36,837 bases of DNA from positions 1 to 36,837 of the forward strand of contig CALZZE010000026.1 of NCBI GenBank assembly GCA_945830575.1. The letters run 5' to 3'. Below, piece by piece: positions 1-36,837 of this stretch (within the stretch, counting starts at the first letter, position 1; each line of letters opens with the position of its first letter). The DNA comes from an uncultured Subdoligranulum sp. Its GTDB lineage: Bacteria; Bacillota; Clostridia; Oscillospirales; Ruminococcaceae. Made by a program: the position numbers and the translations under genes. The notes beneath the pieces are model-generated. The model was not told the DNA's origin. It saw nothing but the letters and a program-made list of their open reading frames with translations, and ran no database searches.

Positions 1-1423
1 TGGCCTGCAGGTCGTCCTTCAGCGGGTCGGAGGAGACCTCGATGGCCTTGCCCTCGTCGTCCACGGCCAGCAGGTAGCGCAGCCAGCCCGCCAGCGCCAG
101 CGGCACAGACACCAGCGTATTCAGATCGCGGCCCTCAGCGATATAGCTCTTGATGGTCTCGCCGAAGCGGATGCCCACCTTTTGGGAGGTGTCGGTGGCG
201 ATGCGCTGGGGCGCGTCCGGCATGAAGGGGTTGGGTAACCGCTGGGTGACCACTTCGTCGATGAAGTCCTTGGGGTCGAGGATGCCGGGATTCACCACTA
301 CGGGCAGGCCCTCCACGTAGCCCAGACGCTTGATGAGCGCCACGATGTCGGCGTCCTTCATCTCCTCGCAGATGAGGTCGTAGCCCAGCATGCAGCCGTA
401 CACGCTCATGGCGGTGTGCAGCGGGTTCAGGCAGGTGGTGACCTTCATGCGCTCGGTCTTGTTGACGGTGTCGCGATCGGTGAGGTAGACGCCGGCCTTC
501 TCCAGCGGGGGACGGCCATTGGGGAACTTGTCCTCGATGACCAGATACTGGGGACGCTCCGCGTTGACGAACGCCGCGATATAGGTGTTCTTGGAGGTGA
601 TGATGGGAGCCATATTCTCGATGCCGTCCTTGGCCAGGCTCTCCTCCACCATCTTGTGGGGACGCGGGGTGATCTTATCGATCATGGACCAGGGGAAGGC
701 GATCTTGCTCTCGTCATTCAGATAGTCCACGAAGTCCTGACCCACAAAGCCCTTCTCCGCCCAGGCCTTGGCCACCGTGACCACGCTGCTCATCAGCTTC
801 TCGCCGTTGTGGGAGCAGTTGTCCATGGAGACCACCGCCATGGGATACTGTCCGGCCTTGAACCGCTCGAACAGCAGCGCCGCCACCACGCTCATGGCGT
901 GACGGGCATGGTCGGGGCCTTCGTCAATGTCGGCCTGCACCACCGGCATCAGGCTGCCGTCCGGACGGTACAGCGCGTAGCCCTTCTCGGTGATGGTGAA
1001 GGACAGCATCTGCAGGCCGGGGTCGGTGAAGATCTCCTTCAGGCGGGCCATCATCTCCGGCTCGGCGGAGTTGACGCGCAGACCCTCGGCCACAGAGCCG
1101 ATGATCTCCCGGCTGGTGGTGCCGTCGGCGTTCAGCGTGACGTTCATGGTCAGGCTGTCGAAGGGGGTGTAGATTTTGTCGATGACGTCATAGTCAAAGG
1201 TATCGCCCACGATGATGCCCTTGTCGGACAGGCCCTCGTTGAGCAGCCGCTGCTGGAGCGCCGCCACAAAGCCGCGGAAAATGTTGCCGCCGCCGAAATG
1301 CACCCAGATGGGATGCTCTTTGGTGGCCTTCACCATGGCTTCGTGGTCGAACTTGGGCAGGGCAACGCCCTTGGCCTCCCATTCGGCTTTCTGGTTGACG
1401 ATGGATGCTGCGTTGAGTTTCAT
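1..1423 (-). CDS. Mannitol dehydrogenase-family oxidoreductase (mannitol/fructuronate/tagaturonate type), C-terminus off window
   Basis: NAD(P)-dependent polyol or hexuronate oxidoreductase of the mannitol dehydrogenase family (mannitol 2-dehydrogenase, UxuB, UxaB). The ATG at 1421-1423 opens a frame that stays open to the left edge, giving 474 visible residues of a family that usually has about 490-550, so only the C-terminal tail is missing. Visible signs are an N-terminal HFGGGNIFRGF nucleotide-binding segment near residue 40, the family signature in the form SMDNCSHNGEKL, and a later LNPLHTAMS stretch carrying the conserved catalytic-region His. It lies 34 bases downstream of the YiaK-like gene on the same strand, so the two are probably co-transcribed from the regulated promoter near 2622-2650. 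Substrate cannot be fixed from sequence; the neighbour suggests a keto-sugar acid rather than mannitol. Confidence 0.85.
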   Translation of the reverse strand, partial: MKLNAASIVNQKAEWEAKGVALPKFDHEAMVKATKEHPIWVHFGGGNIFRGFVAALQQRLLNEGLSDKGIIVGDTFDYDVIDKIYTPFDSLTMNVTLNADGTTSREIIGSVAEGLRVNSAEPEMMARLKEIFTDPGLQMLSFTITEKGYALYRPDGSLMPVVQADIDEGPDHARHAMSVVAALLFERFKAGQYPMAVVSMDNCSHNGEKLMSSVVTVAKAWAEKGFVGQDFVDYLNDESKIAFPWSMIDKITPRPHKMVEESLAKDGIENMAPIITSKNTYIAAFVNAERPQYLVIEDKFPNGRPPLEKAGVYLTDRDTVNKTERMKVTTCLNPLHTAMSVYGCMLGYDLICEEMKDADIVALIKRLGYVEGLPVVVNPGILDPKDFIDEVVTQRLPNPFMPDAPQRIATDTSQKVGIRFGETIKSYIAEGRDLNTLVSVPLALAGWLRYLLAVDDEGKAIEVSSDPLKDDLQA

Positions 1424-1457
1424 ACCGTAAAAACTCCTTTTCTGCTGCGATGATGGA

Positions 1458-2543
1458 TTATTTCTTGTCGTCGTCCTGCAGATCGTTCAGGATGCAGGCG
1501 CTGGCAATGTCCTTGGTCTCCATCTTGCCGGCGGCAAGGTCCAGAACCTGCTGCCAGACCTGCTCGTCCACCACAACGCCCAGCTCCATGTTCTTGGCGC
1601 GGGTCGCGGCGGTGCGCTCGCCGGGGCAGGTCACGCGGCCGCCCTCGCGGTCCGGCTCGGTGGCGTCAGCGGCGGCCACACGGTCGTCAAACTTGGCCTG
1701 GATCTCTTCCTCACTGCCGAACAGGTACGGGTCGTAGGCGATGAAGATCTGGCAGCAGCCGGTGCAGCTGCCGCGGCCTTCCCGGTCGAGGTCGGCGCCG
1801 GTCTTGCCGTTGGCCATGGCGGCGGCGGCCAGGTCCAGCGCGATGGCCATGCCGGTGCCCTTCCAGTAACCGGTGGGCAGAATGCGGCCGCTGGCCTCGA
1901 TGGCGCCGGGGTCGCTGGTCAGGTTGCCGTCCTTGTCAAAGCCGCCGGGGTAGGGCAGCTGCTTGCCCGCCAGACGGTAGACGCCCAGCTTGCCGTAGGC
2001 ATACTGGCTCATGGCCATGTCCAGCACGATGGGGCCGCTCTTGCGGGGGATGGCGATGCAGAAGGGGTTGTTGCCGACGCCGGGCTTTTTGGAGCCCCAC
2101 ATGGGCATGCAGCTCTCGGTGTTGGTCCAGCTGATGCCGATGAAGCCGGCCTCGGCAGCCTGCCAGGCGTAGGAGCCGCCGCGCATCCAGTGGGTGGTGT
2201 TCTTCAGCGCCACGCAGCCGATGCCATGCTCCTTGGCCAGCGCCACGGCGCGGTCCATGCAGAAGCGGGCGTTCAGCACGCCGATGCCGAGATGGCCGTC
2301 GTAGTTTTCCACAGCGCCCTTGGCGCCCACCAGCTCCGGCTTGGCGTTGATGTCCACCCAGCCCTTCTGCACATACTCCGCAAAGCGGGGCACGCGGTTG
2401 AGGCCGTGGCTCTCGATGCCTTCCAGGCTGCTGTCAGCGTGGGTGGAGGCGCAGACCTCAGCCTGCTCTTCACTCAGTCCGAGATTCAGGAATGCCTGCT
2501 TGACAGTGGACTTGACGGTTTCGTAGGGAACTCGAATACTCAT
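1458..2543 (-). CDS. dlgD: 2,3-diketo-L-gulonate reductase-like (YiaK/DlgD) Ldh-family oxidoreductase
   Basis: NAD(P)H-dependent 2-keto-acid reductase of the malate/L-lactate dehydrogenase (LDH2) family. Residues 40-55 hold the SHGLNRVPRF motif with the family's conserved His, and residues 118-131 hold HWMRGGSYAWQAAE, almost identical to E. coli YiaK, which reduces 2,3-diketo-L-gulonate. The later ILPTGYWKGTGM block is also shared with YiaK. At 361 residues it is slightly longer than YiaK (332), with the extra length in the C-terminal third, where a GRGSCTGCCQIF stretch has three Cys; these might be a local oddity. A GAAAGGAG site precedes the ATG. First gene of a leftward operon with the mannitol dehydrogenase-family gene, divergent from a GntR/FCD regulator. 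Family is sure; the precise substrate is inferred. Confidence 0.88.
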   Translation of the reverse strand: MSIRVPYETVKSTVKQAFLNLGLSEEQAEVCASTHADSSLEGIESHGLNRVPRFAEYVQKGWVDINAKPELVGAKGAVENYDGHLGIGVLNARFCMDRAVALAKEHGIGCVALKNTTHWMRGGSYAWQAAEAGFIGISWTNTESCMPMWGSKKPGVGNNPFCIAIPRKSGPIVLDMAMSQYAYGKLGVYRLAGKQLPYPGGFDKDGNLTSDPGAIEASGRILPTGYWKGTGMAIALDLAAAAMANGKTGADLDREGRGSCTGCCQIFIAYDPYLFGSEEEIQAKFDDRVAAADATEPDREGGRVTCPGERTAATRAKNMELGVVVDEQVWQQVLDLAAGKMETKDIASACILNDLQDDDKK

Positions 2544-2571
2544 GGTGGTTTTCTCCTTTCAATGGCTGCTA

Positions 2572-2604
2572 CTGATATATCAGAAGGGGATTTCTGATAT
2601 ATGA
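2572..2604. promoter_or_regulatory. Candidate GntR/FCD operator pair in dlgD leader
   Basis: CTGATATATCAG at 2572-2583 is a perfect 12-base palindrome. A second partial copy, CTGATATATGA, lies at 2594-2604. Both fall between the leftward dlgD promoter and its start codon, where a bound repressor would block transcription. A related site overlaps the divergent regulator promoter at 2736-2753. Assignment to the adjacent GntR protein is inference. Confidence 0.6.
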
Positions 2605-2621
2605 ATTTCTTATCTGAGAAT

Positions 2622-2650
2622 AGAATACCACAGGGAAACGCCGTTTTCAA
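2622..2650 (-). promoter_or_regulatory. Promoter for dlgD operon
   Basis: On the minus strand, TTGAAA (2650-2645), a 17-base spacer and TATTCT (2627-2622) form a good vegetative promoter. Transcription would start about 70 bases upstream of the dlgD ATG and cross the two palindromic sites. Confidence 0.55.
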
Positions 2651-2716
2651 TAGCACGAATCACCAATTTTTTTGAAAGAATTCTTTCAAAATTACACAAA
2701 ATTTATAAGAATGGGC

Positions 2717-2753
2717 TTGACTTTTCCTTAGGAAACTGATATATTAGTATCAG
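2717..2753 (+). promoter_or_regulatory. Promoter with overlapping operator for GntR regulator 1
   Basis: TTGACT (2717-2722), a 17-base spacer and TATATT (2740-2745) make a clear promoter. The imperfect inverted repeat CTGATATATTAGTATCAG (2736-2753) covers the -10 element, so the encoded regulator probably represses itself. AAAAGGAGG follows directly as the ribosome binding site. Confidence 0.6.
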
Positions 2754-2769
2754 AAAAGGAGGCGAGCGG

Positions 2770-3489
2770 ATGACGGGACTCATTGTGCCGGAATTTCACC
2801 GGGATGAAAACAACCGAAAATATGCCTGCCGCGCGCTGCGTATGAATATTATGACGCTGCGATTGAAACCGGGGGAGGCCATCAACGAGGCGGAGCTGTG
2901 TGACCTTCTGCACATGAGCCGGACGCCCATTCATGAGGCTATCGCGGCACTGCGGGACGAATGGCTGGTGGAGATCTTCCCCCAGCGGGGGACCCGTGTG
3001 AGCCGCATCGATCCGGCGCTGGTGAAGGAGGGCTATGCCACCCGCCTGCTGCTGGAAAGCGATCTGCTGCGGGATTCGGCGGGCAAGCAGGGCCGGGCAC
3101 AGATCCATGAGCTGCTGGAATGTATGCGCAAGATGGAGCTGCTGCGGGACAAAATGCCGGAGGCAGTGGATGAGTTCATCGGTCTGGACGATGAACTGCA
3201 CCGCATGATCTACTTTTTCGGCGGCCGCCGCCACACATGGCATGCCATGCGCGGTCTGGTGAGCCACTATGACCGGCTGCGGTATCTGGACGCGCTGGAC
3301 GGCAATTGTGACTATGAGCGGGTGATGCGCCAGCACCGGGAATTCTGCGATTATCTGCTGATGGGCATGCCGGACGGCGTGAGCGCCGAACAGAAGGTGC
3401 GCGAACACCTGACAAGCTACAAGGGAAACCTGCTGGAGAGGATGGAGCGGCACCCGGATTACTTCTCCATTGAGGGCATTGAGAGATAA
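2770..3489 (+). CDS. GntR-family regulator, FadR/FCD type (regulator 1)
   Basis: Transcription factor of 239 residues with an N-terminal winged helix (about residues 15-80, with the EAINEAELCDLLHMSRTPIHEA recognition region and a QRGTRVSRI wing) and a C-terminal helical FCD ligand-binding domain. The FCD part carries the spaced Asp/His residues (for example DDELHRMIYFF) that in this family often bind a metal contacting a carboxylate effector. Divergent from the dlgD-mannitol dehydrogenase operon, with palindromic sites in the shared intergenic region. The likely role is a repressor relieved by a sugar-acid intermediate, and it probably also controls itself. Effector unknown. Followed by a strong terminator. 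Confidence 0.9.
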   Translation: MTGLIVPEFHRDENNRKYACRALRMNIMTLRLKPGEAINEAELCDLLHMSRTPIHEAIAALRDEWLVEIFPQRGTRVSRIDPALVKEGYATRLLLESDLLRDSAGKQGRAQIHELLECMRKMELLRDKMPEAVDEFIGLDDELHRMIYFFGGRRHTWHAMRGLVSHYDRLRYLDALDGNCDYERVMRQHREFCDYLLMGMPDGVSAEQKVREHLTSYKGNLLERMERHPDYFSIEGIER

Positions 3490-3496
3490 GGCAAAA

Positions 3497-3530
3497 CGGC
3501 GGCGGTCATCCGGAAGGATGGCCGCCGCCG
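3497..3530. terminator. Convergent terminator between regulator 1 and M28 gene
   Basis: A GC-rich hairpin with 15-base arms (3497-3511 and 3516-3530) and a GGAA tetraloop. It lies between converging gene ends and can serve both strands. Confidence 0.75.
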
Positions 3531-3542
3531 CGGTGTATGGAT

Positions 3543-4364
3543 TCAGAACAGCCCGAACCGTTTGGCGGGAGGCGGGGCGGTCAGCGCGTCCAGCAGATAG
3601 TCATAGACCTGCTGCATGGCGGCGGGCTGCACCCACTGCACCTTGTCCCGGAATCCACCGTGCATGGTGGACATGACTTCCATTTCGCCCAGCATCATCT
3701 GCATTTCCGGCGGCCGGCCCAGAAAACCGCCCCCGTGTGCGGCGATGGCATCCAGAAATTTGGTGTCCCACTGGGGCATCACCGCCAGACTCAGCACCGG
3801 CTGACGCCGGGAGGGAAAACAGCATTCATCTCCCTCGGGCAGATACCGCACCATCCGTCCGTGATGGGCGGCCAGCCGCTTTTTGTCGCAGAATACCGCC
3901 GCGGCGGGCTTTTTCTCGCCGCCTTTGGCGTAAAGGGCCAGCGTGTCGCCGTAGCCGCAAACGTCCAGATTCACCACCACCGAGAATTCCCGGGTGCGGG
4001 CGGCCTCGAACAGCTTGGCGCCGGTGTGGCCCTTTTCCTCCCCGTCCAGAAACGCGAACCCAACAGGGATACCCTGTTCCCGGGTGGCCTTCGCCAGCGC
4101 AAGGAGGATGCACACCGCCGCCGCGTTGTCGTTGGCGCCGGGGCTGCCGGGGTGGCCGTCATAGTGGGCACACAGCAGGGGACACAGGGCATCACTCTCC
4201 GGAAACAGCAGATAGTTGCACGCCGGGTCGGGATGGGTCTCATCCGCCTCCTCGGTTTGCAGTTCCGGCACAAGGCCCTCCGCCGCAAAAGCGGCTTCCA
4301 GCGCGGCACGGCGGGCAGCGGCATCAGGCTGGGCCAGCGCCGCCAGATGGGTTTGCAGTTCCAA
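3543..4364 (-). CDS. M28-family zinc aminopeptidase/amidohydrolase-like protein
   Basis: Metallohydrolase of the M28/M20-like di-zinc fold. The ligand pattern is visible: His67 and the following Asp69 in CAHYDGHPGS, the bridging Asp79 in ANDNAA, the Glu109-Glu110 pair in FLDGEEKGH, Asp134 in NLDVCGYG and a final His near residue 242 in STMHGG. At 273 residues it is a minimal catalytic domain with no signal peptide or membrane segment, so it is cytoplasmic. The start is a TTG at 4364 with an AAAGGA site 10 bases upstream; no in-frame ATG fits. It is the last gene of the leftward operon headed by the second GntR gene. In a sugar-acid cluster it may hydrolyse an amide, such as an N-acyl or amino-acid conjugate, but that is inference. 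Confidence 0.82.
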   Translation of the reverse strand: MELQTHLAALAQPDAAARRAALEAAFAAEGLVPELQTEEADETHPDPACNYLLFPESDALCPLLCAHYDGHPGSPGANDNAAAVCILLALAKATREQGIPVGFAFLDGEEKGHTGAKLFEAARTREFSVVVNLDVCGYGDTLALYAKGGEKKPAAAVFCDKKRLAAHHGRMVRYLPEGDECCFPSRRQPVLSLAVMPQWDTKFLDAIAAHGGGFLGRPPEMQMMLGEMEVMSTMHGGFRDKVQWVQPAAMQQVYDYLLDALTAPPPAKRFGLF

Positions 4365-4391
4365 AACGGGTCATCCTTTCCGGCGCGGACA

Positions 4392-4874
4392 TCATAGGCA
4401 GGTGTCCAGCGCGACTTTGATCACGATTTTGCGCAGATCGGCAGGCTGGCCCGCCTGAATGGCGGGGATGTGCACATCCCACGGGAAGAACATGGCATAG
4501 CTGCCCACCTGCATCTCAAGGATGCCCTCCCGCTGGGCGGGGTCGTTTTTGTAAAAACGGATATCCCGGGGCGTGTCCAGCAGGTCTTCGTCCACCACGC
4601 CGCTGCCCAGATCGGGATACCAGCCGATGCGCTCGGGGCCGCCCGCCGCCAGAAACTGCACGTCAATGTAGCGGCGGTGACATTCGGGACGCAACTCCTC
4701 CCGGGGTTTGGTGGTCACGTCCAGAACCTGTAAAATCATGTTTTCGCCGTCCAGCTCAAAACGGCCCGGCTCATGGTGAGCCAGATCGTTCTCTTTCAGA
4801 AAGTTGACGGCACGGCGCAGCGGCTCGGGCAGCAGCGCCAGCTCAGAGGATTCGTAAATGTTGCCGGAAATCAT
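4392..4874 (-). CDS. YhcH/YjgK/YiaL-family protein (DUF386)
   Basis: A 160-residue cupin-like protein of the YhcH/YjgK/YiaL (EbgC-related) family. Recognisable blocks are the N-terminal MISGNIYES, the central HRRYIDVQFLAAGGPERIGW with the conserved His and Asp, and the C-terminal FFPWDVHIPAI with the metal-site His. Family members sit in sialic acid (yhcH) and 2,3-diketo-gulonate (yiaL) operons and are thought to act as sugar-acid isomerases or anomerases, with few proven activities. Here it lies 18 bases downstream of the SDR, with an AAAAGGAGG site. Finding both a YiaK-like and a YiaL-like protein in one island, plus a NanA-like aldolase, supports a keto-acid sugar pathway. Confidence 0.88.
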   Translation of the reverse strand: MISGNIYESSELALLPEPLRRAVNFLKENDLAHHEPGRFELDGENMILQVLDVTTKPREELRPECHRRYIDVQFLAAGGPERIGWYPDLGSGVVDEDLLDTPRDIRFYKNDPAQREGILEMQVGSYAMFFPWDVHIPAIQAGQPADLRKIVIKVALDTCL

Positions 4875-4892
4875 AGGGAGCCTCCTTTTCGG

Positions 4893-5675
4893 TTACTGTA
4901 ATGAGGTGCAGCCGCCGTCCACCTTGAGGGTTACGCCGGTGATGAACTCGGCGGCCTCACTGCACAGGAACAGCGCGGCGGCGGCAATGTCGCTGCCTTC
5001 GCCCAGACGTCCCACAGGAATGTGGCTGACAATCTTGTTGTAGAACGCGGGGTCATCCAGACGGTCGGAATTGATGGGGGTTCGCACAAAGGTGGGCGCG
5101 ATGGCGTTCACCGAGATGCCGTACTTGGCCCACTCCACGCCCAACTGCTGGGTGTACAGGTTGATGGCGCCCTTGCTGGCGCAGTAGGCGGCGTAATCCG
5201 ACAGGGCGCACAGGTACGCCTTGGCGGAGCTGAGGTTGACGATGCGGCCTTTATGGGCGGGGATCATCCACTTGCGGGCGGCGGCCGCGCAGACCAGATG
5301 GGTGCCCTTCACGTTCAGGTTCATCACCCGGTCAAAGCTGGCGGCGTCATACTGCTCGGCGGGTTTCAGAATGTTCATGCCGGCGCTGTTCACCACCATC
5401 AGGACGGGGCCGAAGGCCTCATCCACGGTGTCGATCATGGCCTGCACGTCGGCCTCATCGGTGATGTCGCAGCGCACCGCCAGATACCGGCGGCCCTCGG
5501 CGGCGGCCAGCTCCGCCAGATCGGGGGCACTCTCGGGATGACGGCTGCAAACGGCCACGTCGATGCCGTTTTGCAGGAACATCTCCGCGATGGCATGACC
5601 CAGACCGCTGGTGCCGCCGGTGATGAGCGCGGTGCTACCCACCGGGGCGAAGGGAGTTTTCATGGAAACAGACAT
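4893..5675 (-). CDS. Short-chain dehydrogenase/reductase (sugar-acid type)
   Basis: Classical SDR of 260 residues. The Rossmann TGGTSGLG motif is at residues 19-26, NSAG at 96-99, the catalytic Ser at 149/150, and Tyr164 and Lys168 in YAAYCASK; the C-terminal EFITGVTLKVDGG is typical. Closest in style to gluconate 5-dehydrogenase and 2-deoxy-D-gluconate 3-dehydrogenase, so it probably oxidises or reduces a sugar-acid hydroxyl. The start chosen is the ATG at 5675, which has a GAAGGAGATG site; the frame extends further upstream but would overlap a terminator hairpin at 5706-5728. That hairpin separates it from the cyclase gene upstream, so its expression may depend on partial read-through. Confidence 0.87.
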   Translation of the reverse strand: MSVSMKTPFAPVGSTALITGGTSGLGHAIAEMFLQNGIDVAVCSRHPESAPDLAELAAAEGRRYLAVRCDITDEADVQAMIDTVDEAFGPVLMVVNSAGMNILKPAEQYDAASFDRVMNLNVKGTHLVCAAAARKWMIPAHKGRIVNLSSAKAYLCALSDYAAYCASKGAINLYTQQLGVEWAKYGISVNAIAPTFVRTPINSDRLDDPAFYNKIVSHIPVGRLGEGSDIAAAALFLCSEAAEFITGVTLKVDGGCTSLQ

Positions 5676-5700
5676 GGGTACATCTCCTTCTTCCTTTTCC

Positions 5701-5728
5701 AAAAACAGCCTCCCCGACGGGGAGGCTG
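5701..5728 (-). terminator. Intra-operon terminator between cyclase and SDR genes
   Basis: CAGCCTCCCC (5706-5715), loop GAC, GGGGAGGCTG (5719-5728); read leftward the stem is followed by five U residues. It may lower expression of the three downstream genes relative to the cyclase. Confidence 0.75.
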
Positions 5729-5744
5729 CGGTCATGTGAACAAC

Positions 5745-6494
5745 TTACTTGCTGAACTCAGCCAGACCTTCAATGGCGTAGACGCGCACCGGGCAGGAAT
5801 CCAGACCGATGATGGGCACCGGCGCGTAGCTGATGAAGAAGGTGTCGGTGGTGAGCTGATCCAGATTCTCCAGAACCTCCAGGAAGGTGCAGTTCTGAGC
5901 CATCAGGATGTCGTGGAAGGGCTTGACATTGCGCACATCGCCCTCGATAGCCACGCCGTCACCAAAGCCGACGCACTGAACCTTGCGGTCCGCCAGCCAC
6001 TGGGCCATGTCCGCGCCGACCTGCAGACGATGGTCGGTGGGGCCGCCGGTGAGGCTGGTGAAGGGAGGAATCTTGTGGGGGCTGTCCAGGATGACGGTGT
6101 CGCCGGGCTGGACGCGGTCACCCAGAGCGGCCTCCAGGTCGGCGGCGGTGATCTGGTGATCCTCGGGCAGGTCCAGCGTCACATAGATGCCGCGGCCCAG
6201 GAACTGCTGCAACGGCAGCTCGGCCACGCTGGGCCAGTTGTTGTCGTGGTGGTAGGGGCACTCGCAGTGGGTGCCCAGATGGCTGCCGATGTCCACGTTG
6301 GTGTGGAAGTCAGGCACGTCACCGCCGGTGTTGAAGCGCCACAGATTGCAGCGGCGGCTCTCGGTGCTGGGGTCGATGACCTTGGTCAGGTCCACGATGC
6401 GCAGACCGCCCTTCTGGTACACCTTGGGGGGTAGTTGATCCTTGGGAACGGTTTTGGGCTTGCCGGCAACCCAATCATAAGTAAGCTCAGCCAT
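5745..6494 (-). CDS. Cyclase-family metal-dependent hydrolase (kynurenine formamidase-like)
   Basis: A 249-residue member of the cyclase/KynB-type family (PF04199), which hydrolyses amides, lactones or cyclic esters. The signature HLGTHCECPYHH lies at residues 72-83; the usual form is HxGTHxDxPxH, so Glu replaces the commonly seen Asp. A later segment with GDTVILDSPHK and a C-terminal PVRVYAIEGLAE also fit the family. AGGAGG precedes the ATG at 6494. It lies in the leftward operon between the ketopantoate-reductase-like gene and a terminator. Together with the HyuA-like protein and the M28 enzyme, it is one of three amide- or ring-opening hydrolases in this island, suggesting the substrate contains an amide, lactam or lactone. 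Exact reaction unknown. Confidence 0.85.
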   Translation of the reverse strand: MAELTYDWVAGKPKTVPKDQLPPKVYQKGGLRIVDLTKVIDPSTESRRCNLWRFNTGGDVPDFHTNVDIGSHLGTHCECPYHHDNNWPSVAELPLQQFLGRGIYVTLDLPEDHQITAADLEAALGDRVQPGDTVILDSPHKIPPFTSLTGGPTDHRLQVGADMAQWLADRKVQCVGFGDGVAIEGDVRNVKPFHDILMAQNCTFLEVLENLDQLTTDTFFISYAPVPIIGLDSCPVRVYAIEGLAEFSK

Positions 6495-6564
6495 AAGAAA
6501 TGTCCTCCTGTTTCATTACATCTGTTTATCTCCCGGCGGGGCATAAGCCCGCCATGAAGTACCA

Positions 6565-7479
6565 TTATTTGCCGCGGCCTTCCATCGCATGGACCATCTG
6601 AACCGCGAATTCGTGGCTGGGGGTGGCAACGCTGCCCTTTTTGCCGGCCCGCACAATGCTGCCGCTGATGGTGTCCACCTCGGTGCGGCGGCCGTCCCGC
6701 AGGTCGGCATAGATGCTGGTCAGGCCGTTGGGGGAGCGGTCGCACACCGCTTTCACCTCGGCGACCTTTTCGTCATAGTCAAACTCCATGCCCAGTCCGG
6801 CGGCGGCGTCCACAGCCTCCCGGATGAGCTGGCAGCACATGGCCCATGCGGCCTCGTTTTGGGAAATGTAGCCCAGCGGCACCTGCAAAATGCCGGTGAG
6901 GACGCTGGCCGACACGTTGGTGAACATCTTGTTCCAGATCATCCGCTGCACGCCGTCGGAGGTGTCCGCCTCCAGACCACATTGGGTGAAGGCGTCGGCA
7001 AACTTCTGCAGACGGGCGGCGCTGCCGGTGACACAGCCCATGTGGGTGATGCCGCTGCCGCCGTGGTTGGTGACGCCCACGCCGGCCACCGAGGCGTTGT
7101 GCTGGGTGGTGCCGATGATGATGTGCTCCTCATCCACGAACTTGCCCAGCGTGTCCTCGTGGCCGCTGCCGTTCTGAAGGGTCATCAGGTAGGTGTCGGG
7201 GCCGATGACGCTGCGGTTGTTACGGAGCGCGCCTTCGCTGAACATGGCCTTGACAAAGACCACCACCAGATCCACCGGCTCCATTCCTTCGGTGGAGAGG
7301 GTGGCGTGGGGGTGGTACAGCTGGGAGGAACCGTCCGGTTCCCGGACTTCCAGACCCTCGGCGTTGACCTTGTCCACCAGCGCGGCGTTCACATCGATGA
7401 CGGTGACCTCGTGATGGCGGCTGAGATACGCGCTGAACAGGCCGCCCATGGCGCCGGAACCGAGCACTGCAATTTTCAT
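6565..7479 (-). CDS. 2-Dehydropantoate 2-reductase-like oxidoreductase (ApbA/PanE family)
   Basis: A 304-residue NAD(P)H-dependent 2-keto-acid reductase of the ketopantoate reductase family. It has the N-terminal GSGAMGG nucleotide site (residues 7-13), LQNG at 101-104, and the catalytic-region Lys184 in MIWNKMFTNVSAS, followed by the all-helical C-terminal domain. Full family length. An AAAAGGAG site precedes the ATG. In isolation it might be panE, but its place in a catabolic operon, without panB, panC or panD, argues for a paralogue acting on another 2-keto acid or 2-hydroxy acid. No gene symbol is given for that reason. Confidence 0.87.
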   Translation of the reverse strand: MKIAVLGSGAMGGLFSAYLSRHHEVTVIDVNAALVDKVNAEGLEVREPDGSSQLYHPHATLSTEGMEPVDLVVVFVKAMFSEGALRNNRSVIGPDTYLMTLQNGSGHEDTLGKFVDEEHIIIGTTQHNASVAGVGVTNHGGSGITHMGCVTGSAARLQKFADAFTQCGLEADTSDGVQRMIWNKMFTNVSASVLTGILQVPLGYISQNEAAWAMCCQLIREAVDAAAGLGMEFDYDEKVAEVKAVCDRSPNGLTSIYADLRDGRRTEVDTISGSIVRAGKKGSVATPSHEFAVQMVHAMEGRGK

Positions 7480-7569
7480 AACGGGGATTCTCCTTTTATC
7501 TTGTTTGATTTATTTTACAGCCGGACCCGCACAGGCAGGCCGGGCTCTTTCAGGCGGCAAAGCCGCGCA

Positions 7570-8253
7570 TCAGACAAAATATTGGGGCCTGCGCTGACGG
7601 CAGGCTTGCAGGATCGGCTCCATCTCGTCGTGCTCCCGCATCAGCGCCATACAGGCGTCCTCGTGGCGGCGGGTGCCCAGCGCCTGCACCAGTGCGGCGT
7701 GGGCACCGACGATGCGCCCCAGCACCGCCCGGTCCTCGTTGAGACGGTGCAACCGGTATAGGTCCGCGCTGGCGCGGCCCAGCGCCTGAAAGGCCAGAGG
7801 ATAGTCCGCCAGCGCGAACAGCTGTTGATGGAACTGAGTGATCAGCTTGGCGGCGCCGGACAGTGCGCCGCGGGAGAGCATCTCGTATTCTTCCACCACA
7901 AGATGCTCCAGCGGCTCAAAGGCATCGGTGGACAGATGCATCGTGAACAGCCTGTCCAGCACAGCCAGACCCGTGGTGCGCAGCATCCAGACACTCTGGC
8001 GGATATTTTCCGGGTCCAGCAGCGGCACATAGACGCTGCGCGGCCCGGTACAAAGCATTTTTTCATGGATCAGCTGGAGAAAGGTGTCATGCACCGGGGT
8101 GCGGCTGACGCCCAGCTGGGCAGCGATGTCCGCCTCCACCAGCCGCTCGCCGGGAAGGAAGAACATTTCGCAGATATACATCACAAGCACGCGGTAGGAG
8201 TACGCCCGGGCAGATTCCTCGGGAGGGCGCACAGCGCGGATCATGGTAGACAT
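7570..8253 (-). CDS. GntR-family regulator, FCD type (regulator 2)
   Basis: A 227-residue transcription factor with a GntR winged helix (residues 10-75, with ERLVEADIAAQLGVSRTPVH) and an FCD effector domain. The ATG at 8253 is chosen because AGGAGGAG lies just upstream; longer frames lack a site. It is the first gene of the leftward operon that continues with the ApbA-like, cyclase, SDR, YiaL-like and M28 genes, so it probably controls its own operon through sites at 8305-8316 and 8342-8353. Its wing (GPRSVYVPLL) lacks the QRGT form found in regulators 1 and 3, so it may see a different operator variant or effector. Confidence 0.88.
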   Translation of the reverse strand: MSTMIRAVRPPEESARAYSYRVLVMYICEMFFLPGERLVEADIAAQLGVSRTPVHDTFLQLIHEKMLCTGPRSVYVPLLDPENIRQSVWMLRTTGLAVLDRLFTMHLSTDAFEPLEHLVVEEYEMLSRGALSGAAKLITQFHQQLFALADYPLAFQALGRASADLYRLHRLNEDRAVLGRIVGAHAALVQALGTRRHEDACMALMREHDEMEPILQACRQRRPQYFV

Positions 8254-8576
8254 TGGCGGCTCCTCCTTTCTGCGGGCTGCAGGGGCCAACAGGCGGCCTG
8301 ACAGCTGATATTTTAGTGGGAAACCGTAAATCGTCTTTTATATATATTAGTATACACCAAGCCGGCGCAAATTGCAACACTGACTTGTATGCCAAAATTG
8401 TTGAATACTTCTTGTGCAATTTGCTAAAAAGCACTCCCCGAAATCGGGCAAAAAAGAAAAAAACGCAAAAAAAGCTCTTGCAAAACGCGCCGAGGCGTGG
8501 TATTTTATTGTCAGAACGATATGAGCTTGTGTGCAAACCATGGGGAAAATCGTTAAAATATCACTGAGGCCCTACC
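8254..8576. promoter_or_regulatory. Divergent control region between regulators 2 and 3
   Basis: No gene in these 323 bases. A leftward promoter TTGCAA (8377-8372), 17 bases, TATACT (8354-8349) serves regulator 2. A rightward promoter TTGCAA (8478-8483), 17 bases, TATTTT (8501-8506) serves regulator 3. ATATATTAGTAT at 8342-8353 is identical to a 12-base part of the operator at 2739-2750, and CTGATATTTTAG at 8305-8316 is related, so both regions may answer to the same FCD protein. The 8400-8480 stretch is A-rich. Confidence 0.55.
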
Positions 8577-9296
8577 ATGAATATGCAGAAACTAACTCAA
8601 AAAACGGTCGCCCGTGAGGATGTGTATGAGACCCTGCGCCAGCAGATCATTGAGTTTGAGCTGCTGCCCGGCGAGTTTCTCAGCGAAAACGGGCTGGCCG
8701 CCAAGCTGAATGTGAATCGCACCACCGTGCGGGAGGCGCTGGCCCGGCTGGAAATGGACCACTGCGTGGAGGTATTCCCCCAGCGGGGCACCCAAGTGAG
8801 CCGCATTTCTTCAGACCGCATCCGTCAGGCCGTGTTCCTGCGCAGTACGCTGGAGCAGAATGTGCTGGAGCAGCTCTGCGAGACCGGCGTTACGCCGGAG
8901 CAGTTCTCCCTGTTGGAGGAGAGCCTGCAGCGGCAGCGCAACTATTTTGCGGAGCAGAAGGAAAGCAGCCTTCTCAACGAGGACACCCGGATGCACCGGA
9001 TGCTCTACCGCTTTTGCGGCCGGGAGGCAGCGTGGAATGCATTTTCCACCCTCAACTGCGATATGATGCGCATCCGTTTCCTGAAGATACGCACCTTCAG
9101 TTATCCCCGCGCCCAGCTCGGGCCGGTGGACAGCTGGGAAAACCTGCTCATCGAGCACCGCATGATGCTGGACGCGCTGCGCAAGCGGGACGCCGAGGCG
9201 CTGGGACTGCTGAGCAGTGCCCATCTTTCCCACATCGAGCGCAACGCCGCCGACCTGCGGATGATCTACCCGCAGTATTTCGAGGCGGATGCCTGA
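8577..9296 (+). CDS. GntR-family regulator, FCD type (regulator 3)
   Basis: A 239-residue GntR/FCD regulator of the same length as regulator 1 and resembling it in the winged helix: ETLRQQIIEFELLPGEFLSE and NRTTVREALARLEMD for the HTH, and QRGTQVSRISSDRIRQAV for the wing. The C-terminal half is the FCD helical domain with EDTRMHRMLYRF as a likely metal/effector segment. The ATG at 8577 has GAGG 7 bases upstream. It reads toward the transporter and HyuA-like genes and is the probable local regulator for them. Three FCD regulators within 7 kb is unusual and suggests sensing of several pathway intermediates. Confidence 0.9.
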   Translation: MNMQKLTQKTVAREDVYETLRQQIIEFELLPGEFLSENGLAAKLNVNRTTVREALARLEMDHCVEVFPQRGTQVSRISSDRIRQAVFLRSTLEQNVLEQLCETGVTPEQFSLLEESLQRQRNYFAEQKESSLLNEDTRMHRMLYRFCGREAAWNAFSTLNCDMMRIRFLKIRTFSYPRAQLGPVDSWENLLIEHRMMLDALRKRDAEALGLLSSAHLSHIERNAADLRMIYPQYFEADA

Positions 9297-9573
9297 TAAA
9301 CTCCGTATTTTTTAAGCAGGACCGGCCCTGCCGGTTCCTTACTTAATAAATAAAATCCATTGCAACGTTCTGAGCCGGATGCTCTCCTGTCGTGGGGAGC
9401 GGACCTCTGCCGGGCGGCGGTGCAGACCGCCCCCGCACGAACCTATCTTTACGCGGATGACCGCGTTTTGAGTGTGCTCAGGGATGCTACCGCATCAGAA
9501 GGGAAGTGACAGCAAAGCCAAACATTCGTCCGAAAAGGGAAAACGTTTCACATTGAAAGAAAGGGGTATTATT
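9297..9573 (+). promoter_or_regulatory. Structured leader before the transporter gene
   Basis: No gene is supported in these 277 bases. An ACCGG/CCGGT hairpin near 9320-9337 may end the regulator 3 transcript. Further GC stems follow, for example GGGCGG/CCGCCC near 9412-9432. I could not find a convincing promoter or a known riboswitch here. Confidence 0.3.
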
Positions 9574-10950
9574 TTGGAGTTTATTATTGGTATTTTGCTG
9601 CTCCTCACGTTCTTTGGCCTCGCTTACTACTGCATTAAGGGCCACAACCTGATGATCGGCTTCCTCGTCATCACCATCGCATGGACCGTCCTGTCTCTGG
9701 GCGGCACCGCCGTTTCTTCCGCCGACTTCCTGGCGTCCAACCCTGTTCTGACCGACACCACGCTGGTCAAGATGCTCAACGCCATCTACCAGTCCGCTCC
9801 CGAAGGCTGGGGCACCACCCTGGTCAACGTCTGCTGGGGCGCCTGGTTCGGCCGCGTCCTGATGGAGACCGGCATTGCCTCCACCCTGATCCGTAAGACC
9901 GTTGAGCTGGGCGGCGACAAGCCCATGGTCACCATCGCCCTGCTGAACATCGTTACCGCCATCATCTTCACCGCCATGACCGGCGCAGGCCCCGTTATCG
10001 CCATCGGCGTTATCGTGCTGCCCATCATGATGTCCCTCGGTGTGCCCAAGGCCATCGCCATGTTCAGCTTCATGGAGAGCGTTGCCGCCGGCATCTACCT
10101 CAACCCTGTCAACTTCGCACAGTATCGTGCGTTCTTCATTGAGCCCAGCGAGATGGAAGCCTTCACCCTCGGCTGGTACGCCGGCAAGTGGGGCTATGCG
10201 GCCGTCATCATCTCCGTTGTGGTCGCCACCGTCCTGTCCGGCATCTTCCTCAAGACCTCCAAGACCAGCCATGCCTGGGCTGCTCAGACCCGCGGCGCTG
10301 CCGAGCAGAAGGATGCTCCCTTCTACACCCTGTTCCTGCCCATCGTTCCCGTGGCTCTCAAGATCGCGTTTGACTTCTCCGTCATCGGCGGCTTCGTCAT
10401 CGCCGGCTTCCTGGCCCTGTTCCTCTGCGGCAAGATGAAGGGTTCCTTCGCCGAAAACTGCCAGCTGGTCAACAAGCTGTACTATGACGGCGTTGTGGAT
10501 ACCGCTCCGCTGGTCGGCTTCCTGCTCACCCTGCCCATGTTCAACAAGGTTGCTTCCTACGCTTCTCCCTACTTCAAGGTCGTTCTCGGCCCCGTCATGC
10601 CCAAGAGCGAGCTGGTCGTCTGCGTCCTGTTCGCCGTCCTGCTGGGCCTGGGCCTGTTCCGTGGCCCCATGACTCTGGTCGGCTGCGGCGCCGCTACTCT
10701 GGGCGTGCTGTCCAACGTGGCGTCCTTCTCCGTGCCGTTCCTGTACTGCGTGTTCGCCATCCCCACCATCACCGTCAACATCGGTTCCTGCATCACCCAG
10801 TCCTGGGTTGCCTGGGGCCTGGCCTACACCAAGGTTGAGTCTAAGGATTACCTGAAGCTCTCCATTCCCTGCGCCTACATTGCCGGTATCCTGCTGTACG
10901 TGCTGACCATGGTCACCATGTCCGGTATGGGTCCTGAGTGGTTCATCTGA
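9574..10950 (+). CDS. Polytopic anion transporter (GntP/IT-superfamily-like), TTG start
   Basis: Integral membrane protein of about 458 residues with roughly 11-12 hydrophobic segments. The repeated pattern includes a GAGPVIAIGVIVLPIMMSLG block between helices and a PVNFAQYRAFF loop, which recall GntP/CitMHS-type carboxylate transporters of the ion-transporter superfamily; substrate unknown. The TTG at 9574 is chosen as start because AAGGGG lies 7 bases upstream and the first hydrophobic helix begins immediately; a longer frame from 9472 would add 34 polar residues without a good site. Codons are strongly biased (GTT, CGT, TCC, GGC), unlike the flanking regulators, so it is probably abundant. 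It is most likely the uptake system for the island's substrate. Confidence 0.85.
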   Translation: MEFIIGILLLLTFFGLAYYCIKGHNLMIGFLVITIAWTVLSLGGTAVSSADFLASNPVLTDTTLVKMLNAIYQSAPEGWGTTLVNVCWGAWFGRVLMETGIASTLIRKTVELGGDKPMVTIALLNIVTAIIFTAMTGAGPVIAIGVIVLPIMMSLGVPKAIAMFSFMESVAAGIYLNPVNFAQYRAFFIEPSEMEAFTLGWYAGKWGYAAVIISVVVATVLSGIFLKTSKTSHAWAAQTRGAAEQKDAPFYTLFLPIVPVALKIAFDFSVIGGFVIAGFLALFLCGKMKGSFAENCQLVNKLYYDGVVDTAPLVGFLLTLPMFNKVASYASPYFKVVLGPVMPKSELVVCVLFAVLLGLGLFRGPMTLVGCGAATLGVLSNVASFSVPFLYCVFAIPTITVNIGSCITQSWVAWGLAYTKVESKDYLKLSIPCAYIAGILLYVLTMVTMSGMGPEWFI

Positions 10951-11078
10951 GCCAAAACCGTTTGAATCGTTTTTCTTTTACAGTACCGAATCCGCTACCC
11001 GCATCCTATGACCGGGGCATCCTGCGGTTGCTTGGGTTATGGGTCTGCGCGGCAGCACCCTGACGCAAATGAAACGGT

Positions 11079-11107
11079 GCCGCCGCCTTCAAAGGCGGCG
11101 GCGCTTT
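11079..11107 (+). terminator. Terminator after transporter gene
   Basis: GCCGCCGCCTT (11079-11089) pairs with AAGGCGGCGGC (11092-11102), followed by GCTTTT. It lies 39 bases before the HyuA-like start codon, so the latter is either read through or has a promoter in 10951-11078 that I could not identify. Confidence 0.75.
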
Positions 11108-11145
11108 TCTGAAATCTGAAATATACGAAGAAAAGGAGAAGATTT

Positions 11146-13281
11146 ATGGCAGGTCATCGCGCAGTTCGCGTGGGCATTGACGTCGGCGGCACCAACACCA
11201 AGTGCGTTGCCATGGACAACCTCACCCACGAAATCATCGGCAAAAACGAAGTTCTGACCACACATGACGATAAAGAGGGCGTTGCCGCCGGTGTTGTGCA
11301 GTCCTTCAAAAACTGCATGGCGGAAAACAACATCGCTCCCGAGGACGTTGTCTTCGTTGCCCACTCCACCACGCAGGCCACCAACGCCTTCGTGGAAGGC
11401 GACGTTGCCGACGTTGGCATCATCGGCGTGGCCGGCGGCGGTCTGGAAGGCTTCTTGGCCAAGCGCCAGCTGGCCCTCAAGGACATCATCCTCGACGAGA
11501 AGGTTGGCCGTAAGATCCCCGTCCACAACACCTTCATCAAGAAGAAGGAGCTGACCGACGAAAAGATCAACGCTGCCATCAAGGACCTGCTGGGCCAGGG
11601 CTCCAAGGTCATCGTGGCGTCCATGGCTTTCGGTGTGGACAGCATGGACGAGGAAGTCAAAATTCACGACCTGGCTGAGAAGCAGGGCGTGCCGGTCTCC
11701 ATGGCCTCCGACATCACCAAGCTGTACGGCCTGACCCGCCGTACCCGCACCGCCGCCATCAACGCCTCCATCCTGCCCAAGATGATGGCCACCGCCAACG
11801 CCACCGAGAGCGCCGTTGTGGGCGCGGGCGTCAAGGTGCCTCTGATGATCATGCGCGGCGACGGCGGCGTTATGGAGATCAACGAGATGCGCAAGCGTCC
11901 CATCCTCACCGCTCTGTCCGGCCCCGCTGCCTCCGTCATGGGCTCTCTGATGTATCTGCGTGCCTCCAACGCCATCTACTTCGAGGTCGGCGGCACCACC
12001 ACCAACATCGGCGTCATCAAGAACGGCCGTCCCGGCGTGGACTATGCCCAGATCGGCGGCCATGACACCTACGTCAACTCTCTGGACGTGCGTATTCTGG
12101 GCTGCGCCGGCGGCTCCATGGTTCGTATCAACAACCACGGCGTCGAGGACGTCGGCCCCCGTTCCGCCCACATCGCGGGCTGCAAGTACGCCTGCTTCAC
12201 GCCCGAGGAGGAGATCGTCAACCCCGAGATCGTCATGCTCAGCCCCAAGCCGGGCGACCCCAGCGACTACGTGGCCCTCAAGCTGCCCAACGGCAAGATG
12301 ATCTGCTTCACCAACACCGACGCCGCCAACGTGCTGGGTCTGGTGGACGAGAAGTACTTTGCCCACGGCAACGCCAACGCCGCCCGCAAGGCCATGCAGC
12401 CTGTTGCGGACAAGCTGGGCATCACGGTGGAGGAGCTCTGCACCCAGATTCTCGACAAGGACTTTGAGAAGGTCAACGCCTGCATCACCGCTCTGGCCGA
12501 GAAGTATCAGCTGGACCACGATGCCATGCGTCTGGTGGGCTGCGGCGGCGGTGCTGCCGCGCTGGTGCCCTACTGCGCCGAGAAGATGGGCCTGCCCTAC
12601 AGCATCCCCGACAACGCGGAGGTCATCTCCTCCATCGGCGTTGCGCTGGCCATGGTCCGTGACGTTATCGAGCGCGTCATCCCCAACCCGACGCAGGAGG
12701 ACATCAAGGAGCTGAAGAAGGAGGCCATCGATGCCGCCATCAACTCCGGCGCCTCTCCCGACTCCGTGGAAGTCCACATTGAGATCGACAACCAGACCGG
12801 CAAGGTCACTGCCATCGCCACCGGCTCCACCGAGGTCAAGACCACCGACCTGCTGAAGGAGTGCGACGAGGACGAGGCCGCCGAGCTGGCCAAGGCCGAC
12901 TTCGGTCCCAAGGTCTCCAACGTGGAGCTGGCCGAAAAGACCGACAAGTTCTTTGTTTACAGCGGCAAGGTGGGCGAAAAGACCCCCGTCCGTATCGTGG
13001 ACAAGAAGGGCTTCATCAAGGTGCAGTGCTCCGACGCCAAGGCCGTCAAGGTCAAGGTCTCCGACTACAAGGAGGCCGTTGAGAACATGTGGAAGGAGCT
13101 GGCCGTCTTCAAGACCGACACCGTCCTGCGTCCCGACTACTTCATCTGCGCCGGCCCGCGTGTCTGCGACTACTCTGCGGTTGACCTGTCTCAGGTCCTG
13201 CTGCTGATGGATCTGGACATTGCCGACCGTGATGCCGATGAGGAGATCATCATCGTGGCGTCCATCAATGACGTCCACTGA
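11146..13281 (+). CDS. HyuA-type hydantoinase/oxoprolinase-family protein with C-terminal extension
   Basis: A 711-residue ATP-dependent amidohydrolase-type protein. Residues 10-19 are GIDVGGTNTK, the ASKHA phosphate-binding loop of the hydantoinase/5-oxoprolinase A subunit; HSTTQATNAFVEGDVADVG near 75-95 is the family switch region; GPAASVMGS and FEVGGTTTNIGV near 255-290 form the second ATP motif, and GCGGGAAALV near 465 the adenosine site. The last 180 or so residues, from about Pro505, are Lys/Glu-rich beyond the core and are not typical of HyuA. No HyuB (oxoprolinase B) gene is nearby, so it may act alone or with a non-canonical partner. Codon usage is that of a highly expressed gene. 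Likely reaction: ATP-driven opening of a lactam, imide or similar ring; substrate unknown. Confidence 0.85.
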   Translation: MAGHRAVRVGIDVGGTNTKCVAMDNLTHEIIGKNEVLTTHDDKEGVAAGVVQSFKNCMAENNIAPEDVVFVAHSTTQATNAFVEGDVADVGIIGVAGGGLEGFLAKRQLALKDIILDEKVGRKIPVHNTFIKKKELTDEKINAAIKDLLGQGSKVIVASMAFGVDSMDEEVKIHDLAEKQGVPVSMASDITKLYGLTRRTRTAAINASILPKMMATANATESAVVGAGVKVPLMIMRGDGGVMEINEMRKRPILTALSGPAASVMGSLMYLRASNAIYFEVGGTTTNIGVIKNGRPGVDYAQIGGHDTYVNSLDVRILGCAGGSMVRINNHGVEDVGPRSAHIAGCKYACFTPEEEIVNPEIVMLSPKPGDPSDYVALKLPNGKMICFTNTDAANVLGLVDEKYFAHGNANAARKAMQPVADKLGITVEELCTQILDKDFEKVNACITALAEKYQLDHDAMRLVGCGGGAAALVPYCAEKMGLPYSIPDNAEVISSIGVALAMVRDVIERVIPNPTQEDIKELKKEAIDAAINSGASPDSVEVHIEIDNQTGKVTAIATGSTEVKTTDLLKECDEDEAAELAKADFGPKVSNVELAEKTDKFFVYSGKVGEKTPVRIVDKKGFIKVQCSDAKAVKVKVSDYKEAVENMWKELAVFKTDTVLRPDYFICAGPRVCDYSAVDLSQVLLLMDLDIADRDADEEIIIVASINDVH

Positions 13282-13309
13282 TCCGTCCATTTACCCGCAC
13301 CACTGAAAC

Positions 13310-13348
13310 AGGGCGGCAGCAGCAACGCTGCTGCCGCCCTTTACTTTT
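13310..13348 (+). terminator. Terminator after HyuA-like gene
   Basis: AGGGCGGCAGCAGC (13310-13323), loop AAC, GCTGCTGCCGCCCT (13327-13340): a perfect 14-base stem followed by TTACTTTTT. It sits 20 bases before the next start codon. Confidence 0.85.
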
Positions 13349-13360
13349 TGGGAGAACGCC

Positions 13361-14158
13361 ATGACAAAGGAACGATTCAAAGAATTGATGCAGCCCATTG
13401 CGGATGGTCTGTTCGGCAAGCAGAAACCCTATCACATGCAGCAGGGAACCCCTCCGGTCGTCCGGCCTGTGGGGATGATCGTGGAGGACCTGTGCACCAT
13501 CAGCGATGACGAATGGGCAAAATACGCGTTCTCCCGGGAGCCGCTCAACGGCAAATTCACCGATGAACAGCGTGTGGAGCTGACCCGCAAGGCCATGGCC
13601 TGCGGCAGGGAATACGCCGAGCGCGTGGTGCAGGAGCAGGGCGTGCGTGACCCGGAAAAGCTGGCGGAAAAGCTGGGCATGAAGGTGGATTATCCCCGCA
13701 TGCCCCAGAGCACCGACCGGGTGCTGTTCGCGGAGTTCCGGGAACCCAACAAGATCCACATCTACATGGACGGCGTGGACAAGGGCGAGGTGCTGTTTGC
13801 CGAGCCGGGCGTGCGCCATGCGCTCACCGCCCAGCTGGACATCAAAAAGCTGTTGCTGGGCCACGAGCTGTTCCATTGGGTGGAGGAAAAATACCGCAAG
13901 GAAATCTGGACGCGCACCTACCGCCTGCGCCTGTGGGAGGTGGGGCCGGTGCACAACGACTCCACCGTGATGGTGCTGGGCGAGATCGCCGCCATGGCCT
14001 TCACGCAGGCGCTGAACAACCTGCGCTATTCTCCCTACGTGATGGACGCCTATCTGGTCTACGGCTATTCGCCGGAGGCCGCCAGCGCCCTGTACGAGGA
14101 GATGATGACCTTCGCCGGACGCACGCCGCGCCTGCCGGAGGAGCTGGAACCCGCCTAA
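13361..14158 (+). CDS. Unrecognised HExxH protein (putative zincin-type metallopeptidase)
   Basis: A 265-residue protein of a family I do not recognise. Residues 168-172 are HELFH, an HExxH zinc-site motif inside a helix (LLLGHELFHWVEE), and Glu208 in VLGEIAAMAF is placed as in zincins, where a downstream Glu is the third ligand. This arrangement resembles the ImmA/IrrE or M48-like groups, although length and surroundings differ. There is no signal peptide or membrane segment, so it is cytosolic. GGGAG precedes the ATG. It follows the HyuA-like gene directly, after a strong terminator, and precedes a convergent aldolase gene. Protease, amidohydrolase or structural zinc protein are all possible; only the motif is directly seen. 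Confidence 0.75.
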   Translation: MTKERFKELMQPIADGLFGKQKPYHMQQGTPPVVRPVGMIVEDLCTISDDEWAKYAFSREPLNGKFTDEQRVELTRKAMACGREYAERVVQEQGVRDPEKLAEKLGMKVDYPRMPQSTDRVLFAEFREPNKIHIYMDGVDKGEVLFAEPGVRHALTAQLDIKKLLLGHELFHWVEEKYRKEIWTRTYRLRLWEVGPVHNDSTVMVLGEIAAMAFTQALNNLRYSPYVMDAYLVYGYSPEAASALYEEMMTFAGRTPRLPEELEPA

Positions 14159-14168
14159 GAAATAGAAA

Positions 14169-14196
14169 AAGCGCCGGGGCGTTTGCTCCGGCGCTT
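14169..14196. terminator. Convergent terminator
   Basis: AAGCGCCGG (14169-14177) pairs with CCGGCGCTT (14188-14196). A-rich before and between the convergent HExxH and aldolase genes, so it can act in both directions. Confidence 0.7.
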
Positions 14197-14201
14197 GCCT
14201 G

Positions 14202-15092
14202 TTACTGGACAAGATCCCGGTCAAGGACCTCATCGATGTATGCCTTTTGATTGTCGGTCAGCGGGGCAAAGGGGCGGCGTGCCTCGCCCACGGGATAGCC
14301 CTGCCGGGCCAGCTCATACTTGATGGCGGGGATGAGGCCCACCCGGCACATGGCCTCCATGCAGTTGTTGGCCTTGTGCTGCAGTGCCAGCGCCCCGGCC
14401 CGGTCGCCCTGCTCGAACAGCGTGAAGATTTTCTTGTAGTGGGGCAGCATCATGTTGAAGGTGCTGCCGATGGACCCGATGCAGCCCAGCGCCTGCCCGG
14501 CCACCATGGTCTCATCGTAACCGTCAAAGGCGATGAGGTCGGGATTCAGGTTGAGGATGCGCTCCATCTGGAACAGGTCGTAGTTGGTCTGCTTGACGCC
14601 CAAGATCGCTCCGCTGCGGAACAGCCGGACGTACTCCGGGTCGGACACGTTGAAGGACTTGTGGGTGTTGCCCGGGAAATTGTAGATGAGCACCGGCCGG
14701 CCCGCAGCCTCGGCAATGTCGTAGTAATAGCGGCAGATCTCCTTGGGGCCGAACCCGTAGTAAAACGGTGCCGTGGCAGCCACAAAGTCATAGCCCATGC
14801 CCATGGCGGCTTTGGTGTACCGCACCGCTTCATCGGTGCTGATCGCACCCACATGGGCAATCAGATTGGTCTTGCCCGCATAGGCGGCCGCCGCCTCAAA
14901 TATCTGAATCCGCTCCGCCTCGGTGAGCAGGAAACACTCGCCGCTGCTGCCGCCCACAAAAAAGCCGGCGGCGCCCTCCCGCAGATTGCGCTCCATCACC
15001 CGGTGCAGCGCCTCACCGTCCACCCGGCCCTGAGCGTCATAGGCCGTGATACAGGCGGAGTAAATACCGCCCAGACTCTCTTTGGATTTCAT
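14202..15092 (-). CDS. N-acetylneuraminate lyase-like aldolase (DHDPS/NAL family)
   Basis: A 296-residue class I aldolase of the dihydrodipicolinate synthase/N-acetylneuraminate lyase family. GGSSGE (47-52) replaces the GSTGE of NanA; Tyr137 in YNFPGN is the conserved Tyr; Lys167 in GVKQTN is the Schiff-base Lys; and DLFQMERI followed by FDGYDE and GSIGSTFNM matches NAL more closely than DHDPS. It would cleave a 2-keto-3-deoxy-type acid into pyruvate and an aldehyde. The ATG at 15092 has AAAAGGAG upstream; a longer frame would run into the tRNA-like fragment. Probably monocistronic. A TGATATATT motif 114 bases upstream links it to the FCD regulon. Not assigned nanA because the specificity loop differs and no nanE or nanK is present. 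Confidence 0.83.
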   Translation of the reverse strand: MKSKESLGGIYSACITAYDAQGRVDGEALHRVMERNLREGAAGFFVGGSSGECFLLTEAERIQIFEAAAAYAGKTNLIAHVGAISTDEAVRYTKAAMGMGYDFVAATAPFYYGFGPKEICRYYYDIAEAAGRPVLIYNFPGNTHKSFNVSDPEYVRLFRSGAILGVKQTNYDLFQMERILNLNPDLIAFDGYDETMVAGQALGCIGSIGSTFNMMLPHYKKIFTLFEQGDRAGALALQHKANNCMEAMCRVGLIPAIKYELARQGYPVGEARRPFAPLTDNQKAYIDEVLDRDLVQ

Positions 15093-15205
15093 AGCCGTTC
15101 TCCTTTTCACATAATGGTAATGGCAGTGGCGAAAGCCCGCTGCTCTCTCTGCTTTTATTTTAGGAGAATTTTTCGCCGATGTAAAGCCTTCCGCCCCGGA
15201 AAATG

Positions 15206-15214
15206 TGATATATT
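15206..15214. promoter_or_regulatory. TGATATATT motif upstream of aldolase
   Basis: Identical to 2737-2745 in the operator of regulator 1 and similar to 2573-2582. It lies in the AT-rich part of the aldolase upstream region. With only nine bases, chance is possible. Confidence 0.35.
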
Positions 15215-15222
15215 TGATGGGA

Positions 15223-15256
15223 TTTGGCGGAAGATGGGGGGGACTCTCCCGCGCAC
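15223..15256 (-). pseudogene. Degenerate copy of tRNA-Val 3' end
   Basis: The stretch 15223-15240 matches 15370-15387, which is the 3' end of the tRNA-Val and its flank, at 17 of 18 positions. After a two-base insertion ACTC follows in both, then CCCGCG. This is either a remnant of a second tRNA-Val or an attachment-site-like duplication of the tRNA 3' end. No integrase is present. Confidence 0.45.
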
Positions 15257-15328
15257 TAAAAAACAGTCCGCGGGACAGTTTTTTTGTCCGCTGCGGCGGG
15301 CCGCGCTGTTCTTGTCTCCCCGCTTTAG

Positions 15329-15377
15329 CCACCAAACAAAAAAACCGCCGGAATACGGCGGTTTCTTTGTTTGGTGG
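15329..15377 (-). terminator. Terminator of tRNA-Val with 22-base arms that include the CCA end
   Basis: 15329-15350 pairs with 15356-15377 at 21 of 22 positions around the loop GAATA. The core CCGCCG/CGGCGG stem followed by a U-run is a standard terminator for leftward transcription, and the outer part of the stem recruits the tRNA 3' CCACCA itself. Confidence 0.8.
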
Positions 15378-15448
15378 AAGATGGGGGACTCGAACCCGCG
15401 ACCTCTGCGATGTGAACGCAGCGCTCTAACCAGCTGAGCTAATCTTCC
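15372..15448 (-). tRNA. tRNA-Val (anticodon CAC)
   Basis: Leftward 77-base gene with encoded CCA. Acceptor GGAAGAT pairs with ATCTTCC, the D arm is GCTC/GAGC, the anticodon stem is CTGCG/CGCAG around loop TTCACAT (anticodon CAC, decoding GUG), the T loop is TTCGAGT, and the discriminator is A. The T stem GCGGG/CCCCC has one C-C mismatch, unusual but tolerated in some tRNAs. Promoter and terminator are both clear. Confidence 0.93.
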
Positions 15449-15464
15449 GTGCGGAACGTTGTTA

Positions 15465-15493
15465 ATTATACACGCATTCGGGGCGTTTGTCAA
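15465..15493 (-). promoter_or_regulatory. Consensus promoter for tRNA-Val
   Basis: On the minus strand TTGACA (15493-15488), a 17-base spacer and TATAAT (15470-15465): a perfect vegetative consensus 17 bases before the tRNA. Confidence 0.8.
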
Positions 15494-15521
15494 GGGGTTC
15501 CGCGGAAAATCTTTTGTTTTT

Positions 15522-16898
15522 TTATTGGGGTGCTGCCTGATGGGCGGGGTGCAGCGGCTTGTCCTGCGGCATGGTGCGGAAAAACAGGAACGCAAAGGGC
15601 AGTGCGATGACAGCCGCCAGAATATCCGCGGCGGGCTGGGCCAGCTGGATGCCCAGCAGTCCCCACAGGGAGGAAAACAGGAACAGCAGCGGCAGGAAAC
15701 ACACTCCGCTGCGCAGCGTGGCCACAAAGGTGGCCCGGCCGGACAGACCGATGCTCTGGAACAGCATATTGCAGCACAGCGAGATGGGAATGCACAGCAG
15801 CGACACACACTGGGCGCGCAATGCCAATGACCCGATAGCCACTACCTCAGGGTCATCGCGCATGATGGTGATGATGGGTTCCGCCAGAAGGAACCCTGCC
15901 GTACCGAACAGCACCATCAACACCATACCAAATCCCATGGTGAACAAAAAGCCCTTGCGCACCCGGCTGTACAGCCCCGCGCCGTAGTTGAACCCGGACA
16001 CCGGCTGGAACCCCTGTCCCAGTCCCAGCGCCACGCAGAACAGGAAGTTGCACACCCGCGCCACGATGCTCATGGCGGCCACGGCGGCGTCGCCGTAGAC
16101 CTTGGCCTGCCAGTTCAGCGCCATGGTGGACACGCTGCCCAGTCCCTGCCGGGCCAGACTGGGCAAACCGGTGAGCAGAATGTTGCCCACGTCCCGCACG
16201 TCGCGGCTCAGATACCGCGGCGCAAAGCTGGTCTGGGTCCTGCCCCGCAGGTAGGGCACCAGCAGGATGCCCACACTCACGTACTGGGACACCATGGTGG
16301 CAATGCCTGCCCCGGCGATGCCCATGTCCAGGCCGAAAATCAGCAGCGCATCACCGAAAATGTTCAGGATATTGCCGGACACCAGCCCCACCATGGCGAA
16401 GGAGGCGTGCCCTTCGTACCGCAGAATGTTGTTGATGACGCAGCTCACTGCCATGGCGGGCGCGGCGATCAGAATGCAGGCGGCATAGGTGCGGGCATAG
16501 GGGAGAATGGTGGGGGTGGAACCCAGCAGGTTGCACAGCGGCGTGAGGAAACACAGGCCTGTCACACCGATGATGCTGCCGCAGCCGATGGCCAGATAAA
16601 AGCTGGTAGCGGAAAACTTGCAGGCGGCCTCCCGGTTCTGTGCGCCCAGCTGGCGGCTGATGTTGCTGCCGGCGCCGTGGCCGAACATGAATCCCACCGC
16701 CTGAATAATGGTCATCAGCCCAAACACCACGCCGGTGGCGCCCGAGGCGCTGGTGCCGATGCGCCCCACGAACCATGTGTCGGCAATGTTGTAAATGTTG
16801 GTGACCAGCATGCTGATGGTGGTGGGCAGGCCCAGCTCCAGAATCAGCGAGGGCACCGGCTGCCGGGTCATCTTGTCAAATTGGCTGTTGTATTGCAA
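15522..16898 (-). CDS. MATE-family efflux transporter, TTG start
   Basis: Multidrug/toxin extrusion exporter of 458 residues with about 12 transmembrane helices in two homologous halves. The N-terminal half has the LGLPTTISMLVTNIYNIADTW block and FGHGAGSNISRQLGAQN typical of the bacterial MepA/NorM-like DinF group; the C-terminal half repeats the pattern at GLGQGFQPVSGFNYGAG. The start is TTG at 16898 with GAGGTG 6 bases upstream; no in-frame ATG with a site exists. Its leader contains an intrinsic-terminator-like hairpin (16926-16956) after a promoter at 16994-17022, so expression may be attenuated. There is no terminator after it, so transcripts may run into the tRNA-Val region. The substrate is unknown. 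Confidence 0.92.
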   Translation of the reverse strand: MQYNSQFDKMTRQPVPSLILELGLPTTISMLVTNIYNIADTWFVGRIGTSASGATGVVFGLMTIIQAVGFMFGHGAGSNISRQLGAQNREAACKFSATSFYLAIGCGSIIGVTGLCFLTPLCNLLGSTPTILPYARTYAACILIAAPAMAVSCVINNILRYEGHASFAMVGLVSGNILNIFGDALLIFGLDMGIAGAGIATMVSQYVSVGILLVPYLRGRTQTSFAPRYLSRDVRDVGNILLTGLPSLARQGLGSVSTMALNWQAKVYGDAAVAAMSIVARVCNFLFCVALGLGQGFQPVSGFNYGAGLYSRVRKGFLFTMGFGMVLMVLFGTAGFLLAEPIITIMRDDPEVVAIGSLALRAQCVSLLCIPISLCCNMLFQSIGLSGRATFVATLRSGVCFLPLLFLFSSLWGLLGIQLAQPAADILAAVIALPFAFLFFRTMPQDKPLHPAHQAAPQ

Positions 16899-16922
16899 AA
16901 AATCACCTCATTTGGCGGCGTG

Positions 16923-16956
16923 AAAAAATGTGCAAGCCAAACAGGTTTGCACATTT
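16923..16956 (-). terminator. Attenuator-like hairpin in MATE leader / YggS operon terminator
   Basis: Read leftward, AAATGTGCAA pairs perfectly with TTGCACATTT (10-base stem, loop of about 11) and is followed by a run of U. It ends leftward transcripts coming from the YggS operon and would also interrupt transcripts from the MATE promoter just upstream. Confidence 0.7.
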
Positions 16957-16993
16957 CCGGAAAACGTCCGCATATTCATTTATTATTAGACAT

Positions 16994-17022
16994 ATCATAG
17001 CAGGTTTTTGCCGGTTTCGCAA
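16994..17022 (-). promoter_or_regulatory. MATE promoter
   Basis: Minus strand TTGCGA (17022-17017), 17-base spacer, TATGAT (16999-16994), placed just after the YggS stop codon. Confidence 0.55.
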
Positions 17023-17031
17023 GGGGACGGC

Positions 17032-17754
17032 TTACTTTTTGCTGTAATCCCGCGCTCCGTAAATGGCGGTGCCGATGCGCACGATGGTGGCCCCTTCCGC
17101 AATGGCGGCGGCGTAATCGCCGCTCATGCCCATGGAAAGGATGTCCATCTGGGCGTTGGGCAGTCCAAGGGCGGCAGCCTTCTCCAGAAGCTCCCGCATC
17201 CGGGCGAAAAAGCGGCGGGTCTGGCTCTCGTCGGCGTCGGCGGGAGGAATCGCCATCAGCCCCCGCAGCCGCAGATGCTCTCTGGTGGAGGCTTCGTCCA
17301 GCAGCGGCCACAGGCTGTCCTGCGTCACGCCGCTCTTGCTGGACTCCTCGCCAATGTTGATCTCCAGCAGAATGTCCTGCACCAGCCCCAGACGGCCCGC
17401 GGCGGCATCAATTTTTTCCAGCAGCCGCTGGCTGTCCACGCTCTGGATGAGCGCGGCGCGGCCCACCACCTTGTTCACCTTGTTGGTCTGCAAATGGCCG
17501 ATGAAATGCCCCGGCTTGCCCTCGTAGGCGCCGGCATCGGCCTTTTCCACCAGCTCCTGCACATGGTTCTCACCAAACAGGTCAATGGCCAGACCGGCGC
17601 TGAACCGAACCTCCTCCACCGTGCGGGTCTTGCAGGCGGCGCACAGCTGCACCGACGCCGGGTCTCTGCCCGCGGCACGGGCTGCCTGCGCCATGGTGTC
17701 CCGGATGCGGGCCACCGCCTCGGTCATTGCCTGCTGTTGCTGTTGTGAAATCAT
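17032..17754 (-). CDS. YggS-family PLP homeostasis protein
   Basis: Cytosolic pyridoxal-phosphate-binding protein of the YggS/YlmE/PROSC family, 240 residues, a single alanine-racemase-type TIM barrel. The family blocks are visible: AACKTRTVEEV with the PLP Lys near residue 43, FGENHVQELVEKA, HFIGHLQTNKVNKV, and SMGMSGDYAAAIAEG with GTAIYGAR at the end. It keeps free PLP in balance and has no proven catalytic reaction. The ATG at 17754 is chosen over a frame 22 codons longer because GGGAGGGAG precedes it and it overlaps the UPF0340 stop as ATGA, implying translational coupling. Last gene of the two-gene operon. Confidence 0.94.
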   Translation of the reverse strand: MISQQQQQAMTEAVARIRDTMAQAARAAGRDPASVQLCAACKTRTVEEVRFSAGLAIDLFGENHVQELVEKADAGAYEGKPGHFIGHLQTNKVNKVVGRAALIQSVDSQRLLEKIDAAAGRLGLVQDILLEINIGEESSKSGVTQDSLWPLLDEASTREHLRLRGLMAIPPADADESQTRRFFARMRELLEKAAALGLPNAQMDILSMGMSGDYAAAIAEGATIVRIGTAIYGARDYSKK

Positions 17755-18308
17755 CGCGTTTCTCCCTCCCCGTAGACGGCCCGTGCGCCGCCGATGAATT
17801 TGGGCCGGGTGCGTGCGCACAGCAGCACCGCCTGCCCGATATGGTCAAGGCTCAGCCGCACCGGCACCGCCACCCGGCGCAGATGCATCCCGATGAGGGT
17901 GCCGCCGATGTCCATGCCGGCCTCGGCCCGTACCTCCTCCACCAGCACCGGGTCTGTGAAGGCCTGCCAGCAGCAGGTGGCCCAGCTGCCGCCCGCGTGG
18001 GGCTGGGGGACGGCGGCCACGATCTCATACCCCCGCTCCCGGGCCACGGCGCGTTCCACCACGATGGCCCGGTTCAGATGCTCACAGCACTGGGCGGCCA
18101 GCGACACGCCCTGCGCCTGCAATACCGGCCGGATGCCCTCCAGCACCGCCTGTGCGGCCTCCAAGCTGGACTGTTTGCCGATGCGCCCGCCGGTGATCTC
18201 GCTGCTGGAACAGCCCACCACGAACAGGTCTCCGGTTTCCAGATGCGCCGCCTCCAGCAGTTCCATAGCGGCCTGCTGCGCCTGCGCAGTGATTTGTGCA
18301 GTTTCCAT
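17751..18308 (-). CDS. UPF0340 (YwlG/TIGR01440) family protein
   Basis: A 185-residue protein of the UPF0340 family, function unproven. Its blocks include VVGCSSSEITGGRIGKQSS near the N-terminus, CCEHLNRAIVVER in the middle, and AGMDIGGTLIGMHLRRVAVPV near the end. The ATG at 18308 has GAGGTG 6 bases upstream; the GTG nine bases earlier overlaps that site. The stop overlaps the YggS start by the ATGA pattern. A terminator-like hairpin and a strong promoter lie upstream (18363-18507), so the operon may be controlled by attenuation; a TATAAT at 18329-18334 may give a second start. Confidence 0.9.
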   Translation of the reverse strand: METAQITAQAQQAAMELLEAAHLETGDLFVVGCSSSEITGGRIGKQSSLEAAQAVLEGIRPVLQAQGVSLAAQCCEHLNRAIVVERAVARERGYEIVAAVPQPHAGGSWATCCWQAFTDPVLVEEVRAEAGMDIGGTLIGMHLRRVAVPVRLSLDHIGQAVLLCARTRPKFIGGARAVYGEGETR

Positions 18309-18362
18309 AAATGTCACCTCGTACTCTTATTATACACGGCTTGTCAAATCGTTTGGATACAA

Positions 18363-18394
18363 CACAAAACCCCGCCGGAAGGCGGGGCTTTGTG
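18363..18394 (-). terminator. Strong terminator upstream of UPF0340
   Basis: CACAAAACCCCGCC, GGAA, GGCGGGGCTTTGTG. No protein gene on either strand feeds into it, so it must end or attenuate a non-coding transcript. Confidence 0.7.
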
Positions 18395-18473
18395 CATAGA
18401 GGGGTGGGAAAGTATATAAAGGTCAGAGAATGTCGTTGTCAGGCGGGAGCCTTATTTTCGCGGCTCACCTTAT
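18363..18473 (-). ncRNA. Candidate small RNA or attenuated leader
   Basis: A minus-strand promoter at 18480-18507 would start a transcript near 18473. It passes a GAGCC/GGCTC hairpin (18447-18466) and ends at a strong terminator stem (18363-18376 with 18381-18394, 13 of 14 pairs, GGAA loop) followed by U residues. About 110 bases, no convincing coding frame. Either a free small RNA or a premature-stop leader of the UPF0340 operon. No known RNA family recognised. Confidence 0.4.
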
Positions 18474-18479
18474 GTACTT

Positions 18480-18545
18480 ATTATATCCTTTTTTCTTAAA
18501 ATGTCAAATGAAAGACTTGTAATTTTGTTTTTATTTTATTATAAT
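18480..18545. promoter_or_regulatory. Back-to-back promoters
   Basis: Leftward: TTGACA (18507-18502), 16-base spacer, TATAAT (18485-18480). Rightward: TTGTAA (18517-18522), 17-base spacer, TATAAT (18540-18545), for the Lrp-type gene, whose leader of about 140 bases is AT-rich. Confidence 0.6.
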
Positions 18546-18691
18546 TAGGCCAGTGATACTTTATTTAATTCAGCGCGGCACGGAAAAATCAGACTTTTCC
18601 ATCATTTGGAAAAGCTTACAACAATTATTTTCTTCATTTTATTTTTTTGTGCGCCTTGTACAAAGAAAATTACAGGAGAGAAGGAACCCCC

Positions 18692-19123
18692 ATGGATGAA
18701 TTAGACCGCAGTATTCTGCGTCTGCTGGCCCAGAACGCCCGCATGCCGGTAAAGGAGATCGCCCAGCGCGTCAGCCTTACCAGCCCCGCCGTATCCAGCC
18801 GTATCCACCGTCTGGAGCAGGAGGGCGTCATCGGCGGCTACACGGTGGTGCTGCGCCACCCGGACGAGCCTGCGCAGGTGCAGGCGCTCATCTCGGTGCA
18901 GGTAGGCTCCGCCGCCAGAGAGGATTTTCTGGTGCTGGCCCGCAAGGAGCCGCAGGTGCTGCAATGTTACCGTGTCACCGGCAGCTACAATTTTATTTTG
19001 AAGGTGCGCTGCCCCGGCATTGACGAGCTGGAGCATCTTCTGACCCGGATGCAGAAGATGGGAACCACCAACACCCAGATCATTCTGGCCACCCACATCG
19101 ACCGACAGCCCACCATTGAGTAA
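18692..19123 (+). CDS. Lrp/AsnC-family transcriptional regulator
   Basis: A 143-residue feast/famine regulator. It has an N-terminal HTH (residues 1-60: MDELDRSILRLLAQNARMPVKE, VSLTSPAVSSRIHRLEQEGVI) and a C-terminal RAM/ligand-binding domain (YRVTGSYNFILKVRCPGIDELEHLL with the family's conserved Gly-Tyr motif). It senses an amino acid or related small molecule. The ATG at 18692 is preceded by AGGAGAGAAGGA; the frame extends 15 codons upstream without a site. Ten bases before the zinc-ribbon gene, so the two and the glycosyltransferase are probably one transcript. Confidence 0.93.
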   Translation: MDELDRSILRLLAQNARMPVKEIAQRVSLTSPAVSSRIHRLEQEGVIGGYTVVLRHPDEPAQVQALISVQVGSAAREDFLVLARKEPQVLQCYRVTGSYNFILKVRCPGIDELEHLLTRMQKMGTTNTQIILATHIDRQPTIE

Positions 19124-19133
19124 GGAGCCTTCC

Positions 19134-19550
19134 ATGCGATTTTGTAAAAACTGTGGCCGCTTTGCCGCAGACCCCGCCCAGACCCACTGCCTGAAATGCG
19201 GCAAGCCGCTGCCGCCCCTGCCGCCGGAGCCTGTCCCGCAGCCGGAGGAAAAAACCGGGACCGCCGGGCCGCTCTATCACCGGCAGACCCCCGAGGCGGG
19301 AATGACCACCGTGGAATACTTTTTCACGCTGCTGGTGTTTTCCATTCCGCTGGTGGGGCTGCTGCTGCAGCTGATCTGGAGCTTTTCCGGCACCGAGGAT
19401 CCGGCGCGGCGCAATCTGTCCCGGGCTTATCTGCTGCGCAAGCTGATCGGGGCCGTGCTGCTCACTGCTGCCGCGGCGTTTCTGGCGGTGATGGTCTGGT
19501 CGGTGCTGAGCAGCGGTATCGTCACCGCGCCCACGCCCTATTACTGGTAA
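19134..19550 (+). CDS. Zinc-ribbon membrane protein
   Basis: A 138-residue hypothetical protein. The N-terminus is a zinc ribbon with Cys4-x2-Cys7 and Cys19-x2-Cys22 (FCKNCGRF, HCLKCGKPL), then a Pro/Glu-rich linker, then two transmembrane helices (about 64-85 and 108-132) joined by SGTEDPARRNLSRAYLLRKLIG. This zinc ribbon plus DUF4870-like two-helix layout is common in Firmicutes and of unknown function. The ATG at 19134 has AAGGAG upstream. Co-directional with Lrp (10-base gap) and the glycosyltransferase (10-base gap). Confidence 0.8.
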   Translation: MRFCKNCGRFAADPAQTHCLKCGKPLPPLPPEPVPQPEEKTGTAGPLYHRQTPEAGMTTVEYFFTLLVFSIPLVGLLLQLIWSFSGTEDPARRNLSRAYLLRKLIGAVLLTAAAAFLAVMVWSVLSSGIVTAPTPYYW

Positions 19551-19560
19551 GGAGAACACC

Positions 19561-20550
19561 ATGAAAGCAACCGTCATCATTCCCAACCTGAACGGTGCAG
19601 GCTGGCTGAAGGATTCCATTGAGAGCATCTGGGCGCAGACCGAACAGGATTTTGAACTCATCGTGGTGGACAACGGCTCCACCGATGAGAGCCGGGACAT
19701 TGCCCGCAGCTATCAGGGCCGCGAGCGGTACACCCTGATTGAAAACGCCGAGAACACCGGCTTTTCCCATGCGGTGAATCAGGGCATCGCCATCGCCAGG
19801 GGTGAGTATGTGGCGCTGTTCAACAACGACGCCTTTGCGGAGCCGGACTGGCTGGCCGAGCTGCTGAAAACCGCCGAGGCGGACCCCCGCATCTTTGCGG
19901 TGAGCAGCCTGATGCTGCGCTACTATGAGCCGGAGCTGGCCGACGATGCCGGCGACTATGTGACCATTCTGGGGTTTGCCTGCAAGCGGGGGGATGGTCT
20001 CAAGGCCAGCCGCTACCAGAAGCCCTGCCGGGTGTTTTCCGCCTGCGGCGGCGCGGCGCTGTACCGCAAGGCCATTCTGGATGAGATCGGCGTCTTTGAC
20101 GAGCTGTTCTTCGCCTATTACGAGGATGTGGACCTGAGCTGGCGGGCCAACAATTTTGGCTACAAAAATGTCTATTGCCCCACCGCCCGCTGCCGCCACA
20201 TCTGCGGCGCCACCACCGGCGCGGTTCGGTACAATCCCTTCAAAAGCATCCAGAGCGGCCGCAACAGCATCCTGCTGCCCTACAAAAACCAGCCGCTGGG
20301 CATGCTGGCGGTGAATTTTCTTCCCATGACGCTGGGGTATCTTTTGAAGGTGCTCATGTTCCGGTTGCGGGGCTTTGGCGGGGACTACGCCAAAGGCTTT
20401 GCCGAGGCCCGCGTTGCGCTGCCGAAGATCCAGAAACCCCGATTTTACTGGCGCAACCTGCCCAACTATCTGTGGGTGGAGGCCAGCCTGCTGGTGGGAC
20501 TGGTACAGTATCTCATCTACCGGGTACAGCGGGCGCTGAAAATCACCTGA
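19561..20550 (+). CDS. Family 2 glycosyltransferase (rhamnosyltransferase-like)
   Basis: GT-A fold glycosyltransferase of 329 residues. It begins TVIIPNLNGAGWLKDSIESI, has VVDNGSTDES for nucleotide binding, FNNDAF at about residue 88 as the DxD-like metal motif, and YYEDVDLSWR near residue 187 as the acceptor/catalytic block. It resembles the WcaE/RfbF-like rhamnosyltransferases used in cell-surface polysaccharide synthesis, which fits dTDP-rhamnose genes 5 kb downstream. There is a hydrophobic stretch near the C-terminus (about 240-262 and 300-318), so membrane association is likely. Overlap-free spacing with the zinc-ribbon gene; followed by a strong bidirectional terminator. Confidence 0.88.
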   Translation: MKATVIIPNLNGAGWLKDSIESIWAQTEQDFELIVVDNGSTDESRDIARSYQGRERYTLIENAENTGFSHAVNQGIAIARGEYVALFNNDAFAEPDWLAELLKTAEADPRIFAVSSLMLRYYEPELADDAGDYVTILGFACKRGDGLKASRYQKPCRVFSACGGAALYRKAILDEIGVFDELFFAYYEDVDLSWRANNFGYKNVYCPTARCRHICGATTGAVRYNPFKSIQSGRNSILLPYKNQPLGMLAVNFLPMTLGYLLKVLMFRLRGFGGDYAKGFAEARVALPKIQKPRFYWRNLPNYLWVEASLLVGLVQYLIYRVQRALKIT

Positions 20551-20559
20551 ATATGTAAG

Positions 20560-20585
20560 GAACCCCCGCCGTTCGGCGGGGGTTC
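20560..20585. terminator. Convergent terminator
   Basis: GAACCCCCGCCG, TT, CGGCGGGGGTTC: a perfect 12-base stem between the converging glycosyltransferase and HD-domain genes. Confidence 0.75.
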
Positions 20586-20592
20586 GATGCAT

Positions 20593-21195
20593 TTACTTGT
20601 TTTTCGGGTGGCCGTTTTCCACGTTGCTGGTGCCTTTTTCCAGCAGATAGGTGGCAGTCAGGTCGGCAATGTGCAGCTTGACCGCCAGCGGATAGGAATT
20701 GTAGGCATCGCTCACCGCGAAGGAGCCGCCCCGCACCGCGTCGTCAAAGCCGCCCATATGCCAGCGGATGGCGATGGCCTCGGCGGTTTTCAGCCGCATG
20801 AAATGCTCGATCAGATAGACGCTTTTCTCCCCGTGACCATAGGGCAGCTGGTCTGCTACCGTGTAGTAGGGAACCTTTTCCCACTGGCCGGTGGCGTCGT
20901 TTTTTACGTTGCGGGTGCTGGCCTTGTAGAAATTCGCTTTGCACAGGTCGTGGAGCAGTGCGCAGATGGCGTAGCTTTCCTGATTTTCACCCTCGGTGAA
21001 AAAGTGCTCCATCATGGCGTTGTACACGTTGATGCTGTGCATCACCAGCCCGCACTCACAGGCGCCGTGAAACCGGGTGGAGGCAGGGGCGGTGAAAAAG
21101 TCGGTGGTCTCCAGCCAGGCCAGCAGCCGGTCCGCGCCGGGGCGGGTGATGTGCTTCTGGTAAATTTCCACAAACTGGTCGTGGTAGTTGTCCAT
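20593..21195 (-). CDS. HD-domain phosphohydrolase-like protein
   Basis: A 200-residue cytosolic protein of the HD superfamily. The fold's signature is visible as HGACECGLVMHS and then YAICALLHDLCKANFY (the HD pair), followed by HIADLTATYLLEKG near the C-terminus carrying the last Asp. Such proteins hydrolyse phosphate esters of nucleotides or signalling molecules; the substrate is unknown. The ATG at 21195 follows the PC4-like stop by one base (TAATATG) with GGAG 8 bases upstream, so translation is coupled. Last gene of a leftward run that begins at the sortase. Confidence 0.85.
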   Translation of the reverse strand: MDNYHDQFVEIYQKHITRPGADRLLAWLETTDFFTAPASTRFHGACECGLVMHSINVYNAMMEHFFTEGENQESYAICALLHDLCKANFYKASTRNVKNDATGQWEKVPYYTVADQLPYGHGEKSVYLIEHFMRLKTAEAIAIRWHMGGFDDAVRGGSFAVSDAYNSYPLAVKLHIADLTATYLLEKGTSNVENGHPKNK

Positions 21196-21196
21196 A

Positions 21197-21418
21197 TTAC
21201 AACTCCAGCTCGTTGAGGATATCCTTGAGGGCCACAAGCTCCTCTTTCGTCAGCGTGATGCCCTTGGCCATGCGGCTGCCGTCGGGGGACCAGTCCCGGA
21301 TATCGTATTTGGGCGGGTTGCCGTTCCAGCTGACCATGTTCAGCTGGCGCTCCCAGCCCCGGGCGTTGGTGGAAAGAACGGCGATGCGTTCGGTGATCTC
21401 ATAGGTGATTTCTGCCAT
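21197..21418 (-). CDS. PC4/YdbC-like single-stranded DNA-binding protein
   Basis: A 73-residue protein of the transcriptional coactivator PC4/p15 family (PF02229; YdbC in Firmicutes). Blocks KYDIRDWSPDGSRMAKGITLTKEELVALKDIL carry the aromatic and basic residues of the ssDNA/RNA-binding face and the final helix. The ATG at 21418 is chosen because the added 19 residues of the longer frame are out of family. A small GGGCGC/GCGCCC hairpin lies in the 80-base gap upstream. Confidence 0.88.
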   Translation of the reverse strand: MAEITYEITERIAVLSTNARGWERQLNMVSWNGNPPKYDIRDWSPDGSRMAKGITLTKEELVALKDILNELEL

Positions 21419-21498
21419 ACTAAGTTTGGACTCCCTTCCTTGGGGCGCGGGAAATCTGCGCCCATCTCGTTGCAATGATTATCATAGCGGATTTGCCC

Positions 21499-23325
21499 TT
21501 AAAATGCAAGAGCGATTTTTTGCAGCTTCCAGCCGTCCCCGATCCGGGTGAGCCTGTACAAGGCAGCAGGATCCTGCCGGGCCGCTGCGAGACCGTCATC
21601 CGCCAGTGAGCCGTACTGACTCACAAACTGGTCATCCGCGCCGAACAGCAGCAGATATCCGGGATGCTGGCTGTCCAGCACAGAGAAGACGTCGGTGCTC
21701 TGCTGCAGATAAGCCTGATAGCCCACCAGAGAACGGGCGGGGGCCAGCTCATACTGGTAATACCACATGTTCTGGAGGGCGGTGTCCGGCTCCGCGCTTA
21801 AAATCCAGACGGTATCCTCCCCGGCGACCTGCTGCACCTGCGCGGCAAGGGCGATCTGCCGGTCGCGCCAGTCCTCATAGGGCAGGCTGACCACATCCGG
21901 CAATCGGGTCATGCCCCAGACGCTCACCACAGCCAGCACCGCCGCCCATGCCTGCCGCCAGCGCGGGGGCGGCAGCAGCAGCCCGCAGCCCGCCAGCAGC
22001 AGGAGCCAGCCGATGAAAAAGCAGCAGCTGTACCGCTCATAGCTGGCGGCCTGCAGCGCCTCATAGGGGGACATGCAGCTGATATACACGTAGAACAGCA
22101 CAAACAGATAGCAGGGCAGATAGAAAATCATGCACACCGGGGCAAGCCCCTGCGATCCTTTGCCGCGCCGCCACAGCAGCACAGCCGCCGCTGCCGACAG
22201 GACGGCGCAGACGCAGGCCAGTTTGAAGGTGCTCCACCCGAACAGCAGGGGATAGCTGCGGACTCGGGCGTAAAACACATTCCATACGTTGAGAAAATAC
22301 GGGTCCTCTCCGCTGCGGGCCTCCTGCCAGCAGCGGAGAAAATAGGCGGGGCCAAGCTCGGAGAACTGGTCGCTGGCGCAGCCCCGGAAAGACACAAAGC
22401 CCTTCCAGACAAGCCCCATCAGGACGGGCGGCACCGCGCCGCAGGCCAGCGGCAGCAGCCCCCGCAGGCGGGCCGCCCAAAGCGTCTGGAGCGTCCACAC
22501 GCCCAGCACGCACAGCGCAAACACAAAGCCCAGTTCTTTTGTGGTCATCAGGGCAGCGCACAGCAGTCCCACCGCAAGCCCCCGGCGCAGCTCCGCCAGC
22601 GGCGGCAGCAGCACCAACAGCAGCGCCGCGCCGAACAGCGCGCCCAGCGGCGCATCCATGTACGCGGTGGCGTAGGGAGTGTCCCATGAAAATATCCAGA
22701 ACAGCAGCGGTGTGCCCAGCACCCCGCACAGGCGGCGCAGCCACAGGCCGCAGCCCGGCCCCGGCGGTTCCAGCCCCAGCAAAGCCGCCGCACTGGACAG
22801 CAGCGGCAGCGCCGCCGTGAACAGCACGTCCCGCTCCTTGTAGGCGCTCCGGGCCAGCCCGGTGAGGGCGTACAGCGCCGGAATTCCCTGCGGATAACTG
22901 TTGTGGGCGCTGGTCAGGTCAGTCCACTGGATGAGGCTGTGATGGTGGTATACGCTTTTGAAAAACATCCCCCAGTGGCTGAACTCATCCCAGGTCTGAA
23001 AGCGCGGCTCCCGCATCAGCCATGCCAGCTGGAGAACCAGCGCACCCGCCAGAAACCCCAGCACGGCGGGGCTGCCCAGCACCTGCTGCCAGCTTTTGCG
23101 GGGACGGCGCACCAGCAGCACCGCCGCGCCCAGATACAACAGCTGCGCACCGGGCCACAGCAGCCGAACCACGCCGGCCAGCTGCAAAAACACCATGCCA
23201 AAGCTGACGCCCAGCACAGGGGCAAAGCTCACCGGGGTGCGCAGCTTGTCGCTGAACCAGACGCCCCAGATCAGCAGACAGACTACTGCCAGCCAGTCGG
23301 CACAAAGGGTCAAAAATGTGGACAT
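21499..23325 (-). CDS. Polytopic glycosyltransferase-like membrane protein (GT-C type)
   Basis: A 608-residue integral membrane protein with about 12-14 hydrophobic helices and a C-terminal soluble domain of about 130 residues. WDEFSHWGMFFKSVYHH near residue 115 holds the acidic residue after the first loop that marks GT-C transferases, and SAHNSYPQGIPALYALTG follows. It is probably a lipid-linked-sugar transferase of the cell envelope, but the family is not certain. The stop-to-start distance from the sortase gene is only 4 bases, so the two are co-translated. GC content is high, with many Leu/Ala codons in CTG/GCC form. Confidence 0.75.
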   Translation of the reverse strand: MSTFLTLCADWLAVVCLLIWGVWFSDKLRTPVSFAPVLGVSFGMVFLQLAGVVRLLWPGAQLLYLGAAVLLVRRPRKSWQQVLGSPAVLGFLAGALVLQLAWLMREPRFQTWDEFSHWGMFFKSVYHHHSLIQWTDLTSAHNSYPQGIPALYALTGLARSAYKERDVLFTAALPLLSSAAALLGLEPPGPGCGLWLRRLCGVLGTPLLFWIFSWDTPYATAYMDAPLGALFGAALLLVLLPPLAELRRGLAVGLLCAALMTTKELGFVFALCVLGVWTLQTLWAARLRGLLPLACGAVPPVLMGLVWKGFVSFRGCASDQFSELGPAYFLRCWQEARSGEDPYFLNVWNVFYARVRSYPLLFGWSTFKLACVCAVLSAAAAVLLWRRGKGSQGLAPVCMIFYLPCYLFVLFYVYISCMSPYEALQAASYERYSCCFFIGWLLLLAGCGLLLPPPRWRQAWAAVLAVVSVWGMTRLPDVVSLPYEDWRDRQIALAAQVQQVAGEDTVWILSAEPDTALQNMWYYQYELAPARSLVGYQAYLQQSTDVFSVLDSQHPGYLLLFGADDQFVSQYGSLADDGLAAARQDPAALYRLTRIGDGWKLQKIALAF

Positions 23326-23329
23326 GGTT

Positions 23330-24238
23330 TTACTCCGTTCGTATTGCCAGAATCGCCAGCCGCTCTTTCGTGCCGGGGCGGGTGGTGCCGCAGGTGGACA
23401 GCGTCAGCAGCTGGTCGCCGTATGCCGGCACCACGCCGGTGTCGTACAGCGACAGCGCCATGATGGCGTCCACCCGCTGCTGCCATTCCTCCCGGCCGGC
23501 AGCGTCAAAAAAGGTGTAGTAGGGCAGCTCGTCCTCGCCCAGCCGGGTGCGCACCACGGCGGCGATTGCCCAGCGGCCTTCCTCATATAACGTGTCAAAG
23601 GCAAAGGTGGGATGCAGGCGGAAAAATTCCTCCTCCTCGTAGGCAGTCAGGGCGCCGAACATGGAGCCGTCCGCCATGTTGTGGCCGTAGACCAGCCAGT
23701 TGGCGCTGGGCTTTTCCAGCGAACACCGGCTGTCCAGAAACAGGGTGCCGCCGGTGGCATAGTGGCCGTCAAAGCCGCGGCGCAGATAGTATTCGTTGCC
23801 TTCGGTCTGCACCACCGGCAGATCGATGCCCTCCATGTGCAGCCAGCCCACCAGATCGCTGTTTTGGGCGTACAGCTCCCGGTAACGGGGCAGCATGGCA
23901 TTCTGTTTGGCGGCGGGCAGCGGTGTGGGCTGCGGTGTGGGTGCGGCGGCGGTCTCCGGGGTGGCGGCCAGCGCATCCACCGTGGCAGGACGCACCGTTA
24001 CCGTGTTGCGCAGAACCGGCTCGGCGGTGGGCGCCGCCGCGGGCCGGGCGGTGGGCGGCGGCTCCGGCTGGCCGCCGCCGGTGTGCTGCCGCAGTGCCAG
24101 AGCACAGGCCAGAGCCAGCGCCAGCAGCCCCAGCGAGAGCAGCAGCAAGGCACGCCGCCGTCGTCTTGCGCGCATACCCCGGCGGGCGCTGTAAGGATAA
24201 TAGGCGGTATCGCCTTTCAGATGTTCAAATCGCGGCAC
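23330..24238 (-). CDS. srtB: Class B sortase
   Basis: Cysteine transpeptidase that attaches surface proteins to the cell wall or joins pilins. About 302 residues from the GTG at 24238 (GGAGG five bases upstream; a TTG start at 24259 would add seven). A basic RRGMRARRRRRA stretch precedes a single transmembrane helix (about 28-50), then a long Pro/Ala/Thr linker (55-115) and the sortase domain with LVYGHNM (catalytic His), LTLSTC (catalytic Cys283) and TKERLAIL (Arg293). SrtB-type features are the long insertion between His and Cys. The membrane-anchored substrate is likely the small protein encoded directly upstream. Confidence 0.93.
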   Translation of the reverse strand: MPRFEHLKGDTAYYPYSARRGMRARRRRRALLLLSLGLLALALACALALRQHTGGGQPEPPPTARPAAAPTAEPVLRNTVTVRPATVDALAATPETAAAPTPQPTPLPAAKQNAMLPRYRELYAQNSDLVGWLHMEGIDLPVVQTEGNEYYLRRGFDGHYATGGTLFLDSRCSLEKPSANWLVYGHNMADGSMFGALTAYEEEEFFRLHPTFAFDTLYEEGRWAIAAVVRTRLGEDELPYYTFFDAAGREEWQQRVDAIMALSLYDTGVVPAYGDQLLTLSTCGTTRPGTKERLAILAIRTE

Positions 24239-24257
24239 ATCGTCCTCCAGCCAAAAC

Positions 24258-24281
24258 AAAAAAGCCCCCGACAGGGGGCTT
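24258..24281 (-). terminator. Terminator between sorted protein and sortase genes
   Basis: AAGCCCCC (24262-24269), GACA, GGGGGCTT (24274-24281), then U residues leftward. It limits sortase expression relative to its abundant substrate. Confidence 0.75.
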
Positions 24282-24287
24282 GTCCAC

Positions 24288-24608
24288 TTAAATCTTGCGT
24301 AGCATCAAAAGACCGGCAGAACACAGCAGGATCAGCCCCAGCACGCCGGCCAGATACACCACGGGATAATCCCCCGTGGCGGGAGTATCGATGGGAGCGG
24401 CCGTGGAGGAAGGGGCAGCGGATTGCTGGGCGGCGGTTTCCACGTTCTGGACGTTTGCCACCGTTTCGTTCACCTTCACCGGCGCGGAATTGCGGGAGGA
24501 GGAAGTGGGCGAGGCCGTGGGGGCCGCCTCACTCTTCCCCATGCCGCCGCAGGCGGCCAGCACAAAAAGAAACGCCGTCAACACCACGGCGCACAAAAAG
24601 CGTTTCAT
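24288..24608 (-). CDS. Small surface protein with lipobox and sortase-type sorting signal
   Basis: A 106-residue secreted protein. Residues 1-20 are a lipoprotein signal peptide with lipobox LAAC (Cys20). Residues 21-74 are a low-complexity Ala/Ser/Thr/Pro segment with no fold recognised. Residues 75-80 read TPATGD, an LPXTG-like signal of the kind used by clostridial class B sortases, followed by a hydrophobic helix (82-102) and the basic tail LRKI. The two anchors would compete for the same protein, so one may dominate. It lies just upstream of the sortase. A TTGACG-17-TACAAT promoter is at 24695-24723. Could also be a short lipid-anchored stalk with a C-terminal transmembrane helix. Confidence 0.8.
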   Translation of the reverse strand: MKRFLCAVVLTAFLFVLAACGGMGKSEAAPTASPTSSSRNSAPVKVNETVANVQNVETAAQQSAAPSSTAAPIDTPATGDYPVVYLAGVLGLILLCSAGLLMLRKI

Positions 24609-24694
24609 GGGAAAACGCCTCCTTACGTCATTGTAAGCCTGTCTATCGGAAGCAGTCGGACCATCCGCCTGCGTTGTTTCGTCGGATTTTGTTT

Positions 24695-24723
24695 ATTGTA
24701 GCATACTTTGACGCTCCCGTCAA
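24695..24723 (-). promoter_or_regulatory. Promoter of the small surface protein
   Basis: Minus strand TTGACG (24723-24718), 17-base spacer, TACAAT (24700-24695). Confidence 0.6.
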
Positions 24724-24960
24724 GGAAAAGTATCATTTTGGAAACAATCTTGTAAGTCATCGCCAGCGGCGGACATGTGCCGACGCTGGCGATACCTATA
24801 GAGCAAAAAAGTGCGTTCGAGTCGCCGTTAAGGCATGAGAACGCACTTTTTTGCGATGGTGGGGAATCTAAGGGGGAGGTGCAGGAGATGCGGCGCAGCC
24901 GCTGAATCCGAACCTTCCTCTTATCAGCGTGTCATTTTTTGACACGCTGTAATTGCCCCC
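24724..24960. other. Gene-free region with three strong hairpins
   Basis: Three stems in a row: 24759-24768 with 24784-24793 (10 bases), 24803-24818 with 24839-24854 (16 bases, loop 20, A6 before and T6 at the end), and 24925-24934 with 24940-24949 (10 bases, loop of five T). The middle one has the look of a bidirectional terminator, but no known gene reads into it. A small RNA is possible; I recognise no family. Confidence 0.35.
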
Positions 24961-24989
24961 TTGCGCTCCCGCGGGAAATCCTGTATAAT
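24961..24989 (+). promoter_or_regulatory. Promoter of the dTDP-rhamnose operon
   Basis: TTGCGC (24961-24966), 17-base spacer, TATAAT (24984-24989); leader of about 72 bases before rfbA. Confidence 0.65.
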
Positions 24990-25067
24990 ATACTCAATTT
25001 ATTATGCGGGTTTATGCCCCTTGGGATGGGTGTGCACGCAGCAAAAGAAGAAAAAGGAGTTGTAACT

Positions 25068-25952
25068 ATGAAAGGTATCATCCTTGCCGGCGGTGCCGGT
25101 ACCCGATTGTACCCGCTGACCATGGTCACATCCAAGCAGCTTTTGCCTGTGTACGATAAGCCCATGATCTACTACCCCCTTTCCACCCTGATGCTGGCGG
25201 GCATTCAGGACATCCTCATCATCTCCACCCCCACCGACACGCCCCGCTTTGAGGCGCTGCTGGGGGATGGCAGCCAGTACGGCGTGCGCCTGCAATACAA
25301 GGTGCAGCCCTCTCCGGACGGTTTGGCGCAGGCGTTTCTTCTGGGCGAGGAGTTCATCGGGGACGACTGCTGCGCCATGGTGCTGGGCGACAACATTTTC
25401 TACGGCGCGGGGTTCTCCAAGCGTCTGAAAGCCGCTGCCGCCAACGCCGCCGCGGGCCGCTGCACCGTGTTCGGCTACTTCGTCAACGACCCGGAGCGGT
25501 TCGGTGTGGTGGCCTTTGACGAAACAGGCCGGGCCACCTCCATTGAGGAAAAGCCCGCCGCCCCCAAGAGCAACTATGCCGTCACCGGGCTGTATTTCTA
25601 CAACAGCGATGTGGTGAAGATGGCCAAGCAGGTCAAGCCCAGCGCCCGGGGCGAGCTGGAGATCACCACCTTAAATGAAATGTATCTGAAACAGGGCAAG
25701 CTGGATGTGCAGCTGCTGGGCCGCGGCTACGCGTGGCTGGACACCGGCACCATGGACAGCCTGGTGGAGGCCGCCGACTTCGTGCGGATGATCGAGCAGC
25801 GGCAGGGCATCAAAATCTCCGCTCCCGAGGAGATCGCCTACAAATACGGCTGGATCGACAAGGAAAAGCTGCTGGAAAGTGCCGAGCGCTACGGCAAAAG
25901 CCCCTACGGTGCGCATCTGCGCAACGTGGCGGATGACAAGCTGAAATATTGA
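25068..25952 (+). CDS. rfbA: Glucose-1-phosphate thymidylyltransferase
   Basis: First enzyme of dTDP-L-rhamnose synthesis: glucose 1-phosphate + dTTP to dTDP-glucose. 294 residues, the normal length. The N-terminal [18 protein letters not shown] is the nucleotidyltransferase signature; [28 protein letters not shown] (metal-binding Asp) and [19 protein letters not shown] follow as in RmlA. The ATG at 25068 is preceded by AAAAAGGAG; the longer frame begins inside the leader. First gene of the rfbA-rfbD-rfbB operon. Confidence 0.97.
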
Positions 25953-25961
25953 GGTGCCGCC

Positions 25962-26864
25962 ATGAAAATTCTCATCACCGGCTGCAAAGGCCAGCTGGGC
26001 CGTGAACTGCAGCGCCAGCTGCGGGAGGAGGGCTGCGTGCTCGGCCCCCTGCCGGAGCGCCTGCAAAAAGCCACCGTCATCCCCGTGGACGTGGAGGAAC
26101 TGGACATCACCGACCGGGAGGCTGTGGTGGCCTACGTGCGCCGCCACCAGCCGGACACCGTCATAAACTGCGCGGCCTTCACCAACGTGAACGGCTGCGA
26201 GACCGCCCGGGACGCTGCCTTCAAAGTAAATGCCATCGGCCCCCGGAATCTGGCGCTGGCCTGCGAGAAGATCAACGCCCGGTTCATCCACATTTCCACC
26301 GACTATGTGTTCTCCGGCGCGGCCAACGGGGGCGTGCCGCTGGACGAGTGCGCCCTGCCCGCGCCGGTGTCCGCCTACGGCGCCACCAAGCTGCTGGGCG
26401 AGCAGTATGCGCAGCGGTTCTGCCGCCGCCATTTCATCGTGCGCACCGCGTGGCTGTATGGCTATGAGGGCAAAAACTTTGTCAAGACGATGGTGAATCT
26501 GGCCAAGACCCATGACCGCATCACCGTGGTGAACGACCAGCTGGGCAACCCCACCAACGCGGTGGATCTGGCCTACCATATTCTGAAGCTGGCAGTCAGC
26601 CACGATTACGGCACCTACCACTGCACCGGCAACGGCATTTGCAGCTGGTACGATTTCGCCGCCGAGATCATCCGCCTGTCCGGCGAGGCCTGCGCCGTGG
26701 AGCCGATCTCCAGCGCGGACTACGCCGCCCAGCACCCCGAAAGCGCCAACCGCCCGGCATGGAGCGCTCTGGACAACCGGATGCTGCGCTGTACCGTGGG
26801 CGATACCATGCGGGACTGGAAGGACGCTTTGCAGGACTTTTTTGCACATTGGAACGGAGAATAA
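25962..26864 (+). CDS. rfbD: dTDP-4-dehydrorhamnose reductase
   Basis: Last step of dTDP-rhamnose synthesis, reducing dTDP-4-keto-L-rhamnose with NAD(P)H. 300 residues. ITGCKGQLGREL opens the Rossmann fold, TVINCAAFTNVNGCE and STDYVFSGAA follow, and YGATKLLGEQ holds the catalytic Tyr/Lys. GAGGTG lies upstream of the ATG. Placed between rfbA and rfbB, an order found in many Firmicutes, but the 3,5-epimerase rfbC that should supply its substrate is not in the window. Confidence 0.95.
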   Translation: MKILITGCKGQLGRELQRQLREEGCVLGPLPERLQKATVIPVDVEELDITDREAVVAYVRRHQPDTVINCAAFTNVNGCETARDAAFKVNAIGPRNLALACEKINARFIHISTDYVFSGAANGGVPLDECALPAPVSAYGATKLLGEQYAQRFCRRHFIVRTAWLYGYEGKNFVKTMVNLAKTHDRITVVNDQLGNPTNAVDLAYHILKLAVSHDYGTYHCTGNGICSWYDFAAEIIRLSGEACAVEPISSADYAAQHPESANRPAWSALDNRMLRCTVGDTMRDWKDALQDFFAHWNGE

Positions 26865-26867
26865 AGT

Positions 26868-27935
26868 ATGAAAAATACATGGCTTATCACCGGCTGCGCC
26901 GGTTTTATCGGCTCCAACTTTGTCCACTACATGCTGGAAAAGTACGCCGACATTCAGCTCATCAATCTGGACAAGCTCACCTACGCGGGCAATCTGGAGA
27001 ATCTGGCCGACATCGAGGGGGACCCCCGTCACATCTTTGTGCAGGGCGACATCTGCGACAAGGCTTTGGTCAGCAGGCTCATTGCCGAGTATGACCCGGC
27101 ATACGTCATCAACTTTGCGGCGGAGAGCCACGTGGACCGCAGCATCAAGAACCCCGAAATTTTTGTGGAGAGCAACGTGCTGGGCACCGTCAACCTGCTG
27201 CAGTGCTGCAAGGATGCATGGTACGACGCTGACGCGAAAACCTGGAAAGAGGGCAAAAAATATTTGCAGGTGTCCACCGACGAGGTGTACGGTGCCCTTG
27301 GCCCCGAGGGGTATTTCATGGAGACCACCCCGCTGTGCCCCCACAGCCCCTATTCCAGCTCCAAGGCCAGCGCCGATCTGTTCGTCATGGCCTTCCACGA
27401 TACCTACGGCATGCCGGTGAACATCACCCGCTGCTCCAACAACTACGGCCCCTACCAGTTCCCTGAAAAGCTGATTCCGCTGCTCATCAACAACGCCAAA
27501 CAGCACAAGACGCTGCCCGTCTACGGCGACGGCATGCAGGTGCGTGACTGGCTGTACGTGATGGACCACTGCAAGGCCATCGATATGGTGGCCCGGGACG
27601 GCAAGGTGGGCGAGGTGTACAACGTGGGTGGTCACAACGAGCGCCCCAACATCTTCATTGTCAAGACGGTCATCGCCCAGCTGCATGACCGTCTGCAGGA
27701 CGAGGGCATCAGCGAGGAGCTCATCACCCATGTGGCCGACCGTCTTGGCCATGACCGCCGCTACGGCATCGACCCCACCAAAATCAAAAATGATCTGGGC
27801 TGGTATCCCGAAACCCCCTTCGAGAAGGGCATTGTGCTGACCATCGACTGGTATCTGGCTCACCCGGACTGGATGGCCCACGTCACCAGCGGTGATTACC
27901 AGAAATATTACGAGCAGATGTACAAAAACAAATAA
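26868..27935 (+). CDS. rfbB: dTDP-glucose 4,6-dehydratase
   Basis: Second enzyme of the pathway: dTDP-glucose to dTDP-4-keto-6-deoxyglucose, NAD+-dependent extended SDR. 355 residues, normal length. ITGCAGFIGSNFVHYMLEKY is the NAD site, STDEVYGALG carries the catalytic Thr/Asp/Glu, and YSSSKASADLFV the Tyr/Lys; RCSNNYGPYQFPEKLIPL follows. Three bases after the rfbD stop, so tightly coupled. Confidence 0.97.
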   Translation: MKNTWLITGCAGFIGSNFVHYMLEKYADIQLINLDKLTYAGNLENLADIEGDPRHIFVQGDICDKALVSRLIAEYDPAYVINFAAESHVDRSIKNPEIFVESNVLGTVNLLQCCKDAWYDADAKTWKEGKKYLQVSTDEVYGALGPEGYFMETTPLCPHSPYSSSKASADLFVMAFHDTYGMPVNITRCSNNYGPYQFPEKLIPLLINNAKQHKTLPVYGDGMQVRDWLYVMDHCKAIDMVARDGKVGEVYNVGGHNERPNIFIVKTVIAQLHDRLQDEGISEELITHVADRLGHDRRYGIDPTKIKNDLGWYPETPFEKGIVLTIDWYLAHPDWMAHVTSGDYQKYYEQMYKNK

Positions 27936-27971
27936 TACCTCTGCTTCTGGCTGGAAATTTCATCAAATTTG

Positions 27972-27998
27972 CGCCGCCGCCTTTGCAAAGCGGCGGCG
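27972..27998 (+). terminator. GC-rich hairpin after rfbB
   Basis: CGCCGCCGC pairs with GCGGCGGCG; followed by TTTGT. A moderate terminator. A TATACT -10-like element just after may start the next gene. Confidence 0.5.
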
Positions 27999-28052
27999 TT
28001 TGTGGTATACTGAAATGTACCATCATGTTTTTTTCCGAAGGAGAACCTTTTC

Positions 28053-28958
28053 ATGGCAAGTATGCGAGAGGAACAGCTGCGCGCCAACCGCCGTCTGACA
28101 CGGCAGATTCTTGGCGCCATTGCGCTGATTTTGGCTTTGATTGGCCTGTTCACGGTGGTGGGCTGGTGCATTTCCGGCCTGCGCACCGTGCTGGACGATT
28201 CCGATAAAAAAGCGGGCTACGCCGACCGGCTGTACGGTCTGGTCATCTTTGACACGCTGCCCTTTGAGGACGTCAATGCGGTGGACCCCTCCACTTTCAA
28301 GCAGGCGGCCATCTGGGGCGCGCTGTACATGACCCAGAAAAACGGCGGCAGTCTGGATGAATATGAGCGTGACGCCGACACCGGCTCCATCCTGCTGCCC
28401 AAGCTGGAGGTGGATACCTACATCACCAACCTGCTTGGCCCGGACTATGAGGTGCCGGAGGGCAGCTTCACCGCGGGCGAGATGAATTATCAGTATGACG
28501 CGGAAAAACAGTGCTATCTGGTGCCGGTCACCGGCTCGGTGGCGATGTATACCCCGAAGGTGGAAAAAATCTCCACCCAGAGCGGCAAGACCTACGTGAC
28601 GGTGGGCTACATTCCCACCGGCATCAACAGCAACAACGGCGAACTGGCCCTCACCGCGCCCACCGAACCCACCAAGTACATGGATTATGTGTTCAGCCGG
28701 GGCGAGAACCGCAAGTGGTATCTCACTGCGATGCAGGAAAGCGAGATGAAGCCCGCCGCCACCGCCACGCCGGTGCCCACCGAGGCCGCCGGGGCGATGG
28801 ATACCCAGAGCATGGTGGAGGAAAATCTGGATTCCACCATGACGGACATTGTGGGCATCGACCCGGACGCCAACCCGGAGGAACCCGCCCCTGAAGAGCA
28901 GGGCGGGGAAGAGGAGCCTGCCGAAGAAAACGGCGGGGAAGAACCTCCCGCAGAATAA
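28053..28958 (+). CDS. Uncharacterised single-pass membrane protein
   Basis: A 301-residue protein of unknown function. One transmembrane helix at about residues 20-42 after a basic N-terminus, then an extracellular-type domain to about residue 230 with no motif I recognise (SFTAGEMNYQYDAEKQCYLVP and YVTVGYIPTG are the best-conserved-looking stretches), and a C-terminal tail of about 70 residues rich in Glu, Pro and Ala. AAGGAG lies upstream of the ATG. No Cys motif or catalytic signature. It sits alone between the rhamnose operon and a phosphatase and may be a cell-envelope protein. Confidence 0.75.
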   Translation: MASMREEQLRANRRLTRQILGAIALILALIGLFTVVGWCISGLRTVLDDSDKKAGYADRLYGLVIFDTLPFEDVNAVDPSTFKQAAIWGALYMTQKNGGSLDEYERDADTGSILLPKLEVDTYITNLLGPDYEVPEGSFTAGEMNYQYDAEKQCYLVPVTGSVAMYTPKVEKISTQSGKTYVTVGYIPTGINSNNGELALTAPTEPTKYMDYVFSRGENRKWYLTAMQESEMKPAATATPVPTEAAGAMDTQSMVEENLDSTMTDIVGIDPDANPEEPAPEEQGGEEEPAEENGGEEPPAE

Positions 28959-28970
28959 CCGCAGCAAGAA

Positions 28971-29006
28971 CGATCCCCCGCCCATCGGCCGATGGGCGGG
29001 GGATCG
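28971..29006. terminator. Perfect 36-base palindrome between convergent genes
   Basis: The 36 bases from 28971 equal their own reverse complement exactly, with no unpaired centre. Probably a bidirectional terminator; it ends two bases before the phosphatase stop. Confidence 0.7.
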
Positions 29007-29007
29007 C

Positions 29008-29799
29008 TTATTCCAGATATTCGTTGCGCAGTGCATCCAGCCGCGCCGCATCCAGACCGAATTCCGCCTCAAAATAGGCTTCATAGCTGCCGCAGCGCTT
29101 CAAAATGGCCCGCAGCGCACCCTCCGCCATGGGACGGCTGACGCCCTCCACCGACACCAGCAGCTCCCGCTGCTCCGGCGGAACCTTCTCCAAAAAGGCG
29201 TCAATGTGCGCTTTCCTGTAAACATTGGTCAGCATGTAGTCCGCCACGGCGTCCTCCTCACTGGCCCCCAGCGCCAGCAGAAGCAGCATCGAGCCGATGC
29301 CGGTGCGGTCCTTGCCTGCCGAACAGTGGAACAAAAGCGGCGTTTTGTGCTCCTCCAGAAGGCGGAACATCCGCTGATAGGCCGGGTTGCCAAAGGGCAT
29401 GTCCGCGTACAGCTCGCTGAACCAGTCATAATCATGCACGGGATGACCCAGCCGGGCCTCAAACTCCCGCTTGGCGGCGTCAATGTCCGCAATGCCGCCG
29501 GGGGAGAAATCCATCTCGCTGCCGTCCGGGAACCGCATGGCGCATATCCGCTCCATCTCTGCCCCCGGCACCGCCGGGTCAGGCAGCGCGGCGGCCTCGC
29601 CGCGGCTGCGCAGGTCCAGAATGCTTTTCAGTCCAAGCCCCTGCAAAAACGCCCGGTCCCCGGGGCTGGACAGCTCTCCCAGCGCACCGCTGCGGTAAAA
29701 CTGTCCCCAGCGCACGGTGCGCCCATCGGCGGCGGGATAGCCGCCCAACTCGCGGAAGTTCACCGCGCCTTCCAATTTGTACTCTTCACCCGGCTGCAT
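29008..29799 (-). CDS. Tyrosine-protein phosphatase (Y_phosphatase3 family)
   Basis: A 263-residue PTP-like phosphatase of the type found in bacterial and PtpB-like proteins. NFRELGGYPAADGRTVRWGQFYRSGAL is the family opening, and LFHCSAGKDRTGIGS is the P-loop HCxxGxxR with the catalytic Cys; a general-acid Asp is likely in FSPGGIADIDAAK. It would remove phosphate from tyrosine or phosphoinositide-like substrates. The ATG at 29799 has AAAAGGAGGG upstream. Its leftward promoter TTGACA-17-TACATT (29848-29821 region) overlaps the valS promoter region. Confidence 0.9.
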   Translation of the reverse strand: MQPGEEYKLEGAVNFRELGGYPAADGRTVRWGQFYRSGALGELSSPGDRAFLQGLGLKSILDLRSRGEAAALPDPAVPGAEMERICAMRFPDGSEMDFSPGGIADIDAAKREFEARLGHPVHDYDWFSELYADMPFGNPAYQRMFRLLEEHKTPLLFHCSAGKDRTGIGSMLLLLALGASEEDAVADYMLTNVYRKAHIDAFLEKVPPEQRELLVSVEGVSRPMAEGALRAILKRCGSYEAYFEAEFGLDAARLDALRNEYLE

Positions 29800-29859
29800 G
29801 GCAGTCCCTCCTTTTGGGTATAATGTACCATGGCGGCGGTCTTTTGTCAAACCGCCCCC

Positions 29860-29888
29860 TTGACAAACCCTGGAAAACGCGGTATGAT
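29860..29888 (+). promoter_or_regulatory. valS promoter
   Basis: TTGACA (29860-29865), 17-base spacer, TATGAT (29883-29888). Feeds the T-box leader. Confidence 0.75.
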
Positions 29889-29902
29889 ACCTTCAAATGC
29901 AG

Positions 29903-30165
29903 TGAAAAAGAGTGCGCGCCGCATCCGTTTTGCGCAGCGAGCCGGGGAGGGTGGAAGCCCGGCGAAAACCGCGGTGTGCTGTCACTTTTGAGCAGGGGCG
30001 GTGAACGCTTGCGCCACAGCCGCTCCCGGGTCAGCCGCCGTTATCATGGCTGGCGGGGTGTTGGCCCTGCCGCAAAGAGGCCCTGTTCACAGGGCAATCT
30101 GGGTGGTACCGCGACTTGAATTTTCAGGCCGTCCCATGAGAGACATCTCAGGGACGGCTTTTCTG
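29903..30165 (+). ncRNA. T-box riboswitch controlling valS, specifier GUC
   Basis: Stem I shows AGCGAG, the GGGAGGGTGGAAGCCC bulge region and, on its 3' side, GTC at 29981-29983 followed by ACTTTTGAGC, where the specifier codon sits in T-box leaders. The T-box sequence GGGTGGTACCGCG is at 30100-30112; its UGGU can pair with the ACCA end of tRNA-Val. A terminator GCCGTCCC...GGGACGGC (30128-30158) plus T run competes with the antiterminator. Uncharged tRNA-Val(GAC) would allow read-through to valS. Confidence 0.92.
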
Positions 30166-30194
30166 TTGTCCCGCAGCGACAAGGAGGAAACGCA

Positions 30195-32903
30195 ATGCCA
30201 AAAGAACTCGCAAAACAGTATGACCCCAAAGGCGTGGAGGACCGCATTTACCAGAACTGGTGCGACCACGGCTACTTCCACACCAAAATCGACCGCAGCA
30301 AAAAGCCCTTCACCATCGTCATGCCGCCGCCCAACGTCACCGGCCAGCTGCACATGGGCCACGCCATGGACAACACCTGGCAGGACATCCTCATCCGCTA
30401 CAAGCGCATGGAGGGCTACGCCGCCCTGTGGGTGCCCGGCACCGACCACGCCTCCATTGCCACCGAGGCCAAGGTGGTGGAGGCCATGCGGGCGGACGGC
30501 CTGACCAAGGAAATGGTGGGCCGGGACGGCTTTCTGGAGCGCGCCTGGGCGTGGAAAAACACCTACGGCAGCCGCATCGTCAGCCAGCTGAAAAAGCTGG
30601 GCTCCTCCTGTGACTGGGAGCGGGAGCGGTTTACCATGGACGAGGGCTGCTCCGACGCGGTCAAGGAGGTGTTCGTCCGCCTGTACGACAAGGGTCTGAT
30701 CTACCGGGGCAACCGGATGGTCAACTGGTGCCCCCACTGCAACACCTCCATTTCCGACGCCGAGGTGGAGTATGAGAGCAAGGAGGGCAGCTTCTGGCAC
30801 CTGCTGTATCCGGTCAAGGAGACCGGCGAACTGCTGGAGCTGGCCACCACCCGTCCCGAAACCATGCTGGGCGACACCGCCGTGGCCATCAACACCGATG
30901 ACCCCCGCTATGCCCACCTGCATGGCTGCCATGTCATTCTGCCGCTGCTGAACAAGGAAATTCCCATCGTCTGCGACGAGCACGCCGACATGGAGAAGGG
31001 CACCGGTGTGGTGAAGATCACCCCCGCCCATGACCCCAACGACTTTGAGGTGGGCAAGCGCCACGACCTGCCCATGGTGCGGGTGCTGACCTATGACGGC
31101 CGCATGACCGGCGCCGCCGACAAGGCCGCCGCCGATGAACTGCGCGCCTCCGGCCGCGCCGCTGCTGACGAGCCGGAGGTGCTGGACTGCGGCAAGTACG
31201 CCGGTATGACCGCGCTGGAGGCCCGCAAGGCCATTCTGGCCGATCTGGAGGCCATCGGCGCGCTGAAATGCACCGAGCCGCTGACCCATGACGTGGGCAC
31301 CTGCTACCGCTGCCATTCCGTCATCGAGCCGATGGTGTCCAAGCAGTGGTTCGTCAAAATGGAGCCGCTGGCCAAGCCTGCCATCGAGGCGGTGGAAAAG
31401 GGCGACATCCAATATGTGCCCGAGCGGTTCACCAAAAACTATATGAACTGGATGAAGAACACCCGTGACTGGTGCATCAGCCGCCAGCTGTGGTGGGGCC
31501 ATCAGATCCCCGCATGGTACTGCGATGACTGCGGCGAGACCGTGGTGGCGAAAAACGCCCCCTGCGCCTGCCCCAAGTGCGGCAGCACCCATCTGACTCA
31601 GGACCCCGATACGCTGGACACCTGGTTCAGCTCCGCTCTGTGGCCCTTCTCCACGCTGGGCTGGCCCAACGAGGACAGCGAGGACCTGAACTTCTTCTAC
31701 CCCACCAGCACGCTGGTCACCGGGTACGACATCATCGGATTCTGGGTCTCCCGCATGATTTTCTCAGGCCTTGCCTACACCGGCAAAGCGCCCTTTGACA
31801 CGGTGCTCATCCATGGCATCGTCCGGGACAGCCAGGGCCGCAAGATGTCCAAGAGCCTCGGCAACGGCATTGACCCGCTGGAGGTCATCGACCAGTACGG
31901 CGCGGACGCGCTGCGCATGATGCTGGTGGTGGGTTCCACCGCGGGCAATGATATGCGTTACAGCGACGAAAAGGTGAAGGCCCAGCGCAACTTTGCCAAC
32001 AAGCTGTGGAACGCCACCCGCTTTGTGCTGATGAATCTGCCGGAGGACTTCCGGCCCGGTATGCCCGCTGAGGCCCAGCTGGACATGAGCGACAAGTGGG
32101 TGCTGTCCGAGCTGGCCCGCACCGCCGCCGAGGCCACCGCCAATCTGGACAAGTACGAACTGGGCCTTGCCGCCGAAAAGGTGGAGAGCTTCATCTGGGA
32201 TGTCTACTGCGACTGGTATATTGAAATCTGCAAATCCCGTCTGAATTCCGGCGATGAGGCACAGGCGGACACCGCCCGCAAGGTGCTGGTGCATACGCTG
32301 GACGCGGCGCTGCGGCTGCTGCATCCCTTCATGCCGTTTATCACCGAGGAACTGTATCAGGCGCTGCCCGGCTGCGGCGAGACCATCATGCTGCAAAGCT
32401 GGCCCGCCAACGAGGAAATGCCCACCTGGCCCGGGGAGTGCGCCGACTTTGAAAAGCTGATGGACTATATCAAGGCGGTGCGCGCCGTGCGCAGCGATAT
32501 GAATGTCCACCCGGCCAAAAAGACCAGCATGGTCATCGAGACCGCCAGCCCCGCCGCCTTCGAGAAGGGCAGCGTGTATCTGGCCCGGTTCGCCTTTGCC
32601 ACCGACGTGACCCTCACCGAAAAGTTTGAGGGCGACACCGCCGGCATGGTGACGGTGGCCACCCCCGCCGCCCGCGGTTTCATTCCCATGATGGAACTCA
32701 TCGACCGGGAGAAGGAACTGGCCCGCCTGAACAAGGAGCTGGAAAAGGCCGAGAAGGAGGCTGCTGTCTTTGAAAAGCAGCTGTCCAACCCCAAGTTCGT
32801 GGAGAAGGCTCCCGAAAAGCTGGTGGCCGAGACCCGCGCCAAGCAGGCCGCCGCACAGGATAAAATCCAGAACCTCCGCCAGTCCATCGCCGCGTTGGGC
32901 TGA
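30195..32903 (+). CDS. valS: Valyl-tRNA synthetase
   Basis: Class I aminoacyl-tRNA synthetase, 902 residues, normal length. PPPNVTGQLHMGHAMDNTWQ holds the HIGH motif (53-56); a CP1 editing domain follows (residues about 200-350, with TTRPETMLGDTAVAI); KMSKSLGNGIDPL is near residue 550; the anticodon-binding domain and the C-terminal coiled-coil arm (about 830-900, KELEKAEKEAAVFEKQL) complete the bacterial ValRS layout. AAGGAGG precedes the ATG. Controlled by the T-box just upstream; followed by a strong terminator. Confidence 0.98.
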   Translation: MPKELAKQYDPKGVEDRIYQNWCDHGYFHTKIDRSKKPFTIVMPPPNVTGQLHMGHAMDNTWQDILIRYKRMEGYAALWVPGTDHASIATEAKVVEAMRADGLTKEMVGRDGFLERAWAWKNTYGSRIVSQLKKLGSSCDWERERFTMDEGCSDAVKEVFVRLYDKGLIYRGNRMVNWCPHCNTSISDAEVEYESKEGSFWHLLYPVKETGELLELATTRPETMLGDTAVAINTDDPRYAHLHGCHVILPLLNKEIPIVCDEHADMEKGTGVVKITPAHDPNDFEVGKRHDLPMVRVLTYDGRMTGAADKAAADELRASGRAAADEPEVLDCGKYAGMTALEARKAILADLEAIGALKCTEPLTHDVGTCYRCHSVIEPMVSKQWFVKMEPLAKPAIEAVEKGDIQYVPERFTKNYMNWMKNTRDWCISRQLWWGHQIPAWYCDDCGETVVAKNAPCACPKCGSTHLTQDPDTLDTWFSSALWPFSTLGWPNEDSEDLNFFYPTSTLVTGYDIIGFWVSRMIFSGLAYTGKAPFDTVLIHGIVRDSQGRKMSKSLGNGIDPLEVIDQYGADALRMMLVVGSTAGNDMRYSDEKVKAQRNFANKLWNATRFVLMNLPEDFRPGMPAEAQLDMSDKWVLSELARTAAEATANLDKYELGLAAEKVESFIWDVYCDWYIEICKSRLNSGDEAQADTARKVLVHTLDAALRLLHPFMPFITEELYQALPGCGETIMLQSWPANEEMPTWPGECADFEKLMDYIKAVRAVRSDMNVHPAKKTSMVIETASPAAFEKGSVYLARFAFATDVTLTEKFEGDTAGMVTVATPAARGFIPMMELIDREKELARLNKELEKAEKEAAVFEKQLSNPKFVEKAPEKLVAETRAKQAAAQDKIQNLRQSIAALG

Positions 32904-32920
32904 ATCACAGAATCCCTTCA

Positions 32921-32954
32921 CGAGCCGCTGCCCCGCGCAGCGGCTCGCATTTTT
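32921..32954 (+). terminator. valS terminator
   Basis: CGAGCCGCTGC (32921-32931) pairs with GCAGCGGCTCG (32937-32947), then five T residues. Confidence 0.85.
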
Positions 32955-32958
32955 CGAT

Positions 32959-32987
32959 TTGCACTTTGCTGGTTCCCGTGCTATAAT
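32959..32987 (+). promoter_or_regulatory. Promoter of VanZ-folC
   Basis: TTGCAC (32959-32964), 17-base spacer, TATAAT (32982-32987). Confidence 0.65.
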
Positions 32988-33015
32988 GGCGCAGAGGATA
33001 CAGAAAGGAACAAAT

Positions 33016-33612
33016 ATGGAACAACAAAAGACAAGTCCGTGGCTCATTGCGTTCCGTGTGATTTTCACCTTCGCATTGATCGCCTGTATCGCATTTATTT
33101 TTCGCAATTCACTGGAGACCGGGGCACAGTCCTCGGTGCGCAGTCAGGAACTGATGGCGCTGCTCAACAAACTGCTGGGCAAGCTGCATTTCGGCCCGCT
33201 GTCGGAGCATACCATCCGTAAGCTGGCCCACTTCGCAGAATTCACCATGGAAGGCTTCCTGCTGATGCTCTGCCTGCGGGTCTACACAGCCCATTTTGTG
33301 CGGCACATGAGCTGGCCGCTGCTGGGCGGCATGACCACCGCGCTGATGGACGAGACCATCCAGCGGTTCATCCCCAACCGCACCTCTTCCGTCACCGATG
33401 TGTGGATCGACATGGCAGGCGTGGTGTGCGGACTGTTCGTGGCGCTCATCATTCTGCTCATTGTCCGTCTTGTGACCGCGTTCTATGCGATCAAAAAGGA
33501 AAACCGGGAGCTGCGTGCCGAGCAGGCCCGCCTGCGCCGTGCCCAACAGGAGGCGGAGCACGAGCGTCTGGCCCGGCAGGCGATGCGCCATTATAAGGAG
33601 GAACAGCCATGA
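33016..33612 (+). CDS. VanZ-family membrane protein
   Basis: A 198-residue VanZ-like protein with about four transmembrane helices: one at the N-terminus, then IRKLAHFAEFTMEGFLLML, the LLGGMTTALMDETIQRFIPNRTSS block with the VanZ-conserved DE/Q and R residues, and a final helix (VVCGLFVALIILLIVRLV). A basic, Gln/Arg-rich coiled tail follows. Family members influence teicoplanin tolerance, but most are uncharacterised. The ATG at 33016 is chosen with AAAGGAA upstream; its stop overlaps the folC start (ATGA), so it is coupled to it. Confidence 0.88.
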   Translation: MEQQKTSPWLIAFRVIFTFALIACIAFIFRNSLETGAQSSVRSQELMALLNKLLGKLHFGPLSEHTIRKLAHFAEFTMEGFLLMLCLRVYTAHFVRHMSWPLLGGMTTALMDETIQRFIPNRTSSVTDVWIDMAGVVCGLFVALIILLIVRLVTAFYAIKKENRELRAEQARLRRAQQEAEHERLARQAMRHYKEEQP

Positions 33613-34904
33613 CCACACAGCAAGCCATTGAGGCACTGCACGCACTGCCCCGCATGGGCGGCGCGCCCACACTGACCCGTATGCAAAACCTGCTGGCGCA
33701 TCTGGGCAATCCCGAGGCGGAGCTGTCCTGCGTGCATATTGCAGGCACCAACGGCAAGGGGAGCCTCGCGGCCATGGTCAGCAGCATCCTCACCAAAGCC
33801 GGGTACAAGACCGGTCTGACGGTCAGTCCCTTTGTGACGGATTTCCGGGAGCGCTTTCAAATCAACGGGGAGATGATCCCGCCCCGCACCCTCACCACGC
33901 TGGCCCAAAAGGTTCTGCACGCGGTGGAGCAAATCCGGGAGGAGGGCGGCGAGAGTCCCGTGGAATTCGAGGCAGTCACCGCGCTGGCGCTGCTGTGGTT
34001 TGCCCGGGAAAAATGTGATTTGGTGGTGCTGGAGACCGGCCTTGGCGGCCGCTGCGACGCCACCAACGCGGTGCCCCGCACGCTGGTGGCCGCCATCACC
34101 AAAATCGGTCTGGACCATACCGAGATTCTCGGGGATACCGTTGCCAAAATTGCCGCCGAAAAGGCGGGCATCCTCAAGCCGGGCTGCACGCTGGTGTGTT
34201 ACCCGGACCAGCCCAAAGACGCGCTGGAGGTTATCACCGCCGCCGCAGAACGGGCCGGCGTCAGGCTGGTGGTGCCGGACAAGGAGGATTTGAATCTGGA
34301 GCAGGCAAAGCCCCTTAAAAACCTCATCGATTACGGCGGCTATCAGGTGCGGCTGCGCATGCCGGGACGGCATCAGGCGTACCACGCCGCCATGGCGGTG
34401 GAGGTGGCGCTGGCGCTCTGGCGGGATTTCGGCTACGAAATTTCCGATGAAGCCATTCTGGACGGCCTTGCCGCTGCCTCCATGCCCGCCCGCATGGAGG
34501 TACTGCGCCGCCATCCGCTGCTGCTGCTGGATGGAGGCCACAATCCGGACGGCGTTTCCGCCCTTGCCGCCGAACTGAAACAAGCCGGCTACGAGGAAAA
34601 TCTGGTGGGCGTGATGGGCGTGATGGCGGACAAAAACTACGAGTCCATGCTGACCACGCTGACGCCCTGCTTTGCCAAGCTGTACACCGTCACGCCGGAC
34701 AGTCCCCGGGCACTCTCGGCGGAGGAACTGCAATATGCGGCCAAGTTCCATCTGGATGCCGAGGCGGCGCCCTCCGTGAAGGAGGGCATCCGCCGTGCGC
34801 TGGACTACTGCGAGGAGCAGCATCTGCCCGGCGTGGTGGTCTGCGGCAGCCTGTATCTGGCGGCGCAGGCCCGGCCCTGCCTTCTGAAAGAGGCGGAGCG
34901 GTAA
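33609..34904 (+). CDS. folC: Folylpolyglutamate/dihydrofolate synthase
   Basis: Adds glutamate to dihydropteroate or folate. 431 residues, Mur-ligase fold. HIAGTNGKGSLAAMVSSIL (44-62) is the P-loop, LETGLGGRCDATNAV near residue 150 and KIGLDHTEILGDTVAKIAAEKAGI follow, and RMEVLRRHPLLLLDGGHNPDG holds the C-terminal domain's signature. Starts within the VanZ stop codon; RBS AAGGAGG lies in the VanZ gene. Confidence 0.96.
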   Translation: MTTQQAIEALHALPRMGGAPTLTRMQNLLAHLGNPEAELSCVHIAGTNGKGSLAAMVSSILTKAGYKTGLTVSPFVTDFRERFQINGEMIPPRTLTTLAQKVLHAVEQIREEGGESPVEFEAVTALALLWFAREKCDLVVLETGLGGRCDATNAVPRTLVAAITKIGLDHTEILGDTVAKIAAEKAGILKPGCTLVCYPDQPKDALEVITAAAERAGVRLVVPDKEDLNLEQAKPLKNLIDYGGYQVRLRMPGRHQAYHAAMAVEVALALWRDFGYEISDEAILDGLAAASMPARMEVLRRHPLLLLDGGHNPDGVSALAAELKQAGYEENLVGVMGVMADKNYESMLTTLTPCFAKLYTVTPDSPRALSAEELQYAAKFHLDAEAAPSVKEGIRRALDYCEEQHLPGVVVCGSLYLAAQARPCLLKEAER

Positions 34905-34948
34905 AAGTTTCCGCCTTCGCCCCATCACAACAAAATTTGCACGCTTGT

Positions 34949-34978
34949 CCCTGTATCTTATGGATACAGGGATATTTT
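34949..34978 (+). terminator. Terminator between folC and spoIIA
   Basis: CCCTGTATC pairs with GATACAGGG (34949-34957, 34963-34971), then ATATTTTATTT. No clear sigma-H promoter was found before spoIIAA; a weak TTGCAC-16-TATGGA at 34937-34964 overlaps this stem. Confidence 0.6.
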
Positions 34979-35000
34979 ATTTGGAAAGAGGAAACCGTTC

Positions 35001-35315
35001 ATGGCCAATGTGTACTTTGCGCCCGCGGGGGCCACGCTGGCGGCGTATCTCACCGGCGAGATCGACCACCACAGCGCCCAGACCCTCCGGCGGGAAATTG
35101 ACGCCCAGATCGACGCCCGTCTGCCGGAGTTGCTCACGCTGGATTTTTCCGGCGTCACCTTTATGGATTCCTCCGGCGTGGGTCTGATTCTGGGCCGCAG
35201 CCGCCGCATCACCGGGCTGGGCGGCAAGCTGTCGGTGCAGAATGTTTCGCCTGCCGTGAAAAAAATGCTGGACATTGCCCGCATTCCGTGCGTCACAGGA
35301 GGGGACAAGCCATGA
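35001..35315 (+). CDS. spoIIAA: Anti-sigma F factor antagonist
   Basis: STAS-domain protein of 104 residues. The TFMDSSGVGLILGR block holds the Ser that SpoIIAB phosphorylates. Dephosphorylated SpoIIAA frees sigma F in the forespore. AAAGAGG precedes the ATG; the stop overlaps the spoIIAB start (ATGA). Confidence 0.93.
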   Translation: MANVYFAPAGATLAAYLTGEIDHHSAQTLRREIDAQIDARLPELLTLDFSGVTFMDSSGVGLILGRSRRITGLGGKLSVQNVSPAVKKMLDIARIPCVTGGDKP

Positions 35316-35743
35316 AAATGCTCAATTCCGTCAAGCTGACTTTTGCCAGCCGTTCCGTCAACGAGGGCTTTGCCCGCGCCGTTGTGGCCGCTTTTCTGGT
35401 TCCACTGGACCCCACCGTGCCCCAGATGGCCGATTTGAAAACCGCCGTGTCGGAGGCGGTCACCAACTGCATCGTCCACGCCTACCCGGATTCCATCGGC
35501 CCGGTCACCCTCACCGCCGCGCTGTATGAGGGCGGGCTGGTGCGCATCACGGTCAGCGACCGGGGCGTCGGCATTGCCGATGTGGAACAGGCCATGCAGC
35601 CCATGTATACCACCGGCAACCCGGAGGAACGGGCCGGGCTGGGCTTTGCCGTGATGCAGAGCTTTATGGATAAGGTGAAAGTGTCCTCCACGCCAGGAAG
35701 GGGCACCCGTGTCACGCTGAGCAAACGTCTGGACAGCAAGTGA
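35312..35743 (+). CDS. spoIIAB: Anti-sigma F factor
   Basis: A 143-residue GHKL-type kinase that binds sigma F and phosphorylates SpoIIAA. SEAVTNCIVHAYPD is the N-box, VSDRGVGIAD the G1 box, and NPEERAGLGFAVMQSFMD the G2 box. The ATG at 35312 lies in the SpoIIAA stop and AGGAGGGG is upstream. Confidence 0.93.
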   Translation: MKMLNSVKLTFASRSVNEGFARAVVAAFLVPLDPTVPQMADLKTAVSEAVTNCIVHAYPDSIGPVTLTAALYEGGLVRITVSDRGVGIADVEQAMQPMYTTGNPEERAGLGFAVMQSFMDKVKVSSTPGRGTRVTLSKRLDSK

Positions 35744-35775
35744 TCCCTACATATTCCTTAAAGGAGGGGACCGCC

Positions 35776-36462
35776 ATGCCCACATTACAGCCCATCGAAA
35801 CAACGCCCCGGGCGGAGTTCATCCAGAACAATCTGGGGCTGGTTCATGCCTGCGCCGGGCGTTTCCGCAACCGCGGCATTGAGTATGAGGAACTGTACGC
35901 CGCCGGATGCCTTGGGCTGGTGAAGGCCTGCGACGGCTTTGACGCATCCCGCGGGCTGTGCTTTTCCACCTACGCTGTGCCGGTGATTCTGGGGGAGATC
36001 AAAAAGCTGTTCCGGGACGGCGGCACGGTGAAGGTCAGCCGTTCCCTGAAGGAGTTAGGACTGCGTATCAACGCGGAGCGGGAGCGCTGTCTGAAACGCA
36101 CCGGAACAGAGCCGAGCGTCACCCAGCTGGCCGAAACACTGGATACCACACCGGAACAGGTGGCAATGGCCATCCGTGCTTCTCTGCCTGTGCTGTCGCT
36201 GACCCCGGCGGACAGTGAGGACGGCGGAAGGGAATGGGATGTGCCGGTGGACTCCCCGGAGGAAATGCTGTCCGAGCGCATCAGTCTGGACGAGGTAATG
36301 GACAAGCTGCCGCCGTCGGATCGCCTGCTGATTCGCCTGCGTTTTTTCGGAGGCAGAACTCAAAGTGAGACCGCAAAGGTACTGCACACCACACAGGTGC
36401 AGATATCCCGGCGGGAACGAAAGATATTAAAATGGATGCGTCAGGAACTGTCAGGGGAGTAA
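35776..36462 (+). CDS. sigF: RNA polymerase sporulation sigma factor F
   Basis: Sigma-70 family forespore factor, 228 residues. Region 2 is AAGCLGLVKACDGFDASRGLCFSTYAVPVILGEIKKLFRDGG; KVSRSLKELG leads into region 3; region 4 ends with DRLLIRLRFFGGRTQSETAKVLHTTQVQISRRERKIL. The ATG at 35776 has AAAGGAGGGG upstream; a GTG 12 codons earlier overlaps the spoIIAB stop and is less likely. Confidence 0.94.
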   Translation: MPTLQPIETTPRAEFIQNNLGLVHACAGRFRNRGIEYEELYAAGCLGLVKACDGFDASRGLCFSTYAVPVILGEIKKLFRDGGTVKVSRSLKELGLRINAERERCLKRTGTEPSVTQLAETLDTTPEQVAMAIRASLPVLSLTPADSEDGGREWDVPVDSPEEMLSERISLDEVMDKLPPSDRLLIRLRFFGGRTQSETAKVLHTTQVQISRRERKILKWMRQELSGE

Positions 36463-36483
36463 GATTTTACAACAGGTAAAATC
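36463..36483 (+). terminator. Inverted repeat after sigF
   Basis: GATTTTAC, AACAG, GTAAAATC directly after the stop codon. AU-rich and without a T run, so it is a weak terminator at best. Confidence 0.4.
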
Positions 36484-36591
36484 CCCAATTACAGTCTGTA
36501 AAAGAGCGCCGCACCATGCTGTCAAAAAAGCAAAAAAGCCGCTGTCAAACTGTGCGAGTTGCCAAAAGTGCGACTTTTGCGCAGAAACCTC

Positions 36592-36837
36592 TTGACGGCG
36601 GCCTTTTTGCGTGGTAAAATAACACCACTGCTTCGGAAGTGGTGCGAACCTGAAAATCGGCTCGAAAAAAGTTGAAAAAGGGTATTGACACAGAGCTTCG
36701 GATGTGGTAATATAATCAAGCTGTCGCACGACAGAGCGCTTGTGAAGAAAAGCTCAGAAAAGTTTTTCAAAAAACTTCAAATTTCCTCTTGACAAACGGA
36801 AATGAATGAGATATAATAAACAAGCTGCTCCGCGAGA
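36592..36837 (+). promoter_or_regulatory. Three tandem strong promoters, likely of an rRNA operon
   Basis: P1: TTGACG 36592-36597, 17 bases, TAAAAT 36615-36620. P2: TTGACA 36685-36690, 17 bases, TAATAT 36708-36713. P3: TTGACA 36789-36794, 17 bases, TATAAT 36812-36817. Each is preceded by an A/T-rich tract (for example AAGTTTTTCAAAAAACTTC), like UP elements. This is the usual architecture of Firmicute rrn promoters; the rRNA genes would lie just beyond the window. The rest of 36484-36591 shows no gene. Confidence 0.7.

Follow-up and report, generated by a model that had tools for sequence, protein, structure and literature searches.

Gene content of the island

The window, i.e., the whole stretch of DNA analysed, is one entire contig of 36,837 bases. 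Its positions 1 to 15092 carry an island of 14 genes, the families of which were called by Pfam and NCBIfam scans (Table 1). All the families named in a preliminary description of this DNA are present, the three GntR/FCD regulators included. The starts of the SDR, transporter and NanA-type genes were read from the sequence. GntR/FCD regulator 2 heads the run ApbA-cyclase-SDR-YhcH-M28.

Table 1. Island genes of the window, with the family evidence for each (scores in bits).
Gene	Positions	Strand	Evidence and remarks
Mannitol/fructuronate dehydrogenase (Mannitol_dh, UxuB-like)	2-1423	-	PF08125/PF01232; truncated at contig end
YiaK-type 3-dehydro-L-gulonate 2-dehydrogenase	1458-2543	-	NF009750 381.8, cut-off 316
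GntR/FCD regulator 1	2770-3489	+	PF00392, PF07729; divergent from YiaK
M28-family metallohydrolase	3543-4364	-	PF04389 65.5; TTG start
YhcH/YiaL-family, sugar anomerase-like	4392-4874	-	PF04074 120; TIGR00022 109.5, cut-off 45.5
SDR dehydrogenase, gluconate 5-dehydrogenase-like	4893-5675	-	PF13561; start corrected: ATG behind GGAG at 5675
PF04199 cyclase-family metal hydrolase, island-type subfamily	5745-6494	-	PF04199
ApbA/PanE-type 2-keto acid reductase	6565-7479	-	TIGR00745 231.7, cut-off 141
GntR/FCD regulator 2	7570-8289	-	PF07729 33.1, above cut-off; PF00392 26.4, just below cut-off 27
GntR/FCD regulator 3	8577-9296	+	PF00392, PF07729; upstream of three-gene module
Module gene 1, transporter, weakly DcuC-like	9574-10950	+	TTG start
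Module gene 2, HyuA-like ASKHA ATPase	11146-13281	+	PF01968 206 (cut-off 22.9), PF05378 70
Module gene 3, HExxH protein, gluzincin-like	13361-14158	+	HExxH motif
NanA-subfamily class I aldolase (NanA/DHDPS family)	14202-15092	-	PF00701 203

YiaK passes its curated equivalog score, and its best solved structure is E. coli YiaK (1nxu, 295 bits; first non-YiaK structure, 151). For the SDR, the sole solved structure at 1e-45 is 1vl8, a gluconate 5-dehydrogenase. The truncated left-end dehydrogenase obtains 115.8 bits with NF011611 (cut-off 603, not reached) and its complete relative in locus L013 obtains 135.2 of 603 bits, i.e., both are below the fructuronate reductase cut-off. A UxuB-like homologue lies beside UxuA in L013 and L037, and UxuB is found in L106; UxuA is above cut-off in L013 and in the window's own genome. 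A further cluster of this genome reads TRAP permease-YiaK-dehydrogenase-UxuA-YiaL-dehydrogenases, with RspB/YjjN-like dehydrogenases among the latter. Zinc dehydrogenases of this kind are present in most islands; RspB/YjjN (PRK10083), an L-gulonate/L-galactonate 5-dehydrogenase, is the best match of both those tested, located outside the window (297.8 and 245.1 bits, cut-off 376 not reached). Locus L114 contains a KDPG aldolase above cut-off and a KDG-kinase-like protein below cut-off; kin of UlaD, UlaE and LyxK beside distant modules were not confirmed. The sugar half of the island resembles known hexonate/hexuronate steps (YiaK and UxuB-like protein; UxuA and RspB/YjjN-like proteins in the second cluster).

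The aldolase does belong to the NanA subfamily, as previously described, and its best solved structures are N-acetylneuraminate lyases, but it falls just short of the curated equivalog (NF003164, 262.9 bits vs. 281; second NanA model, 216.5 of 382). YhcH passes the family-level TIGR00022 and not the YhcH/NanQ anomerase equivalog (97.1 of 160 bits). As both models are below their cut-offs, the link to sialic acid suggested earlier is weak.

HyuA, the cyclase and M28 had been presented as three ring- or amide-opening hydrolases. The families are correct, whereas the activity is a prediction from the family label. The cyclase has 1r61, isatin hydrolase and kynurenine formamidase as kin and is weakly akin to arylformamidase (34.9 of 223 bits). 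M28 has no PDB sequence match at 0.001, and its metal-ligand motifs (AHYD, GANDN, DGEE, NLD, MHGG) are kept in 22-24 of 24 aligned sequences, window included.

The Transporter-HyuA-HExxH module, its changed motifs and the missing HyuB

Both partners directly flank HyuA, in the order Transporter-HyuA-HExxH, in 55 of the 60 copies with room. Taken separately, the transporter is directly upstream in 57/60 and the HExxH gene directly downstream in 57/60. The linkage between these three genes, which had been put forward as the observation able to support the earlier interpretation, is thus very strong. The module recurs on plasmids of haloarchaea, with a 4-base overlap between HyuA and the annotated gene that follows. 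The zincin was not found beside HyuA in Selenomonas, and Deinococcus HyuA has neither zincin nor transporter. In the window, HyuA and the HExxH gene are separated by a strong terminator-like hairpin (13310-13340). These three observations count against the catabolic unit proposed below.

The transporter has no Pfam match at E 1 and its profile no PDB match at 0.1. It obtains 35.6 bits with the DcuC model (cut-off 100) and belongs to an undescribed, weakly DcuC-like family.

The HExxH protein of the window also lacks a Pfam match at E 1. Its AlphaFold model has a pLDDT of 91.4. H168, E169, H172, E175 and E208 are invariant in 35/35 zincin sequences, all of which have the HExxH plus downstream Glu expected for ImmA/IrrE or Zincin_1. 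The fold gives weak matches to IrrE/PprI (prob 0.38-0.57, Foldseek E 0.3 at best). One haloarchaeal zincin obtains 22.6 bits with Zincin_1 (cut-off 22.4) and one 17.8 bits with Peptidase_M78 (below the cut-off of 22). Most zincins with such a layout are proteases, which counts against a HyuB-like role. The zincin could then be an ImmA/IrrE-type regulatory protease cleaving a repressor, with HyuA acting alone or inactive; its layout, the weak IrrE/PprI fold matches and the Peptidase_M78 score agree with this. Such a function is unlikely, since the zincin stays although the regulators beside the module are of several families (in the window, GntR/FCD by Pfam; elsewhere, LacI and ROK by reading and IclR by annotation). 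No XRE-type repressor was noticed next to the module.

The best Foldseek matches of the HyuA model (pLDDT 78) are 9h03, 5svc, 5m45, 5svb, 5l9w and 6yra, with TM 0.47-0.56 on the query. The modelled fold is like that of the ATPase subunits in N-methylhydantoinase, acetone/acetophenone carboxylase and caprolactamase. PMC8453981 defines three ATP-site motifs of HyuA relatives, two of which differ here: (i) the first phosphate motif DxGGTxT (DVGGT) is kept, D12, G14, G15, T16 and T18 being invariant in 24/24; (ii) in the second phosphate motif, Glu280 replaces Asp in 24/24 aligned sequences, while two haloarchaeal copies keep Asp; (iii) the adenosine motif GxxPGP is missing (GPRSAHIAG vs. GPRSAGAIPGP in the canonical copy L132). 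The corresponding Asp of CapA, D295, is described there as important. Owing to changes (ii) and (iii), the ATP chemistry of HyuA may differ, a point against the catabolic unit proposed below.

Two HyuA types are distinguished by a residue of the first phosphate loop. The Lys-type (type-B) has Lys in 44/44 copies with room, YiaK being near 32/44 and FAD_oxidored near 1/44. The Asp-type has FAD_oxidored nearby in 20/20 copies with room. This Lys is comparable to that of sugar kinases and ASKHA activators. HyuA might therefore be kinase-like and phosphorylate the imported sugar acid itself, the zincin being accessory. The constancy of Lys, the glycerol and xylulose kinases among lower-ranked fold matches and a weak BadF score (24.2 bits, below the cut-off of 31.5) are in line with this idea. 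We consider it rather unlikely: by fold as well as by sequence, hydantoinase/carboxylase subunits account for all the best matches, and the lower-scoring HyuA type, which keeps Asp, still pairs with the transporter (21/22) and mostly with the zincin (17/22).

The HyuB family (PF02538) was found in 0/25 and 1/21 genomes; it is missing from the window's own genome and from 20/21 island genomes. The same search found it in 6/14 control genomes. PMC8453981 describes HyuA relatives that function together with a HyuB-type subunit or domain; in caprolactamase, an ATP site in CapA and a metal site (modelled with Zn) in CapB are both required. Since the zincin offers an HExxH-Glu site, this two-site arrangement counts for a HyuA-zincin pairing. 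The module HyuA proteins are currently annotated as hydantoinase/oxoprolinase, an action which is unlikely in these genomes because the second subunit is absent.

The preliminary description had HyuA or the cyclase opening the ring of an amide- or lactam-bearing substrate. That HyuA would do so in the known way is not supported, given the absence of HyuB, the two altered motifs and the lack of any aminotransferase or deaminase family match among the 14 island genes (Pfam/NCBIfam scans). A sugar acid with a lactam or amide, which HyuA or the cyclase would open and M28 would trim, would agree with the family labels, the arylformamidase kinship and the M28 motifs; it is possible but unsupported, and quite unlikely in our opinion.

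Linkage and distribution of the island

Linkage was counted in 27 close loci having 7 kb on either side. Of these, 26 contain YiaK; the cyclase, ApbA and M28 each occur in 21, YhcH in 19, SDR in 18 and the NanA-type aldolase in 10. Gene order varies, and the linkage spans Lachnospiraceae, Oscillospiraceae and Synergistota with changing order. The cyclase subfamily is rare: in a profile search, 2/391 class genomes exceed 400 bits (next, 99.6), and both also have the island.

The island genes are thus a linked group, beyond chance. Scattered, independent genes, previously designated as the refuting outcome, are not what is seen in the 27 close loci and 60 HyuA copies, and this linkage supports the claim that the genes form a single unit for the catabolism of a carboxylated, sugar-type compound. 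That unrelated operons merely adjoin would be consistent with the several blocks and orders, with NanA in just 10/27 loci and with G021, a genus relative in which cyclase-ApbA-YhcH is present and HyuA was not found. It is nevertheless very improbable, considering the co-occurrence conserved despite order change and the rare cyclase shared by both carriers; the linkage counts contradict it except for NanA and the left-end dehydrogenase. G021 indicates that island blocks can part, which also counts against the catabolic unit proposed below.

The island occurs sporadically within a genus, and its copies from Synergistota are nested among those from Lachnospiraceae. It thus looks like a transferable, diet-related trait.

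Proposed route and comparison with known systems

It is plausible, though tentative, that the island serves the catabolism of a sugar acid of the hexonate/hexulosonate type as one unit, assembled from rearrangeable blocks with the three-gene module as front end. The transporter would import a cyclic anionic substrate, and HyuA would activate it by the mechanism proposed for its relatives, phosphorylation of a carbonyl or enol oxygen. The zincin, standing in for the missing HyuB, would complete hydrolysis or ring opening. This partnership, its reaction and its substrate are hypothetical. The product would enter YiaK, then dehydrogenases (SDR, ApbA and, in most islands, the RspB/YjjN-like enzymes), then UxuB/UxuA-type steps, an aldolase finally releasing pyruvate. 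The earlier scheme of redox steps followed by aldol cleavage is kept in outline, these roles being deduced from the families.

A candidate route is L-ascorbate → 3-keto-L-gulonate → gulonate → fructuronate → mannonate → KDG → pyruvate + glyceraldehyde. According to PMC6958661, L-ascorbate and galacturonate are compounds to which the yiaK operon of E. coli responds. L-ascorbate itself is an improbable substrate. This pathway gives no step to M28, the cyclase and ApbA, and the UxuB and RspB/YjjN assignments are below curated cut-offs; both points, like the unconfirmed UlaD, UlaE and LyxK kin, count against the proposed unit. The wider view, rather unlikely as a whole, is that of a new ATP-driven import-and-hydrolysis module of bacteria and haloarchaea, in two types, with a minimal zincin replacing HyuB; gut copies would open a cyclic vinylogous acid, e.g., L-ascorbate, leading to an unphosphorylated vitamin C fermentation via 3-keto-L-gulonate. 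Taken together, the earlier interpretation is partly supported.

Neither of the two families that regularly accompany HyuA has a Pfam name. If the HyuA-zincin pair is an enzyme, ATP-driven hydrolysis would here follow a new design, and the genes would offer a defined test for gut and rumen bacteria that consume the sugar acid, which may be vitamin C or one of its breakdown products.

Compared with the HyuA+HyuB/CapAB lactamases, hydantoinases, oxoprolinases and acetone/acetophenone carboxylases, the island HyuA shares the subunit fold and the DVGGT motif, but differs by the missing HyuB, the Glu for Asp, the loss of GxxPGP and its regular partners. The small zincins ImmA/IrrE and Zincin_1 share HExxH and the downstream Glu helix with the window protein, which differs by its lack of Pfam match and weak fold matches. 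Sialic acid catabolism shares a NanA-subfamily aldolase and a YhcH-family protein, both below equivalog cut-offs here; NanE and NanK have no family match among the window's island genes. The hexuronate pathway UxuB-UxuA-KDG shares the UxuB-like protein of the window, far below the fructuronate reductase cut-off, and UxuA in L013 and the own genome; here it would be fed by the HyuA module. The E. coli yiaKLMNO-lyxK-sgbHUE operon (2,3-diketo-L-gulonate/ascorbate-responsive) shares YiaK and a YhcH/YiaL-family gene, LyxK and SgbH having no family match among the window's island genes (Pfam/NCBIfam scans). The second cluster of the own genome has a TRAP permease in common with this operon. The operon differs from the islands, in which the importer block is the HyuA module and zinc dehydrogenases and UxuA/B-type genes occur.

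Layout of the island and linkage of its genes

The gene families named for the island (positions 1-15092) in the preliminary description are all confirmed by family scans. The island is arranged in four blocks, three of which adjoin an FCD regulator. Its left end is cut since the window is one entire contig, and the matched genes of the right half of the window have other functions. Integration of the island at the adjoining tRNA-Val gene was considered and rejected: among 15 loci of other genomes or contigs (L numbers) that were scanned, tRNA genes were found in L016 only. None was found by the same scan in the close kin L002, L003, L033 and L004, a weak test because most of these kin loci are without the NanA end.

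Features of the window and of related loci (window positions unless another contig or locus is named)
Feature	Position	Strand	Remark
YiaK and UxuB-like dehydrogenase pair		-	FCD regulator divergent
FCD regulator-ApbA-cyclase-SDR-YhcH-M28 run		-	
FCD regulator-transporter-HyuA-HExxH run		+	
Terminator-like hairpin	13310-13340		strong; 14-pair stem with a loop of 3, tail rich in T; lies between HyuA and the HExxH gene (gap of 79 bases)
NanA-type aldolase	start at 15092	-	
tRNA-Val	15372-15448	-	3' end towards the island, which it adjoins
Promoter-like site	15493-15465		perfect TTGACA-17-TATAAT, just upstream of tRNA-Val
Glycosyltransferase	19561-20550		
Putative gene	21499-23325	-	long reading frame, zero Pfam matches at 0.001
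Putative gene	23612-24838	+	long reading frame, zero Pfam matches at 0.001
Nucleotidyltransferase, RmlD-type and RmlB-like genes	24939-27935		in a row, cf. dTDP-rhamnose synthesis
Second cluster of the own genome (L116)	G000:C12:36000-55000		ApbA-like, FCD-type regulator, TRAP permease, YiaK, UxuA, YiaL-family gene
Cyclase locus of genome G021 (L163)	G021:C9:38000-52155		cyclase-ApbA-YhcH-family block, FCD-like regulator
TIM-barrel-like gene	L112:13093-13785	-	beside an Asp-type module; weak NanE match (21.9 vs 27 bits); look-alike at the same place in L113

Named genomes were scanned with the HyuA protein, leading to 45 loci, the gene content of which was compared by BLAST and profiles. Neighbours were counted in the close loci (HyuA of at least 1390 bits, both flanks 7 kb or longer, window left out; n=27), which are not independent, many being close kin (e.g., eight are of Lacrimispora or Hungatella type). 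YiaK is found in 26 of them, cyclase, ApbA and M28 in 21 each, zinc dehydrogenase (a gene absent from the window) in 20, YhcH in 19, SDR in 18, NanA in 10, UxuA and UxuB in 1 each. The corresponding values for the 31 HyuA copies below 1390 bits, six of which are short frames or contig-end fragments (some of the close form), are 4 for YiaK, 2 for UxuB, 1 each for M28, YhcH and UxuA, and 0 for cyclase, ApbA, SDR, NanA and zinc dehydrogenase. Dropped before counting were (i) second reads, i.e., L048 and L120 (of L004), L115 and L123 (of L026), L049-L051 (of L117-L119) and L122 (of the window); (ii) L116, L124 and L132, which are without a HyuA of this kind.

The cyclase subfamily is rare. A profile search gave more than 400 bits in 2 of 391 genomes of the class (next score 99.6), and both carriers have the cyclase within the island (window; L115). 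Strong cyclase matches were obtained for three of the 41 relatives (the own genome G000, G020 and G021); HyuA was found in six, its close form in G000 and G020 only. G021 goes against a strict link between cyclase and HyuA: no HyuA was found in this genome, which is 83% complete and in which the contig stops about 4 kb past the cyclase. By reading, its cyclase block adjoins a lipoprotein resembling a TRAP solute-binding protein. Genome G281 has two modules of the Lys type (L125, L115); M28 and YhcH adjoin the second one and were not found in the main-island stretch. The block order varies between Oscillospiraceae, Lachnospiraceae and Synergistota. The island is a real, conserved catabolic unit, apparently able to move between genomes, and most of its parts are known families.

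The transporter-HyuA-zincin module

The new element of the island is a HyuA without HyuB (the usual second subunit, PF02538), with a transporter and a zincin, i.e., the HExxH protein, as regular partners. No description of such a HyuA with a zincin was found in a literature search of open-licence papers, which is not proof of absence. No HyuB was found in the own genome or in 24 relatives (0 of 25), and of the 21 genomes behind island loci 1 has it, namely that of L015; applied to 14 control genomes, the same search was positive in 6. Within the genomes sampled from the class, the HyuA subfamily is set apart: at least 9 copies, spread over seven genomes, score 690 bits or higher (next score 109); these copy numbers are lower bounds, two candidates at most being scored per genome.

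A total of 69 HyuA copies reach 400 bits or more. Sixty of them are flanked by enough sequence on either side, and nine are not. The transporter is directly upstream of HyuA in 57 of the 60, the HExxH gene directly downstream in 57, and both are so placed in 55. The five exceptions are L036 and L039 (transporter downstream instead), the fragment L046, and L114 and L121, where the zincin lies 2.2 and 2.9 kb from HyuA, respectively. The HExxH family occurs in 16 of 398 genomes of the phylum, own genome counted. Haloarchaeal plasmids (Halocatena, Halostagnicola, two Haladaptatus species) also carry three genes in a row: a gene annotated as citrate transporter/NhaC family, HyuA, and a gene of 171-173 residues which overlaps HyuA by 4 bases, with an FAD-dependent oxidoreductase nearby. 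The third protein of Halostagnicola is weakly zincin-like, and one haloarchaeal zincin is barely over the Zincin_1 cut-off (22.6 vs 22.4 bits). No zincin-type gene was found after HyuA in Selenomonas, and the Deinococcus HyuA is without transporter and zincin.

HyuA copies with 3 kb on both sides were further compared by type. Type B (at least 900 bits, Lys ending the first phosphate motif; n=44) has the transporter nearby in 43 cases, HExxH in 44, YiaK in 32, UxuB in 2 and FAD_oxidored in 1, i.e., L126, which also contains a second HyuA of the Asp type. For the lower-scoring copies (n=22) the values are 21 for the transporter, 17 for HExxH, 20 for FAD_oxidored and 0 for YiaK. Asp is found in 20 of these 22, the same 20 that have FAD_oxidored nearby; the remaining two are the fragment L046 and L150 of Deinococcus. 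L107 stands against this association: it is of the Asp type and FAD_oxidored was not found, with 1.2 kb upstream only, hence its place outside the counts. In L108 and L109 (two genomes, one family) a gene of an M81/MlrC-family metallohydrolase adjoins the Asp-type module and FAD_oxidored.

In the HyuA tree, obtained by a quick method and with an unsure root (the outgroup is one very distant row), 45 rows of the Lys type group in a single clade (SH-aLRT 100), outside which only a long-branch row from Deinococcus is of this type. The Asp/Lys switch therefore happened essentially once, and its association with the FAD oxidoreductase thus amounts essentially to one event. Three Synergistota copies are nested among those of Lachnospiraceae, which points to transfer between phyla.

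Probable sugar-acid steps and candidate substrates

The YiaK of the window is over its cut-off, E. coli YiaK being the closest. In L037, UxuA-UxuB immediately precede the module; in L013 they follow it at about 6 kb (UxuA over its cut-off), and in L106 UxuB is one gene behind it. L114 encodes a KDPG aldolase that exceeds its cut-off, and a protein like KDG kinase that falls short of its own. The second cluster of the own genome contains three zinc dehydrogenases, a second YiaK (388.8 vs cut-off 316) and a TRAP permease over the cut-off of TIGR00786 (YiaN: 283.5 vs 800). The two island zinc dehydrogenases tested have PRK10083 as best match, below cut-off. Judging from sequence, YiaK, UxuA/UxuB, the genes of L114, the second cluster and the island zinc dehydrogenases converge on a probable hexonate/hexuronate chemistry with a KDG end. 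In PMC6958661, the E. coli yiaK promoter is described as responsive to L-ascorbate and galacturonate.

Sialic acid was rejected as the main candidate substrate, the scores lying below the curated cut-offs. The support that UlaD in L114 would give to ascorbate is weakened: the decarboxylase-like gene is best matched by 3-hexulose-6-phosphate synthase (214.3 vs cut-off 200) and reaches 96.8 of 294 bits for UlaD. The support from UlaE in the same locus is weakened as well, the TIM-barrel gene matching zero NCBIfam families at 1e-5. LyxK was not found in L039, where the best match is xylulokinase (243 of 380 bits).

Ring opening of L-ascorbate gives 3-keto-L-gulonate, a named YiaK substrate, and the opening of an ascorbate-type lactone needs a driving force; for these two reasons L-ascorbate would fit the proposed joint action of HyuA and zincin. 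As a hypothesis drawn by analogy with the caprolactamase CapAB, HyuA would use ATP to activate an oxygen of the substrate (carbonyl or enol), L-ascorbate being one candidate, and the zincin would supply a metal-bound water, the role proposed for HyuB elsewhere.

Comparison with known zincins and with caprolactamase

The HExxH protein of the window has zero matches in Pfam and zero sequence matches in PDB at E 1. Its AlphaFold model is good (pLDDT 91.4); the PDB fold matches are weak, the best including IrrE and PprI. H168, E169, H172, E175 and E208 are unchanged in 35 of 35 zincin sequences.

For the AlphaFold model of HyuA (pLDDT 78), the seven best PDB fold matches are ATPase subunits of N-methylhydantoinase, acetone/acetophenone carboxylase and caprolactamase, with 669-795 aligned columns and TM 0.47-0.56 on the query. 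The rmsd is 8-15 A, thus the domains match better than their arrangement. The opening of a lactam, as imagined in the preliminary description and as carried out by caprolactamase, is a possible alternative to the opening of a cyclic sugar acid. The island HyuA is not a standard HyuA. The motifs of CapA, the HyuA-type subunit of caprolactamase, are two phosphate Asp and GxxPGP, according to PMC8453981. With reference to these, the first Asp is retained in the island HyuA, the second is replaced by Glu in 24 of 24 aligned sequences (it is kept in the haloarchaeal copies L147 and L148), and GxxPGP is replaced by HIAG-type residues.
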